From: Beroe forskalii
Taxonomy: Eukaryota; Ctenophora; Nuda; Beroida; Beroidae
Direction: 5' to 3'
Length of the DNA: 64,000 nt
Assembly: GCA_011033025.1 (NCBI GenBank)
Contig: WFMF01000073.1
Location: 340,579-404,578, forward strand
Shown in pieces: positions 1-64,000 of the stretch; the first letter of the stretch is position 1, and every line of letters starts with the position of its first letter. Below the pieces are notes generated by a model that ran no database searches, was not told the origin of the DNA, and saw only the letters and a program-made list of their open reading frames with translations. The position numbers and the translations under genes were made by a program.

Positions 1-59
1 TAAAATTTTTTTTAAAAAGTCTTTTCCCCAAAAACCCCCAAAAACCAAAACACCACACC

Positions 60-285
60 CCCCCAACAACCTCATCCCAATCTAATAAGAGTCTCAAACA
101 CCCCCTAAACCCAACAAAACCTCACCAATATAATGAGAGTCTCAAAACACCACACTGACACCCACACAACCTCATGCCAATACTCAATGAGAGTCTCAAA
201 ACACCACACTGACACACACACAACCTCATGTCAATACACAATAAGAGTCTCAAAACACCACACTGACACCCTTCTGTTAGGGTGA
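60..285. repeat. 53-bp minisatellite, left arm
   Basis: Four to five imperfect copies of a unit of about 53 bp contain GAGAGTCTCAAAACACCACA followed by a CACAACCTCATG block. The first copies are degenerate and C/A-rich. The mirror copies are at 55,741-55,935. A small minus-strand open frame across it is repeat-derived. Confidence 0.8.
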
Positions 286-1882
286 TCAGGAAGCACTTTG
301 CCTTGTCAGTAGGTGCTTCTTCACAATGTGCTATAGTTTGTGAGGCTGTCTTGCAATTCTCACTGATAACAGAACTATCTGGACTCCTGTGATACACGGT
401 AACCGGTTGCCGATAACAAAGGCATTCAGTTTTCTATTCGTAAAAGCAATGAACTACAATTTTCCTACGTAAGTTCACATACTTGAATACTTCGGAGGGA
501 TTTTGACAAATTTGTTACGTTTCTCCTGGTGATAATCGCATCGTGCTGAGTTGCACGAAGCCTCTCAAAAAACATCTGCTATATCCTGACATTCTTCTTT
601 ATCATACCTAGGTAATGGTAATTTTACAGAGATCCCAAATATCTCGTTCAAGTTTTTTAATAATTATTACGAGAACTTTAGAGGAGTCTCCGGTCAGATT
701 TTTTTGTCTCCAAAGCGTTAGTATTCTATGGCAAAGTGCTGGTGGCTAACTTGTATGATTTCGTATATGACAGTAAAAAATTTTCATGAGATGTAAAAGG
801 GAATTTTGTATGGTTTCAACGACTGTATTGTTTTTAAATAGGTGTGATACGTATTCAAGTATCTCCTGAGCAGCTATCTTTATTTAGGAATCTGTTTTGA
901 TAACACCTGTTTTTTAAACATGTCTGGTGAAATGCTTTGAGCCAAGGAATTTGAATATAAATGTCATGTGATTATTGTATGGATCTGACATTAGTTCCGC
1001 TGTGGAAGACTGCTCTCCATGAAACATACAGGACTGCAGGTTCGTCTTATGGCTCGAATTATACACGCCGTAATTTTGTAACAGAAGCAATTTAGTTATT
1101 TATAAAATATAACTATTTAACGATTATAGTACTTCAATAGGTAGATAGCTTGATTAGTTGATAAGATGATAATGTGATGATAGTAATGGGAAAGGAGAGA
1201 AATGGGAAAGGAGAGAAAGGAAGGGAAGGAGCATAAACTTGAAAATAATGTCGACATTCAATCCCCTGAATTTCTGAATGAAGAAATTAAGCGATCTAAT
1301 AGGGCCTGTGTTGATAAACAAAAGTCATTGATTGCAATGAATTTTGTTTTAATCATGTGATAAACGCTACTGTACTTCCATCTGTTTCATCAGTCTATCA
1401 GAGATATCTGAACTTGCTAATCACCGTCTCGAATGCTTAGTACGTTGATGAACTGCATCAAATCAATTCCCATCACCAAATCAAATCACCAAATCACATT
1501 ATCATCTCCGATTAACATAATGCTACTGAATTGTGTGTGATTTGAATGACATAGCTTTTGTCACAAATTATATTTTAAAATTCTTGTTCTCGTAGTTTGA
1601 CAGCTGCACCATGAATTGCATGCAAAGTGATTGAAAGAGGATCTGATGTTGTCGATGTGATTCGTTGAAACTCGCAAAGGAGATGTCATAGTCATGTAAA
1701 GATGTAACAAGCCCACTCCACTACATGTTCCTAAGTACATTGGGCAACCCAAGCATCATCAACTAATGAACCACTGACACTCTCAGTAATGAACCACTGT
1801 CATTCTCATGATTATCAAGGCACAAATCTCTCTGCTTTGTCACGTGCTGTACGTGACTGCCATTTAAATCTCATTACACATG
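286..1882. other. Left-arm sequence without recognisable genes
   Basis: This AT-rich stretch is colinear with 54,150-55,735 of the right arm. Only short open frames occur and none has exon-like borders or a recognisable product. Around 1,760-1,800 the left arm has fewer copies of a GGTTCATTAG-type short repeat than the right arm has at 54,220-54,310. Confidence 0.6.
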
Positions 1883-1896
1883 AGTATAACATAATA

Positions 1897-3346
1897 ATCT
1901 ATTACATAAAGTAAAGTCACACGTGAATAATGTTTGTCTGTGCCGCCGTATACAATTAAATTTGAGCTTGCCAAGGCGAAAGGGAGAAAAGAGGTGCCGT
2001 TGCTATGGAAACTAATTTTTGCGCACGTGCAGATTATAATCAGTGCTATGCGAGAGCTTTCCATTACACTACTACTGTTAAATGCTGTGCTGACATAGTT
2101 TTTGAAAATTTGACGTTGTTTACATCAAATTCAAGATCTCAAGATGGAGAATGGACATGAATTGAATAACGGAGGATATTTTCGATGAATTGTTTTCTGT
2201 GGCAGACTTTGGCAGATAATCAATACTGAGTCGGTGATAACAATAGTAACTATAGTTTCGAAATTAGCCGTTTAGTTTACAAAGTGTACAATTCAATCGA
2301 GTCGAATATAGGTGTAGCAGATTACGAAGACAGTTCCTGGCCTGGATTAATGTAAACAAAACAAAATGGTGCAATGTCAGTTCCCGCCCTGGCCAGGGCG
2401 GTAACCCCCCGCGGTAAAAAGAAAACTGGCCAGGGGTATAAGTTAGAGATTTGAGTGTCACAGGGTGTTAATATATAATAATAATATATATCATGATAAT
2501 TGGGAGCAAATTTGAAACGCTGAGATCTCGAGAACGGGAAATGGTAGAGCCATGATAGAGGTCAGGTTTTGTTTATCTAAGATGGGAAAGTGTTATAGGC
2601 TATAAGAGAAGTTCTGGTGACGTCATTATCACGTCACTATGACGTCATCAACTTAGCGAAATTTTGTTTCTTTTTTAGAAAATAGGCTAATTTCGAGCGC
2701 ATTTTCACCAAGAAGGAAAGGAGATAGCGGTCTGATTTTTCGGAACAATTTTTAGCAAATTTAAAGAGCTTTCAGAAAATCATACGGATTATTGGGCTAT
2801 CTCGATTTTTCATCGAGATATACGCGATTTTCTAAGGTACGGTGAGAAATCGATTTCCAAATTATAGGACAAAAGTTAAATATGTGAGGTGTCAAGAACT
2901 GCAACTTATCTTGAAATGAGACCGGTCAAAGTATGTTGTACTAAGGTGGAATTGTCTTATAGGCTATATGGAAAGTTGGTTTGAGCCTATTTTGGTGCTG
3001 TGATGACGTCATCAAAATCGCGTAAAACCACTAAAATAGTGTATTTTGTGATAGAACGCTATTTTGCACTACTTTGACCATCTCTAACTCAGAGAGTTTT
3101 TATCAGATTATGTTTTTCTTTGATATGCTGCTTTAAGACTTTGAGATTTAGATATAAAACGAGTTTTACGGTGATCGGTCGAAGATTGTTGTCGTGGGAG
3201 GCTTCTAAGAATTGAACTGCAAATTTATTGACATTACGTTGATGACGAAAAATTGTACTTTAGTCATATTCTGTGATACGATGGTGAACTGATAATGGTT
3301 TCTCCATGTCTTGCAGTGAATAGGGATGGGAAATATACGATGAACT
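1897..3346. mobile_element. 1.45-kb insertion with 14-bp target-site duplication
   Basis: The identical 14-mer AGTATAACATAATA flanks the insertion at 1,883-1,896 and 3,347-3,360, and the right arm has a single copy at this point (about 54,130-54,150). A long variable-length duplication is more typical of retroposition than of MITEs. Positions 1,925-2,350 belong to the same family as the tandem units at 10,938-14,276, sharing the CACGTGAAT start, a GCACGTGCAGATTATAATCA block and a CAATCGAGTCGAAT block. The remainder (2,460-3,240) is unrelated and carries TGACGTCA palindromes. No intact protein-coding frame was found. Confidence 0.75.
2618..3011. promoter_or_regulatory. Cluster of CRE-like TGACGTCA palindromes
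   Basis: Perfect TGACGTCA octamers occur at 2,618-2,625, 2,640-2,647 and 3,004-3,011, with an ACGTCA half site between the first two. The octamer is the consensus for CREB/ATF bZIP factors. They lie inside the left-arm-only insertion, so any regulatory effect would have arrived with the element. Function is inferred from the motif only. Confidence 0.3.
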
Positions 3347-3401
3347 AGTATAACATAATATTATGCCACCATGGTAGTATGCGAATATGCGGATGGTATT
3401 A

Positions 3402-3592
3402 TATGTGTAGTAATACGGCGAGTAATAATGTCGAGCCCCGAAGGGGCGAGCCATTATTACGAACCGTATTACGTACTAATACTGCACCACTATAAGGGAC
3501 AAACATATTTTGATAAGATTTGTTTCGAAAACCACTGGTTTTTAGCAGTTTTGCAACAAAACGTATCCTAATATATAGCAGTTGCAGTATTA
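3402..3592. mobile_element. Small left-arm-only insertion with GCCCC/GGGGC hairpin
   Basis: The insertion is flanked by GTATTA at 3,396-3,401 and 3,587-3,592, and the right arm reads straight through with one copy. It contains a nested hairpin at about 3,411-3,475 in which TAATACGG and GTAATAATG pair with CATTATTAC and CCGTATTA around GAGCCCCGAAGGGGCGAG. The same core recurs at 23,803-23,845 and its mirror near 45,390-45,425, so this is a dispersed family. Confidence 0.6.
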
Positions 3593-4777
3593 AGAGAATT
3601 AGTGATCCCAGACGGAGGCAAGTTTATAATCCCCCATTCCAATAATCTATTTAATCCTGTCCTAAATCACTATATAATCCATATTGTAAGCTCTAGACGC
3701 GTAAGAGGAACGTGTAGGAAATGTTAGAGTCTGCAAGATCACTGAAGCATTGAGCTGGCTTTATGTTTAATGCCGACATGGAGTTCATGTAAATGATTTA
3801 CAGTTCATGGTGAAGCTGAACCGAACAGTGATCCGTGTATGAGCGTTTTGCTTATAGCAGTAGAACGAAACGTTGAATTAACGGAAATCTTTGACTCAAA
3901 GTCAAAGATTTTATTAAAGTTTAGTAGGCTTAAAAAACAGGAATTTGAAGTTTATTGAAAAGCTGGTGTTTAATCATAGCTACACTTCAGAGTTCTGGAG
4001 AGGTTGGTTTGATGTAGTACTGTCGCCTAAATAGCTTATTAACAAGCTTAATAGCTTATTATTATCAAATTTTTGATAAATAAAATTTTTATTGGAAATA
4101 ACAGGTTAAGAGATTAAAAGCAGCTTTCTTTCATTTGAAAAATTAAAGTTCAAAGTTAGAAAGTTCGATGTTTGATGCTTAAGTGCCACCATAATTGCTT
4201 AACCTTGAACAGAATCCAAAATGTCTGACATCTTTTGGTATAAACTTCAAACCGTTTAACGCTGATGGGTCTTAGATGCTTAAAATCTATTTTTATTCAT
4301 CCCTATAACGGGATCTAGCGATATATCAATAACAAGATCTGACATTCTGAAAGGCCTTTCATTGGAGCAGCTTGACAGGTCTGAATTTGACCTGGCAGCA
4401 GACAAACTGAAGGGCCTTCCCTCTGTACCCTCTGTACCCACTGTGACTTCTATTTAGAAAAGCAATACTACCTTAACCTCCAATATTTAAGTCAGGTAAA
4501 AATATAGTCTGAACTATTATAGTCGTAAAATGTTAGTCGTTATAAAAATAGGCCGACTTTATTTTCAGAGGTTAACGTATAGTGAACTCCGACATTTGCC
4601 TCAATTGAAATCAAGACAATTAAACATATTTTGTGGTTGAAATGTGGCAGAATGAACATTAAAACAGTATAACCATCCTGAATGGCATTTTATTGAACTG
4701 TACGATATCACAATTCCCCGAAACGAGAATGTGATTAGAACTTCAGAATTTCCAATAAAAACTCTAGTAGAAATGAT
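3593..4777. other. Left-arm sequence without recognisable genes
   Basis: This segment is colinear with 52,310-54,085 of the right arm apart from the right-arm insertion at about 52,480-53,100. It is AT-rich and has no supported exon. Confidence 0.6.
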
Positions 4778-4789
4778 TTAACTGTAACA

Positions 4790-5063
4790 TGTAATTCCAA
4801 ACCGAGGTTTCTTGAAATTTTGATCGACACTTTTGGGACAAGATAAACTGCTCTTTATTAAGGGAGTCTTAAAACGTTTCGATGTTACAAACATTCATCA
4901 TGATGTATTTTTGTAACATCGAAACGTTTTAAGACTCCCTTAATAAACTAATAAAGAGCAGTTTGTCTTGTCGCAAAAGTGTCAATCAAAATTTCAAGAA
5001 ACCTCGGTTTGGAATTACATTAATCATGCGACTTATATCAAACATCCCAATCCGCAAATTACA
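4790..5063. mobile_element. Foldback MITE with 12-bp duplication
   Basis: TTAACTGTAACA occurs at 4,778-4,789 and 5,064-5,075, and the right arm has one slightly diverged copy at about 52,260-52,275. The element is dominated by a near-perfect hairpin: arms of about 105 bp (about 4,790-4,894 and 4,915-5,019) surround a short AT-rich loop. The outer ends read TGTAATTCCAAACCGAGG on both strands. A tail of about 45 bases follows the second arm before the duplication. Confidence 0.8.
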
Positions 5064-5264
5064 TTAACTGTAACACCAATGTGGGATTGCAAATGTTAGT
5101 TGCAACCTCCAAACTGAACTGTCACCCAACTTACGAAGACTTCACTGGTACTGTTTTTCATGAAGTTATGAGACAATAGCTGTGGAATTTACAAATTACA
5201 TGTAACTTTGTGATATAGTGGAGACGCACAAGAAGAAGTTGCGAAATTGATCTTCCCATAGAAT

Positions 5265-6923
5265 GAGGAACCCTACAAGTGGATCCTGCGTGGTAAATGT
5301 TGTGTGGTAAAATACTGTGTGGTTAAGGAAATTCGGCGTTCGCGCCCGCCGAAAAGTACAAAAATGTAAACAAACCCCATTTTCGCACGATCTGCAGGTT
5401 TTTGCACGTGTTCCATACCAACTTCACATTCCCAAACGTGTTCTATACTCGACTCGGTATTATGTTTGAATTCCTTACCACACGCTCAAATTCAGCCTCT
5501 GTTTGCTAATGTGCAATGGGGGAAAAGGGTGCAATTGGACATGTAAATCGAATTCCTTACCACACGCTCAATTGATTTTCACAATCGTGTGTAAATGTGC
5601 GTGTATACTTGAGTGATTATACACTCAACATCTTACAGTCTTACACACGAATGCTAAATGCAATAAATGTTACTTTGTCTCAGAAATAAATTGAAAATAT
5701 AAAAGCGCTATTGACCGTTAATAAAGTTGGGGAATTTTCACGAGAATCTTGAATAATTTGGAATTGTAATTTACACTCAAGCACCTTGTCCTCATCATTG
5801 CCTTTTGATCGATATAATTTTCATAGGGTGTTCTTTCCGAAAAATCCTCGAAAATCAGCCTTTTAGGTGGGGCACCCCTTATAAATTTGAGATATTGTCT
5901 TGGCCAGGATGAGTTCGGGTGGCAACGACCTGTTTTGTCCTGCTCCAAAGACTGTAACTGTATGAATGTCCCATTCGTAAAAGCAGGTAATTAACGGGAC
6001 AAAAGTGGAACAAAATTGGTTACTTGTTTCTTGGAGATTTTGAGACTTTTTTGCCATTGAATGAAATTTTAGTCATAAACCCGAATCAACCCACACCTTA
6101 GGGCTAGAGTTATGGTGACACTGACCCGGTTTGATTCGGGTTGATTCGGTTATTTCGCTTGTTTAGGAGTTTAGGGTTGATTGGAGGATGATTTTGGGTT
6201 GGTTCGAGGTGCAGGTTTCGGGGTTTTGAGATTTCTCCTCAACAGTCTTTGGAGCAGGACAAAACAGGTCGTTGCCACCCGGACCCATCCTGGCCAAGAC
6301 AATATCTCAAATTTATAAGGGGTGCCCCACCTAAAATGCTGATTTTCGAGGATTTTTCGGAAAGAACACCCCATGAAAATTATATCGATCAAAAGGCAAT
6401 GATGAGGACAAGGTGCTTGAGTGTAAATTACAATTCCAAATTATTCAAGATTCTCGTGAAAATTCCCCAACTTTATTAACGGTCAATAACGCTTTCATAT
6501 TTTCAATTTATTTCTGAGACAAAGTAACATTTATTGCATTTAGCATTCGTGTGTAAGATGTTGAGTGTATAATCACTCAAGTATACACGCACATTTACAC
6601 ACGATTGTGAAAATCAATTGAGCGTGTGGTAAGGAATTCGATTTACATGTCCAATTGCACCCATTTCCCCCATTGCACATTAGCAAACAGAGGCTGAATT
6701 TGAGCGTGTGGTAAGGAATTCAAACATAATACCGAGTCGAGTATAGAACACGTTTGGAATGTGAAGTTGGTATGGAACACGTGCAAAAACCTGCAGATCG
6801 TGCGAAAATGGGGTTTGTTTACATTTTTGTACTTTTCGGCGGGCGCGAACGCCGAATTTCCTTAACCACACAGTATTTTACCACACAACATTTACCACGC
6901 AGGATCCACTTGTAGGGTTCCTC
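5265..6923. mobile_element. 1.66-kb foldback element, left arm only
   Basis: Inverted arms of about 680 bp (5,265-5,950 and 6,240-6,923) flank a centre of about 290 bp. The termini read GAGGAACCCTACAAGTGG on both strands. Flanking AT dinucleotides (5,263-5,264 and 6,924-6,925) are single in the right arm, where the sequence runs uninterrupted at about 52,065. Short mirrored open frames of 76 residues occur on both arms only because the arms are copies. No transposase was seen, so the element is presumably non-autonomous. Confidence 0.85.
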
Positions 6924-7415
6924 ATTGGGATAAATGAAATTTTGATTAACGTTTTGGTAGTACATAATGGACTTGTTTCACACGTCTACAATATGCAAAT
7001 AACAGAGGCTACCCATCTGTCATTTTAGAAATACAGGCTGGCGTACCAGGTATAATGTCCACGATATTCATCTTACTAGGGAGCAAGTTTAAAACGTATT
7101 TATGATACGATAAAGTTTCAACTCAGAAGCTTTCGAAAATCATGTGATGATCGTCGTCAGCTGATTAATATTCATTACTTGTTCTGCTTAATGTTGCAGC
7201 ATTGAAGCACTCTGTTGATTTCTTAATTAGCTCTGCTCGTGTCTATGCTGTGCTGTTTGGAGCGAATTCAAGTAACTGGTTCCTGATTCGACATCAGACT
7301 TTTCTTCAAACAACCATTCTATTAAGTTAGTACCGACTTAAAAACTTAAAACCTTATAATCAATCTAGTTGTCTAACCAGGGCTTTGTAACGCAATAAAA
7401 GTAGTATTGTTGCAA

Positions 7416-7972
7416 CCCTCAATTGACAGCCTAACACCCACTCTAGTAACAACCTAACAGCCACTCTAGTAACAACCTAACAACAACCCTAGTAACAACC
7501 TAACAACCACCCTAGTAACAACCACTCTAGTTACAGCCTAACAGCCACTCTAGTAACAACCTTACACCCTCCCTAGTAACAACCTAACACCCTCTCTAGT
7601 AACAACCTTACACCCTCTCTAGTAACAACCTGACATCAACTCTAGTAACAACCTAATATCCACTCTAGTTACAACCTAACAGCCACTCTAGTAACAACCT
7701 AACAGCCATTCTAGTAAGAACCTAATATCCACTCTAGTTACAACCTAACAGCCACTCTAGTAACAGGCTAACAACCACCCTAGTAACAACCTAACAACCA
7801 CTCTAGTAACAACCTAATATCCACTCTAGTAACAACCTAACAACCACTCTAGTAACAACCTAACAACCACTCTAGTAACAACCTAACAACCACTCTAGTT
7901 ACAGCCTAACACCCTCCCTAGTAACAACCTTACACCCTCCCTGGTAACAACCTAACACCCTCTCTAATCTTT
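7416..7972. repeat. 23-bp minisatellite, left arm
   Basis: About 23 copies of a unit like AACAACCTAACAACCACTCT followed by AGT. Variants change ACAACCACTC to ACACCCTCCC, ATATCCACTC or ACAGCCACTC. The mirror array lies at 51,018-51,572 with a different order of variants, so the two arrays have evolved separately or come from different alleles. Confidence 0.9.
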
Positions 7973-8378
7973 TAACCCCAGTCACCGAGAGATAGTAACG
8001 AGACCAGTGGACCTCTTTCCTCAGCTCCTGTGCTCACATCCTGCACATTCGTACTCCTCATTTCATCATATTACTCTACATTCCTAGCAATGTTTCCATA
8101 GCACAGTTCTCAGAACTTGATCAGAGGTAAAATATATTAGGACTTTAAATTCTTGTTTAGCTGTTGCACAATGCTTTTACATTAATTGTTTCTCTATCAC
8201 GCTAATTTTGTTTTTACGTTATATTATTTTATTCTAATTTTATTTGATGTTAATAATCAGTTAATTAGTTCAGCTTGTTAATTAATTGAGCATGGGTATA
8301 GGAAGCTAAGTATCATCAATCAGTGTATTGCTATGTGAAATAAGTACATGAATGATGAACCGTAGGCATTTCTTTTAA

Positions 8379-9680
8379 GGGGGGGGTTCACCCCTAACAT
8401 TTTGGAAAACACGAATTTGAGATAGGAGTTGGCCAGGATGGCCAGGGTGTGTACCAACATTTTGACGGTAGTCTTGAGTCCATAGGTCCAACATTGCCCA
8501 TGTGAGGCCTCGGGCAAAAATGGCGTCCAAAATCGAAATTTTACCTGATGGAGATAGAGCTTAGCTTTTGATTGCATTCGATTCGTCTCGACAAGCTGAT
8601 CATTTTAGTGTATTTGTTTGTCAAAATCGGATGAAAAATGGCCAAGTTATGCCATGCGAAGCGCCGCGGCGCCAAAGTGGCAGTTGGCTATTTTGGGCCT
8701 AAGGATGGCCATTTGGCCACATTTTTGGAGATATGAGCTTCAAACTTGTTTTGCCCATCATTTAGGTCAAAATTGATGGGCAAACCAATTTTCAAGTGAA
8801 TTGGACCTTATTTGGCCATTTTAGCCCATAAAAACTTCAAAAATCCACTAAATCGCTGATATCTCAGTTAGCGCTTTTGCCCAAATTGACTTTCTACTTT
8901 TCGTTATAATTTTTCCATTTTTCAATGTTTCTCCATGAAATTTTCAGAATCGCTTCGAAACTAAATTTTGCACTTAAGTTACTAAGCGAAATTTTGAGTT
9001 TGGCCTCCAAAAGATTTTTATGCCCATGAGAGCCAAAATCCCCGGGGATTTTGGCTCTCATGGGCATAAACCACAGAGCCAAACTAAAATTTCGCTTAGT
9101 AACTTAAGTGCGAAATTTAGTTTCAGCGATTCTGAAAATTTCATGGAGAAACATGAAAAATGGAAAAGTTATAACGAAAAGTAGAAAGTCAATTTGGGCA
9201 AAAGCGCCAACTGAGATATCAGCTGATTTAGTGGATTTTGAAGGTTTTATGGCCAAATGGCCAAATAAGGTCCACCACTTGGTATTGGTTTGCCCATCAA
9301 TTTTGACCTAAATGATGGGCAAAACAAGTTTGAAGCTCATATCTCCAAAATGTGGCCAAAATGGCCATCTTAGGCTTAAAATAGCCAACTGCCACTTTGG
9401 CGCGTGCGCTTTGCATGGCATAACTTGGCCATTTTTCATCCGATTTTGACAAACAAATACACTAAAATGATCAGCTCGTCGAGACGAATCGAATGCAACT
9501 AAAAGCTAAGCTCTATCTCCATCAGGTAAAATTTCGATTTTGGACGCCATTTTTGCCCGAGGCCCACATGGGCAATGTTGGACCTATGGACTCAAGACTA
9601 CCGTCAAATGTTAGACACCCGCCATCCCGGCCAACCCTATCTCAAATCTTCGTGTTTTCATGAGGGGTGAACCCCCCCCC
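8379..9680. mobile_element. TTAA-flanked 1.3-kb foldback (piggyBac-like MITE)
   Basis: TTAA borders the element on both sides (8,375-8,378 and 9,681-9,684), and the right arm has one intact TTAA-containing site at about 50,605. TTAA duplication is the hallmark of piggyBac-type insertion. The termini are poly-G/poly-C runs followed by GTTCACCCCT and its complement. The arms are about 600 bp and meet near 9,030 around a CCCCGGGG centre. No transposase frame is visible. Related sequence (GGAAAACACGA, GGCCAGGATGGC) occurs at 22,230-22,930. Confidence 0.8.
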
Positions 9681-9684
9681 TTAA

Positions 9685-10934
9685 GAAAATACGATTCTTA
9701 CCTTATCCAACGGCTCAATAAATACTTAAAATTAAATATGCAACTGTCTTGATCGATTTAAACTGTGTCCCGGCAATATTAAAACCCAGACTAATATTTA
9801 ATCATTAATAACCCTATCTGCCATCAATAATCAGGAATAATTGATAATTTATGATTAATAAGTTAAATTTTTCAAGATTTTAGAATTCAGTAGTAGGTTT
9901 ATTAATTGTTTATTAATCAACTGTCAATTCTTCGGATTTAAGATGAAACTTAGTGTTGCATTTTAAAAACTTCAAGAAAACCCGTTGGGTTTCCTCTTTA
10001 ATTGGACGTATAGTCAATTGGTCGTACAGTCATAATTAATGAATTATAAAATTGAATTTTTCAAATGTTGAACATCTTAGTTTTACTAGGGGTGCACTCG
10101 TCCTACGGACGTTAAATGATGGAAGTCTGGAAGACGCATTAGCTAACAAACAGAGCTCCACTGACAGCGATTTGACCGTGCGAATTGAGTAATTGCACTC
10201 GGCTTCACTTCGTGAAATTAGTGACACTAATCAAACTCGGCTTCGCCTCGAGTGATAAGTGCTGTAATTTTCACTCAGTTTCGCTTCGTGCAATACAACA
10301 ACATACCACTATGTGCTGTTAGATAAGCGTTCATTATCTTATGCCCAGGAATCCTATTTCCTTATTATAAGATTATAAAAGTCTCACTTACGTTTAATGA
10401 AATAGCTCCTCTGCGAAGTACAGCCATGATATCTAGCGTCTCTCACATGCATTATGTGAGAAACCCATCTTTTACACGAGCTCTGTTTGATAAATCCGAC
10501 ACTGCATCAACATTGTCATTTTTAGCTCATTTGTCCGTTGCCCGTGCCTGTCCACTCTATCGCAAAAGTTGAAATCTATTTCCCATACAGAGGATAAGGC
10601 CCAGATGCCAGAGCGAGAATAAATTTCTTTTTACCAGCAAAAATCTTTTAAAGATTTGGAGAAAAAAATCAAACAAAATTTGGTGATGATTAGTGGAAGA
10701 ATTGTGAAATTGTCATCTTTTTTTGAGATGTACTATGTGACTTGAAACCAAATGATAGGAAATCCTTCATCAACATAAATCTGACAAAAAGAGCATCATT
10801 CTGGGAAAACTGTTGTCAAAGCTTTCAGATTTCAGCTTGATTACTGCAAAATTCTAACATAAGATATGAATTTTCATGTGATTTACTTGTATATTTTTCA
10901 AAATTTCCAAATTCCTTTTAACGGGGACGGTGTT
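9685..10934. other. Left-arm sequence without recognisable genes
   Basis: This segment is colinear with 49,505-50,605 of the right arm. It includes AT-rich tracts and short GC-rich islands with CTCGGCTTC-type repeats near 10,200-10,280, mirrored at 50,040-50,110. No exon is supported. Confidence 0.55.
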
Positions 10935-10937
10935 TAA

Positions 10938-13900
10938 TCTTAATTATAATTTCGTAAGAGCACGTGAATTATGTCTGTCTGTGCCGCCGTATACAATTAA
11001 ATTTGACCTTGCCAAGAAAATATCAAGAGAAACGAATGCAAACGGGAAAAAAGAGGTGCCGTTGCTATGGAGATTGGATATTTGCGCACGTGCAACATAA
11101 AGTAGTTCGCAATGTAGTGTTAATATTACGTTAGTGATTAAATGTGTCGAGATGTTGCTTTTAAATGTTGATTTTTTAAATTCGTAGTTCATGAGGCATG
11201 AAGGGTTATTTTGGACGACAGTTATAGGAAGTTTAGGAAAGTAGGAAGTTATTACAAAAAATATCTAAGCAGTAGACTTAGAGTTCAACCGATAAAATAA
11301 ATTCGCATCGAACGATGTTCCTACGTCTCGGCGTGTTTCAAAATTAATGAGAAGTTCACGAAGTTCGATTAAGAGCACTTCACGTAAACGTAAGGGAAAA
11401 CAAAATTGCTGAACTAACAAGACGCGACGCGCGCGCATTTTAATCTTGCGCGCAACGCAGAAACTCTGCGCGCGTCGCAAAGTTATTTCAGATACAGTTA
11501 CGAACTTACAAGACGAAATGCGCGGCGTAAAAATCATGAATTTGATTTTGCGCTTAGTCTGAGCGCGCACCAGACCTAAAATTAGTCTTTAATTCATTTC
11601 CATTTCTTACGCAGCTTTATTCAGTATACAAATGAAGGAAAAATAATAATTCACGGTAAGACCATTCGAACAATGCGTTAGTGTTCCCTAATGCCCTACC
11701 ACGCGCGCGTTGCAACTTCCGTCATTTGCTCCTTTGACATCGTCATCAACATTCACCTTTTTGCCATCATACAACGCACTTCGGCAACTTCAGTTCCTAT
11801 CAACGTATCTTTTTACTTACTTCATTCTGCTGGCTTTTGGTTTCATCTAACAAGATGCTTACGTGCGCACAGCCAGCCGCACAGAATAGGACGCTGGTTA
11901 GATCAAGCTGTTGGTAACTTGGTCAGAAATCGCGAACGAGGCGGCGCGTAGCGCCGCCGAGTGAGCAATGTAATAGCAGGCCCACCGGGCCTGCTAGTCT
12001 TATATATAATTTGGTAAGAGCACGTGAATTATGTCTGTCTGTGCGGGCGCACAGTTTAAATTTGAGCTTGCCAAGAAAATATCAAGGGAAACGAAGGCTA
12101 GGCTGGGCTAAGTCGCACCGTTGCTACGGAAACCAATTTTTGCACGTGCAGATTATAATCAGTTCTACGCGGGTGCTTTCTATTACGCTACTACTATTAA
12201 ATGCTGTGCTGTAGCTTTTTCGACGTTTCTTTAACTTCAAATTTAAGATCTCAAGATGGGGAATGGGTATAACTTGAATAACGGAGGATATTGCAGTTGC
12301 ATTGCTTTCAGTGTGGCTGAGGTTGGTCGATAATCAAAGTTGAGTCGGTGAAAACAGTAGTAGCTGCAGTTGTAAAAATAACCGTTAAAGTTACAAGGTG
12401 TGTACAATTCAATCGAGTCGAATGTAGGTGTAGCAGATTTTGAAGACAGTTCCTGGCCTGCTAACAAAACATTAAAACAAATTATCCAATGTCAGTGTCA
12501 GTATGAGAATCAGTTGCCAGAATTAACATCATCTTGCAATCAAAACGGAACGCTGGAACAAAACGCACATGGTTTAGCACGTCTAAGACTTTATCCGACG
12601 AATTCGATCTATTTTCCACTCTGCTCCTTCATAAATTTTTTGAATATTTGATTTTTGCGCATAACTTTTCACCAAATTGGAATTTTTTGATGCGGTAAAA
12701 AGTATCCAATCAATTCGAATGGCAGTGTTTAAAACTTGCGAACGAGGTGCTGCGTAGCAGCGCCGAGTGGGCTGTGTGTTTGAAGGCTAAGATGCGCATA
12801 GTCGCGCCGTTGCTATGGAAACAGATTTTTGTGCACGTGCAGATTATGATCAGTTCTATGCAAGTGCTTTCTATTACGCAACGACTGTTTAATGCTGTGC
12901 TGTAGCTTTTTGAAAATTTTTGACGTTTCCTTAACTTCAAATTTAAGATCTCAAGATGGAGAAAGGACATAACTTGAATAACGGAAGATATTCCAGATGG
13001 ATTGGTTTCATTGTGGCAGAGGTTAGTCGATAATCAAAGTTGAGTCGGTGAAAAGAGTAGTAACTGCAGCTTTGAAATTAACCGTTAACGTTGCAAGGTG
13101 TGCACAATTCAATCGAGTCGAATGTAGGTGTAGCAGATTTCAAAGACAGTTCCTGGCCTGTAAACAAAACAAAATTATCCAATGTCAGTGTCAGTATGAG
13201 AATCAGTTGTCAGAATTAACATCATCTTGCAATCAAAACGGAACGATGGAACAAAACTCACGTGGTTTAGCACGTCTAAGACTAACCGACGAATTCGATC
13301 TACTTTCCACACTGCTCCTTCATAAATTTTTTTGAATATTTGAATTTTGATGCGGTAAAAAGTATCCAATAAATTCGAATGGCAGTGTTTAAAACTTGCG
13401 AACGAGGTGCTGCGTAGCAGCGCCGAGTGAGCTGTGTGTTTGCAGGCCCAACGGGCCTGCTAGTCTTATATATAATTTCGTAAGAGCACGTGAATTATGT
13501 TTGTCTGTGCGGGCGCACAGTTTAAATTTGAGCTTGCCAAGAAAATATCAAGAGAAACGAAGGCTAAGATGCGCATAATGGTACCGTTGCTAGGGAAACC
13601 AATTTTTGCACGTGCAGATTATGATCAGTTCTATGCGAGTGGTTTCTATTACGCTACGACTGTTTAATGCTGTGCTGTAGTTTTTGAAAATTGGACGTTT
13701 TCTTAACGTCAAATATTAGATCTCAAGATGGAGAATGGGCATAACTTGAACAACGGAGGATATTACAGATGGATTGCTTTCATTGTGGCAGAGGTTTGTC
13801 GATAATCAAAGTTGAGTCGGTGAAAACAGTAGTAACTGCAGTTGTGAAATTAACCGTTAAGGTTACAAGGTGTGCACAATTCAATCGAGTCGAATGTAGG

Positions 13901-14276
13901 TGTAGCAGATTTCGAAGACAGTTCCTGGACTGTGAACAAAACAAAATTATCCGATGTCAATGTCAGTATGAGAATCAGTTGCCAGAATTAACATCATCTT
14001 GCAATCAAAACGGAACGCTGGAACAAAACTCACATGGTTTAGCACGTCTAAGACTAACCGACGAATTCGATCTATTTTCCTCTCTGCTCCTTCATAAAGT
14101 TTTTTTCAAGATTTGATTTTTTGCACATAACTTTTGACTTTTGATTTAATTGGAATTTTTTGGTGCGGTAAAAAGTGTCCAATAAATTCGAATGGCAGTG
14201 TTTAAAACTTGCGAACGAGGTGCTGCGTAGCAGCGCCGAGTGAGCTGTGTGTTTGCAGGCCCAACGGGCCTGCTAG
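10938..14276 (+). mobile_element. Tandem Helitron-like non-autonomous elements
   Basis: Three head-to-tail units are seen: 10,938-11,997, 11,998-13,463 and 13,464-14,276. Each starts TCTTAWATATAATTTCGTAA and ends in a hairpin GCAGGCCC-AAC-GGGCCTGC running into CTAG. A second hairpin, GCTGCGTAGCAGC, lies about 45 bases upstream. A TC start, terminal 3-prime hairpin, CTRR end and precise end-to-start tandem insertion are Helitron traits. The middle unit is itself two units fused by loss of the internal boundary near 12,784. The flanks show TAA at both ends against one TAA in the empty right-arm site (about 49,490), which would instead suggest a Harbinger-type 3-bp duplication. Repeated small open frames (for example 13,769-14,116) have no recognised product and no Rep/helicase was seen. 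Confidence 0.6.
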
Positions 14277-14303
14277 TAAGTATATAACTGTCGTTGACCG
14301 TAG

Positions 14304-17300
14304 TTATAAGGTCATTATTTGCTAAAAATGGGGACATCTGTGCAAAAATTATTTACAAAGGTTTTAGTGTTGGAATGTGTTCTAAGGGGTCCCATGAAGG
14401 TCTCCAAAGAGTGTTAAGCTTCTACCCCTTGAGGAAATTTCAGGAGGGCCACGCCCTTTTTTGACCGTGGGAAATTTTGGTTAAAAATCGAAAATCAAAG
14501 TTTACATTCATATAAGACATGTGGGTACTCTAAACCCATGTTTTCTGGGACGGGGAATCGATTCCAAGCATAATATAAGAGCTATCGATCTTTCTTGACC
14601 CATTTTTGACCACGCCCACTTTTTGTGTATGGAATTTTTGAGGCCAAAATGCCATTTCTCGATGATTCAAAATATATGGTATGTGGGTACTCCAAACCTA
14701 TGTTTTCTGGGACGGGGAATCGATTCCAAGCATTATCTTAGCGCTATCGACCTTTTTGACCCATTTGTGACCAAGCCCATTTTTTGCATATGGAATTTTT
14801 GAGGCTAAAATCCCTTTTCTCGATGATTCACAATATATGACTTGTGGGTACTCTAAACCTATGTTTTCTGGGACGGGGAATCGATTCCAAGCACTATCTA
14901 AGCGCTAACGACCTTTCTTGGCCCATTCCTGACCACGCCCACTTTTTGCGTACATGGAATTTTTGAAGCCAAAATGTCATTTCTCGATGATTCAAAATAT
15001 ATGGTATGTGGGTACTCCAAACCTATGTTTTCTGGGACGGGGAATCGATTCCAAGCATTATCTTAGCGCTATCGACCTTTTTGACCCATTTGTGACCAAG
15101 CCCATTTTTTGCATATGGAATTTTTGAGGCTAAAATCCCATTTCTTGATGATTCACAATATATGGCTTGTGGGTACTCAAAACCCATGTTTTCTGGGACG
15201 GGGAATTGGTTCCAAGCATTATCTAAGCGCTATTGACCTTTCTTGGCCCATTTCTGATCACGCTCACTCTTTGAGTATATGGAATTCTTGCCATTTCTCG
15301 TTGTAGAAGGCATGCAGCTAGATCTAAAGACATGAGAATAATCTGAACAGAAACCAACCTTTCCTGAGGCGGATAATCTATTTCATATTCATAAATTTTA
15401 CGTCCATGAACATTTCCAAGCCAATTCCAGGCCAAGCCCATTTTTTTGCATATAGTATAGATTATTGAAATATAGAATATGATTAGGCCGAAAACGGCAA
15501 AATATTATTTTCTGATTATGATTCGAGAGATATATGACGATGGTTGTTTCGATTCCAATCGCCATCCCACTATATCAGCTCTGACGACCATTTCTGAGAG
15601 CTTCTTCTTTTTGTATGTGGGATGTCCTCTTAAACACTTATAATTTATGATTGTCTTCTGTCCAGAAATCTTCATACGAGAGTGGAACCTGGGTCAGCAT
15701 CATCAGAAAAATGATCATCTGATAAGAGTAAACAGCTGACTTGGAATCGAATACTCATCCTGCATGCTGAGCTAATCCATCAGTCAGATACACTGATACA
15801 AGTTCTGGACCCTGATGCTTCTCAAATATCTACCCTCTACATCCTTCTTACCCATATCTATGCTTTCATCTATCTGCAAGCTCATCTTGGACCCTCAATT
15901 AGTCAATTATTGTCAACTGTCGGATGTGTTGAGACCATCCGTTAATTAGCCTTATTTTTTAAATACCCTTATTAAGAAGAAGAATCGCCAGCTAGAGAGA
16001 CGTCATGGCTGAATCGTGACTTGTAGTGAACCTCTACTTTCTAGAACCAGACTAAAAGAGTGGACACATGACTCAGCAAGTCAGTAGGACCACAAACATC
16101 AGTGACTCGTTCAAGGAGACACTTCAACTTCACCTTCTATAACTTCGTGTCCACCTTGCAGTTAAAGCAGTCATCCCCATAGACTACAAAATCACCTCCT
16201 TCCGCCTGAAGAGACAGCTTGGTCTGTATATAATATGATGATTACAGTACTCATAGAATGATAGGCAATACTTTGCAACAGTTTAAGCTACATGCAGGTA
16301 GCTCGACTTCAATTCCACAGTTGGGAACTTGATTTTGACGACCCAGATTCCACCCTGGCTTCATTTACCTAAGTCAAACTAAGCCATACAAACTGTCTAG
16401 GATTTTTGCAGTCGTGGCCTTCCGAAATTCTAATTCAACGAGGTACTTAGGTATGGTCGACCATACCTGAGGAAGTAAGTACCTCAGTAAATTCGGAAAA
16501 CCATGACTGACCATAGGCATAGTCAGACCATTTGGTCGTGTAGTCTACACAGTACACATGTCTCTGGCCCATACCTTTGAGCCTTTTATCGGTGTAGTTT
16601 GAGTAGATGAAAGCAAGATGGATTCCCAGTTGGCAAAAAATCAAATTACTTGATTAAGATTCACTGACCATTTTGGTTCAACTGCTACTGAGTCCTTTGC
16701 TTTCCCATTCACTCGGTCAGATTCTCAGACTGTTTCCAGAATCCGGATTAGAGTTTCGTCAGAATTGCCTTGATGAAAATATGGAAATGGCATCGTTCTA
16801 TGAGGTCAGTGAAGAAGGCCAATGACTAGGATGGTCCAGACTTGCTTCTTTAAGCTTTAAAAGTTCAACAGCAGCACTCGAGAGTCGAAGGGGAAAAAGG
16901 TGGAACTGTTAGCATCCAGACTCCAGATAGAAGGCAGTAAGTAAAAAGATCGTATGACATTTAAAAAGTTGTCAGAAATTGGGCATGAATTATTAATAGC
17001 CCTTATATCATGTATGGAGGATCGATTCTATCCCAAAAACATAGGTTTAGAGTACCCACAAGCCATATATTGTGAATTATCGAGAAATGACATTTTGGCT
17101 TCAAGAATTCCATGTACGCATCTAGTGGGCGTGGTCAAAATGGGTTAAGAAAGGTCAACAGCACTAAGATAATGCTTGAAATCGATTCCCCGTCCCAGAA
17201 AACATAGGTTTGGAGTACCCACATACCATATATTGTGAATCATCGAGAAATGACATTTTGGCCTCAAGAACTTCATGTACGCAAAAAGTGGGCGTGGTCA

Positions 17301-17754
17301 GAAATGGATCAAGAAAGGTCGATAGCGCTTAGATAATGCTTGGAATCGATTCCCCGTCCCAGAAAGCATAGGTTTAGAGTACCCACAAGCAATATATTGT
17401 GAATCATCGAGAAATTGCATTTCAGCCTCGAAAATTCCATACGCAAAAAGTGGGCGTGGTCGAAAATGGGTCAAGAAAGATCGATAGCTCTTAGATTATG
17501 CTTTGAATCGATTCTTGTCCCAGAAAACATGGGTTTAGAGTACCCACATGCCTTATATGAATGTAAACCAGGATTTTCGGTTTTTCACCAAAATTTCCCA
17601 CGGTCAAAAAAGGGCGTGGCCCTCCTGAAATTTCCTCAAGGGGTAGAAGCTTAACACTCTTTGGAGACCTTCATGGGACCCCTTAGAACACATTCCAACA
17701 CTAAAACCTTTGTAAATAATTTTTGCACAGACTATCTCTATTTTTCTCTTATAA
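14304..17754. mobile_element. 3.45-kb foldback with internal 162-bp direct repeats
   Basis: TAG flanks the element at 14,301-14,303 and 17,755-17,757 and is single in the right arm (about 49,465). The termini read TTATAAG on both strands. The left half carries five direct repeats spaced about 162 bp, marked by TTTCTGGGACGGGGAATCG at about 14,541, 14,703, 14,863, 15,027 and 15,189. The right half carries three or four copies in reverse orientation (about 17,025, 17,178, 17,343 and 17,505). The centre (15,300-16,940) is unique, has no long open frame, and could be captured sequence. The 3-bp duplication does not assign a superfamily. Confidence 0.8.
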
Positions 17755-17757
17755 TAG

Positions 17758-19300
17758 TAAAAATCCAAAAAACTGCACTGGTCTCCCCCCGTCTATTTGA
17801 GACTGAAGAGTATTGAATATTCTGAATGCCACATAAGAGGGGTAGAGCATTTTTGCGTCATAAGAGAATCCTGATACGGTAATTTGAATTTTACAACGGG
17901 GGATTATGAAAAAAGTAATCCCGTCAATGATGGGTTTTTAAAAGCGCCTGAATTTCAACCAAATTTCAATGTCATCGTAATTGGAACTTAATTTATTTAT
18001 GGATACGATAGGTGTAGCGGGAGCCATTGAAGTGGTGTAGAATGTAGTCACGGCCCGTTCGCCAGTTTACGGACTTACGGAGTGGCCTCGTAATTGTTTC
18101 CAGTTCGATGCCTGGCTAATTACCAGAATCTTATGTGTTATTTCACAACATAGCCTGAATTTTTTGGTCTAACAAACTGAATAGAAATTTTCACTGGATT
18201 AAAATTTAACATAAGAAATTTATCAAATTTAGCTGATTCAATTGGCAAAAGATTCGTTTGAAATAATTTCACTGAAAATCATGGCAAAATAAGACTAAGT
18301 AGCTTCACGAATGTTATATGAACTCGGTTGAACTCGGACTCGGCTCCGGTGTTGACGATGCAAACTCAACCTCGGCTAAGAACCTGAACTCGGCCGTTTA
18401 ATGTGGCTGAAATTTTAAAACGGACTTACAGCTTTACAGATCATCATACGATTAATGTAGTTGAGCGCATGTGATTGATTCCGTCTGTAAACTCCAGGGT
18501 AGAAAATAATTTCAACCATTCACATTAGCACAACAGTCAATGTGATGAGCAAGCGCACAATCTGTAAGAATTCTGAAGTGGCTGCATTTAAAACCTTTCA
18601 ATTACAAATACCGCGGCTGATCCTCTTAACCTCTTGAGCCTGCAGTGCCATAAATCTCGTATTTTCTTTTCCATTTCTTCTCCCATATTCTCTCCATTCC
18701 ACGTGACTGGGTCACGTGTTCTAGAGCGAATTATGAGTTGCACGTGGAACTGACGTGGCAGAAATATCAGCACTAATGTAGCAGCATTGACGTCACTAGT
18801 AGAAACTCAAATGCCACGAGACAGGGTCAGGGGATGCCCGTAACGGTCTGCTATCGGTACTTGAATGAAAATGCATGAATGCATGCATTCAGGTCAACAT
18901 TTTTGACGGCCACCGATCCCTCTCATCCCCAAAGCGAAAAATAAGAGCGTTGATGGTCGTGTAACAGAGTGGAGTGCCGTAGGCCCGATACGATGTCAAA
19001 CAACCAGTAATGCTCTTATCATGCTTGTAATGCTTCGGGCGTTCGGCATCCCCGCCCACTGAGAAGAATGAAAGGTAACCCCACCCATTTTGAGTAATGG
19101 ACAGGTGGCCTTCATTTCTGGCTGCTGCTCATAACATTTTGCTCACTTCATAATGAACTTATCGTAACGCGCGAACGCCAAACGTATTTTTCTTGACATT
19201 ATGCGCGGCTTAAGTTTGCGCGGCGTAAATAAAACTTACGCCGCGCACTTGCTACCAGAAATGGCGAGGAAGTATTGGGAGTAGGTTGCTATGCACGTAT
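17758..19300. other. Left-arm sequence, GC-richer, no gene called
   Basis: This segment is colinear with 47,950-49,440. A tRNA-like B-box, AGTTCGATGCC, is present at about 18,103 in a block (18,045-18,130) conserved in both arms. It may be the head of a tRNA-derived SINE, although a convincing acceptor stem was not found. Confidence 0.45.
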
Positions 19301-20650
19301 ATATCCCTGTGTGGCTCGCGCGGCGCGTACACACACCTATGCGGGCTTAAGAAGGGAGTAGGGTGCAGTCTGTAGAGTATAACAACAGCACTTATCGACG
19401 GACGTTGCCCCGTCTATTTCTTCTGACTGGATGGCAAAGTGACGTCCAAATGTGGAACGTTGCGCCGCGCGCGAGGGTAGGGTAACATCCTACGATCCTA
19501 ACCCTAACAAATCCTGACCCTAATCGTGACCCTAACCCTAGTCCTTAAAGCGCGCAGCGCTAAGTGCGCTTAATTATATTTTTCTGAATGAGTGACGTCA
19601 TTGTCATAGATAATGAAGGCTCCCGTTTATATGGGAGACTCACCCTAACCAGGGCCCTGGTTATGCGCACGGAGTGCGCGGCGCGGCAAGCCCCTGGTTA
19701 GGGGAAGCGCACGTGTCCAGATTCCTAAGCCCGCATAGGTGTGTGTACGCGCCGCGCGCTTCCCTGTTCTGAGGAAGCGCGCCGCGCGACGATAACAGGG
19801 ATATACGCGTTTAACAAGTGTCTAGAGGACACATTTCGAAGAAAAGGGGCGCGCGCGAACAAACACTAAACAGGGACCATAGAACGTGGCGATTGGCGAA
19901 GCGGCGGCGCTGATTCTCGAGAGGGTCTGTCAACGCCAGACAAGAAGTAACGTTCCACAGTTGGTATTTGGTCGGCACTCGTAGCCGTAGGAAAAGGATG
20001 TCACCCTGCGCACAACGCTCCAAATTTAGACAGTAACATTCGCGCTCTTGTCATCCAGTCAGAAGAAACAGACGGGCAACGTCATTCTAGACGTCACCTT
20101 TGCGTCCAACACTCCAACAACAAGTCAGAAGAATGGGACGGACAAATCACCCGTCGAGTTATTAGTAGGATTTTACCCTACCCTCCGCCGCGCGCCATTT
20201 TTCTCTGCAAGTGCAACACGACCCTCCAAATTTCCGAGTGTTGCGCGCTAGGGATGGGTGAAATCCATCTATCGAGTTATACATCGCACGACACATGACC
20301 CTTTAAGTTTATTAATTCTGCGTAAATCTCGACGTTCATAGGCCGTAGGGTGTTGTCCGACGTCGCGAGGGAATCAGACAACGCCTGACAAATTCGTAGG
20401 CCATGGTCTAAAGTTCAGTCAGAGAGCGGGGCCGGCAATCGTGTCAATTCCTTCTAATAGTAATTCTTCCTTAATTCTATGGTTGGTATCAGATCACATT
20501 CACAATAACCGTGAGTTCAGAACTTCGGGCTCTATCTTATGTCTTAGGGAAACACAATCTTGCTTGAACGATAAATGCGAAATACCTTCCAGCACTCGAT
20601 GACAAAACAATAATTAGTATCAACTGTCAACTGAATCAGAATGATCATAA
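19300..20650. other. CG-rich repeat block, left arm
   Basis: This block is unlike the AT-rich surroundings. It is rich in CGCG, GCGCGC and a palindromic module running from CCCTAACCAGGGCCCTGG to CCCCTGGTTAGGGG around CGCACGGAGTGCGCGG (about 19,638-19,700). CCCTAACCCTAA-like tracts occur at 19,490-19,545. The right arm has two copies of the module (47,337-47,397 and 47,690-47,755) and a partly rearranged order. A minus-strand frame at 19,811-20,023 stays open in both arms but matches nothing I recognise. Confidence 0.6.
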
Positions 20651-20891
20651 CATGAGGTGCATGTAACGTTCGTCGGTCGATCGAATGGAATTGGTCGATC
20701 GATCAACTTCATTTGATCGACTGATGTGTTTTTAATAGAAAATCTTTAAGCTAGTAGGGAAACAACTAAATATTGCTCATTTAAACACGATTCAAGTCAA
20801 CAGGGAGCATTAAACCACATCATTCGTTCAAATGGAGTTGATCGATCGACCAATTCCATTCGATCGACCGACGAACGTTACGGGCGCCTTA
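20651..20891. mobile_element. Left-arm-only hairpin insertion, CGATCGA-rich
   Basis: Perfect inverted arms of about 45 bp (20,663-20,706 and 20,836-20,881) begin GTAACGTTCGTCGGTCGATC and end GATCGATCAACT. The right arm runs from CATAACAT directly to TAACAAAAACC at about 46,890. The target duplication is unclear. Confidence 0.65.
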
Positions 20892-21114
20892 ACAAAAACC
20901 TTTTCCTACGAAACATAAAATATCATATGAAACATTTTAGTCTCATTCAGTTTCGCACAACATAAACAAGTCTTTTTGAAAACTATAATAAATCTATATC
21001 AAAAATATTTTCCCAAAACAAAAAAGGACTTGGTTGTGTTGGTCTGTGACAGTTTTGTCGTTCTTTATCTTAAAACTCGGACTGGATTAAATCGGCTGTA
21101 TAACGAGCTCACCC

Positions 21115-21330
21115 TTGGACCCTTCGGGTACTCAGGCCTTGCACAGTCGCGGTCCAAATCGCCGCGGGGGGGTTGCCCTGCGTGAGCAGTACGCAGCTCA
21201 GTACTTCGGAGGGTGGAGGGACGATGATGTTTGGCAGTGTGGGGATCAGTGGGATCAAGAAGCAGTAAGGATCAGGAAATGTGATTCTGAAATAGAATGG
21301 GGATTAAGTACGACTTATACGCGATATTTA
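21115..21330 (+). other. Open frame conserved between the two arms, unidentified
   Basis: The block encodes LREQYAAQYFGGWRDDDVWQ followed by a stretch ending CDSEIEWG. Its mirror at 46,464-46,690 on the minus strand keeps the same reading with a few replacements, although a poly-G run upstream differs in length. Both arms are generally similar, so retention of the frame is weak evidence for coding. I do not recognise the product. Confidence 0.25.
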
Positions 21331-21544
21331 GCAGAACGAAAAACTTTTACTTCTAAACTACTACTTAGCAATAGCTACTTCTAACTTATAGTGAACTAAC
21401 TTCTGCTGATATTGATAAGCACTTAAAGCACGTACCATTGTTAAGGACTAGGACTTCGACTTGACGATCTTCTTCTAAGGACTTCCTTTAGGACAACAGA
21501 ACCGGACCCTTACATCAGTGCATCACTGCGCCTGCTGAAAATAG

Positions 21545-22500
21545 AAAGCTATAAGTATAAACTATTTGATTTAAGTATAACTATAACTTATAGTATAAGG
21601 GAGTGTAATTCATAGGATCTTAAGATAAAGGGAGATGGAATGGTCGATAGAAACTCATGGAAGGGAAGTGAGGCAGGCTACCCACACTATGATCAGATCT
21701 CTGGAGTCAGGACGCGACTGGAGGCATGAGTTGGTTGCCTCCTTGTAGGACCTTCTCACGTGACGTCATAGGAGCTCCTCACGTAACGTCATAGGAGCTC
21801 CTCACGCGTGTCACGCACCGACACACGCACCTCTGGCGTGGGGAGGGCTGCTCTAGCTCTCTAGGATTACTGCTGCTCTAGGGTTGCGTACCTGGGTAGG
21901 TAGGTACTTCACCGCCTTATCAGGAGGCGGGGCCATTAACATCATCCCCTCCAGAATAAGAGTCGTCCTCGGTGTCTCGTCTACGCCCGGCTCTGAATTA
22001 AGTTTTTGACATAATCAACATGAATCAATGAATCATTAAATTGGAATAAATTGCCAGACGTTGTCTGTCCCAGACTCTCCGAGTCTTATCAATATCAGCA
22101 AGCGAGCGAAGGGGGCCAGGCAGCGTCTAGCAAGAATAAAATGTGTACATAAACTGATGGCCCCTAAAGATAAAAAATTCAAATTCTTAGAACTCAATTC
22201 TGCCACTCACAGGAACAGTGTCACACTCTTATTTGGAAAACACGATAATAGGATATGAGCAGGCCAGGATGGCTGGCACATGTTTACCAACATTTTGAGG
22301 ATGGTTGTGCGTTCACCCATCGGAGTGCCAGGCCTCAGAACAATTACAAAAATGGGTCCAAAAAATCTAAACCCAAACCAGAGGAGATCGAGCTTTGCGA
22401 TTGACTTCATTCGATTCCACGATTCGTGAATAATTCCTTTCAATGAGCGGATCAGAATATCAATAAGATGAAAAAAGACCGAGTTTTGGTCTTGCGGAGC
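21545..22500. mobile_element. Left-arm-only insertion of about 0.95 kb
   Basis: The right arm passes directly from the GCATCACTGCGCCTGCTGAA block to the GGCACATGYCC block (about 46,245-46,275), whereas here about 950 bp intervene. The extra DNA includes a motif, AGGAGCTCCTCACGYRACGTC, repeated near 21,765-21,800, and part of a GGAAAACACGA / GGCCAGGATGGC element related to that at 8,379-9,680. The exact borders are uncertain. Confidence 0.5.
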
Positions 22501-22930
22501 GCATGCCGAAGTGGCACATGTCCCATTTTGAACCCAAAAGTGGCCATTATTGATAGGCCCATTAAAGATATGAGCTTTAAACTTGTTTTGCCCAACAACC
22601 AAATTTGATCGACAAATCGATTCTAAAGTGGGTTGCATCCAATTTGGCTTTTTCAGCCCATAAAAACCTCTCAGACTCCAAAAAGGCCGTATGACAAAAC
22701 ACAAGTTTTTCAAAGCTGCCCTAGGGCTACTACACTCAAAGGCTTACAACTCCGGCTACTGTTAATATTTTTGTACAATTCTTTTCGCATCAGAGTGAAT
22801 TCCACAGAATCAAATAGAGCCGATTTTCAAGCTTCCATAACCACCCTCCAAATGTTTGTACATGTCCTGGCTATCTCCTATACAATTGGTATACCAATGG
22901 TATATCAGGGCTTCAGGCCTAAACCACACA
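22230..22930. mobile_element. Diverged foldback related to the TTAA element
   Basis: The left end reads TTTGGAAAACACGATAATAG and GGCCAGGATGGCTGGCACATG. The right end (22,850-22,895) is a decayed inverse with ACATGTCCTGGC. The mirror in the right arm (45,930-46,265) lacks part of the first half. A 168-residue minus-strand frame (22,207-22,713) is antisense to this repeat and has no recognisable domain. Confidence 0.45.
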
Positions 22931-23019
22931 CCTAAACCACACCCAATCCTCAAGATCAGATTCCCCTAATTAACGAGCACATCTATCAGAGACGAAACCG
23001 CCTGAACCAAAACCGCCTA

Positions 23020-23408
23020 CCTTATTGGCCTTTATTTAGCCGGCCTTTTTTTAACTGGCCCTATGGACAAAAATTGGATCAATTTTGAACCGTTGTAACC
23101 GGCCCCTTGGACAAAAAATTTTCTGGTGGTTGCCACATCAAGGATTTTATGCTCTGAAATGACCACTAAAAGCCCTTTATAGTCAATAAATTGCATCAAA
23201 AGACACAAATCCCGGTCTAATATTATGTTTAGGTCATTAACGTGTTATGTAATGACGCTCAAGTGAATTTAAGCCAAGTCAGAACAGTTTCATTTGACCT
23301 AAATTAATTGGCCTTTAATTTGACCGGCCCCACTTAAACCGGCCCTTTGGACAAAAATTTGAAAGTCGTTTTTGTCCTTAAGGGCCGGTTAAATAAAGGC
23401 CAATAAGG
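23020..23408. mobile_element. TA-flanked foldback MITE (Tc1/mariner-type site)
   Basis: The termini are CCTTATTGGCCTTTATTTA and its inverse GGCCAATAAGG, flanked by TA at 23,018-23,019 and 23,409-23,410. The right arm lacks it (about 45,830). The inside is built from repeated GGCCCYTTGGACAAAAA blocks in both orientations. Other copies are a terminal fragment at 33,028-33,062 and a larger one at 63,870-63,990. No transposase is present. Confidence 0.75.
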
Positions 23409-23779
23409 TATTTAACTTTAGGAACCTGTTTGACGGGAGGTCCGATATCTGTCATCTGTCACCGGCTGAAAAGGCACTGAAATTGACAACGACATATCTG
23501 AGTTAAGACCTGCAACATGAACTACTGTTCTTACTTTCTACACCTTCTGGGTACATAACAGTAACTCTGCTGTAGAAAACTTCCCCCTGCCCTTCACTCT
23601 TTGGTTTCAAAAAATAGTTTTATTTTTTGTTAATAAGAATGACGAAGATGCTATGCTAACATAGTAATTTCGTCATTCTTTAATAGCGCCTTCTGTTTTC
23701 AGCATTAACGTCATTGAATATTGGTCCAAAAAGCAGCTGAATTGTGGAAGCTCTAAATGCGTGATCTTTAGTGGTGATT

Positions 23780-23860
23780 AGTGTAGCAATACGGTGAGTA
23801 CCTAATGATGTCGAGCCCCGAAGGGGCGAATCATTATCACTATTAGTGGTGATTATCTGA
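23780..23860. repeat. GCCCC-GAA-GGGGC hairpin module, left arm
   Basis: TAATGATGTCGAGCCCCGAA continues into GGGGCGAATCATTA, giving a stable stem flanked by inverted GTGGTGATTA copies. It is the same core as in the insertion at 3,402-3,592, and its mirror is at 45,375-45,445. It is shared by both arms, so it predates their divergence. Confidence 0.6.
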
Positions 23861-24052
23861 ATAAACTTTGGAATGATTTGTCATGCTATGCCCTGTAGCA
23901 TTTGAATATACTATCAAGAAGATATTAAATTAAATCGTAAAATTAAGTGATAAGCCGAAGGGTATCTTATGCTATGAGTACTATAATTATTAATTATAGT
24001 ATAATTGTAGTACTACAATACTACAAAACACTATGAAATAGTTTGCTTCTGA

Positions 24053-26105
24053 AAGGCTTAGTGTTGTCAGTCAGGTACCTGGTGGGAAGGCTTAGTGTTG
24101 TCAGGTACCTGGCAGGAAGGCTTAGTGTTGTCAGGTACCTGGCGGGAAGGCTTAGTGTTGTCAGGTACCTGGCAGGAAGGCTTAGTGTTGTCAGGTACCT
24201 GGCAGGAAGGCTTAGTGTTGTCAGTCAGGCACCTGGCAGGAAGACTTAGTGTTGTCAGGTACCTGGCAGGAAGGCTTAGTGTTGTCAGTCAGGTACCTGG
24301 CGGGAAGGTTTAGTGTTGTCAGGTGCGTGGCGGGAAGGTTTAGTGTTGTCAGGTACCTGGCGGGAAGGCTTAGTGTTGTCAGTCAGGTACCTGGCGGGAA
24401 GGTTTAGTGTTGTCAGGTGCGTGGCGGGAAGGCTTAGTGTTGTCAGGTACCTGGCGGGGAGGCTAAGTGTTGTCAGTCAGGCACCTGGCGGGAAGGTTTA
24501 GTGTTGTCAGGTACCTGGCGGGAAGGCTTAGTGTTGTCAGGTACCTGGCAGGAAGGCTTAGTGTTGTCAGGTACCTGGCGGGGAGGCTAAGTGTTGTCAG
24601 TCAGTGCCTGGCGGAAGGGTTTAGTGTTGTCAGGTACCTGGCGGGAAGGCTTAGTGTTGTCAGGTACCTGGCAGGAAGGCTTAGTGTTGTCAGGTACCTG
24701 GCAGGAAGGCTTAGTGTTGTCAGGTACCTGGCAGGAAGGCTTAGTGTTGTCAGGTACCTGGCAGGAAGGCTTAGTGTTGTCAGGTGCGTGGCGGGAAGGC
24801 TTAGTGTTGTCAGTCAGGTACCTGGTGGGAAGGCTTAGTGTTGTCAGGTACCTGGCAGGAAGGCTTAGTGTTGTCAGGTACCTGGCAGGAAGGCATAGTG
24901 TTGTCAGGTACCTGGCGGGAAGGCTTAGTGTTGTCAGTCAGGTACCTGGCGGGAAGGCTTAGTGTTGTCGTTACCTGGCGGGAGGAAGGCTTAGTGTTGT
25001 CAAGTACCTGGCAGGAAGGCTTAGTGTTGTCAGTCAGGTACCTGGCAGGAAGGCTTAGTGTTGTCAGTCAGGTACCTGGCGGGAAGGTTTAGTGTTGTCA
25101 GGTGCGTGGCGGGAAGGCTTAGTGTTGTCAGGTACCTGGCGGGGAGGCTAAGTGTTGTCAGTCAGGCACCTGGCGGGAAGGTTTAGTGTTGTCAGGTACC
25201 TGGCGGGAAGGCTTAGTGTTGTCAGTCAGGTACCTGGTGGGAAGGCTTAGTGTTGTCAGGTACCTGGCAGGAAGGCTTAGTGTTGTCAGGTACCTGGCGG
25301 GAAGGCTTAGTGTTGTCAGGTACCTGGCAGGAAGGCTTAGTGTTGTCAGGTACCTGGCAGGAAGGCTTAGTGTTGTCAGTCAGGCACCTGGCGGGAAGGT
25401 TTAGTGTTGTCAGGTACCTGGCGGGAAGGCTTAGTGTTGTCAGTCAGGTACCTGGCGGGAAGGTTTAGTGTTGTCAGGTGCGTGGCGGGAAGGCTTAGTG
25501 TTGTCAGGTACCTGGCGGGGAGGCTAAGTGTTGTCAGTCAGGCACCTGGCGGGAAGGTTTAGTGTTGTCAGGTACCTGGCGGGAAGGCTTAGTGTTGTCA
25601 GTCAGGTACCTGGTGGGAAGGCTTAGTGTTGTCAGGTACCTGGCAGGAAGGCTTAGTGTTGTCAGGTACCTGGCAGGAAGGCATAGTGTTGTCAGGTACC
25701 TGGCGGGAAGGCTTAGTGTTGTCAGTCAGGTACCTGGCGGGAAGGCTTAGTGTTGTCAGGTACCTGGCGGGAAGGCTTAGTGTTGTCAAGTACCTGGCAG
25801 GAAGGCTTAGTGTTGTCAGTCAGGTACCTGGCAGGAAGGCTTAGTGTTGTCAGTCAGGTACCTGGCGGGAAGGCTTAGTGTTGTCAAGTACCTGGCAGGA
25901 AGGCATAGTGTTGTCAGTCAGGTACCTGGCAGGAAGACTTAGTGTTGTCAGGTACCTGGCAGGAAGGCTTAGTGTAGTCAGGTACCTGGCGGGAAGGCTT
26001 AGTGTTGTCAGGTACCTGGCGGGAAGGCTTAGTGTTGTCAGGTACCTGGCAGGAAGACTTAGTGTTGTCAGGTACCTGGCAGGAAGGCTTAGTGTAGTCA
26101 GGTAC
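24053..26105 (-). repeat. 30/34-bp minisatellite derived from a splice-donor junction
   Basis: About 68 copies of a 30-bp unit; on the gene strand it reads CTTCCCGCCAGGTACCTGAC followed by AACACTAAGC. A 34-bp variant adds one extra TGAC. The array starts exactly at the donor site of exon 6 (26,106-26,343), whose last bases CCGCCAG|GTACCTGAC are the repeat unit itself. It is therefore an intronic array in which every unit carries a donor-like CAG|GTACCT. Longer patterns repeat, for example 25,083-25,250 resembles 25,459-25,620. Open frames through the array arise because the 30-bp unit has no stop. Confidence 0.95.
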
Positions 26106-26343
26106 CTGGCGGGAGGGTTATTGGCTCTTTGGTGCACTGGTTTGCTGAAGTTATCCCTGCCACAGAAGTCTCCCCGGCATTACAAGCCACACACTGCACT
26201 CCGTCCGGTCCGTAAGTGCCAGCAGGGCACAGTTCACACCCTGTGTCACCGTCCGGGTGCTGACCTAAGTCACAACTTCCTCCTCCATTCAAAGTGGCCA
26301 TAACAGACTTCACAACAAACTTGCTGTTATCTTTGATCTCCAA
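26106..26343 (-). CDS. Exon 6 (left arm): ephrin-receptor-like cysteine module
   Basis: The exon is bounded by an acceptor (AACATCTCAG|TTGGAG) and a donor (CCGCCAG|GTACCT). It is 238 nt long, phase 0 in and phase 1 out, and encodes 79 residues. The core CELCPAGTYGPDGVQCVAC and a following NAGETSVAGITSANQC fit the GCC2/GCC3 (putative ephrin-receptor-like) cysteine fold found in extracellular receptor stems. The phase-0 acceptor matches the phase-0 donor of the exon at 27,590-27,660. The equivalent right-arm exon is scrambled, so this is the only clean copy. Upstream exons 1-4 of a matching minus-strand gene are absent from the left side, so this copy is partial unless the arms are alleles. Confidence 0.75.
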
Positions 26344-26394
26344 CTGAGATGTTTTCTGTTAATCTCTTCATGATATTTTTCACCTATCACTAGT

Positions 26395-26720
26395 AAATTT
26401 TGGAAGCTGCTAGAATTAATTATGAATTTTTCAATATTAATTTGTCAATTTTCATCACGAAGAAAAAATTATTTTTGAACGAGCTTCCTGCCAATGATTT
26501 TAACCTATTTTTAAAATTCTCTAACGGTAAAATTGTAATTTTTGGTCGCTCCAACAATTAGTTACGAATTTTTTAATATTAAATTGCTAATTTTCATCAC
26601 GAAGAAAAAATTATTTTTAAACGAGCTTTCAGCCGATGATTTGTAAATTTTTTCAGAATTTTTTGGTGGTAAAACTGAAATTTTTGGTCGCTCCTAGAAT
26701 TAATTATGAATTTTTTAATA
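26395..26720. repeat. 153-bp direct repeat in intron 5, left arm
   Basis: About two copies plus a partial third of an AT-rich unit containing TTTTCATCACGAAGAAAAAA and TTTTTGGTCGCTCC. In the right arm this stretch is reduced and interwoven with minisatellite fragments. Confidence 0.7.
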
Positions 26721-27589
26721 ATTAATTTGTATCTCGCGAATTGAAGGAAAAATGATTTTAATCTGAAAGTAATCTTAAGAAATAGAATTAAAAAAGTAGC
26801 ACTAAATCCACTAGATACCCGTCTATTGAGCTGAAATTGAGCCTCTACCTAGTACCTAATAGGTCACTTTCGCAATCCGTTACTAGCTAGTGAGTCACTA
26901 CCTAGTCACTCACTAGCTAGTGAGTCACTACCTAGTGAGTGACTGACATTGCATACGTGCCAACGCCTTACAACGCATCCCAATGGCTGCTGGGTAATTG
27001 CCTAATTGACAGAATTTTTATTTTGTTACTTTTGTGATGAAATTTTCAAATCATCCAGATAGGATGATGGTAAACATACGGTAAAGTTGTGGTAAACTTA
27101 TGGTTAAGTTCTGGTAAACTTAAACTTATACTAAAATAGCAAGCTTATGGAACCGACGGGAAAGCGACAAGTTGCCATGGCTTCTAGTTCTAACGAGGGT
27201 GAGGAATGACACATTAATTTGGTGAGTCAGGCCTGATAATATTGAAAACACGTTTTTGGGATACGTGTTGGCTAGCTCAGCCGGCACAGAAACATTTTTC
27301 AGGAGACCGTAACGAAACGAAACTACGTTTAATGAACGTTTGTTAAACGTGCTTTTGCGTTACGGATAAAACAGGTTTCAAGTTACCGTTTACTTATTTA
27401 ACATTTCTCGGAAAAAGTTTTTAAAACGTCATGTAATACAGAAACGGTCATTGAGCAAATAATCCCTCTTGCGGTTTGGTTTATTCTTGATTTATAAATC
27501 GTTTTCAAAAAACGCTTCTGATTGGTTCCACCGAAACGATGAATAAACCAATTCACTAATAATTTGATCACATGATTATTTAAACATAC

Positions 27590-27660
27590 CTTTATCTTCG
27601 AACCACTCCATCTGTTCATATTTATTTGAGTGTTGAAGTTAAGCGTCCGCAGATTTCCAC
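27590..27660 (-). CDS. Exon 5 duplicate (left arm) of the receptor-like gene
   Basis: This is a 71-nt exon with acceptor TGACAG|GTGG and donor ATAAAG|GTATGT, phase 1 in and phase 0 out. The translation GGNLRTLNFNTQINMN and onward is identical to exon 5 at 42,275-42,345. The only nucleotide change I see in the exon is synonymous (GGA versus GGG). Homology with the right arm stops about 40 bases upstream, where a 61-bp minisatellite starts, so exons 1-4 are missing on this side. Confidence 0.75.
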
Positions 27661-27740
27661 CTGTCATTTAATAAAATAAGCATTTTAGATGAGAATTTTT
27701 AGCAATAACTAGAACGGGGTTTGCTATAAGTTATATATCA

Positions 27741-29860
27741 TTCTACATTGACTCTGTAACAGGTACTACTTGTCATGATGAACATGCCCCCTCCCATTAC
27801 CCCCTACATTGACTCTGTAACAGGTACTACTTGTCATGATGAACATGCCCTACTCCTGTTACCCCTACATTGACTCTGTAACAGGTACTACTTGTCATGA
27901 TGAACATGCCCCTCCCATTACCCCCCTCCTTACACATTGACTCTGTAACAGGTACTACTTGTCATGATGAACATGCCCCCTCCGTACCCCCTCTGTAACA
28001 GGTACTACTTGTCATGATGAACATGCCCCTCCATTACCCCCCTACATTGACTCTGTAACAGGTACTACTTGTCATGATGAACATGCCCCCTCCCATTACC
28101 CCCCTACATTGACTCTGTAAACAGGTACTACTTGTCATGATGAACATGCCCCTCCCATTACCCCTACATTGACTCTGTAACAGGTACTACTTGTCATGAT
28201 GAACATGCCCTCCCATTACCCCTACATTGACCCCAGGCCGCTACTTGTCTCTGAACATGCCCCCCCATTACCCCTACATTGACTCTCCTGTAACAGGTAC
28301 TACTTGTCATGATGAACATGCCCCTCCCATTACCCCCTACATTGACTCTGTAACAGGTACTACTTGTCATGATGAACATGCCCCTCCATTACCCCCCTAC
28401 ATTGACTCTGTAACAGGTACTACTTGTCATGATGAACATGCCCTCCCATTACCCCCCTACATTGACTCTTAACAGGCACTACTTGTGTAACAGGTACTAC
28501 TTGTCATGATGAACATGCCCCCTCCATTACCCCCTACATTGACTCTGTAACAGGTACTACTTGTCATGATGAACATGCCCCTCCCATTACCCCTACATTG
28601 ACTCTGTAACAGGTACTACTTGTCATGATGAACATGCCCCTCCATTACCCCTACATTGACTCTGTAACAGGTACTACTTGTCATGATGAACATGCCCCTC
28701 CCATTACCCCCCTACATTGACTCTGTAACAGGTACTACTTGTCATGATGAACATGCCCTGCCTCCATTACCCCCTACATTGACTCTGTAACAGGTACTAC
28801 TTGTCATGATGAACATGCCCCTCCATTACCCCCTACATTGACTCTGTAACAGGTACTACTTGTCATGATGAACATGCCCTCCCGGCCCATTATTACCCCC
28901 TACATTGACTCTGTAACAGGTACTACTTGTCATGATGAACATGCCCCCTCCCATTACCCCCCTACATTGACTCTGTAACAGGTACTACTTGTCATGATGA
29001 ACATGCCCCCTCCCATTACCCCCTACATTGACTCTGTAACAGGTACTACTTGTCATGATGAACATGCCCCCTCCCATTACCCCCACATAGACTCTGTAAC
29101 AGGTACTACTTGTCATGATGAACATGCCCCCTCCCATTACCCCCTACATTGACTCTGTAACAGGTACTACTTGTCATGATGAACATGCCCCCTCCCATTA
29201 CCCCCTACATTGACTCTGTAACAGGTACTACTTGTCATGATGAACATGCCCCCTCCCATTACCCCCTACATTGACTCTGTAACAGGTACTACTTGTCATG
29301 ATGAACATGCCCCTCCCATTACCCCCTACATTGACTCTGTAACAGGTACTACTTGTCATGATGAACATGCCCTCCCATTACCCCCTACATTGACTCTGTA
29401 ACAGGTACTACTTGTCATGATGAACATGCCCCTCCCATTACCCCCTACATTGACTCTGTAACAGGTACTACTTGTCATGATGAACATGCCCCCTCCCATT
29501 ACCCCCTACATTGACTCTGTAACAGGTACTACTTGTCATGATGAACATGCCCCCTCCCATTACCCCCTACATTGATTCTTTAACAGGTACTACTTGTCAT
29601 GATGAACATGCCCCCTCCCATTACCCCCTACATTGACTCTGTAACAGGTACTACTTGTCATGATGAACATGCCCCCTCCCATTACCCCCTATATTGACCC
29701 TGTAACGGGTAGTACTTGTCATGATGAACACGCCCCTCCCATTACCACCTACATTGACTCTGTAACAGGTACTACTTGTCATGATGAACATGTCCCCTCC
29801 CATTACCCCCTACATTGACTCTGTAACAGGTACTACTTGTCATGATGAACATACCCCCAT
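27741..29860. repeat. 61-bp minisatellite in the palindrome spacer
   Basis: About 35 copies of a unit built from TGACTCTGTAACAGGTACTA, CTTGTCATGATGAACATG and a C-rich segment CCCCTCCCATTACCCCCTACAT. Length variation lies mainly in the C runs. Each unit contains a CAG|GTAC junction like that of the 30-bp array. The array sits at the left edge of the spacer and has no mirror copy beside the right arm. Confidence 0.95.
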
Positions 29861-29892
29861 AACCCATAACCAACGACCACCCACCCACACAG

Positions 29893-29972
29893 ATCAAAAC
29901 TACGTGGAGTATCTCGATGTTCTGACGGAAGGGTTGGCTAGGGTCCTGCTCGTCAGAGGAACTGGAACCGAG
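29893..29972 (+). CDS. Candidate internal exon after the 61-bp array
   Basis: CCACCCACACAG precedes and GAG|GTAAAA follows an 80-nt segment. Only one frame is open, encoding QNYVEYLDVLTEGLARVLLV and then RGTGTE. Composition is clearly protein-like compared with its surroundings. Phase 1 in and phase 0 out. No partner exon was found; the candidate exon at 31,080 has an incompatible phase. The product is not recognised and it may be a displaced exon fragment. Confidence 0.4.
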
Positions 29973-30179
29973 GTAAAATCCTATACTGAATACTTGCTGA
30001 GGAGTTGTAGGTTCGGGTACTCAGTCCAAACATTGTTGACAAAAATTAAAGGACGAAAAAAAGAAAATTGTCTTACTTATACGTGCTCTTATCATTTGAT
30101 TCATAATAACCTTACTTTGTAGCCATTTATTTGCAAGAAATTTAACCATTTTTCAGTAAAATTAACTCATTATTAAAGC

Positions 30180-30490
30180 AACCCACCTATTTTAGCCTAA
30201 TCCGACCACCTGAACCCATCAAACCCACACGAACCCACCCCTTACCCATCCCGAAACGAGGAAAAAAACTTTACTCAAATGTGGAACCAGCCGAAACCAG
30301 CCGAAATTCTGTGTTTCCCTGACCCTAACCTAGTTAGGTTATGGTTATGGTGAGGGTTGCGGTGGGCATGAGTTTTGGGTGGTTTCAGATGGGTTCGGGT
30401 GGTTTCAGGTGGGTAAAGTGGGTTCGGATGGGTTTGAGGTTAAATTTGGTGGGCTCAGGTGTGTTGGGGTGGTTCCAGCTTTTAGTATGG
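30180..30490. repeat. Strand-skewed CCCACC / GGGTGG foldback
   Basis: The first half is rich in ACCCAC, AACCCA and CCGAAACCAG. The second half is the approximate inverse, rich in GGGTGGTTTCAG and TGGGTTCGGG, around CCTAACCTAGTTAGG. Related G-rich strings occur inside intron 2 of the gene (40,400-40,510) and at 6,070-6,230. It is probably a foldback repeat family. Confidence 0.5.
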
Positions 30491-31079
30491 ACGTAATTGA
30501 ACTGTTGATGACTAACCGATAATGGCGATGGTTTACCTTTGGTTATCTTTTAATTTCCCCTCTCTGTATTGTTACGTCACGACCCTATTATCATGTCACT
30601 GATGTCACCACCCTATTATCATGCCGCCCCAGTTCTCCCCAAGCATCCAAAGCACCGGCTTAGAAAGACACTTTGGGAGGCTGGATTGTAGTCGTGGATC
30701 ATTGGCCATGCTAATTCATGTAGACGCTATTGTAATGAATTCAAGTTTAAGTAATCTGCCTTTTATAATATGAGATTGTGTGAAACTGATTAGCATCTAT
30801 TAACTTATGATAACCCTTAATTGCCTTGATAACGAGGCATCTTCAATGCTACGTTGATGGGGTAATTGTAAATCTGAATGGGGTATGTTTACGTTCTGAC
30901 TGGTGATGTTTACCTCAGCTATTCAATATTCATTCTCAAACTGAAGCCAACCTGAGGCAGTCCGACCTTTAAACTTGTAGTAAAGAAATAACTATTCAAT
31001 TCCCCTAATAGATAAACATATCCTGCCTTCCTGTGAGATGAATATGTTAATTTCCGCTCATTAAGCCCATTGTTTGCAG

Positions 31080-31126
31080 GTGGTTACGGTTTATTCATGA
31101 CCGCAGCCCCTTCCCCTCGTGTCTGA
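31080..31126 (+). CDS. Candidate short terminal exon
   Basis: TTGTTTGCAG|GTGGTTACGG starts a phase-1 reading GGYGLFMTAAPSPRV that ends in TGA. The acceptor is good, but the exon is only 47 nt and no matching upstream exon was identified. Chance occurrence is quite possible. Confidence 0.2.
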
Positions 31127-31265
31127 CGAATAACCAGGAGCTCCTCCCCTCTCCACAAGCGGAGACCTCTGCCTATCATTAAAACGGACGTTTAATGGTA
31201 ATCCGGTCCAGATTTCCCATTGTAGACCCTCCGGAGATTCTATGAGCCGTGTTAAATGGCGGCAG

Positions 31266-31345
31266 ATATAATTGCACTCCGATGCTGTACTAATTGCACT
31301 CAGATGCTGCACTAATTGCACCCAGATGCTGTACTAATTGCACGT
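31266..31345. repeat. 26-bp tandem repeat
   Basis: Three to four copies of a unit like GATGCTGTACTAATTGCACT with a CAGATGCTG linker. Confidence 0.75.
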
Positions 31346-31868
31346 GTGACGAGCAGATATTTTGATTGCTAAGAGCACGCGTCCACAGCTTTGCGTCCTA
31401 TGATTGTCGTATTATAATCATGAACAATGATAATATTCCCTTAATTGATTAATTATTGCAGACATTCTTTTAGGGTTTGATTTATGATTGTTTTATTTTC
31501 TTTTTCTATTAAAAATCATGATATATAATTATTATCATTATTATGGCGAATATCAGCTTGATTCGCTAATTGTTACGTGTTCGTTTATATAAGTACTATC
31601 TATAGTAATTTATTTCCAGAGTTGGATTCTATTATAGTGTTATCTTCATAGGATGTGCAGCTATTTTGTTGATCAGATCCTTACTTTGATTTAGCAATAG
31701 CATCAATATTTCAGAATACGTTTAAGAGGACCGGGGGAGGTCGATTTTTGGGTTTTATTGTTTCCGATATAGGAGTTTGTCCGCTACCAGTAGGGCTTTT
31801 ACCTCATGTTCCTAGCCGACGTTATGAATTTTTGAAGTCGCGCGTTTTCCTGTAAATTACATGTAATC

Positions 31869-31918
31869 GCGTTAGAAGTTTGCGCGCGTACTGCAGTACG
31901 CGCGCGAAGTTCTACGCG
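31869..31918. repeat. GC-rich hairpin around CTGCAG
   Basis: CGCGTTAGAAGTTTGCGCGC pairs with GCGCGCGAAGTTCTACGCG across GTACTGCAGTAC, with only a few mismatches. This is a short palindrome with alternating CG stems in an otherwise AT-rich region. Confidence 0.65.
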
Positions 31919-34440
31919 ATTTGTCGAAAATAAAACTTAAAATGTACCTCTTACAGTTTTTGAGGAAGACCCTTGAAACTTACTAGTTATGTTCTAGCGC
32001 ATAGAACAAATCTAATCGAGCCGATTTTTGATAATACCTATTTTTGAAAATCAAAAATCACTATTTTGACTTCTTTTGGGACAGGGGCCAACTTTGTAAA
32101 GTCATAATATTTTTCACAGAATTTTGCAAGTGCTCTGTAATTACAGGCGAACCTGCGATTGGAAAAATTCATAACTTCGGCTGGGAGCAATATTTTTCAA
32201 ATGAATCAGATAGCTACTGGTAGCTGCAGCCTTCTGCAGCTCTATCAAAACACCGGAAATCGACCTCGGACACCCCCCGGCCTCCTTTAGTGTATTATCA
32301 TGTGTATAATATTTATATCCAGTATGATTGATCACCTGATCTTAAAAAAGTATCATGTGAGGGGTGTGTATCGAAATTGCCTGTTTTTTGGGTTCTTGGT
32401 AATCATTTTTTTCAGTAGACTCAAAAATTTTAAGGCATATAATTGCCTGCTCTCGTCTTACGCCTCTTAAGTACATAATATAATATGCAGGTGTTCAGCT
32501 CTCAGCTCAAGTTGAAGAAAAGTAAGATAATTAGGACATATATCACAACTTTGCAATGATAAATGTATGTTTGTAATAAGTAATTATGATAAAATAAACT
32601 TGTCTAGAATCTAGACTTGAAGCAAAGCGGCATCCATTGACCATTGTTAAAGCCCTCATCTTATAATGTATGAGTATATGCTATGGCACTATCAATTATC
32701 CTTTCTTCATTATCTCGTTATGATGAAACTTTCAAAGAAGCTTTCGGAAAACACGTGTCACAAGAGCGTGTTATACTAATATCTATTGATCTTCAAACAA
32801 ACGATAAAATTGATCATCACAATTCTTTATTCTCCTTCCCATAGTAAAAACGTCTCTTTACTTTTGATCAGACAATTTTAAGATGAAGGTTATTTCATGG
32901 CACAGTGCGTGACCAGTTTATTTTGCCCGAAGCGCAGCCGAGTGATAAAAGTCTTCGGTAACGCACTTTGAATTTTGCGAGATCGATAACCTGATTTTAC
33001 ACGTCATTTCTCCATTTGCTACATTTTTGTTCTAAAGGCCCGCTAAATAAAGGCCAGTAAGATAGGTCGCTAATTCTTTTTTGTACTCGACTATTGGCAA
33101 CAAGTTCAACTTATTTCTTCTTTATTAAAATGGCAAAATTAGAATTGCGGTATCACGTTAATAATTACCAAAATTAATTTCTTTCTATTTTTACCAAAAA
33201 TCATCTGAAAAATTCTGCTCATCTGAAATGAAAGGTTTATCGTCCGAAGTGGATGCATTAATCAGTGCAATTAATGCATTATAATCAATGCAATTAATGC
33301 ATTAATAAGTGCAATTAACAATCAGGCCGAAGGCCGGATTGTATTTGTGAATTGACAATGATTCGATAGACGCTATTCAGCCAAACGGGGAATGGTTAAA
33401 ATTCTGCTTTATCAGGCATCAGTGCATCACATCTCACATTTATGATTGTTTTTAATTATGATACTATCATGATTGTAAATATTTAGTTTCAAATGATATT
33501 ATTATATAATCCATTAATCAATGATTGTTTGTGTAAAAAGTTAAAATAAAGTATGAAAATAGGGGTCATATTGGTATACTTTCATACCACGTATCTCTCT
33601 CGGTAAATCCTTTTAAATTTAGATTTATAGATGAAGTTGAATTAATAATAAGGCCCAGATTCAGTTATTATTTTAGAATGCAAATGCATGCTCAAATAGA
33701 TAGTAGAGTATAGTATTATAATAGAGCCGATAATTCATCCATCCATCCATCACAAAATTGAATAATTGTACAAAGTCATTTGTTTTATACATTGATTTTA
33801 CATTTGTAACTGTCGATCTCGATGTGAAAATAAAATATTATAATGGTTTTACAGAAAATTTGTTCATTTTCATCTTTGTTAGTTTGTTGATTAAGCTGTC
33901 GACAAAGTTTTGGGACATTGTGATTTGTGGAGTGGTGTGAGGGTCCAAACATATTGTCAAACTCAATACAGATGACTTACTTGTAAGTGAAAGATATTGG
34001 ATATGAAAATTGGCAGAAATTGGATCAGATAATTTCATGGGGTTGTAAAGGGGGTAGGGGGTGAGTAGTAGCTAGCCTCATGGCAGAGCGAGGCCATGTG
34101 GGTGAACAGTTACAGAGTCTATTGAAGTGGCATGCTTGGTGGCATGTGATCCATACTGGTTTTAGACACTACCTCCCATAGGCCTGTAAACGTGTGTTTC
34201 ATACCGCAAGCCTCCAGGGAGGGCCCCTATCGAGCAGTAATTGCAGGATCTATAAGGCCAGCTGAATTGATTGTCTCACTCTTGGTTTCATCCACACCTT
34301 CCACCTGTAGGGCAGTCAGCTTGACAGACCAAAACGATAAAACAAACACATCCTTATATCACCTCCCCTTCATCTCAATAGTCAATTCAACTTAATTCAA
34401 GCCAATAATAATTTAACTATGGATTGAAAATAATGGAATA
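31919..34440. other. Spacer sequence without genes
   Basis: AT-rich. It contains short TTAATGCATTA-type repeats at about 33,250-33,320, a MITE terminal fragment at 33,028-33,062 (GGCCCGCTAAATAAAGGCC), and only short open frames. I found no exon with convincing borders. Confidence 0.5.
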
Positions 34441-34504
34441 AACCAGGTATATCCTCGTCTTCAGTCTTCAGCCTCTATCTCCTCGTCTTCAGCTTCCTCA
34501 AGGA

Positions 34505-34720
34505 TTAGTTCTGCATCCTCCAACTCAATAACTCATCGCTATCATCCTGCTCCCTGTCCTTGATGCTGTCTATGATTCTCTCCTGCTCCCTGTCCTTGAT
34601 GCTGTCCTTGATTCTCTCCATCATTGGAATATTCCATGTCAGATCTATCATTAAGCTGTAGCCATCCTTGACGTAGTCGTGCGCACAGAACACCAAAAAC
34701 TTAGCATTTTTTTCAACTAT
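34505..34720 (-). pseudogene. Coding-like fragment with KDSIKDREQ tandem repeat
   Basis: On the minus strand the segment reads AKFLVFCAHDYVKDGYSLMI and, shortly after, IKDSIKDREQE and IIDSIKDREQD, from a tandem 36-bp duplication. Composition is protein-like, but the frame ends soon after an acidic region and neither edge has a strong splice site. It may be a degraded exon. The product is not recognised. Confidence 0.3.
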
Positions 34721-35609
34721 TCAACTTTGACCTGACTCTTGATCTCCATTACACCTCCTTGTGTGAGTGGTGACTGGAACTGTTCTTCTTTGTCAGAAAT
34801 CAAATCTGTTTAGAGACGCACAATAGAATAGCGTGTAATTTGAATAAAGTGCCTAATTTCATGTAGCTTAATGACATGTGATTGCTTAATTTTCTGAGTG
34901 CTTAATTTCCTACAATGGGGTAACTCAGGCTAGGAACAATTTTTTCATTCCGATAAGAGTTTCTGGTGGCTAGGGCCTAGGATGCTCCCCAGCCCCTATC
35001 ATTTCCAGCCAAAAACCCCATTTTGGCCGTCAAGCCACCCTGAAGACCCCTGCCTCCATTCAAACTTTTGTACTCTATCTGGTTCCAGCCTATACACTGA
35101 AATATCCTGCTTGTGACAGTTGTTTGTAATTAATCAATCTTCAGTCTTCATTCTTCAACCCTGTAGAGAAGAATTCCACGTATTATAAAATTAAAAAGCA
35201 TTGGGCAATCGCCAACTTGGGCGTTGGCTCATTATCCGACCTCATACTCGTGGTTATTAAAATGGCAGCTAAATTGTAGCACCTGCCACTACTTAGCATA
35301 ATCTGCAATTATACCTAACACCTGCAGCCCACTCTTAAAATTAAATTCTAGTCCTAAGATTTATCTTTATATTAATTGCACAAATATTCATCCCATAGTG
35401 TCAGAATCGTATTTTGATGTTATCGTTCAAATTGAAATAGCCAATCAAAAAGTTCCCATTAAACTTTTCCGTAGATTTTTTTCATAGTTTTTACTTTTTT
35501 ACTTTTGCTAATAGTTGGTACTGTATTTGTAATTAATTCTTTGAGTATTCCACCTATTTTCCCTCCCCAACGCCTTTTTTTTACAAAAAAGGCATTGAAG
35601 AAGGTTTGC

Positions 35610-35735
35610 AGAGATTTTGGTTGAAAAGGTGTGCCCCAGGTGGTTGTGCCCAAATGTGCCCCAGGCGTGTCTTGTGCCCGAGATGTGCCCCAGGTTGTGC
35701 CCCAGGTTGTGCCCAGGTTGTGCCCCAGGTGTGCA
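35610..35735. repeat. GTGCCCCAGGTT short tandem repeat
   Basis: Seven or eight imperfect copies of an 11-12 bp unit TGTGCCCCAGGT. The flank just before it (about 35,570-35,625, AAAAGGCATTGAAGAAGGTT) recurs at 37,935-37,965 (AAAAGGCATTGAGAAAAGGTT), marking a dispersed family. Confidence 0.75.
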
Positions 35736-36329
35736 TCGGCAGATTACCGAGTTACCGGATATGTGTATATCGGGTCCAGGTTTACAATACAACTACTGTA
35801 ATTTCTGAAAAGTGCCCGGATGTCTAAAAATGTCCGTCCTTCCATGTCCCCCAAATTTCTTAATTTTGAGACAGTTATCAAAAACTCAAAGATGTTAATG
35901 TTACAAGCTATAAACTTCAGATCATCATATTCACTGTAATATTCAGCAGCTGACTCAGAAAGAAACCCAATTATATAAGTAATTATAAACCTCTTCCCTT
36001 AACCTAACCCCTAACCCAGCTGGAACCTTTTAAGCTGGAACCCCAGTCCCCGCCGTAACTTCAAAAGTTAAAACTTAACTTTTGCCTAGTCTAGTCTAGA
36101 ATGAGAAATCTTATTCTTGGACTCGCTAAACTCTTATTCGTCACAATATTTGCAGTTCCGTAAGAAATGATAAACAGGTTAACGTCTCGGCTGTAGTATC
36201 ACGGTGCTGCAGTGGTAATAACACTTGGGAAATAGATACCATTGATAGCAGCCAGAATGTAAGGAATTTGTGACATTGGCTTATTTATACATCATTTTTT
36301 CAAAAAGGTTATAATGCCAATCTTTTCAC

Positions 36330-37500
36330 ATAAAAAGTTAGTTTGGACATCTGTGGTGACCAAAAAACTTTTTTGAACATGATATTACCTTATTTGTGGC
36401 AACTGTGAGGTTAAATATGAGGCTGATTTGAGCAAAAAATACCTTATTTCACAGCTTTTGGCCATTTAATGCATCAAAAGAGTGTTTTAGTCCTCCAAAA
36501 GTATTTTTTCCTTGATCTGGAGGTCAAAATCCACCTTTTAGGTCAAAATTTAGGAATTTGTGACCTTGCGTTGTCGATTTGAGGCTAACACAAAATCCAA
36601 ATTTTTGATAAAAACATGGGAAGGAAGACACTTATCCTCACCTGAGATCTGCCAACAAATCCTAATGAGTAAAATTTTGATCTGAGGTGATCTTAGACAG
36701 TTTCAGCTTCATTTTGGTATCAAGAATATGTCTTTACTTGCTTTTTGTTGCTGTTTTGAGGCTAAATTTTGTCGCGACATCTCAAAAACCTGGATTTTAC
36801 TGTTTTTAGCCACTTCAAACATCAAAGAAGTGTTTGAGTCCTCCCAAAGTTATCAGTCTCAATCAAAAGGTCAAAATATACTTCCTTGGTCAAATTTGGG
36901 AGTTTTTGACCTTGCGTTGTCCATTTGAGGCTAAAAAATGGCCTGAATTTTTGATAAAATCCCCCCGGAGGAAGTCACTTAACCTCTCCTGAGAGCCACC
37001 AATCCATCCAATTGTGAAAAATTTGGGTTTGAGGTGATCCTAGACAGCTTCAGCTTCATTTTGCCATCAAGAATCTTTTTTTCATTGGCTTTTGTTGCTG
37101 TCTTGAGGCTAAAACTGTGTCGCGACATCTGAAAACCTGGATTTTACAGTTTTTAGCCATTTTAACCTCATGGAGGTGCTTCAGTCCTCTTAAAGAAATG
37201 TAGTATTAATCAAGAGGTCAGAATATACTTCCTTGGTTCAAAGTTGGGAGTTTTTGACCTTGCGTTGTTCATTTGAGGCAAAAACAAGGCCAAATTTTAA
37301 GATGAAATTCCCGGGAGGACATCGCTTAACCTCACCTGAGAGCCACAAATTCATCCCATTGTGCAAAATTTTGGTTTGAGGTGATCCTAGACAGTTTCAG
37401 CTTCATCTTGGTAACAAAAATATGTTTTCATTGGCTTCTGTTGTGGTCTTGAGGCTAAATTTGAGTCGCGACATCCAAAAACCTGGTTTTCGGAAAATGG
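36330..37500. repeat. 346-bp direct repeats in the spacer
   Basis: About 3.4 copies. TTTGACCTTGCGTTGT occurs at about 36,558, 36,904 and 37,251, and ACATCYSAAAACCTGGATTTT or a close variant at about 36,776, 37,122 and 37,468. The spacing is constant at about 346 bp. No copy was seen in the arms and no frame is conserved between copies. This looks like a young satellite-like tandem array. Confidence 0.85.
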
Positions 37501-37549
37501 GCCTAAGATTAACCCCTGAGGGACAACATAAAGAGGTAGGACCAGTTTA

Positions 37550-37860
37550 ATGCCACCAACTTGTAGCCACCATGGGTACTACAAGTTGGTAAGACAACTT
37601 CAGGTCAGGCCCTCTCCCTCTGGGAATAATAGGTCCTCTACGCGCGTAGCGCGCGACACCGCCTCTTTGACCAGACCACGGAAAAAGTAAAGCAGGTAGC
37701 CAGGATCTATCCATGTCAACTTGTAGCAGCCATGGGTACTACAGTTTGATGTAGGATTGGTTTCTCTTCTGTGTTGGATATTGAGGTTAAGAAGGCCGGT
37801 CTACGCGCGCGCGCGCGCGTACACCGCCTTCGATAACCTCAACCGGGCCACGAAGGACTT
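37550..37860. repeat. Duplicated block with alternating CG tracts
   Basis: CTTGTAGCCACCATGGGTAC at about 37,560 and a near copy at about 37,720 are each followed, about 80-100 bp later, by CTACGCGCG tracts and a CACCGCCT motif. The second tract (37,801-37,820) is an almost pure CG run with Z-DNA potential. Confidence 0.6.
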
Positions 37861-38107
37861 GACCTTTCCAGTGAAGACTCTTCTTATGTAAGAGGGTCTT
37901 CTCGAATTTTTTCCTGTTCCCAATCGCGTTTTTGTTTTACAAAAAGGCATTGAGAAAAGGTTAGCAGAGATCGTGTTTTGTGGGGTTTGTGTGTATACTA
38001 CCTTTACGCGTACTGTTAAATCTGAAATAGGTGGTGTGATCCAATTTGGTATGCGTGTACGTATGCACGTATGCTCCATTTTCAAGCATTCAGCTGCTCC
38101 TTTATAA

Positions 38108-38195
38108 TATCACTCGCGTCAATATAGCTTGGTGTAGTGGTATCCCGTACAGTGCGCACTGCAGCTTGCTTACAGGTATTCCAGTTCAATGCTCT
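38108..38195 (+). other. tRNA-like (SINE head?) segment
   Basis: TTGGTGTAGTGGTATC resembles an internal A box, and AGTTCAATGCTC, about 50 bases on, resembles a B box. The ends do not form a convincing acceptor stem, so a functional tRNA is unlikely. A tRNA-derived SINE remnant is possible. Confidence 0.25.
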
Positions 38196-39049
38196 GTCCA
38201 TCCTAATGCTGAAACTTGGAGATTGATTATTTTCAACAACTTCATTATTCTTCAATTTCACCAAACTTGTCAATGACAAGAGGTGCATGAATGTTCATCG
38301 ATTTTCTTGGAAATTTCCATCAAATTTTGATTGAGTTTCAATCAAATTTTAACATTTTTTCTTTCAAACAGGAGACAGTTAACAATGTGCAATTTGAGTT
38401 TGATCAATGTATGATTATTGACCTTAGCAATTGAGCTGAGGAAAGTAAGAGATGAAATTTTGCCCCGGTACCTGAATCCTGATGAATTAACGATATCTGA
38501 ATCTGAATCTTCTATCTTGGTTAGTAAATCCTTCTCTTCAAGTTGGCAAGGTTGATCTTAAAATCACAAATTTCGATGCCAAGGTTGAATATCAATAGTC
38601 ACCATGAGAAATCCTCGATCAAGTTTTTATTTTAAAGTGAGCCCTAACTGTGACAGCTGACTGCTGACAGCTGAGCAACATAAACTCAAACTGCAGAAAC
38701 TTGCAAGGACAGAAAATAATGCGATTTCGTATGATGTAATTATTGTCATCAATGGAAATGTTTGATAATGCGCAACGCTTGATATGGGCACGAGATGTCA
38801 CACAAAACTCAAAAGGAAACAACCAAGAATGAATGGGTACGCGCGCAAACAGAACACAGAACATGGCAGGTGTTGCGCGCAACAGAACATGGCAGGTGTT
38901 GCGCGCGCAATAAAATGCACGTGCGATTTATGATCACGTACGGACTTAACTGTTTCATGAAATTCAAGCGCTCGCCGATGTTAGAGAAAACGAGCGCAAT
39001 TATTGTTTTCAGTCTATACTTATGGATGAAATATTTATAAAATTGATTT

Positions 39050-39250
39050 TTAAGCATCCTCTCACCTCCCGTCACCTGATCACTCACACCCACCACCCAT
39101 CCCCCACTCCCTGACTCCACTCATTTCATTTATAAGCATCCTCTCACCTTCCATCTTCAGCTGACGATGATAATCACATGATTTTCGAAAAATCCTGATT
39201 TTAAAAGTTTATCGTATCATTGAACGTTTTAACTTGCTCTCTAAGTTGAT
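39050..39250. repeat. Dispersed repeat copy shared with both arms
   Basis: The TCACATGATTTTCGAAA block, followed by TTTATCGTATCATT and AACTTGCTCTCTAAG, recurs at about 7,085-7,165 (inverse) and 51,840-51,925. It is preceded here by a duplicated AAGCATCCTCTCACC. It is an interspersed element outside the arms, class unknown. Confidence 0.6.
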
Positions 39251-39640
39251 TCAATGATGTTGGTGCTTTGGTATCATGATGTGACACTTGATAGCAGTGT
39301 TTTATCGTCAACTCATCGTGTCAGTAAGCGAGACGTGCAATGGTCGACGATCAAATGATGGCATGTTTTTATACCAGCCACGGGGAACAGGAAATTAAGC
39401 GCCTGCATACGAGAACAACGGGCACAAGAAATGCGCCGGCAGGCGCAATTCTTGTTGAGATAGGTCCCAAGGCTGTATCTCTTTTAGTTTTTGAGTTATG
39501 AGCTCTTTTGTGAGGGAAAATCGAGTCGCATGTCACAAATCGAAAGCGACTTTTTAGGTGGTTTTAACCTCATAAAATCTCAACGCAAGGTCGGATTTTG
39601 ATAATTTTTGTTGCAAATGATAGATATCAATGAGTTCTTT

Positions 39641-39650
39641 CATATAAGAC
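39641..39650 (+). promoter_or_regulatory. Possible TATA-like element of the receptor-like gene
   Basis: CATATAAGAC lies about 135 bases upstream of the proposed start codon at 39,780. Spacing and context are plausible for a promoter with a short leader, but nothing else supports it. Confidence 0.25.
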
Positions 39651-39779
39651 TGTTTCCAACCATCTGGGATGCCTATTTCACTGCACAGAAGCCATTAAGT
39701 GTCAAAAATGGCCAACTTGCATTCTGGCTGCTATCGATGATACTCAACAAGTTTCAAGATGGGACTTCTTCATAATCAA

Positions 39780-42345
39780 ATGCTTTTGCTTTCGTGGCTT
39801 TTCCTGTTGGCTGTTCTTCTCCCCGAGCCAACCAACGCATCTCAGCGTCAGTATTTCTCATAACTAGTATAACCATTGGTAATACCACATTTCACGATTA
39901 TAATTTGTATGTTAGATTCTTATGTTAGAAAATAACTGGTTATATTAAATTTAATCATTAATGACAGTATGAACATTGTTTCAGTGTTCGAAGTTTATCC
40001 AGAAGAGAAAGCAGCTTCACAAATTTTCACCGCTTCAACTGACTACACCTCTGGAGGGACGTCAACTTTCACTTTCACCTGTAAGTAGCTCGTTGTCGCA
40101 AGAGTGGGGCGTCAATATAGATGGGTAATTGTGATTTATAAGATCAAGAAAAGCGAGAGTGGTGATTTTCGGTTCGTAGGCTAGCCTTATGAGCCTCGTC
40201 AAGAGATAAAGGAATGTAGAATCAATTGGCCTAGGTTATTAACTTCAGTTATTAAACCAAGTATAAGTGATTCTTGGTCCAATTGAAATTCAGAAGGAAA
40301 CTGAGAGAGACAATGAAACAAACAAGTATAATGGCGCAAACAAATATAATGAAATACCTTAGACTTAGAGATATAGCTATCATACGATATTCTACAAATC
40401 CGGAGGGTTCAGGTGGTTTCTTGGCTAAAACCGGTGGGTTCCGTGGTTTAGGGTGGGTTCAGGTGGTTTCTTGGCTAAAACCGGTGGGTTTAGTGGTTTC
40501 GGGTAGTTCCTGCTTTTAGTATCAACAAATCCTATGATGGAAATGATGTTCATTGAACTTTTTATTGGAGAATATCAGATAAACTGAATAATTTACTCGA
40601 CCATATTAATTTGGGTTTTATTTCAGTTACAATTGTTACACAAACGCCAGCTATTCTTTTCATTGGAAACCCTCTGGATGGTAACTTTGACGACTCAAAT
40701 AACAGTGCATTTAAGATACAAATGCGGGACGTTCAAATAGACGTATGGCCGTATGATACGAATCAAAAGAGTAAGTTTGTCACAGTTCACACATCCTCAG
40801 TGGGTAATAAAACAAACTGTGATAACCAGTTTGCCTGGTCCCCTAAGATCGTTTATCGCTTTGCACCCGGGTACATAGTGATAAACGATCTTAGGGGACC
40901 CGGCAAACTGGATATCACAGTTTGTTTTATTACCCCTTTTGCCGGCGGTAAGAACTCAACATCAAGTCAAATTTATAGTCTAGGCTAATAGACCATTTTA
41001 GGGGATATGTTTATTAGCAAAGTAGGAAGTTGTAATAAAAGAATAAACATGGCCATTGCACTCTGTTTGCGCAGTGCGCACAAAGCAAAGTCTCTATGAT
41101 CTCCCTGGGCTAAGGTACAATAATCGCCTCCACTTTGCCCTGTGGACACCCATCGAAATATCAGTTTTTTTCGCCCATAACCCTTTTGCTGAACATGTTA
41201 GGGGACAATATAATGTTTATCATCGTTTAACAAGTTCATGCAAATTCATGTATTTTGTTCATCAGGTGGAGTAAAGCAAGACTTCCCAAATGACAAAAGA
41301 CTAGAACAAGATAGGGATTACACGATGATTATTGATATTAGCGAAACTGGTGGATTGACATTCAAAATAACCGATCCTGGAGGTAATCCAAAATTATCTA
41401 TCAGCTCTCCCCACAATTTTTTCATCCCCAATCTGGGGGCATTCGGGTACTTTTAATGGGACATATGATGACTTTTTAAAATTTGGCAAAATACATCGAT
41501 GCTACCCACCCTTTTCATCGAATTTGATTGTATAAAGTAGTGTTGTAAAGTTTAAAACTTTACATCACTACTTTATACAATCAAATTTGAGGTAGAATTC
41601 CGAAAATATTCCCGATGTCAGTTTATTAAAATCAGATTGAGTCATCAAAATCAGCTTCTTTCATTTTGTCGCAGAGACTATAATCATCACTAATCAGTAT
41701 TACTATTAGTATGCGACTAAACGATCTATTTAATAAAAAAAAACTTGCTATGAATGATATTTTTAATGTCCCTACCACCCTGACCCATCCATGAAAAAAT
41801 AACCTGAATTGAACCCAATAATCGACTTTTTGTTTTATGAAAATGTCCCGTCTCATATGCTTACCACAGTCAAGATTATAGCTATACTGTATTATTTTAC
41901 TAAAAGTGCTCATCTAATTTCAAATATTTTCTTTTTCTTTTTAAAGTATTTATTATTTATTATTATTTTGTGTGAAATGTTAGCTTTCTTGCGATGTGTA
42001 CCTGTTTGTGTGTGTGTGATTCTGTGTTACTCTTTTTCGTTTGAACTGTATTTAGTACTTTGATGGGCAATTTTGCATGTCGTTATTCCTTTAGTAACTT
42101 TTTTATCTTGGGGATCCATACTTTTTTAGGGTTAATTTATCAATTTTATTGCATATCTAGGGTCTCTTAATTATCAAACAAATTCCATGTTAATTTCGTC
42201 CATACAGAAGTGTTAGTGCTTCTTTGGACTATTTATGTTTAATTCTGTTTAATACTTATTTTGATAAATTACAGGTGGGAATCTGCGGACGCTTAACTTC
42301 AACACTCAAATAAATATGAACAGATGGAGTGGTTCGAAGATAAAG
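39780..42345 (+). CDS. Secreted or receptor-like gene, exons 1-5
   Basis: Exons are 39,780-39,846, 39,985-40,080, 40,627-40,947, 41,266-41,382 and 42,275-42,345. All junctions obey GT/AG. The first four introns are phase 1, and the fifth exon leaves in phase 0, matching the exon 6 acceptor in the left arm. The start gives a classic signal peptide, MLLLSWLFLLAVLLPEPTNA. The mature part is beta-rich, with FTIVTQTPAILFIGNP, then one cysteine pair (NKTNCDNQF and DITVCFIT) and an N-glycosylation sequon. Combined with exon 6 the reading is 303 codons and adds a GCC2/GCC3 ephrin-receptor-like module, so an extracellular or type I membrane protein is inferred. The 3-prime part is not found, and the right-arm exon 6 is scrambled. 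Exon 5 lies inside the right arm while exons 1-4 are single-copy in the spacer. The exact ligand or role is unknown. Confidence 0.7.
40400..40512. repeat. G-rich duplicated segment in intron 2
   Basis: Two copies of a segment with GGTGGTTTCTTGGCTAAAAC and CGGTGGGTT, spaced about 55 bp. Related to the skewed repeat at 30,350-30,480. Confidence 0.6.
40802..40935. repeat. 58-bp inverted repeat inside coding exon 3
   Basis: Arm 40,802-40,859 starts GGGTAATAAAACAAACTGTG and pairs with 40,878-40,935 at 55 of 58 positions, leaving an 18-nt loop. Both arms are read in the same open frame, one giving NKTNCDNQFAWSPKIVY and the other VINDLRGPGKLDITVCFIT. The mRNA would fold into a very stable hairpin here. 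Confidence 0.9.
41521..41588. mobile_element. Short hairpin MITE in intron 4
   Basis: AATTTGATTGTATAAAGTAG and the following 14 bases are mirrored around TTTAAAA with a single mismatch, giving arms of about 33 bp. No target duplication is clear. Confidence 0.6.
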
Positions 42346-42979
42346 GTATGTTTAAATAATCATGTGATCAAATTATTAGTTAATTGGTTTATTCATCGTT
42401 TCGATGAAACCAATCAGAAGCGTTTTTTGAAAAAGATTTATAAACCAAGAATAAACCGCAAGAGGGATTATTTGCTCAATGACCGCTTCTGTATTACATG
42501 ACGTTTTAAAAACTTTTTCCGAGAAATGTTTAATTTACTAGACGTTAACTTGAAACCTGTTTTCTCCGCAAAAGCACGTTTAACAAACGTTCATTAAACG
42601 TAGTTTCGTTTCGTTACGGTCTCCTGAAAAACGTTTATAAAACGTTTCTCTGCCGGCTGAGCTAGCCAACACGTATCCCAAAACGTGTTTTCAATATTAT
42701 CAGGCCTGACCCCCTCACCAAATTAATGTGTCATTCCTCACCCTTGTTAGAAGCCATGGCAACTTGTCGCTTTCCCGTCAGTTCCATAATCTTGCTATAA
42801 GTATAAGTTTACCATAAGTTTACCACAAGTTTACCATAAGTTTACCACCATTTTACCATAAGTTTGCCAAAATCCTATTCGAATGATATGAAAATTTCAT
42901 CACAAAAGTAACAAAATTAGAATTCTGCCAATTAGGCAATTACCCATCAGCCATTGGGAATGGGATGCGTTGTAAGACG

Positions 42980-43745
42980 TTGTCTGACAATTAATTGGTG
43001 GAATATTCATAAAGAGATTAACAGAAAACACTGACAGACTCAAAGATAACAGCAAGTTTGTTGTGAAGACCTATTAGGTACTTTGAATGAGGCTCAAGTT
43101 TCAGCTCAATCCCGACGGTGACTAGGTGTGAACTGTGCCCTTTTTTAATTCTGGACCTTATGGAGTACAGTGTGTGGCTTGTAAAAATCCTTCCCGCAGG
43201 ATACAAATTAATTACTAAAAAAGAGCCATAATTAATTCTAGGGAGTGACCTGAAAAAATTTCAGTTTACCACCAACAAATTCTGAAAAAATTTACCAATC
43301 ATCGGACTGACAACACGTTTAAAAAACTGATGAAAATTAGCCTGCCAATATTAAAAAATTTGACAACACTTGGAGCGCCTTCCCGCCAGGTACCTGACAA
43401 AAAATAGGTTAAAATCATTGGCAGGTAGCTGTTCAAAATAATTTTTTCCTGCCAGGAAAACACTTGACAAAGGTATGACTGACAAATAAGCCTTAATTCT
43501 AGCCAGGTTACTGACAACAAAAACCTCATGAAGAGGTTAACAGAAAACATCTCTTGGAGATACCTAACAACACTTTGTTGTGAAGCCTGACAACACTACT
43601 TTGAATGGAGGAGGTTGTGACTTAGGTCAGCCCCCGGACGGTGACACAGGTACCTGTGAACACAGCCCTCCTGCCAGGTACCTGACAACAGTGTGCCTGG
43701 CTTGTAATGCCAGGGAGACTTCTGTGGTACCTGATGCGCAACACT
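42980..43745 (+). pseudogene. Mosaic zone: exon 6, intron 5 and minisatellite interleaved
   Basis: Fragments of 5-30 bases from three left-arm sources alternate here. Exon 6 pieces include AGCAAGTTTGTTGTGAAG, CCGGACGGTGACACAGG and GCCAGGGAGACTTCTGTGG. Intron 5 pieces include TTCAGCTCAAT, CTTTTTTAATTCT and AGGTTAAAATCATTGGCAG. Minisatellite pieces include CCTTCCCGCCAGGTACCTGAC. Exon 6 appears twice in shredded form (about 43,018-43,200 and 43,540-43,740). No frame survives. Such fine interleaving is what a faulty consensus between two length-variant alleles would produce; a biological origin is less likely. Confidence 0.75.
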
Positions 43746-45172
43746 AAACCCTTGCCAGGTACCAGGTACCTGACAACACTAAGCCTTCCCGCCAGGTACC
43801 TGACAACACTAAGCCTTCCTGCCAGGTACCTGACAACACTAAGTCTTCCTGCCAGGTACCTGACAACACTAAGCCTTCCTGCCAGGTACCTGACAACAAC
43901 ACTAAGCCTTCCCGCCAGGTACCTGACTGACAACACTAAGCCTTCCCGCCAGGTACAGGTACCTGACAACACTAAGCCTTCCCGCCAGGTACCTGACCTG
44001 ACAACACTAAGCCTTCCCGCCAGGTACCTGACAACACTAAGCCTTCCGCCAGGTACCTGACAACACTAAGCCTTCCCGCCAGGTACCTGACAACACTAAG
44101 CCTTCCCGCCAGGTACCTGACAACACTAAGCCTTCCCTGCCAGGTACCTGACAACACTAAGCCTTCCGCCAGGTACCTGACAACACTAAGCCTTCCTGCC
44201 AGGTACCTGACAACACTAAGCCTTCCCGCCAGGTACCTGACAACACTAAGCCTTCCTGCCAGGTACCTGACAACACTAAGCCTTCCCGCCAGGTACCTGA
44301 CTGACAACACTAAGCCTTCCTGCCAGGTACCTGACAACACTAAGCCTTCCCGCCAGGTACCTGACAACACTAAGCCTTCCCGCCAGGTACCTGACAACAC
44401 TAAGCCTTCCTGACAGGTACCTGACAACACTAAGCCTTCCCGCCAGGTACCTGACAACACTAAGCCTTCCTGACAGGTACCTGACTGACAACACTAAGCC
44501 TTCCCGCCAGGTACCTGACAACACTAAGCCTTCCCGCCAGGTACCTGACAACACTAAGCCTTCCCGCCAGGTACCTGACAACACTAAGCCTTCCCGCCAG
44601 GTACCTGACAACACTAAGACTTCCCGCCAGGTACCTGACTGACAACACTAAGCCTTCCCGCCAGGTACCTGACTGACAACACTGAGCCTTCCCGCCAGGT
44701 ACCTGACTGACAACACTAAGCCTTCCCGCCAGGTACCTGACAACACTAAGCCTTCCCGCCAGGTACCTGACAACACTAAGCCTTCCCGCCAGGTACCTGA
44801 CAACACTAAGCCTTCCCGCCAGGTACCTGACAACACTAAGCCTTCCCGCCAGGTACCTGACAACACTAAGCCTTCCCGCCAGGTACCTGACTGACAACAC
44901 TAAGCCTTCCTGCCAGGTACCTGACAACACTTAGCCTTCCCGCCAGGTACGGAACTGACAACACTAAGCCTTCCTGCCAGGTACCTGACTGACAACACTA
45001 AGCCTTCCTGCCAGGTACCTGACTGACAACACTAATCCTTCCCGCCAGGTACCTGACAACACTTAGCCTTCCCGCCAGGTACCTGACTGACAACACTAAG
45101 CCTTCCCGCCAGGTACCTGACTGACAACACTTAGCCTTTTCGCCAGGTACCTGACTGACAACACTAAGCCTT
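43745..45172 (+). repeat. 30/34-bp donor-junction minisatellite, right arm
   Basis: About 47 copies of CCTTCCCGCCAGGTACCTGA followed by CAACACTAAG, in the same orientation relative to the gene as the left array but with about 20 fewer copies and a different order of 30- and 34-bp variants. Both arrays end at the same flank (TTTCAGAAGCAAACTATTTC). Confidence 0.95.
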
Positions 45173-47330
45173 TCAGAAGCAAACTATTTCATAGTGTTTT
45201 GTAGTATTGCAGTACTACAATTATACTATAATTAATAATTATAGTACTCATAGCATAAGATACCCGTCGGCTTATCACTTAATTTTACGATTTAATTTAA
45301 TATCTTCTTGATAGTATATTCAAATGCTACAGGGCATAGCATGACAAATCATTCCAAAGTTTATTCAGATAATCACCACTAATAGTGATAATGATTCGCC
45401 CCTTCGGGGCTCGACATCATTACTCACCGTATTGCTACACTAATCACCACTAAAGATCACGCATTTAGAGCTTCCACAATTCAGCTGCTTTTTGGACCAA
45501 TATTCAATGACGTTAATGCTGAAAACAGAAGGCGCTATTAAAGAATGACGAAATTACTATGTTAGCATAGCATCTTCGTCATTCTTATTAACAAAAAATT
45601 AAACTCTTATTTTGAAACCAATGAGTGATCAAGAGTGAAGGGCAGGGGGAAGTTTTCTACACTTCTACAGCAGAGTTACTGTTATGTACCCAGAAGGTGT
45701 AGAAAGTAAGAACAGTAGTTCATGTTGCAGGTCTTAACTCAGATATGTTGTCAATTTCAGTGCCTTTTCAGCCGGTGACAGATGACAGATATCGGACCTC
45801 CCGTCAAACAGGTTCCTAAAGTTAAATAAGTAAATAGGCGGTTTCGGTTCAGGCGGTTTCGTCTCTGATAGATGTGCTCGTTAATTAGGGGAATCTGATC
45901 TTGAGGATTGGGTGTGGTTTAGGTGTGTGGTTTAGGCCTGATGCCCTGATATACCATTGGTATACCAATTGTATAGGAGATAGCCAGGACATGTACAAAC
46001 ATTTGGAGGGTGGTTATGGAAGCTTGAATAAAAATTCGGCTCTATCTTTTGCTATGGAATTCACTCCTCGACTTGATGCGAAAAGAACTGTGCAAAAAAT
46101 ATTAACAGTAGCAAAAGTTATACTTATAAGCACTTTAGAATCGATTTGCCGATCAAATTGGCTTGTTGGGCAAAAAAAGTTTGAAACCCATATCTCTATG
46201 GCACTTTTCATAATGGCCACTTTTGGGTTCAAAATAGGGCATGTGTCACTTCAAATTTTTTATTTTCAGCAGGCGCAGTGATGCAACGATGTGAGAGTGT
46301 AGTTCTGTTGTCCTAAAGGAAGTCCTTAGAAGAAGATCGTCAAGTCGAAGTCCTATTAATAATGGTACGTCCTTTAAGTGCTTATCAGCAGAAGTAGCTA
46401 CTAGCTAAGTAGTTTAGAAGTAAAAGTTTTTCGTTCTGCTAAATATCGCCTATAAGTCGTACTTTATCCCCATTCTATTTCAGAATCACATTTCCTGATC
46501 CTTACTGCTTCTTGATCCCACTGATCCCTACACTGCCAAAGATCATCGTCCCTCCACCTCCCGAAGTACTGAGAGTGAGCTGCGTACTGCTCACGCAGGG
46601 CAAACCCTCCTCCCCCCCCCCCGCGGCGATTTGGACCGCGACTGTGCAAGGCCTGAGTACCCGAAGGGTCCAAGGGTGAGCTCGTTATACAGCCGATTAA
46701 ATCCAGTCCGAGTTTTAAAATAAGGAACGACAAAACTGCCACAGACCAACACAACCAAGTCCTTTTTTGTTTTGGGAAAATATGTTTGATATACTATATA
46801 GTTTTCAAAAAGACTTGCTTATGTTGTGAGAAACTGAATGAGACTAAAATGTTTCATATGATATTTTATGTTTCGTAGGAATAGGTTTTTGTTAATGTTA
46901 TGATCATTCTGATTCAGTTGACAGTTGATACTATTGTTTTATCATCGAGTGCTGGAAGGTAATATTTCGTATTTATCGTTCAAGCAAGATTGTGTTTCCC
47001 TAAGACATAAGATAGAGCCCGAAGTTCTGAACTCACGGTTATTGTGAATGTGATACCAACCATAGAATTAAGGAAGAATTAGAAGGAATTGACACGATTG
47101 CCGGCCCCGCTCTCTGACTGAACTTTAGACCATGGCCTATGAATTTGTCAGGCGTTGTCTGATTCCCTCGCGACGTCGGACAACACCCTACGGCCTATGA
47201 ACGTCGAGATTTACGCAGAATTAATAAACTTAAAGGGCCATGTGTCGTGCTATGCAGATGGGTGATTTCCATTGTCCGTCCCATGCTTCTGACTTGTTGT
47301 TGGAGTGTTGGACGCAAAGTTGACGTCTAG
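45173..47330. other. Right-arm sequence, mirror of 20,300-24,050
   Basis: It holds the GCCCC hairpin module (45,375-45,445), the empty TA site of the MITE (about 45,830), the shorter copy of the 22-kb foldback (45,930-46,265), the mirror of the unidentified open frame (46,464-46,690, minus) and the empty site of the CGATCGA hairpin (about 46,890). No supported exon. Confidence 0.55.
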
Positions 47331-47336
47331 AAGTTG

Positions 47337-47960
47337 CCCTAACCAGGACCCTGGTTACGCGCACGGAGTGCGCGGCGCGACGCCCCTGGTTAGGGGAAGT
47401 CTAGAACTAGAAGTAAAATGACGTTGCCCTTCTGTTTCTTCTGACTGGATGACAAGAGCACGAATGTTACTGTCTAAATTTGGAGCGTTGTGCGCAGGGT
47501 CGGGTGACTTCCTACGGCTACGAGTGACGACCAAATACCAAATGTGGAACGTTACTCCTTGTCTGGCGTTGACAGACCCTCTCGAGAATCAGCGCCGCCG
47601 CTTCGCTAATCGCCACGTTCTATGGTCCCTGTTTAGTGTTTGTTCGCGCGCGCACCTTTTCTTCGAAATGTGTCCTCTGGACACGTGCGCTTCCCCTAAC
47701 CAGGGGCTTGCCGCGCCGCGCACTCCGTGCGCGTAACCAGGGCCCTGGTAAGGGCATGTGAATAATTAATTGCCAGACGTTGTCTGCCCCGACTCTGCGA
47801 GTCGGGGCGCGCGCGCAGGGGGCCAGGCAACAGTGTGTATGATGTTGTTATACTCTACACTGTACACACTGCACCCTACTCCCTTCCTAAGCCCGCATAG
47901 GTGTGTGTACGCGCCGCGCGAGCCACACAGGGATATATACGTGCTTAGCAACCTACTCCC
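47337..47960. repeat. CG-rich block with two CCTGG-palindrome modules, right arm
   Basis: Two copies of the CCCTAACCAGG / CCTGGTTAGGGG module with a CGCACGGAGTGCGCGG core lie at 47,337-47,397 and 47,690-47,755 in opposite orientation, so they enclose an invertible-looking 300-bp segment. The enclosed plus-strand frame (47,449-47,736) mirrors the left-arm frame at 19,811-20,023, with the shared peptide CLALTDPLENQRRRFANRHV, but no product is recognised. Confidence 0.55.
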
Positions 47961-50900
47961 AATACTTCCTCGCTATTTCTACCATCAATGGTAGCAAGTG
48001 CGCGGCGTAAGTTTTATTTACGCCGCGCAAACTTGAGCCGCGCATAATGTCAAGAAAAATACGTTTGGCGTTCGCGCGTTACGATAAGTTCATTATGAAG
48101 TGAGCAAAATGTTATGAGCAGCAGCCAGAAATGAAGGCCACCTGTCCATTACTCAAAATGGGTGGGGTCACCTTTCATTCTTCTCAATGGGCGGGGATGC
48201 CGAACGCCCAAAGCATTACAAGCATGATAAGAGCATTACTGGTTGTTTGACATCGTATCGGGCCTACGGCACTCCACTCTGTTACACGACCATCAACGCT
48301 CTTATTTTTCGCTTTGGGGATGAGAGGGATCGGTGGCCGTCAAAAATGTTGACCTGAATGCATGCATTTTCATTCAAGTACCAATAGCACACCGCTACCG
48401 GCATCCCCTGACCCTGTCTCGTGGCATTTGAGTTTCTACAAGTGACGTCAATGCTGCTACATTAGTGGCTGATATGTCTGCCACGTCAGTTCCACGTGCA
48501 ACTCCTAATTCGCTCTAGAACACGTGACCCGGTCACGTGAAATGGAGAGAATATGGGAGAAAATGGGAAAGAAAATACGAGATTTATGGCACTGCAGGCT
48601 CAAGAGGTCAAGAGGATCAGCCGCGGTATTTGTAATTGAAAGGAATTAAATGCAGCCACTTCAGAATTCTTACAGATTGTGCGCTTGCTCTTCACATTGA
48701 AATTATTTTCTACCCTGGAGTTTACAGACGGAATCAATCATATGCGCTCAACTACATTAATCGTATGATGGAACTCAAATTTTGATGATCTGTAAGTCCG
48801 TTTTCAAATTTCAGCCACATTAAACGGCCGAGTTCAGGCTCTTAGCCGAGGTCGAGTTTGCATCGTCAACGCCGGAGCCGAGTCCGAGTTCAACCGAGTA
48901 TAACATTCGTGAAGCTACTTAGTTTTATTTTGCCATGATTTTCAGTGAAACTATTTCAAACGAATCTTTTGCCAATTAAATCAGCTAAAGTTGATAAATT
49001 TCTTATGTTAAATTTTAATCCAGTGAAAATTTCAGTTTGTTAGACCAAAAAATTCAGGCTATGTTGTGAAATAACACATAAAATTCTGGTAATTAGCCAG
49101 GCATCGAACTCGAAACAATTACGAGGCCACTCCGTAAGTCCGTAAACTGGCGAACGGGCCGTGACTACATTCTACACCACTTCAATGGCTCCCGCTACAC
49201 CTATCGTATCCATAAATAAATTGAGTTCCAATTACGATGACATTGAAATTTGGTTGAAATTCAGGTGCTTTTAAAACCCATCATTGATGGGATTACGTAA
49301 TTTCATTACTTTTTTCATAATCCGCCGTTGGAAAATTCAAATGACCGTATTAGGATTCTCTTATGACGCAAAAATGCTCAACCCCTCTAATGTGGCATTC
49401 AGAATATTCAATACTCTTTAGTCTCAAATAGACGGGGGAGACGAGTGCAGTTTTTTTGATTTTTACTACGATCAACGACAGTTATGTACTTAACACCGTC
49501 CCCGTTAAAATAAATTTGGAAATTTGGAAATTTTGATGAAGGATTTCCTATCATTTGGTTTCAAGTCACATAGTACATCTCAAAAAAGATGACAATTTCA
49601 CAATTCTTCCACTACTCATCACCAAATTTTGTTTGATTTTTTTTCTCCAAATCTTTAAAAGATTTTTGCTGGTAAAAAGAAATTTATTCTCGCTCTGGCC
49701 TCTGGGCCCTATCCTCTGTATGGGAAATAGATTTCAACTTTTGCGTTAGAGTGGACAGGCACGGGCAACGGACTAATGAGCGAAAAATGACAGTATTGAT
49801 GCTGTGTCGGATTTATCAAACAGAGCTCATGTAATAGATGGGTTTCTCACATATACTCATATAGCACGTGAGAGACGCTAGATATCATGGCATGTACTTC
49901 GCAGAGGAGCTATTTCATTAAACGTAAGACTACTATAATAAGGGAATAGGATTCCTGGGCATCAGATAATGTACGCTTATCAAACAGCACATAGTGTTAC
50001 TGTTGTTGTATTGCACGAAGCGAAACTGAATGAAAATAACAGCACTTATCACTCGAGGCGAAGCCGAGTTTGATTAGTGTCACTAATTTCACGAGGTGAA
50101 GCCGAGTGCAATTACTCAATTCGCACGGTCAAATCGCCGTCCTTGGAGCTGTGTTTGTAAGCTAATATGCGTCTTCCATCATTTACCGTCCGTGGGACGA
50201 GTGCACACCTAGTAAAACTAAAATGTTTAACGGTTGAAAAATTCAATTTTATAATCCATCTAATTATGACTGTACGTCCAATTGACTTTTCGTCCAGTTA
50301 CCCCAACAGGTTTTCTTGTAGTTTTTAAAATGCAACACTAAGTTTAAATTTCGTCATAAATCCAAAGAATTGACAGTTCGATAATAAACAATTAATAAAC
50401 CTACTACTGTATTCTAAAATCTTAAAACATATAACTTAGTAATCATAAAGTATCAATTATTCCTGATTATTGATGGCAGATAGAGATATTAATGATTAAA
50501 TACTAGTCTGAGTTATCATATTGCCGGGGCACAGTTTAAATCGATCAAGACACTTGCATATTTAATTTTAAGTATTTATTGAGCCGTTGGATAAGGTAAG
50601 AATCGTATTTCTTAAAGAAATGCCTACGGGTCATCATTCATGTACTTATTTCACATAGCAATACACTGATTGATGATACTTAGCTTCCTATACCCATACT
50701 CAATTAATTAACAAGCTGAACTAATTAACTGATTATTAACATCAAATAAAATTAGAATAAAATAATATAACGTAAAAACAAAATTAGCGCGATAGAGAAA
50801 CAATTAATGTAAAAGCATTGTGCAACAGCTAAACAAAAATTAAAAGTCCTAATATTTTACCTCTGACCAAACTCTGAGAACTGTGCTATGGAAACATTGC

Positions 50901-51017
50901 TAGGAATGTAGAGTAATATGATGAAATGAGGAGTACGAATGTGCAGGATGTGAGCACGGGAGCTGAGGAAAGAGGTCCACTGGTCTCGTTACTATCTCTC
51001 GGTGACTGGGGTTAAAA
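47961..51017. other. Right-arm sequence without insertions
   Basis: This is the mirror of 7,976-19,260 minus three large elements. It shows the empty sites for the TAG foldback and the tandem Helitron-like array within about 30 bases of each other (about 49,465-49,495) and for the TTAA element (about 50,605). No exon is supported. Confidence 0.6.
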
Positions 51018-51572
51018 GATTAGAGTGGTTGTTAGGTTGTTACTAGAGTGGCTGTTAGGTTGTAACTAGAGTGGTTGTTAGGTTGTTAATAGAGTGGTTG
51101 TTAGGTTGTTACTAGAGTGGTTGTTAGGTTGTAACTAGAGTGGGTGTTAGGTTGTAACTAGAGTGGTTGTTAGGTTGTTACTAGAGTGGTTGTTAGGTTG
51201 TTACTAGAGTGGATGTTAGGCTGTTATTAGAGAGGTTGTTAGGTTGTTACTAGAGTGGCTGTTAGGTTGTAACTAGAGTGGTTGTTAGGTTGTTACTAGA
51301 GTGGTTGTTAGGTTGTTACTAGAGTGGTTGTTAGGTTGTTACTAGGGTTGTTGTTAGGTTGTTATAAGAAAGGGTGTTAGGTTGTTAATAGAGTGGTTGT
51401 TAGGTTGTTACTAGGGTGGTTGTAAGGTTGTTTCTAGAGAGGATTTAGGTTGTTACTAGAGAGGGTGTTAGGTTGTTAATAGAGTGGTTGTTAGGTTGGT
51501 ATTAGGGTTGTTGTTAGGTTGTTACTAGAGTGGCTGTAAGGTTGTTACTAGAGTGGGTGTTAGGCTGTCAAT
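51018..51572. repeat. 23-bp minisatellite, right arm
   Basis: Copies of GGTTGTTACTAGAGTGGTTG and TTA, the inverse of the unit at 7,416-7,972. Variant order is not the mirror of the left array. Confidence 0.9.
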
Positions 51573-52479
51573 TGAGGGTTGCAACAATACTACTTTTATT
51601 GCGTTACAAAGTCCTGGTTAGACAACTAGATTGATTATAAGGTTTTAAGTTGTTAAGTCGGTACTAACTTAATAGAATGGTTGTTTGAAGAAAAGTCTGA
51701 TGTCGAATCAGGAAGCAGTTACTTGAATTCGTTCCAAACAGCACAGCATAGACACGAGCAGAGCTAATTAAGAAATCAACAGAGTGCTTCAATGCTGGAA
51801 CATCAAGCAGAACATGTAAGTAATGAATATTAATGAGCTGACGACGATCATCACATGATTTTCGAAAGCTTCTGAGTTGAAACTTTATCGTATCATTAAA
51901 ACGTTTAAACTTGCTCCCTAAGATGAATATCGTGGGCATTATACCTGCTACGGCAGCCTGTATTTCTAAAATGACATATGCGTAACGTCTCTTCTTTGCA
52001 TATAGTAGACGTGTGAAACGAGTCCATTATGAACTACCAAAATGTTAATCAAAATCTCATTTATCCCAATTCTATGGGAAGACCAATTTCGCAACTTCTT
52101 CCTGTGCGTCTCCACTATATTACAAAGTTACAAGTAATTTGTAAATTCCATAGTTATTGTCTCTTAACTCATGACTTCATGAAAAGCAGTCCCAGTGAAG
52201 TCTGTTATTGGGTGACAGTTCAGTTTCGGAGGTTGCAACTAACATTTGCAATCCCACATTGGTGTTACAGATAAATCATTTATTAGAGTTTTTACTGGGA
52301 GTTCTGATCACATTTTCGTTTCGTGTAAGTGTGATATCGTACAGTTCAATAAAATGCCATTCAGGATGGTTATACTGTTTTAATGTTCATTCTGCCACAT
52401 TTCAACCACAAAATATGCTTTATTGCCTTCAGTAGGCAAATGTGGGAGTTCACTATACCTTAACCTCCGAAAATATAGT

Positions 52480-53100
52480 CGGCCTATTTTTTAGTCAAAA
52501 TTCGTATTTCGACTATAAATTCGGCAAACCATAATTATTACCGACTATAGAAACAGCAGACTTTAGTTTTCCAAGCATAATATTTGTTGGTTTTTGAAAT
52601 TCAGCACATTTTGAGAGTGCAACCTAGTCTCAAAATGGATCGTTATGACGTCATTCTAGCATTTGAGATGATTTTTGTATGGTTTTAGGGATTGACTCAG
52701 TCAGTCATATTAAAATTTATGATTTTCAATAAAAGATAACATGGGACAATAATTCCGGGGATCGAAATTTTGGGGTTCGAAAATATGGGGATTTTTTTCA
52801 AAAATCACCAAATTTCGTACCCCAAATTAAATAAGGCCGGGTTTTCGCCTTTTATCAATTGGGAAAATTGTTGGAAATAATTTTGAGGATCGAAATTTCG
52901 GGGGTAAGAAAATATGGGGAATTTTTCGAAAAATCCCAAAATTTCGTACCTTTTAAATATGTTTCGTATTAGGTAATCGGAAATCAAAGAAATTTGAAGA
53001 AGAACGCTTTGAAAATTGAACTTTTAGGCTTAAAATAACCAAAAATGCTGACTAAAATTTCGGCCGACCATATGCCCAGACCCTCTGTGACTAATTTTTC
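52480..53100. mobile_element. Right-arm-only insertion of about 0.6 kb
   Basis: The left arm (about 4,500-4,560) lacks this segment. It contains a direct repeat of about 127 bp marked by GATCGAAATTTYGGGG and CAAAATTTCGTACC at about 52,760-52,825 and 52,885-52,950. Borders are approximate and no target duplication was resolved. Confidence 0.5.
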
Positions 53101-55740
53101 GACTATAACTCTATATTATAATTCAGACTTTATTTTTAACCGACTTAAACATTGGAGGTTAAGGTAGTATTGCTTTCCTAAATAGCAGTCACAGTGGATG
53201 GGTACAGTTGGTACAGAGGGAAGGCCCTTCAGTTTGTCTGCTGCCAGTTCAAATTCAGACCTGTCAAGCTGCTCCAATGAAAGCCTATCAAAATGTCAGA
53301 TCTTGTTATTGATATATCGCTAGATCCCGTTAAAGGTATGAATAAAAATAGAATTTAAGCATCTAAGACCCATCAGCGTTAAACGGTTTGAAGTTAATAC
53401 CAAAAGTTGTCAGACCTTTTGGATGCTGTTCAAGGTTAAGCAATTATGGTGGCACTTAAGCATCAAACATCGAACTTTCTAACTTTGAACTTTAATTTTT
53501 CAAATGAAAGGAAGCTGCTTTTAACCTCTTAACCTGTTATTTCCAATAAAAATTTTATTTATCAAAAGTTTGATCATAATAAGTTATTAAGCTTGTTAAT
53601 AAGCTATTTAGGTGACAGTACTACAGTGAAGATAAAAACATATTTTCTTCATAAAACCAACCTCTCCAAAACTCTGCAGTGTAGCTATGATTAAACACCA
53701 GCTTTTCAAAAAACTTTAAACTCCTGTTTTCAAGCCTACTAAACTTTAATAAAATCTTTAACTTTAAGTCAAAGATTTCCGTTAATTCAACGTTTCGTTC
53801 TATTGCTATAAAGCTATAAGCAACACGCTCATACTCGGATCACTGCTCGGTTCAGCTTCACCATGAACTGTAGATCACTTACATGAACTCTATGTCGACA
53901 TTAAACATAAAGCCAGCTCAATGCTTCAGTGATCTTGCAGCCTCTTACATTTCCTACACGTTCCTTTTACGCGTCTAGAGCTTACAATATGGACATAGTG
54001 ATTTAGGACAGGATTAAATAGATTATTGGAATGTGATAGGGGATTATGATCTTGCCTCCACCAATATCAAGTCTGGGATCACTAATTCTCTAAATAATAC
54101 TATCCGCATATTCGCATACTACCATCGTGGCATAATATTATGTTATATTACTCATGTGTAATGAGATTTAAATGGCAGTCACGTACAGCACGTGACAAAG
54201 CAGGGAGATTTGTGCCTTGATAATCATGAGAATGACAGTGGTTCATTAGTGAGAATGACAGTGGTTCATTAGTGGTTCATTAGTGAGAGTGTCAGTTGTT
54301 CATTAGTTGATGATGCTTGGGTTGCCCGATGTACTCAGGAACATGTATTAAAGGGGGCTTTCTATTAGCTTGTTACATGCCTATGGCATCTCCTTTGCGA
54401 GTTCCAACAACACACATTGACAACATCAGATCCTTTCAATCATTTTGCATGCAATTCAGGGTGCAGCTGTCAAACTACGAGAACTTAACAAGAATTTTAA
54501 AATATAATTTGTGACAAAAGCTATGTCATTCAAATCACACACAATTCAGTACTAGCATTATGTTGATCGGAGATGATAATGTGATTTGGTGATGGGAATT
54601 GATTTGATGCAGTTCATCAACGTACTAAGCATTCGAGACGGTGATTATCAAGTTTAGATATCTCTGATAGACTGATGAAACAGATGGAAGTACAGTAGCA
54701 CGATTAAAACAAAAAAATTGTTTATCAACACAGGCCCTATTAAGTCGTTTATTTTCTTCATTCGTAAATTCAGGGAATTGAAAGTCGACATTATTTTCAA
54801 GTTTATGCTCCTTCCCTTCCTTTCTCTCCTTTCTTATTAATAATATCGTCACATTATTATCTTATCAACTAATCAAGCTATCTAGGTACCTATCGAAGTG
54901 CTATAATCGTTACATAGATATCTTTCATCAATAACTAAATTGCTTCTGTTACGGCGTGTATAATTCAAGCCATAAGACGAACCTGCAGTTCTGTATGTTT
55001 CATGGAGAGCAGTCTTCCACAGCGGAAACTATTGTCAGATCCATACAATAATCACATTTATATAGTTCAAATTCCTTGGCTCAAAGCATTTCACCAGACA
55101 TGTTTAAAAAACAGGTGTTATCAAAACAGATTCCTAAATAAAGTTAGCTGCTCAGGAGATACTTGAATACGTATCACACCTATTTAAAAACAATACAGTC
55201 GTTGAAACCACAAAAATGCCCTTTTACATCTCCTTGAAAATTGACCGTCATCTACGAAATCATACAAGTTAAAACCAGCACTTTGCCATAGAGAATACTA
55301 ACACTTTGGAGACAAAAATCTGACCGGAGACTCCTCTAAAGTTCTCGTAATAATTATTAAAACTTGAACGAGATATTTGGGATCTCTGTAAAATTACCAT
55401 TACCTAGGTATGATAAAGAAGAATGTGAGGATATAGCAGATGTTTTTTGAGAGGCTTCGTGAAACTCAGCACGATGCGATTATCACCAGGAGAAACGTAA
55501 CAAAATTATCAAAATCCCTCCGAAGTATTCAAGTATGTGAACTTACGTAGGAAAATTGTAGTTCCTTGCTTTTATGAATAGAAAACTGAATGCCAACCGG
55601 TTGGGCGGTTACCGTGCACTCAGAGGAGTCCAGATAGTCCTGTTATCAGTGAGAATTGCAAGACAGCCTCACAAACTATAGCACATTGTGTAGAAGCTCC
55701 TACTGACAAGGCGAAGGGCTTCCTGAATCCGATCACTCAA

Positions 55741-55935
55741 CAGAAGGGTGTCAGTGTGGTGTTTGAGACTCTTATTGAGTATTGACATGAGGTTGTGTGG
55801 GTGTCAGTGTGGTGTTTTGAGACTCTAATTGAGTAGGTCATCTATGAGGTTGTTGGGTGTCAGTGTGGAGCTTTTGAGACTCATTGAGCAACGTGATATG
55901 CCATGAGGTTGCATGAGGGTGTCATGTGTGGTGTT
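55741..55935. repeat. 53-bp minisatellite, right arm, degrading outward
   Basis: Inverse of the array at 60-285. GTGTCAGTGTGGTGTTTGAG recurs with GACTCTTATTGAGTA. The outermost copy is broken by deletions and merges into the 12-bp array. Confidence 0.75.
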
Positions 55936-55939
55936 TGAG

Positions 55940-57931
55940 AGGTGACATGAGAGGTGACATGAGGTGGAGAGGTGCCATGAGAGAGGTGCCATGTGTGAGA
56001 GGTGCCATGAGAGGTGACATGAGACTCTTATTGACATTAGAGTGACATGAGAGGTGCCATGGGTGACATGAGAGGTGCCATGAGAGGTGCTGTGAGAGGT
56101 GAGCATGAGAGGTGCCATGAGAGGTGACTACATGAGAGGTGCTAGGTCAATGAGAGGTGCCATGAGAGCATGAGAGGTGCCATGAGAGGTGACATGAGAG
56201 GTGACATGAGAGGTGACATGAGAGGTGACATGAGAGGTGACATGAGAGGTGACATGAGAGGTGCCATGAGAGGTGGCATGAGAGGTGCCATGAGAGGTGC
56301 CATGAGAGGTGCCATGAGAGGTGCCATGAGAGGTGACATGAGAGGTGCCATGAGAGGTGCCATGAGAGGTGACATGAGAGGTGACATGAGAGGTGACATG
56401 AGAGGTGCCATGAGAGGTGCCATGAGAGGTGCCATGAGAGGTGCCATGAGAGGTGACATGAGAGGTGACATGAGAGGTGACATGAGAGGTGCCATGAGAG
56501 GTGCCATGAGAGGTGCCATTAGAGGTGACATGGGAGGTGACATGGGAGGTGACATGGGAGGTGACATGAGAGGTGCCATTAGAGGTGCCATGAGAGGTGC
56601 CATTAGAGGTGACATGAGAAGTGACATTAGAGGTGCCAAGAGAGGTGACATGAGCAGTGATATGAGAGGTGAGATGAGAGGTGCCATTAGAGGTGACATG
56701 AGCAGAGATATGAGAGGTGAGATGAGGGGTGACATGAGAGGTGCCATTAGAGGTGCCATGAGAGGTGACATGAGCAGTGATATGAGAGGTGAGATGAGGG
56801 GTGACATGAGAGGTGCCATTAGAGGTGATATGAGAGGTGAGATGAGGAGTGCCATGAGAGGTGACATGAGAGGTGACATGAGAGGTGCCATGAGAGGTGA
56901 CATGAGAGGTGACATTAGAGGTGCCATGAGAGGTGCCATGAGAGGTGACATGAGCAGAGATATGAGAGGTGACATTAGAGGTGAAATTAGAGGTACCATG
57001 AGAGGTGACATTAGAGATGCCATGAGAGGTGACATGAGAGGTGCCATGAGAGGTGCCATGAGAGGTGCCATGAGAGGTGCCATGAGAGGTGACATGGGAG
57101 GTGACATGAGAGGTGACATTAGGGGTGCCATAAGAGGTGCCATGAGAGGTGCCATGAGAGGTGGCATGAGAGGTGCCATGAGAGGTGACATGGGAGGTGA
57201 CATTAGGGGTGCCATAAGAGGTGCCATGAGAGGTGCCATGAGAGGTGACATGGGAGGTGACATTAGAGGTGACATAAGAGGTGCCATGAGAGGTGCCATG
57301 AGAGGTGCCATGAGAGGTGACATTAGAGATGCCATGAGAGGTGACATGAGAGGTGCCATGAGAGGTGCCATGAGAGGTGCCATGAGAGGTGCCATGAGAG
57401 GTGACATGGGAGGTGACATGAGAGGTGCCATGAGAGATGTCGTGAGAGGTGCCATGAGAGGTGGCATTAGAGGTGCCATGAGAGGTGACATGGGAGGTGA
57501 CATAAGAGGTGACATGAGAGGTGACATGAGAGGTGGCATGAGAAGTGACATGAGAGGTGACATAAGAGGTGCCATTAGAGGTGCCATGAGAGATGGCATG
57601 AGAGGTGCCATGAGAGGTGCCATGAGAGGTGACATGAGAGGTGACATGGGAGGTGACATGAGAGGTGACATGAGAGGTGACATGAGAGGTGCCATGAGAG
57701 GTGCCATGAGAGGTGCCATGAGAGGTGACATTAGAGGTGCCATTAAAGGTGACATTAGAGGTGCCATGAGAGGTGCCATTAGAGGTGCCATTAGAGGTGA
57801 CATGAGAGGTGACATGAGAGGACGAGAGGTGCCATGAGAGGAGAGATGAGAGGGGTGACATGAGAGGTGCCATGAGAGGTGACATGAGAGGTGGCATGAG
57901 AAGTGACATGAGAGGTGACATTAGAGGTGAC
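55940..57931. repeat. 12-bp minisatellite GAGGTGMCATGA
   Basis: About 160 copies. Most are GAGGTGCCATGA or GAGGTGACATGA, with minor ATTA and GGGA forms. Longer blocks are duplicated: 57,008-57,115 and 57,320-57,427 carry the same order of variants, a shift of 312 bp or 26 units. Because 12 is a multiple of three and the unit lacks stops, several frames of more than 550 codons run through it on both strands. These are not called as genes. Confidence 0.95.
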
Positions 57932-57933
57932 AT

Positions 57934-57974
57934 GCTATAGCATCAAGAGCCTCTTGAGCTCTTGATGCTATAGC
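57934..57974. repeat. Perfect 17-bp hairpin at end of 12-bp array
   Basis: GCTATAGCATCAAGAGC (57,934-57,950) and its exact inverse (57,958-57,974) surround a 7-nt loop, directly at the end of the minisatellite. Confidence 0.8.
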
Positions 57975-58494
57975 TATAATATAAGCAGTACAGTTTCATT
58001 AGTGATAATCATTATTTATTATAATAACTATTATATAACTACATAACCTGTGGATTATGAATTGGCGGATTGCAATGTAGCGTCAACCAGTCAATCACTT
58101 GTCAGGGTAATAACAAACATGGTCAAATGGTTTGATACACTGAATCGTTCATCTAAGCGTCTCGTTAATGCTCTCATGACTTAATGAATATATCGTGTTA
58201 TCGTCAAGAGTTTATGGATAAATCGTGTTAATTAACAAGTCCATCTCATTACTTATTCATCTGATTAATGCACACTGGGCGATGAACCCTTTAAGCCTTA
58301 ACTCACAACACCTTGCTAACTTGTAGCAAAGTCGTCTTACTCTCTGACAATGAGTAAGCCATTCACGACAGCGCATTGCCTAACAGCTTCACAAGCCCAT
58401 GCTCTACAGAACATGCTCTATATTTCAACATTCCAATATATCCAAGTATTTTAAACTAAATAATGATTGAGTTTACATTTTGAATTCTGAACCA
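57975..58494. other. Unique AT-rich sequence
   Basis: No gene, repeat or signal seen beyond short AT runs. Confidence 0.5.
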
Positions 58495-58690
58495 CCACTT
58501 CAACAGATCACAAATCTATAAGTAGGTACCTACTACCTTTCTGAACCACCAGTCAGAATCCATCTCACTATACAACCTTTCTGAACCACCAATTCTACCA
58601 ATCCCACTATAGCAACTTTTCTGAACCATGACTCCAATCCACATCAATATAGGATCCTTTCTGGGCCACCACTTCAACCAATCTCACTAA
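58495..58690. repeat. Imperfect tandem repeat with CTTTCTGAACCACC
   Basis: About four or five decayed copies of a unit of about 55 bp containing CCTTTCTGAACCACCA and a CAATCYCACTATA tail. Confidence 0.65.
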
Positions 58691-58814
58691 ATGATACAAT
58701 GTGAAACGATGAAAATCACATCCATGCCAAAACGATGGAAATTCAAGATGCATTTTTGATGGCTCTGCTTCTCAGTTTTGACAAGATAGAAACAAATACT
58801 ACATGTGCATTGTG

Positions 58815-58925
58815 GAGGGGGGGCAACCCCCTCAAACCCCCCCCCAAGTCAAGCCCCCTATTGGCGCTTTTTATTTCCTCCTGGGGGGTTAAATTTAACC
58901 CCCAAAATTAAGCCCCCTATCGACT
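58815..58925. repeat. G/C-run foldback-like segment
   Basis: GGAGGGGGGGCAACCCCCTC is followed by CCCCCCCCCAAG, then CCTGGGGGGTTAAATTTAAC with CCCCCAAAATTAAG. AAGCCCCCTAT occurs twice. Low complexity, no further assignment. Confidence 0.5.
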
Positions 58926-59205
58926 TATCGACAGCAAAAATGAGTCTAAATGGGCAACCATCCATAGTATGATTCAACAAAGCACCAAAATTAAGCATCA
59001 AAAAAGGTACCATTAGGAAAAATTACCAAAAATCACGAACAAAAAAGTACCATTTTGAAAAGGCGCAAAAAATCGCAAACAAATTCGGTATGGCGGGTGG
59101 CTTACTTACAACCAAAACAGCAGAATAGCATTGCGGATGTCTTACTTACAACCAAAACAGTAAAACAGCGGAATATCAATGGCAAGGCTTTGTTTGCCAA
59201 ACCCA

Positions 59206-60655
59206 GGCACCTGGATGTTTGCCAACTGCAGGCACCTGGATGTTTGCCAACTGCAGGCACCTGGATGTTTGCCAACTGCAGGCACCTGGATGTTTGCCAA
59301 CTGCAGGCACCTGGATGTTTCCCAAATCCAGGCACCTGGATGTTTGCCAACTGCAGGCACCTGGATGTTTGCCAACTGCAGGCACCTGGATGTTTGCCAA
59401 CTGCAGGCACCTGGATGTTTGTCAACTGCAGGCACCTGGATGTTTGCCAACTGCAGGCACCTGGATGTTTGCCAACTGCAGGCACCTGGATGTTTGCCAA
59501 CTGCAGGCACCTGGATGTTTCCCAAATCCAGGCACCTGGATGTTTCCCAAATCCAGGCACCTGGATGTTTGCCAACTGCAGGCACCTGGATGTTTGCCAA
59601 CTGCAGGCACCTGGATGTTTGCCAACTGCAGGCACCTGGATGTTTGCCAACTGCAGGCACCTGGATGTTTGTCAACTGCAGGCACCTGGATGTTTGCCAA
59701 CTGCAGGCACCTGGATGTTTGCCAACTGCAGGCACCTGGATGTTTGCCAACTGCAGGCACCTGGATGTTTGCCAACTGCAGGCACCTGGATGTTTGCCAA
59801 CTGCAGGCACCTGGATGTTTGCCAACTGCAGGCACCTGGATGTTTGCCAACTGCAGGCACCTGGATGTTTGCCAACTGCAGGCACCTGGATGTTTGCCAA
59901 CTGCAGGCACCTGGATGTTTGCCAACTGCAGGCACCTGGATGTTTGCCAACTGCAGGCACCTGGATGTTTGCCAACTGCAGGCACCTGGATGTTTGTCAA
60001 CTGCAGGCACCTGGATGTTTGCCAACTGCAGGCACCTGGATGTTTGCCAACTGCAGGCACCTGGATGTTTGCCAACTGCAGGCACCTGGATGTTTGCCAA
60101 CTGCAGGCACCTGGATGTTTGCCAACTGCAGGCACCTGGATGTTTCCCAAATCCAGGCACCTGGATGTTTGCCAACTGCAGGCACCTGGATGTTTGCCAA
60201 CTGCAGGCACCTGGATGTTTGCCAACTGCAGGCACCTGGATGTTTGCCAACTGCAGGCACCTGGATGTTTGTCAACTGCAGGCACCTGGATGTTTGCCAA
60301 CTGCAGGCACCTGGATGTTTGCCAACTGCAGGCACCTGGATGTTTGCCAACTGCAGGCACCTGGATGTTTCCCAAATCCAGGCACCTGGATGTTTCCCAA
60401 ATCCAGGCACCTGGATGTTTGCCAACTGCAGGCACCTGGATGTTTGCCAACTGCAGGCACCTGGATGTTTCCCAAATCCAGGCACCTGGATGTTTCCCAA
60501 ATCCAGGCACCTGGATGTTTGCCAACTGCAGGCACCTGGATGTTTGCCAACTGCAGGCACCTGGATGTTTGCCAACTGCAGGCACCTGGATGTTTGCCAA
60601 CTGCAGGCACCTGGATGTTTGCCAACTGCAGGCACCTGGATGTTTGCCAACTGCA
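59206..60655. repeat. 25-bp minisatellite with three monomer types
   Basis: Exactly 58 units of 25 bp start GGCACCTGGATGTTT. Type A ends GCCAACTGCA, type B CCCAAATCCA and type C GTCAACTGCA. Their order is A4 B A3 C A3 B2 A4 C A12 C A5 B A4 C A3 B2 A2 B2 A6. A module B-A3/4-C-A3-B2 occurs twice (units 5-14 and 38-48). The unit has no stop in any forward frame, so three overlapping frames of more than 500 codons cross it. With a period of 25, not a multiple of three, no peptide repeat is selected. Each junction reads CTGCAG|G, an acceptor-like string, and the array ends just before a candidate exon. Confidence 0.95.
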
Positions 60656-60679
60656 GGCACCCGGTATTACCTGTGGCAG

Positions 60680-60765
60680 GTGGAGGGAGCTATCAAACCC
60701 ATGCTGTTCATGCTGCGTCCCCGGGTCAGCATTATCCGGCTCTGGTGATCCCTAGATTGGCATAA
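60680..60765 (+). CDS. Candidate terminal exon after the 25-bp array
   Basis: Acceptor ACCTGTGGCAG|GTGGAGGG opens a phase-1 frame reading GGGSYQTHAVHAASPGQHYP and on to VIPRLA, then TAA. The composition (Gly, Pro, His, Ala, GC-rich codons) is unlike the flanks and fits the C-terminus of a low-complexity or RNA-binding-type protein, but I cannot identify it. An AATAAA lies 350 bases downstream. Upstream exons are not visible; the repeat array would be in its last intron. Confidence 0.35.
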
Positions 60766-61115
60766 GATCAAATATCATTGATGTATTAACTGGGAGGCAG
60801 TGGATTGGATAAATCCAGAAAATACCCAAAAATGGACCAGGGATCTTCTCTGATTCCATTCGCTGTACAACTTGTAGGGAATTGAAGCGTTCCCTGTAAT
60901 TGCCACCAGGCAGTCTGCGTGTAATGATATAAATAGTAGGTGTGTTCGGGGGAGAATCCTGTTAGGACCCTGTTAAACACAGTTAATTCTAGAGAACAGT
61001 TAACACAGGACAGAACTATGTTGTGTAGTTATCATAATGATATGTATTATGTAAGATATTATTACTTTAATACAACAACAAGTATAACATACACTCAGGC
61101 TCATCATTTCCTCCC

Positions 61116-61121
61116 AATAAA
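61116..61121 (+). terminator. Possible polyadenylation signal
   Basis: AATAAA within CTCCCAATAAACCC. It is the nearest plus-strand signal after the candidate terminal exon at 60,680-60,765. Confidence 0.3.
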
Positions 61122-61139
61122 CCCTAATGATATAGAGCT

Positions 61140-62700
61140 GTAGCAAGAGACACCTTGCTAGGTTTTCTCCCATAGCCTTTTATATTTTTATATGTTCGTG
61201 TCCAGCAAGTTAAGTGCTACTAATATTAGACATGGCAGACATTTCCTTAATAATTGAGTGTATATCTTTAGTGCCAGTAAACCAGTGAGCCAGGAGTAAA
61301 GAGCGTCATCATCCTATGGATTGATAAATCCTGACTCCAGCATCGGGACAAAGCATAGTGCTACTCTGCATAACCCATTAGGTAATTTCTAATTAGGTAA
61401 TTACTAATTAGGTAATTAGCCGTGAAGACAGAATTAGCATGCTGGGGTGGATATTTAAATTATTTTTCGTAAAAAGGGTGCTGCCAAAAGAATTGGTTTG
61501 ACCTAAATTACAGGCTACAGCTATTAAGAATTTACCATTTTGTCATCAAATTCTCGAAAACAATTCAATAGACGCCTAAATTTCAATAAACTCGAAGCAG
61601 TTGTGCGAATGAAGGAAAGAATACCTAGCATTTTCACAATCTTTTTTCTAGTCTTTAATAGTCAGATAACCATTATTGAATTTTTACAATGACATGTTCA
61701 ATACACTTAAACAGTACTTCATTTTTAAATTCTACTTTTATTTTTCTTTTGACTTAATAAAATAAGTTGTCGTTATAATTACAAAAAAACGAAATTTTGG
61801 TTTGACTGAATTTTAGTTTGATTGAAGAGAAGAATGGAGGTGAGCCCCATTATGTTACGAATGTCGAGTGCTTGACTGTTGACGTCACTCGTCAGACTTA
61901 GCGTCTCCAACTCACCAGAAGTCATCACAGCATATTACGCTACGACACAATAGGTAGGTGTGTCCTGTGTGCCTCTTCTTTCTCATCAATGTATGCAACG
62001 TATGTAAAGCTTCACAATAAATTATGCCTCACATATTTCAGATACCGAGTGATGATTTTCTCATAAATACATACCAAGAATTTATAATAAGTACTACTGA
62101 GTACTGGATTTAGTGCATACTTGTTATTATCTAAATGGACAATATTATGATCTATGAAGTCAATATAGGTGCTGGAAACTAATTCATTTAACAGCTGGCT
62201 TATCAGTTTCCAACAATTTCATTGGTTAATTTTGTACTGGAATGAGTAAGATAAAAGTTACATATGGTACATGTTACAGAATAATTCATCACGAAATTAT
62301 GTCGATAGATCTTAAAATCTTTAGAAACTTATAATCATTCAAGCAAGGTGTTATTTTTCTTATCGTTTTTTCTTTTGCCCTGACTACGCCTATTATAATA
62401 TGCATAGAACCCATGTTCTGCGAGTAACAATAATAACATGAAGTAACATGAAGAACATGAAGTAACATGAATTGATAATCATCTTGAAAGTAGCTTCCCA
62501 ATTCGGAATCACACACTTGCCAATGGGGAATTAAAAAGCAGATAAATAACCCATGTTCTTTACAACTTCAGAAAGTCAGTAAAAAGCAGAGAATGAAATA
62601 TCTATTATCTAACAGCTGAATTTGAGAACACACTGCTAGTAATACTATAAAGCTCTAAAGGTTTAAGGATCATAGAAAGTAATGCTTCTCAAGAAACTGA
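61140..62700. other. Unique sequence without supported genes
   Basis: AT-rich. It contains a triple AATTAGGTAATTA repeat at about 61,380-61,420 and a short AAGTAACATG repeat at 62,437-62,472. A minus-strand frame of 75 codons (62,289-62,516) starts MCDSELGSYFQDDYQF but has no exon borders. Confidence 0.5.
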
Positions 62701-62719
62701 TAATCTAAAGGAATTATAC

Positions 62720-62746
62720 CTGTACGAAGTCGGCCTTGAAGTTCCT
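62720..62746 (-). CDS. Candidate 27-nt microexon
   Basis: On the minus strand, ATTTTATTTTGCAG|AGG and GTACAG|GTATAATTCC bracket nine codons reading RNFKADFVQ, phase 0 on both sides. Both splice signals are good. No neighbouring exon could be joined, so this stays a candidate. The 31-bp array lies upstream of it on this strand. Confidence 0.3.
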
Positions 62747-62974
62747 CTGCAAAATAAAATCATGTGACTATTAGAATAATAGAAGGCATGGAAGAATATC
62801 CAATCATATTTGACTTTGTGACCAGTGACCACAGCATAAATAATGTAAAACTCTGAAAGTGAAGATGCAAATGCCTATAACTCCATTAAAGTAAAATTAC
62901 TTTCCTTGCATTAGTTACCAATATGGACTGAGTGAGCACTTTTTACTTTTGAGGAAAGCATAAAGTAGAGTGAT

Positions 62975-63812
62975 TGGCTGAGGTTGCGAGAGTGTGCAGC
63001 CTCTGATTGGCTGTGGTTGCGAGTGTGCAGCCTCTGATTGGCTGTGGTTTCGAGTGTGCAGCCTCTGATTGGCTGAGGTTGGGAGTGTGCAGCCTCTGAT
63101 TGGCTGAGGTTGTGCAGCCTCTGATTGGCTGAGGTTGCGAGTGTGCAGCCTCTGATTGGCTGAGGTTGCGAGTGTGCAGCCTCTGATTGGCTGAGGTTGC
63201 GTGTGTGCAGCCTCTGATTGGCTGTGGTTTCAAGTGTACAGCCTCTGATTGGCTGAGGTTGTGAGTGTGCAGCCTCTGATTGGCTGAGGTTGCGAGTGTG
63301 CAGCCTCTGATTGGCTGTGGTTTCGAGTGTACTCCCTCTGATTGGCTGAGCTTGTGAGTGTGCAGCCTCTGATTGGCTGAGGTTGCGAGTGTGCAGCCTC
63401 TGATTGGCTGAGGTTTCGAGTGTGCAGCCTCTGATTGGCTGAGGTTTCGAGTGTGCAGCCTCTGATTGGCTGAGGTTGCGAGTGTGCAGCCTCTGATTGG
63501 CTGAGGTTGCGAGTGTGCAGCCTCTGATTGGCTGAGGTTGCGAGTGTGCAGCCTCTGATTGGCTGAGGTTGTGAGTGTGCAGCCTCTGATTGGCTGAGGT
63601 TGCGAGTGTGCAGCCTCTGATTGGCTGAGGTTGTGAGCTCTGATTGCAAGTGTGCAGCCTCTGATTGGCTGTGGTTTCGAGTGTGCAGCCTCTGATTGGC
63701 TGAGGTTGTGAGTGTGCAGCCTCTGATTGGCTGAGGTTGCGAGTGTGCAGCCTCTGATTGGCTGAGGTTTCGAGTGTGCAGCCTCTGATTGGCTGAGGTT
63801 GCGAGTGTGCAA
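62975..63812 (-). repeat. 31-bp minisatellite carrying CCAAT cores
   Basis: About 27 copies of a 31-bp unit. On the minus strand it reads CAGCCAATCAGAGGCTGCAC plus a variable segment CTCGCAACCT or CTCGAAACCA. Each unit holds CCAATCAG, close to the preferred NF-Y (CCAAT-box) sequence. The 289-codon minus-strand frame is the stop-free repeat read through. Confidence 0.95.
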
Positions 63813-63869
63813 TTTATTAAGTATAAATGGGTTTAAATGGCCTTTTAGCTCTTAAAGTCCTTGATCTGG

Positions 63870-63990
63870 TGACCACTAGAAAACTTTTTGTCCAATGGGC
63901 CGGCTAAAACCGTTCAAAAATGATTCGATTTTTGTCCATAGGCCCGGTTAATAAAAAGGGGGCCGGTTAAATAAAGGTCAATAAGGTATA
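63870..63990. mobile_element. Partial copy of the GGCCGGTTAAATAAAGG MITE
   Basis: This end matches the element at 23,020-23,408, with GGCCGGTTAAATAAAGG, TCAATAAGGTA and TTTTTGTCCATAGG blocks. It lies at the window edge. The left border is unclear and sits just after the 31-bp array. Confidence 0.6.
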
Positions 63991-64000
63991 CCATTTTTGA

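What the first reader, a model, noticed from the sequence alone, without database searches (positions are those of the whole stretch)
1..55940. Giant diverged palindrome with 27.7-kb and 13.7-kb arms around a 14.6-kb spacer
Essentially every block from about 60 to 27,700 reappears inverted in 42,265-55,940 in the same order. Either this is an old inverted duplication, an ampliconic palindrome, or two divergent haplotypes joined head to head. The arms are too different to be a raw-read hairpin artefact.
Basis: partly seen in the sequence, partly recalled or inferred. Interest (0 to 1): 0.8.

Follow-up and report, generated by a model that had tools for sequence, protein, structure and literature searches.

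The report
Allele copies assembled as false palindrome
A huge mirror-image repeat in a comb jelly's draft genome is really there in the assembled sequence, but it is most likely the two parental versions of one stretch of DNA placed back to back by the assembly, not a true palindrome in the chromosome.

Summary
Arm A (137-27,684) reappears inverted and in order as arm B (55,882-42,251) around a non-palindromic spacer. Outside minisatellites the arms differ by 4.1% substitutions plus 112 indels. About 13.4 kb of arm A is ten left-only segments, five with transposon-type ends or target-site copies; arm B shows the empty sites.

The 13,339-bp mitochondrial contig matches a published Beroe forskalii length exactly, so this is very probably that ctenophore. 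Its assembly appears to keep many alleles twice: four of nine MCM gene groups are doubled, one pair inverted 20 kb apart on one scaffold, with identical exon stretches and a variable intron. Arm A's homology runs to its contig end, beside 7.7 kb of Ns.

Best reading: two alleles of one locus stitched head to head, by misjoin or across a heterozygous inversion of the spacer (0.67). A genuine inverted duplication stays possible (0.28): no Ns separate the arms, the right flank looks single-copy, and 4.1% exceeds the 2% SNP heterozygosity reported for another ctenophore.

The parts
137..27684 (+). Arm A (longer copy, with insertions); weaker homology reaches about base 47 at the contig end
42251..55882 (-). 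Arm B (shorter copy, inverted; mostly the insertion-free state)
27685..42250 (.). Spacer: no inverted homology between its two halves; no second copy listed except for repeats (notably 36,240-39,741), but the search over the whole spacer did not list the spacer's own place either; its two ends were rechecked in calls that did
27743..29858 (+). 61-bp minisatellite 59 bp inside the left inner junction; its 39-base core has 26 exact matches in the assembly, all here
41966..42256 (.). About 290-bp dispersed repeat whose terminus coincides with the inner end of arm B; six other copies listed at 83-90% on five contigs, five of the six ending at this base
1897..3345 (.). Left-only insertion, about 14-bp target-site copy
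3403..3587 (.). Left-only segment of 185 bases, no element ends recognised
4790..5063 (.). Left-only self-palindromic insertion, 12-bp target-site copy
5265..6923 (.). Left-only foldback element, about 690-bp inverted ends at 97.7%, 2-bp target-site copy
8376..9680 (.). Left-only self-palindromic element flanked by TTAA (piggyBac-like target, recalled)
10777..10895 (.). Left-only segment of 119 bases, no element ends recognised
10935..17754 (.). Left-only block of about 6.8 kb: direct-repeat cluster plus an element with inverted ends carrying 161-bp tandem repeats
20654..20888 (.). Left-only short palindromic insertion
21548..22507 (.). Left-only segment of 960 bases, no element ends recognised
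23020..23408 (.). Left-only insertion with inverted ends and TA target-site copy
52492..53113 (.). Right-only segment, 622 bases
55936..57934 (.). 12-bp minisatellite just outside arm B; its counterpart beside arm A would fall in the run of Ns left of the window

Best explanation
The two arms are most likely the two alleles of one non-genic locus in a highly heterozygous ctenophore (very probably Beroe forskalii), both kept in the assembly and placed head to head on one scaffold. The join has two possible routes, which I cannot separate. (a) A misjoin or gap filling at the 290-bp dispersed repeat that ends exactly where arm B begins. (b) A heterozygous inversion of the 14.6-kb spacer: one haplotype reads arm-spacer, the other arm-inverted spacer, and a contig that walks from arm A through the spacer and leaves by the other haplotype's junction gives arm A - spacer - arm B inverted. 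Shown: the inverted homology, no third copy listed, the divergence, the insertions, the Ns at the outer end, doubled MCM genes including one inverted pair. Inferred: the species, that the arms are allelic, and the route of the join.
For: Doubled single-copy genes: of 9 MCM gene groups that I made from the coordinates of 36 matches, 4 are doubled (C165/C209, C182/C462, C297 twice about 45-48 kb apart in the same orientation, C580 twice about 20 kb apart in opposite orientation). For the C580 pair, the only one of the four compared by sequence, the exon stretches in the pieces fetched are identical, while the intron has a few substitutions and a very different number of minisatellite units. The assembly is 216 Mb; the authors of the B. 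forskalii mitogenome gave 150 Mb to the assembler for their own reads. The combined SNP and indel heterozygosity of another ctenophore is 3.2% overall, 2.4-4.7% per chromosome, held down in noncoding DNA by mapping. A second two-copy inverted pair on the same scaffold has a divergence of 4.2% (49 of 1,165 columns in four segments), close to the 4.1% here (372 of 9,121), as one common heterozygosity would give. Arm A's homology runs to its contig end. Divergence is patchy (index of dispersion 3.5 over 36 windows), as between alleles.
Against: No N lies between the arms. Homology stops at 27,684/42,251 and does not resume inside the spacer, so an extra rearrangement or misjoin is needed. 8.8 kb of right flank has no second copy listed; neither inner junction was listed in another context. 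PRIM1 is a single locus. The minisatellite beside the left junction is locus-specific and gives a misjoin nothing to use. The second inverted pair loses clear homology on both sides, with only weak collinear matches outward, more like a bounded duplication. The fair yardstick for 4.1% substitutions is SNP heterozygosity, which in Hormiphora is only 2% overall; the C580 intron, outside its minisatellite, has about 2 differences in 160 bases (by eye). The match of 4.1% and 4.2% depends on leaving out the tandem region at 26,124-27,135; with it the arms differ by 5.0%. The species' own heterozygosity is unknown to me.
Confidence: 0.67

Rival explanations
1. A genuine inverted segmental duplication: 13-14 kb copied in inverted orientation 14.6 kb away on the same chromosome, after which the copies diverged by about 4% and arm A took up most of the insertions.
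For: No Ns across either inner junction; no third copy listed; right flank single-copy among the candidates scored; inner junctions not listed elsewhere; a second two-copy inverted pair nearby without clear allelic continuation outward; divergence twice the SNP heterozygosity of Hormiphora.
Against: Four of nine MCM groups are doubled in this assembly, one in the same inverted layout; no outer breakpoint is visible because arm A ends at its contig end; two separate inverted pairs would share nearly one divergence by chance.
Confidence: 0.28
2. A giant foldback-type transposon whose 13.7-kb inverted ends are the arms.
For: The region is rich in foldback elements, and the arms contain such elements.
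Against: Ends and bulk of the arms were listed only here; other matches in the assembly are short pieces of repeat families.
Confidence: 0.02
3. Raw-read hairpin (missed adapter) artefact.
For: It would give inverted copies on one contig.
Against: Non-palindromic 14.6-kb spacer, different insertions with target-site copies, only 31 of 112 gaps are 1 bp.
Confidence: 0.01

Closest known systems
Palindromes of the first Adineta vaga (bdelloid rotifer) draft genome
   Same: Inverted collinear allele-like blocks on one contig of a draft assembly of a heterozygous animal; a later assembly reported only a single palindrome, with the caveat of a low N50 (passage of PMC7749112), and erroneous scaffolding is named as a source of artificial palindromes (passage of PMC7953838).
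   Different: Those were gene-bearing blocks and were used to argue for loss of meiosis (the latter recalled); this one shows no gene and makes no such case.
[quoted passage not shown] vaga benchmark; Beroe ovata Canu assemblies)
   Same: Oversized long-read assemblies with both alleles kept (passages of PMC8178825; PMC11184263).
   Different: The passages I saw describe separate allelic contigs or half-depth regions, not inverted placement on one scaffold.
Heterozygous inversions in Hormiphora californensis
   Same: Inversions between haplotypes of one ctenophore (passages of PMC8527503); one route to this layout.
   Different: Those span about 2 Mb each and were seen by Hi-C; here only a 14.6-kb spacer would be inverted, and nothing here shows it.
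Y-chromosome ampliconic palindromes
   Same: Long inverted arms around a spacer.
   Different: Those arms are near-identical through gene conversion and carry genes (identity recalled; gene conversion and genes in the PMC7953838 passage).

Membership tests
Falsely duplicated (uncollapsed) haplotype | Two copies only, each matching the other best | tested here: met
   Searches cover 1-2,000, 26,500-27,684 and 42,251-42,900, list the query's own place and no third copy; one search covers all of arm B, lists no third copy, but scored 39 of 5,718 candidates and did not list the query's own place
Falsely duplicated (uncollapsed) haplotype | Divergence within the allelic range | tested here: inconclusive
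   4.1% substitutions against 2% SNP and 3.2% SNP-plus-indel heterozygosity in Hormiphora, 2.4-4.7% combined per chromosome; own species' value unknown
Falsely duplicated (uncollapsed) haplotype | Assembly keeps alleles of single-copy genes | tested here: met
   4 of 9 MCM groups doubled, one inverted on one scaffold; PRIM1 single; THOC1 did not complete
Falsely duplicated (uncollapsed) haplotype | Homology runs on to a contig end or gap | tested here: inconclusive
   Met at the outer end of arm A; not met at the inner ends 27,684/42,251
Falsely duplicated (uncollapsed) haplotype | Half read depth on each copy | not testable with these tools
   No reads on hand
Genuine inverted segmental duplication | Both copies on one DNA molecule | not testable with these tools
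   No Ns between the arms, but reads are needed
Genuine inverted segmental duplication | Breakpoints at all four arm ends | tested here: inconclusive
   Inner ends defined; outer end of arm A falls at a contig end
Ampliconic (gene-conversion) palindrome | Near-identical arms | tested here: not met
   4.1% overall, with a few low stretches such as 0.6% at 23,409-24,052
Ampliconic (gene-conversion) palindrome | Genes within the arms | tested here: inconclusive
   Seven window ORFs tested in Pfam, three in the arms outside the left-only insertions and one straddling such an insertion, none above cut-off; introns not modelled; no Rfam or tRNA match in the window
Foldback transposon | Dispersed copies with the same ends | tested here: not met
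   Arm ends were listed only at this locus

The most novel reading that the evidence does not exclude
The inverted layout is real: ctenophore chromosomes (or one haplotype) carry many kilobase-scale inverted duplications or small polymorphic inversions of similar age. Here that means two pairs within about 120 kb at 4.1% and 4.2% divergence, plus an inverted MCM gene pair elsewhere, which would point to a recent burst or an ongoing process of local inverted copying.
Probability: 0.29. Interest if true: 0.5.

Novelty: not a real feature. Interest (0 to 1): 0.15.

Why it matters
It is mainly a warning: in this assembly an inverted or tandem two-copy segment at a few per cent divergence should be taken as possibly allelic until read depth says otherwise. 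If it is allelic, the pair is still useful as a phased view of about 10 kb of noncoding ctenophore DNA, showing roughly ten insertion differences between two alleles. If the spacer proves to be a heterozygous inversion, it would be a small relative of those reported in Hormiphora.

Tried and rejected
Giant transposon: rejected because arms and ends were listed with no other copies. Hairpin read: rejected by spacer, insertions and indel spectrum. A misjoin through the 61-bp minisatellite: disfavoured, since its 39-base core has exact matches only here. Search for hidden continuation of the palindrome inside the spacer or across the outer flanks: none. A score of 50 between the post-minisatellite spacer and its far end is most likely one 61-bp match at 77%. 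Early on I favoured a true duplication; the MCM result reversed that. Species identification by paper search on assembly size failed; the mitochondrial length worked. Paper searches for a Beroe forskalii nuclear assembly showed none among the rows listed; that is no proof of absence.

Weak points. The MCM groups were made by me from coordinates and scores, and only one of the four doubled pairs was compared by sequence (1,201 and 571 bases). Genome searches score only the best candidates. In the three longest queries (10,000 to 14,551 bases) the query's own place is not among the rows shown, so a long second copy could have been missed there too; searches did list it. Divergence blocks were chosen by me: 14 blocks give 5.0% (499 of 9,993); dropping the tandem region at 26,124-27,135 gives 4.1%; minisatellites were left out in both.

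Odds changed on rechecking: best reading 0.70 to 0.67, duplication 0.25 to 0.28, novel case 0.27 to 0.29, because I had set substitutions against combined SNP-plus-indel heterozygosity instead of the 2% SNP value.

Full report
What is there. The window is C836:340,579-404,578 of a 216-Mb, 1,134-contig assembly. Self-comparison confirms a long inverted collinear pair: arm A 137-27,684 and arm B 55,882-42,251 around a 14.6-kb spacer. The spacer shows no inverted homology between its halves beyond tiny matches. The 200 kb around the window shows no collinear inverted continuation outside the arms.

Divergence. Over nine to ten kilobases of alignable, non-minisatellite sequence the arms differ by 5.0% (499 of 9,993 columns), or 4.1% (372 of 9,121) if the tandem region at 26,124-27,135 is left out. 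There are 112 gaps of widely spread length, 31 of them single-base, which does not look like read error. The divergence is patchy: 0.6% at 23,409-24,052 and up to 22 of 250 columns in some windows, with an index of dispersion of 3.5 over 36 windows. That pattern fits alleles with varying coalescence, and equally paralogs with some gene conversion.

Why arm A is twice as long. Ten listed left-only segments sum to 13,395 bases; one right-only segment of 622 bases is listed. At five of the ten, arm A shows duplicated target sites or inverted element ends while arm B shows the undisturbed site (1,897-3,345; 4,790-5,063; 5,265-6,923; 8,376-9,680; 23,020-23,408). So much of the length difference comes from insertions after the two copies separated.

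Copy number. In searches of the assembly the arms match only each other at length; the other hits listed are short pieces of dispersed repeats. No second copy of the spacer is listed apart from repeats, chiefly 36,240-39,741, and 8.8 kb of right flank is listed once. These searches score a limited number of candidates. In some searches even the query's own place is not among the rows shown, so a long second copy could be missed there; searches list it. The single-copy state of the spacer's interior is therefore less sure than that of its two ends and of the right flank.

The ends. Directly left of window base 1 lie 7,733 Ns, and the first 130 bases look like poor contig-end sequence (by eye). 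Withheld letters also read N in this tool, so the gap is likely, not certain. Arm A's homology with arm B runs to about base 47, that is, to the contig end; no outer breakpoint is visible. Arm B's outside neighbour is a 2-kb array of a 12-bp unit, a likely reason for the contig to break on the other side. At the inner ends, arm B stops at the terminus of a dispersed repeat of about 290 bp (41,966-42,256; six other copies listed, five ending at the same base). Arm A is followed after 59 bp by a 61-bp minisatellite whose 39-base core has 26 exact matches, all here.

The organism. COX1 lies on contig C1134 of 13,339 bp, with TGA read as tryptophan. The 10,844 bases read are 16.9% G+C with no tRNA found. 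A published Beroe forskalii mitogenome (individual Bf201606) is 13,339 bp; the mean over three individuals is 17.3% G+C, and no conserved tRNA was found (passages of PMC6991124). The match in length is exact, so I take the assembly to be B. forskalii; the sequences themselves were not compared. Those authors gave their assembler a genome size of 150 Mb; whether this assembly is theirs I do not know.

The state of the assembly. The MCM family search gave 36 matches, which I sort by place into nine groups. Animals have MCM2-9 and one MCM-like gene (recalled), so nine is what one haploid set should give. Four of the nine occur twice with near-equal scores: C165/C209; C182/C462; C297 twice in the same orientation; C580 twice in opposite orientation about 20 kb apart. 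The C580 pair, the only one compared by sequence, has identical exon stretches and differs in the intron by a few substitutions and a large change in minisatellite copy number. PRIM1 is single; THOC1 could not be counted, because its search did not complete. So both alleles of many loci appear to be kept here, sometimes on one scaffold and sometimes inverted.

A second pair. C836:280,346-291,251 and 298,788-302,418 form another two-copy inverted pair (copy number tested with 2 kb of it), with 4.2% divergence (49 of 1,165 columns in four segments). A 100-N run lies in its spacer. Two pairs with nearly one divergence are what a common heterozygosity predicts, though the agreement rests on the 4.1% figure and not on the 5.0% one. 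Against that, clear homology of this pair stops on both sides, with only weak collinear matches further out (66-77%, one 40-bp piece at 85%).

Weighing. In Hormiphora, another ctenophore, SNP heterozygosity is put at 2% and combined SNP and indel heterozygosity at 3.2%, 2.4-4.7% by chromosome, with intergenic and intronic SNP values said to be artificially low, and with three heterozygous inversions (passages of PMC8527503). The arms' 4.1% substitutions are thus high for alleles by that yardstick, though the regions most likely to stay uncollapsed are the most diverged ones (inference). Long-read assemblies of Beroe ovata came out nearly double because of haplotigs (passages of PMC11184263). 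Artificial palindromes from scaffolding are a named risk (passage of PMC7953838). Together with the MCM result, this makes two alleles the most likely identity of the arms (0.67). The absence of Ns between the arms, the single-copy flank and the divergence keep a genuine duplication alive (0.28). If allelic, the seamless join may come from a heterozygous inversion of the spacer, where each junction would be real on one haplotype, or from a misjoin at the 290-bp repeat; I cannot tell which.

Function. I propose none: seven window ORFs and two flank ORFs were scanned in Pfam and only a flank ORF (THOC1 exon) passed its cut-off, and no Rfam or tRNA gene was found in the window.

Noticed in passing
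C836:280,346-291,251 and 298,788-302,418 (window coordinates -60,232 to -49,327 and -41,790 to -38,160): A second two-copy inverted pair on the same scaffold, 4.2% diverged, with a 100-N run in its spacer.
   Followed up: partly
26,503-26,936 and other contigs (e.g. C716, C847, C452, C1123, C535): A dispersed family with 142-bp tandem units that often occurs as close inverted pairs on one contig, like foldback elements with tandem repeats in their ends.
   Followed up: no
36,240-39,741: A repeat of about 1.7 kb with 33 further copies listed at 94-98% (capped list), interrupted in the window by another repeat family.
   Followed up: no
59,191-60,661: 58.8 copies of a 25-bp unit at 97% match, open in several frames.
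   Followed up: no
G000:C297:205,635-206,389: Nearly the same MCM profile segment (positions 41-76) matches four times in a row before the gene copy, suggesting a partial internal tandem duplication.
   Followed up: no
C836 near 291,250 (window about -49,300): A THOC1-like exon next to the second inverted pair.
   Followed up: partly
23,409-24,052 / 45,173-45,828: Only 0.6% difference over 637 columns against about 4% elsewhere: gene conversion, recent shared ancestry or constraint.
   Followed up: partly
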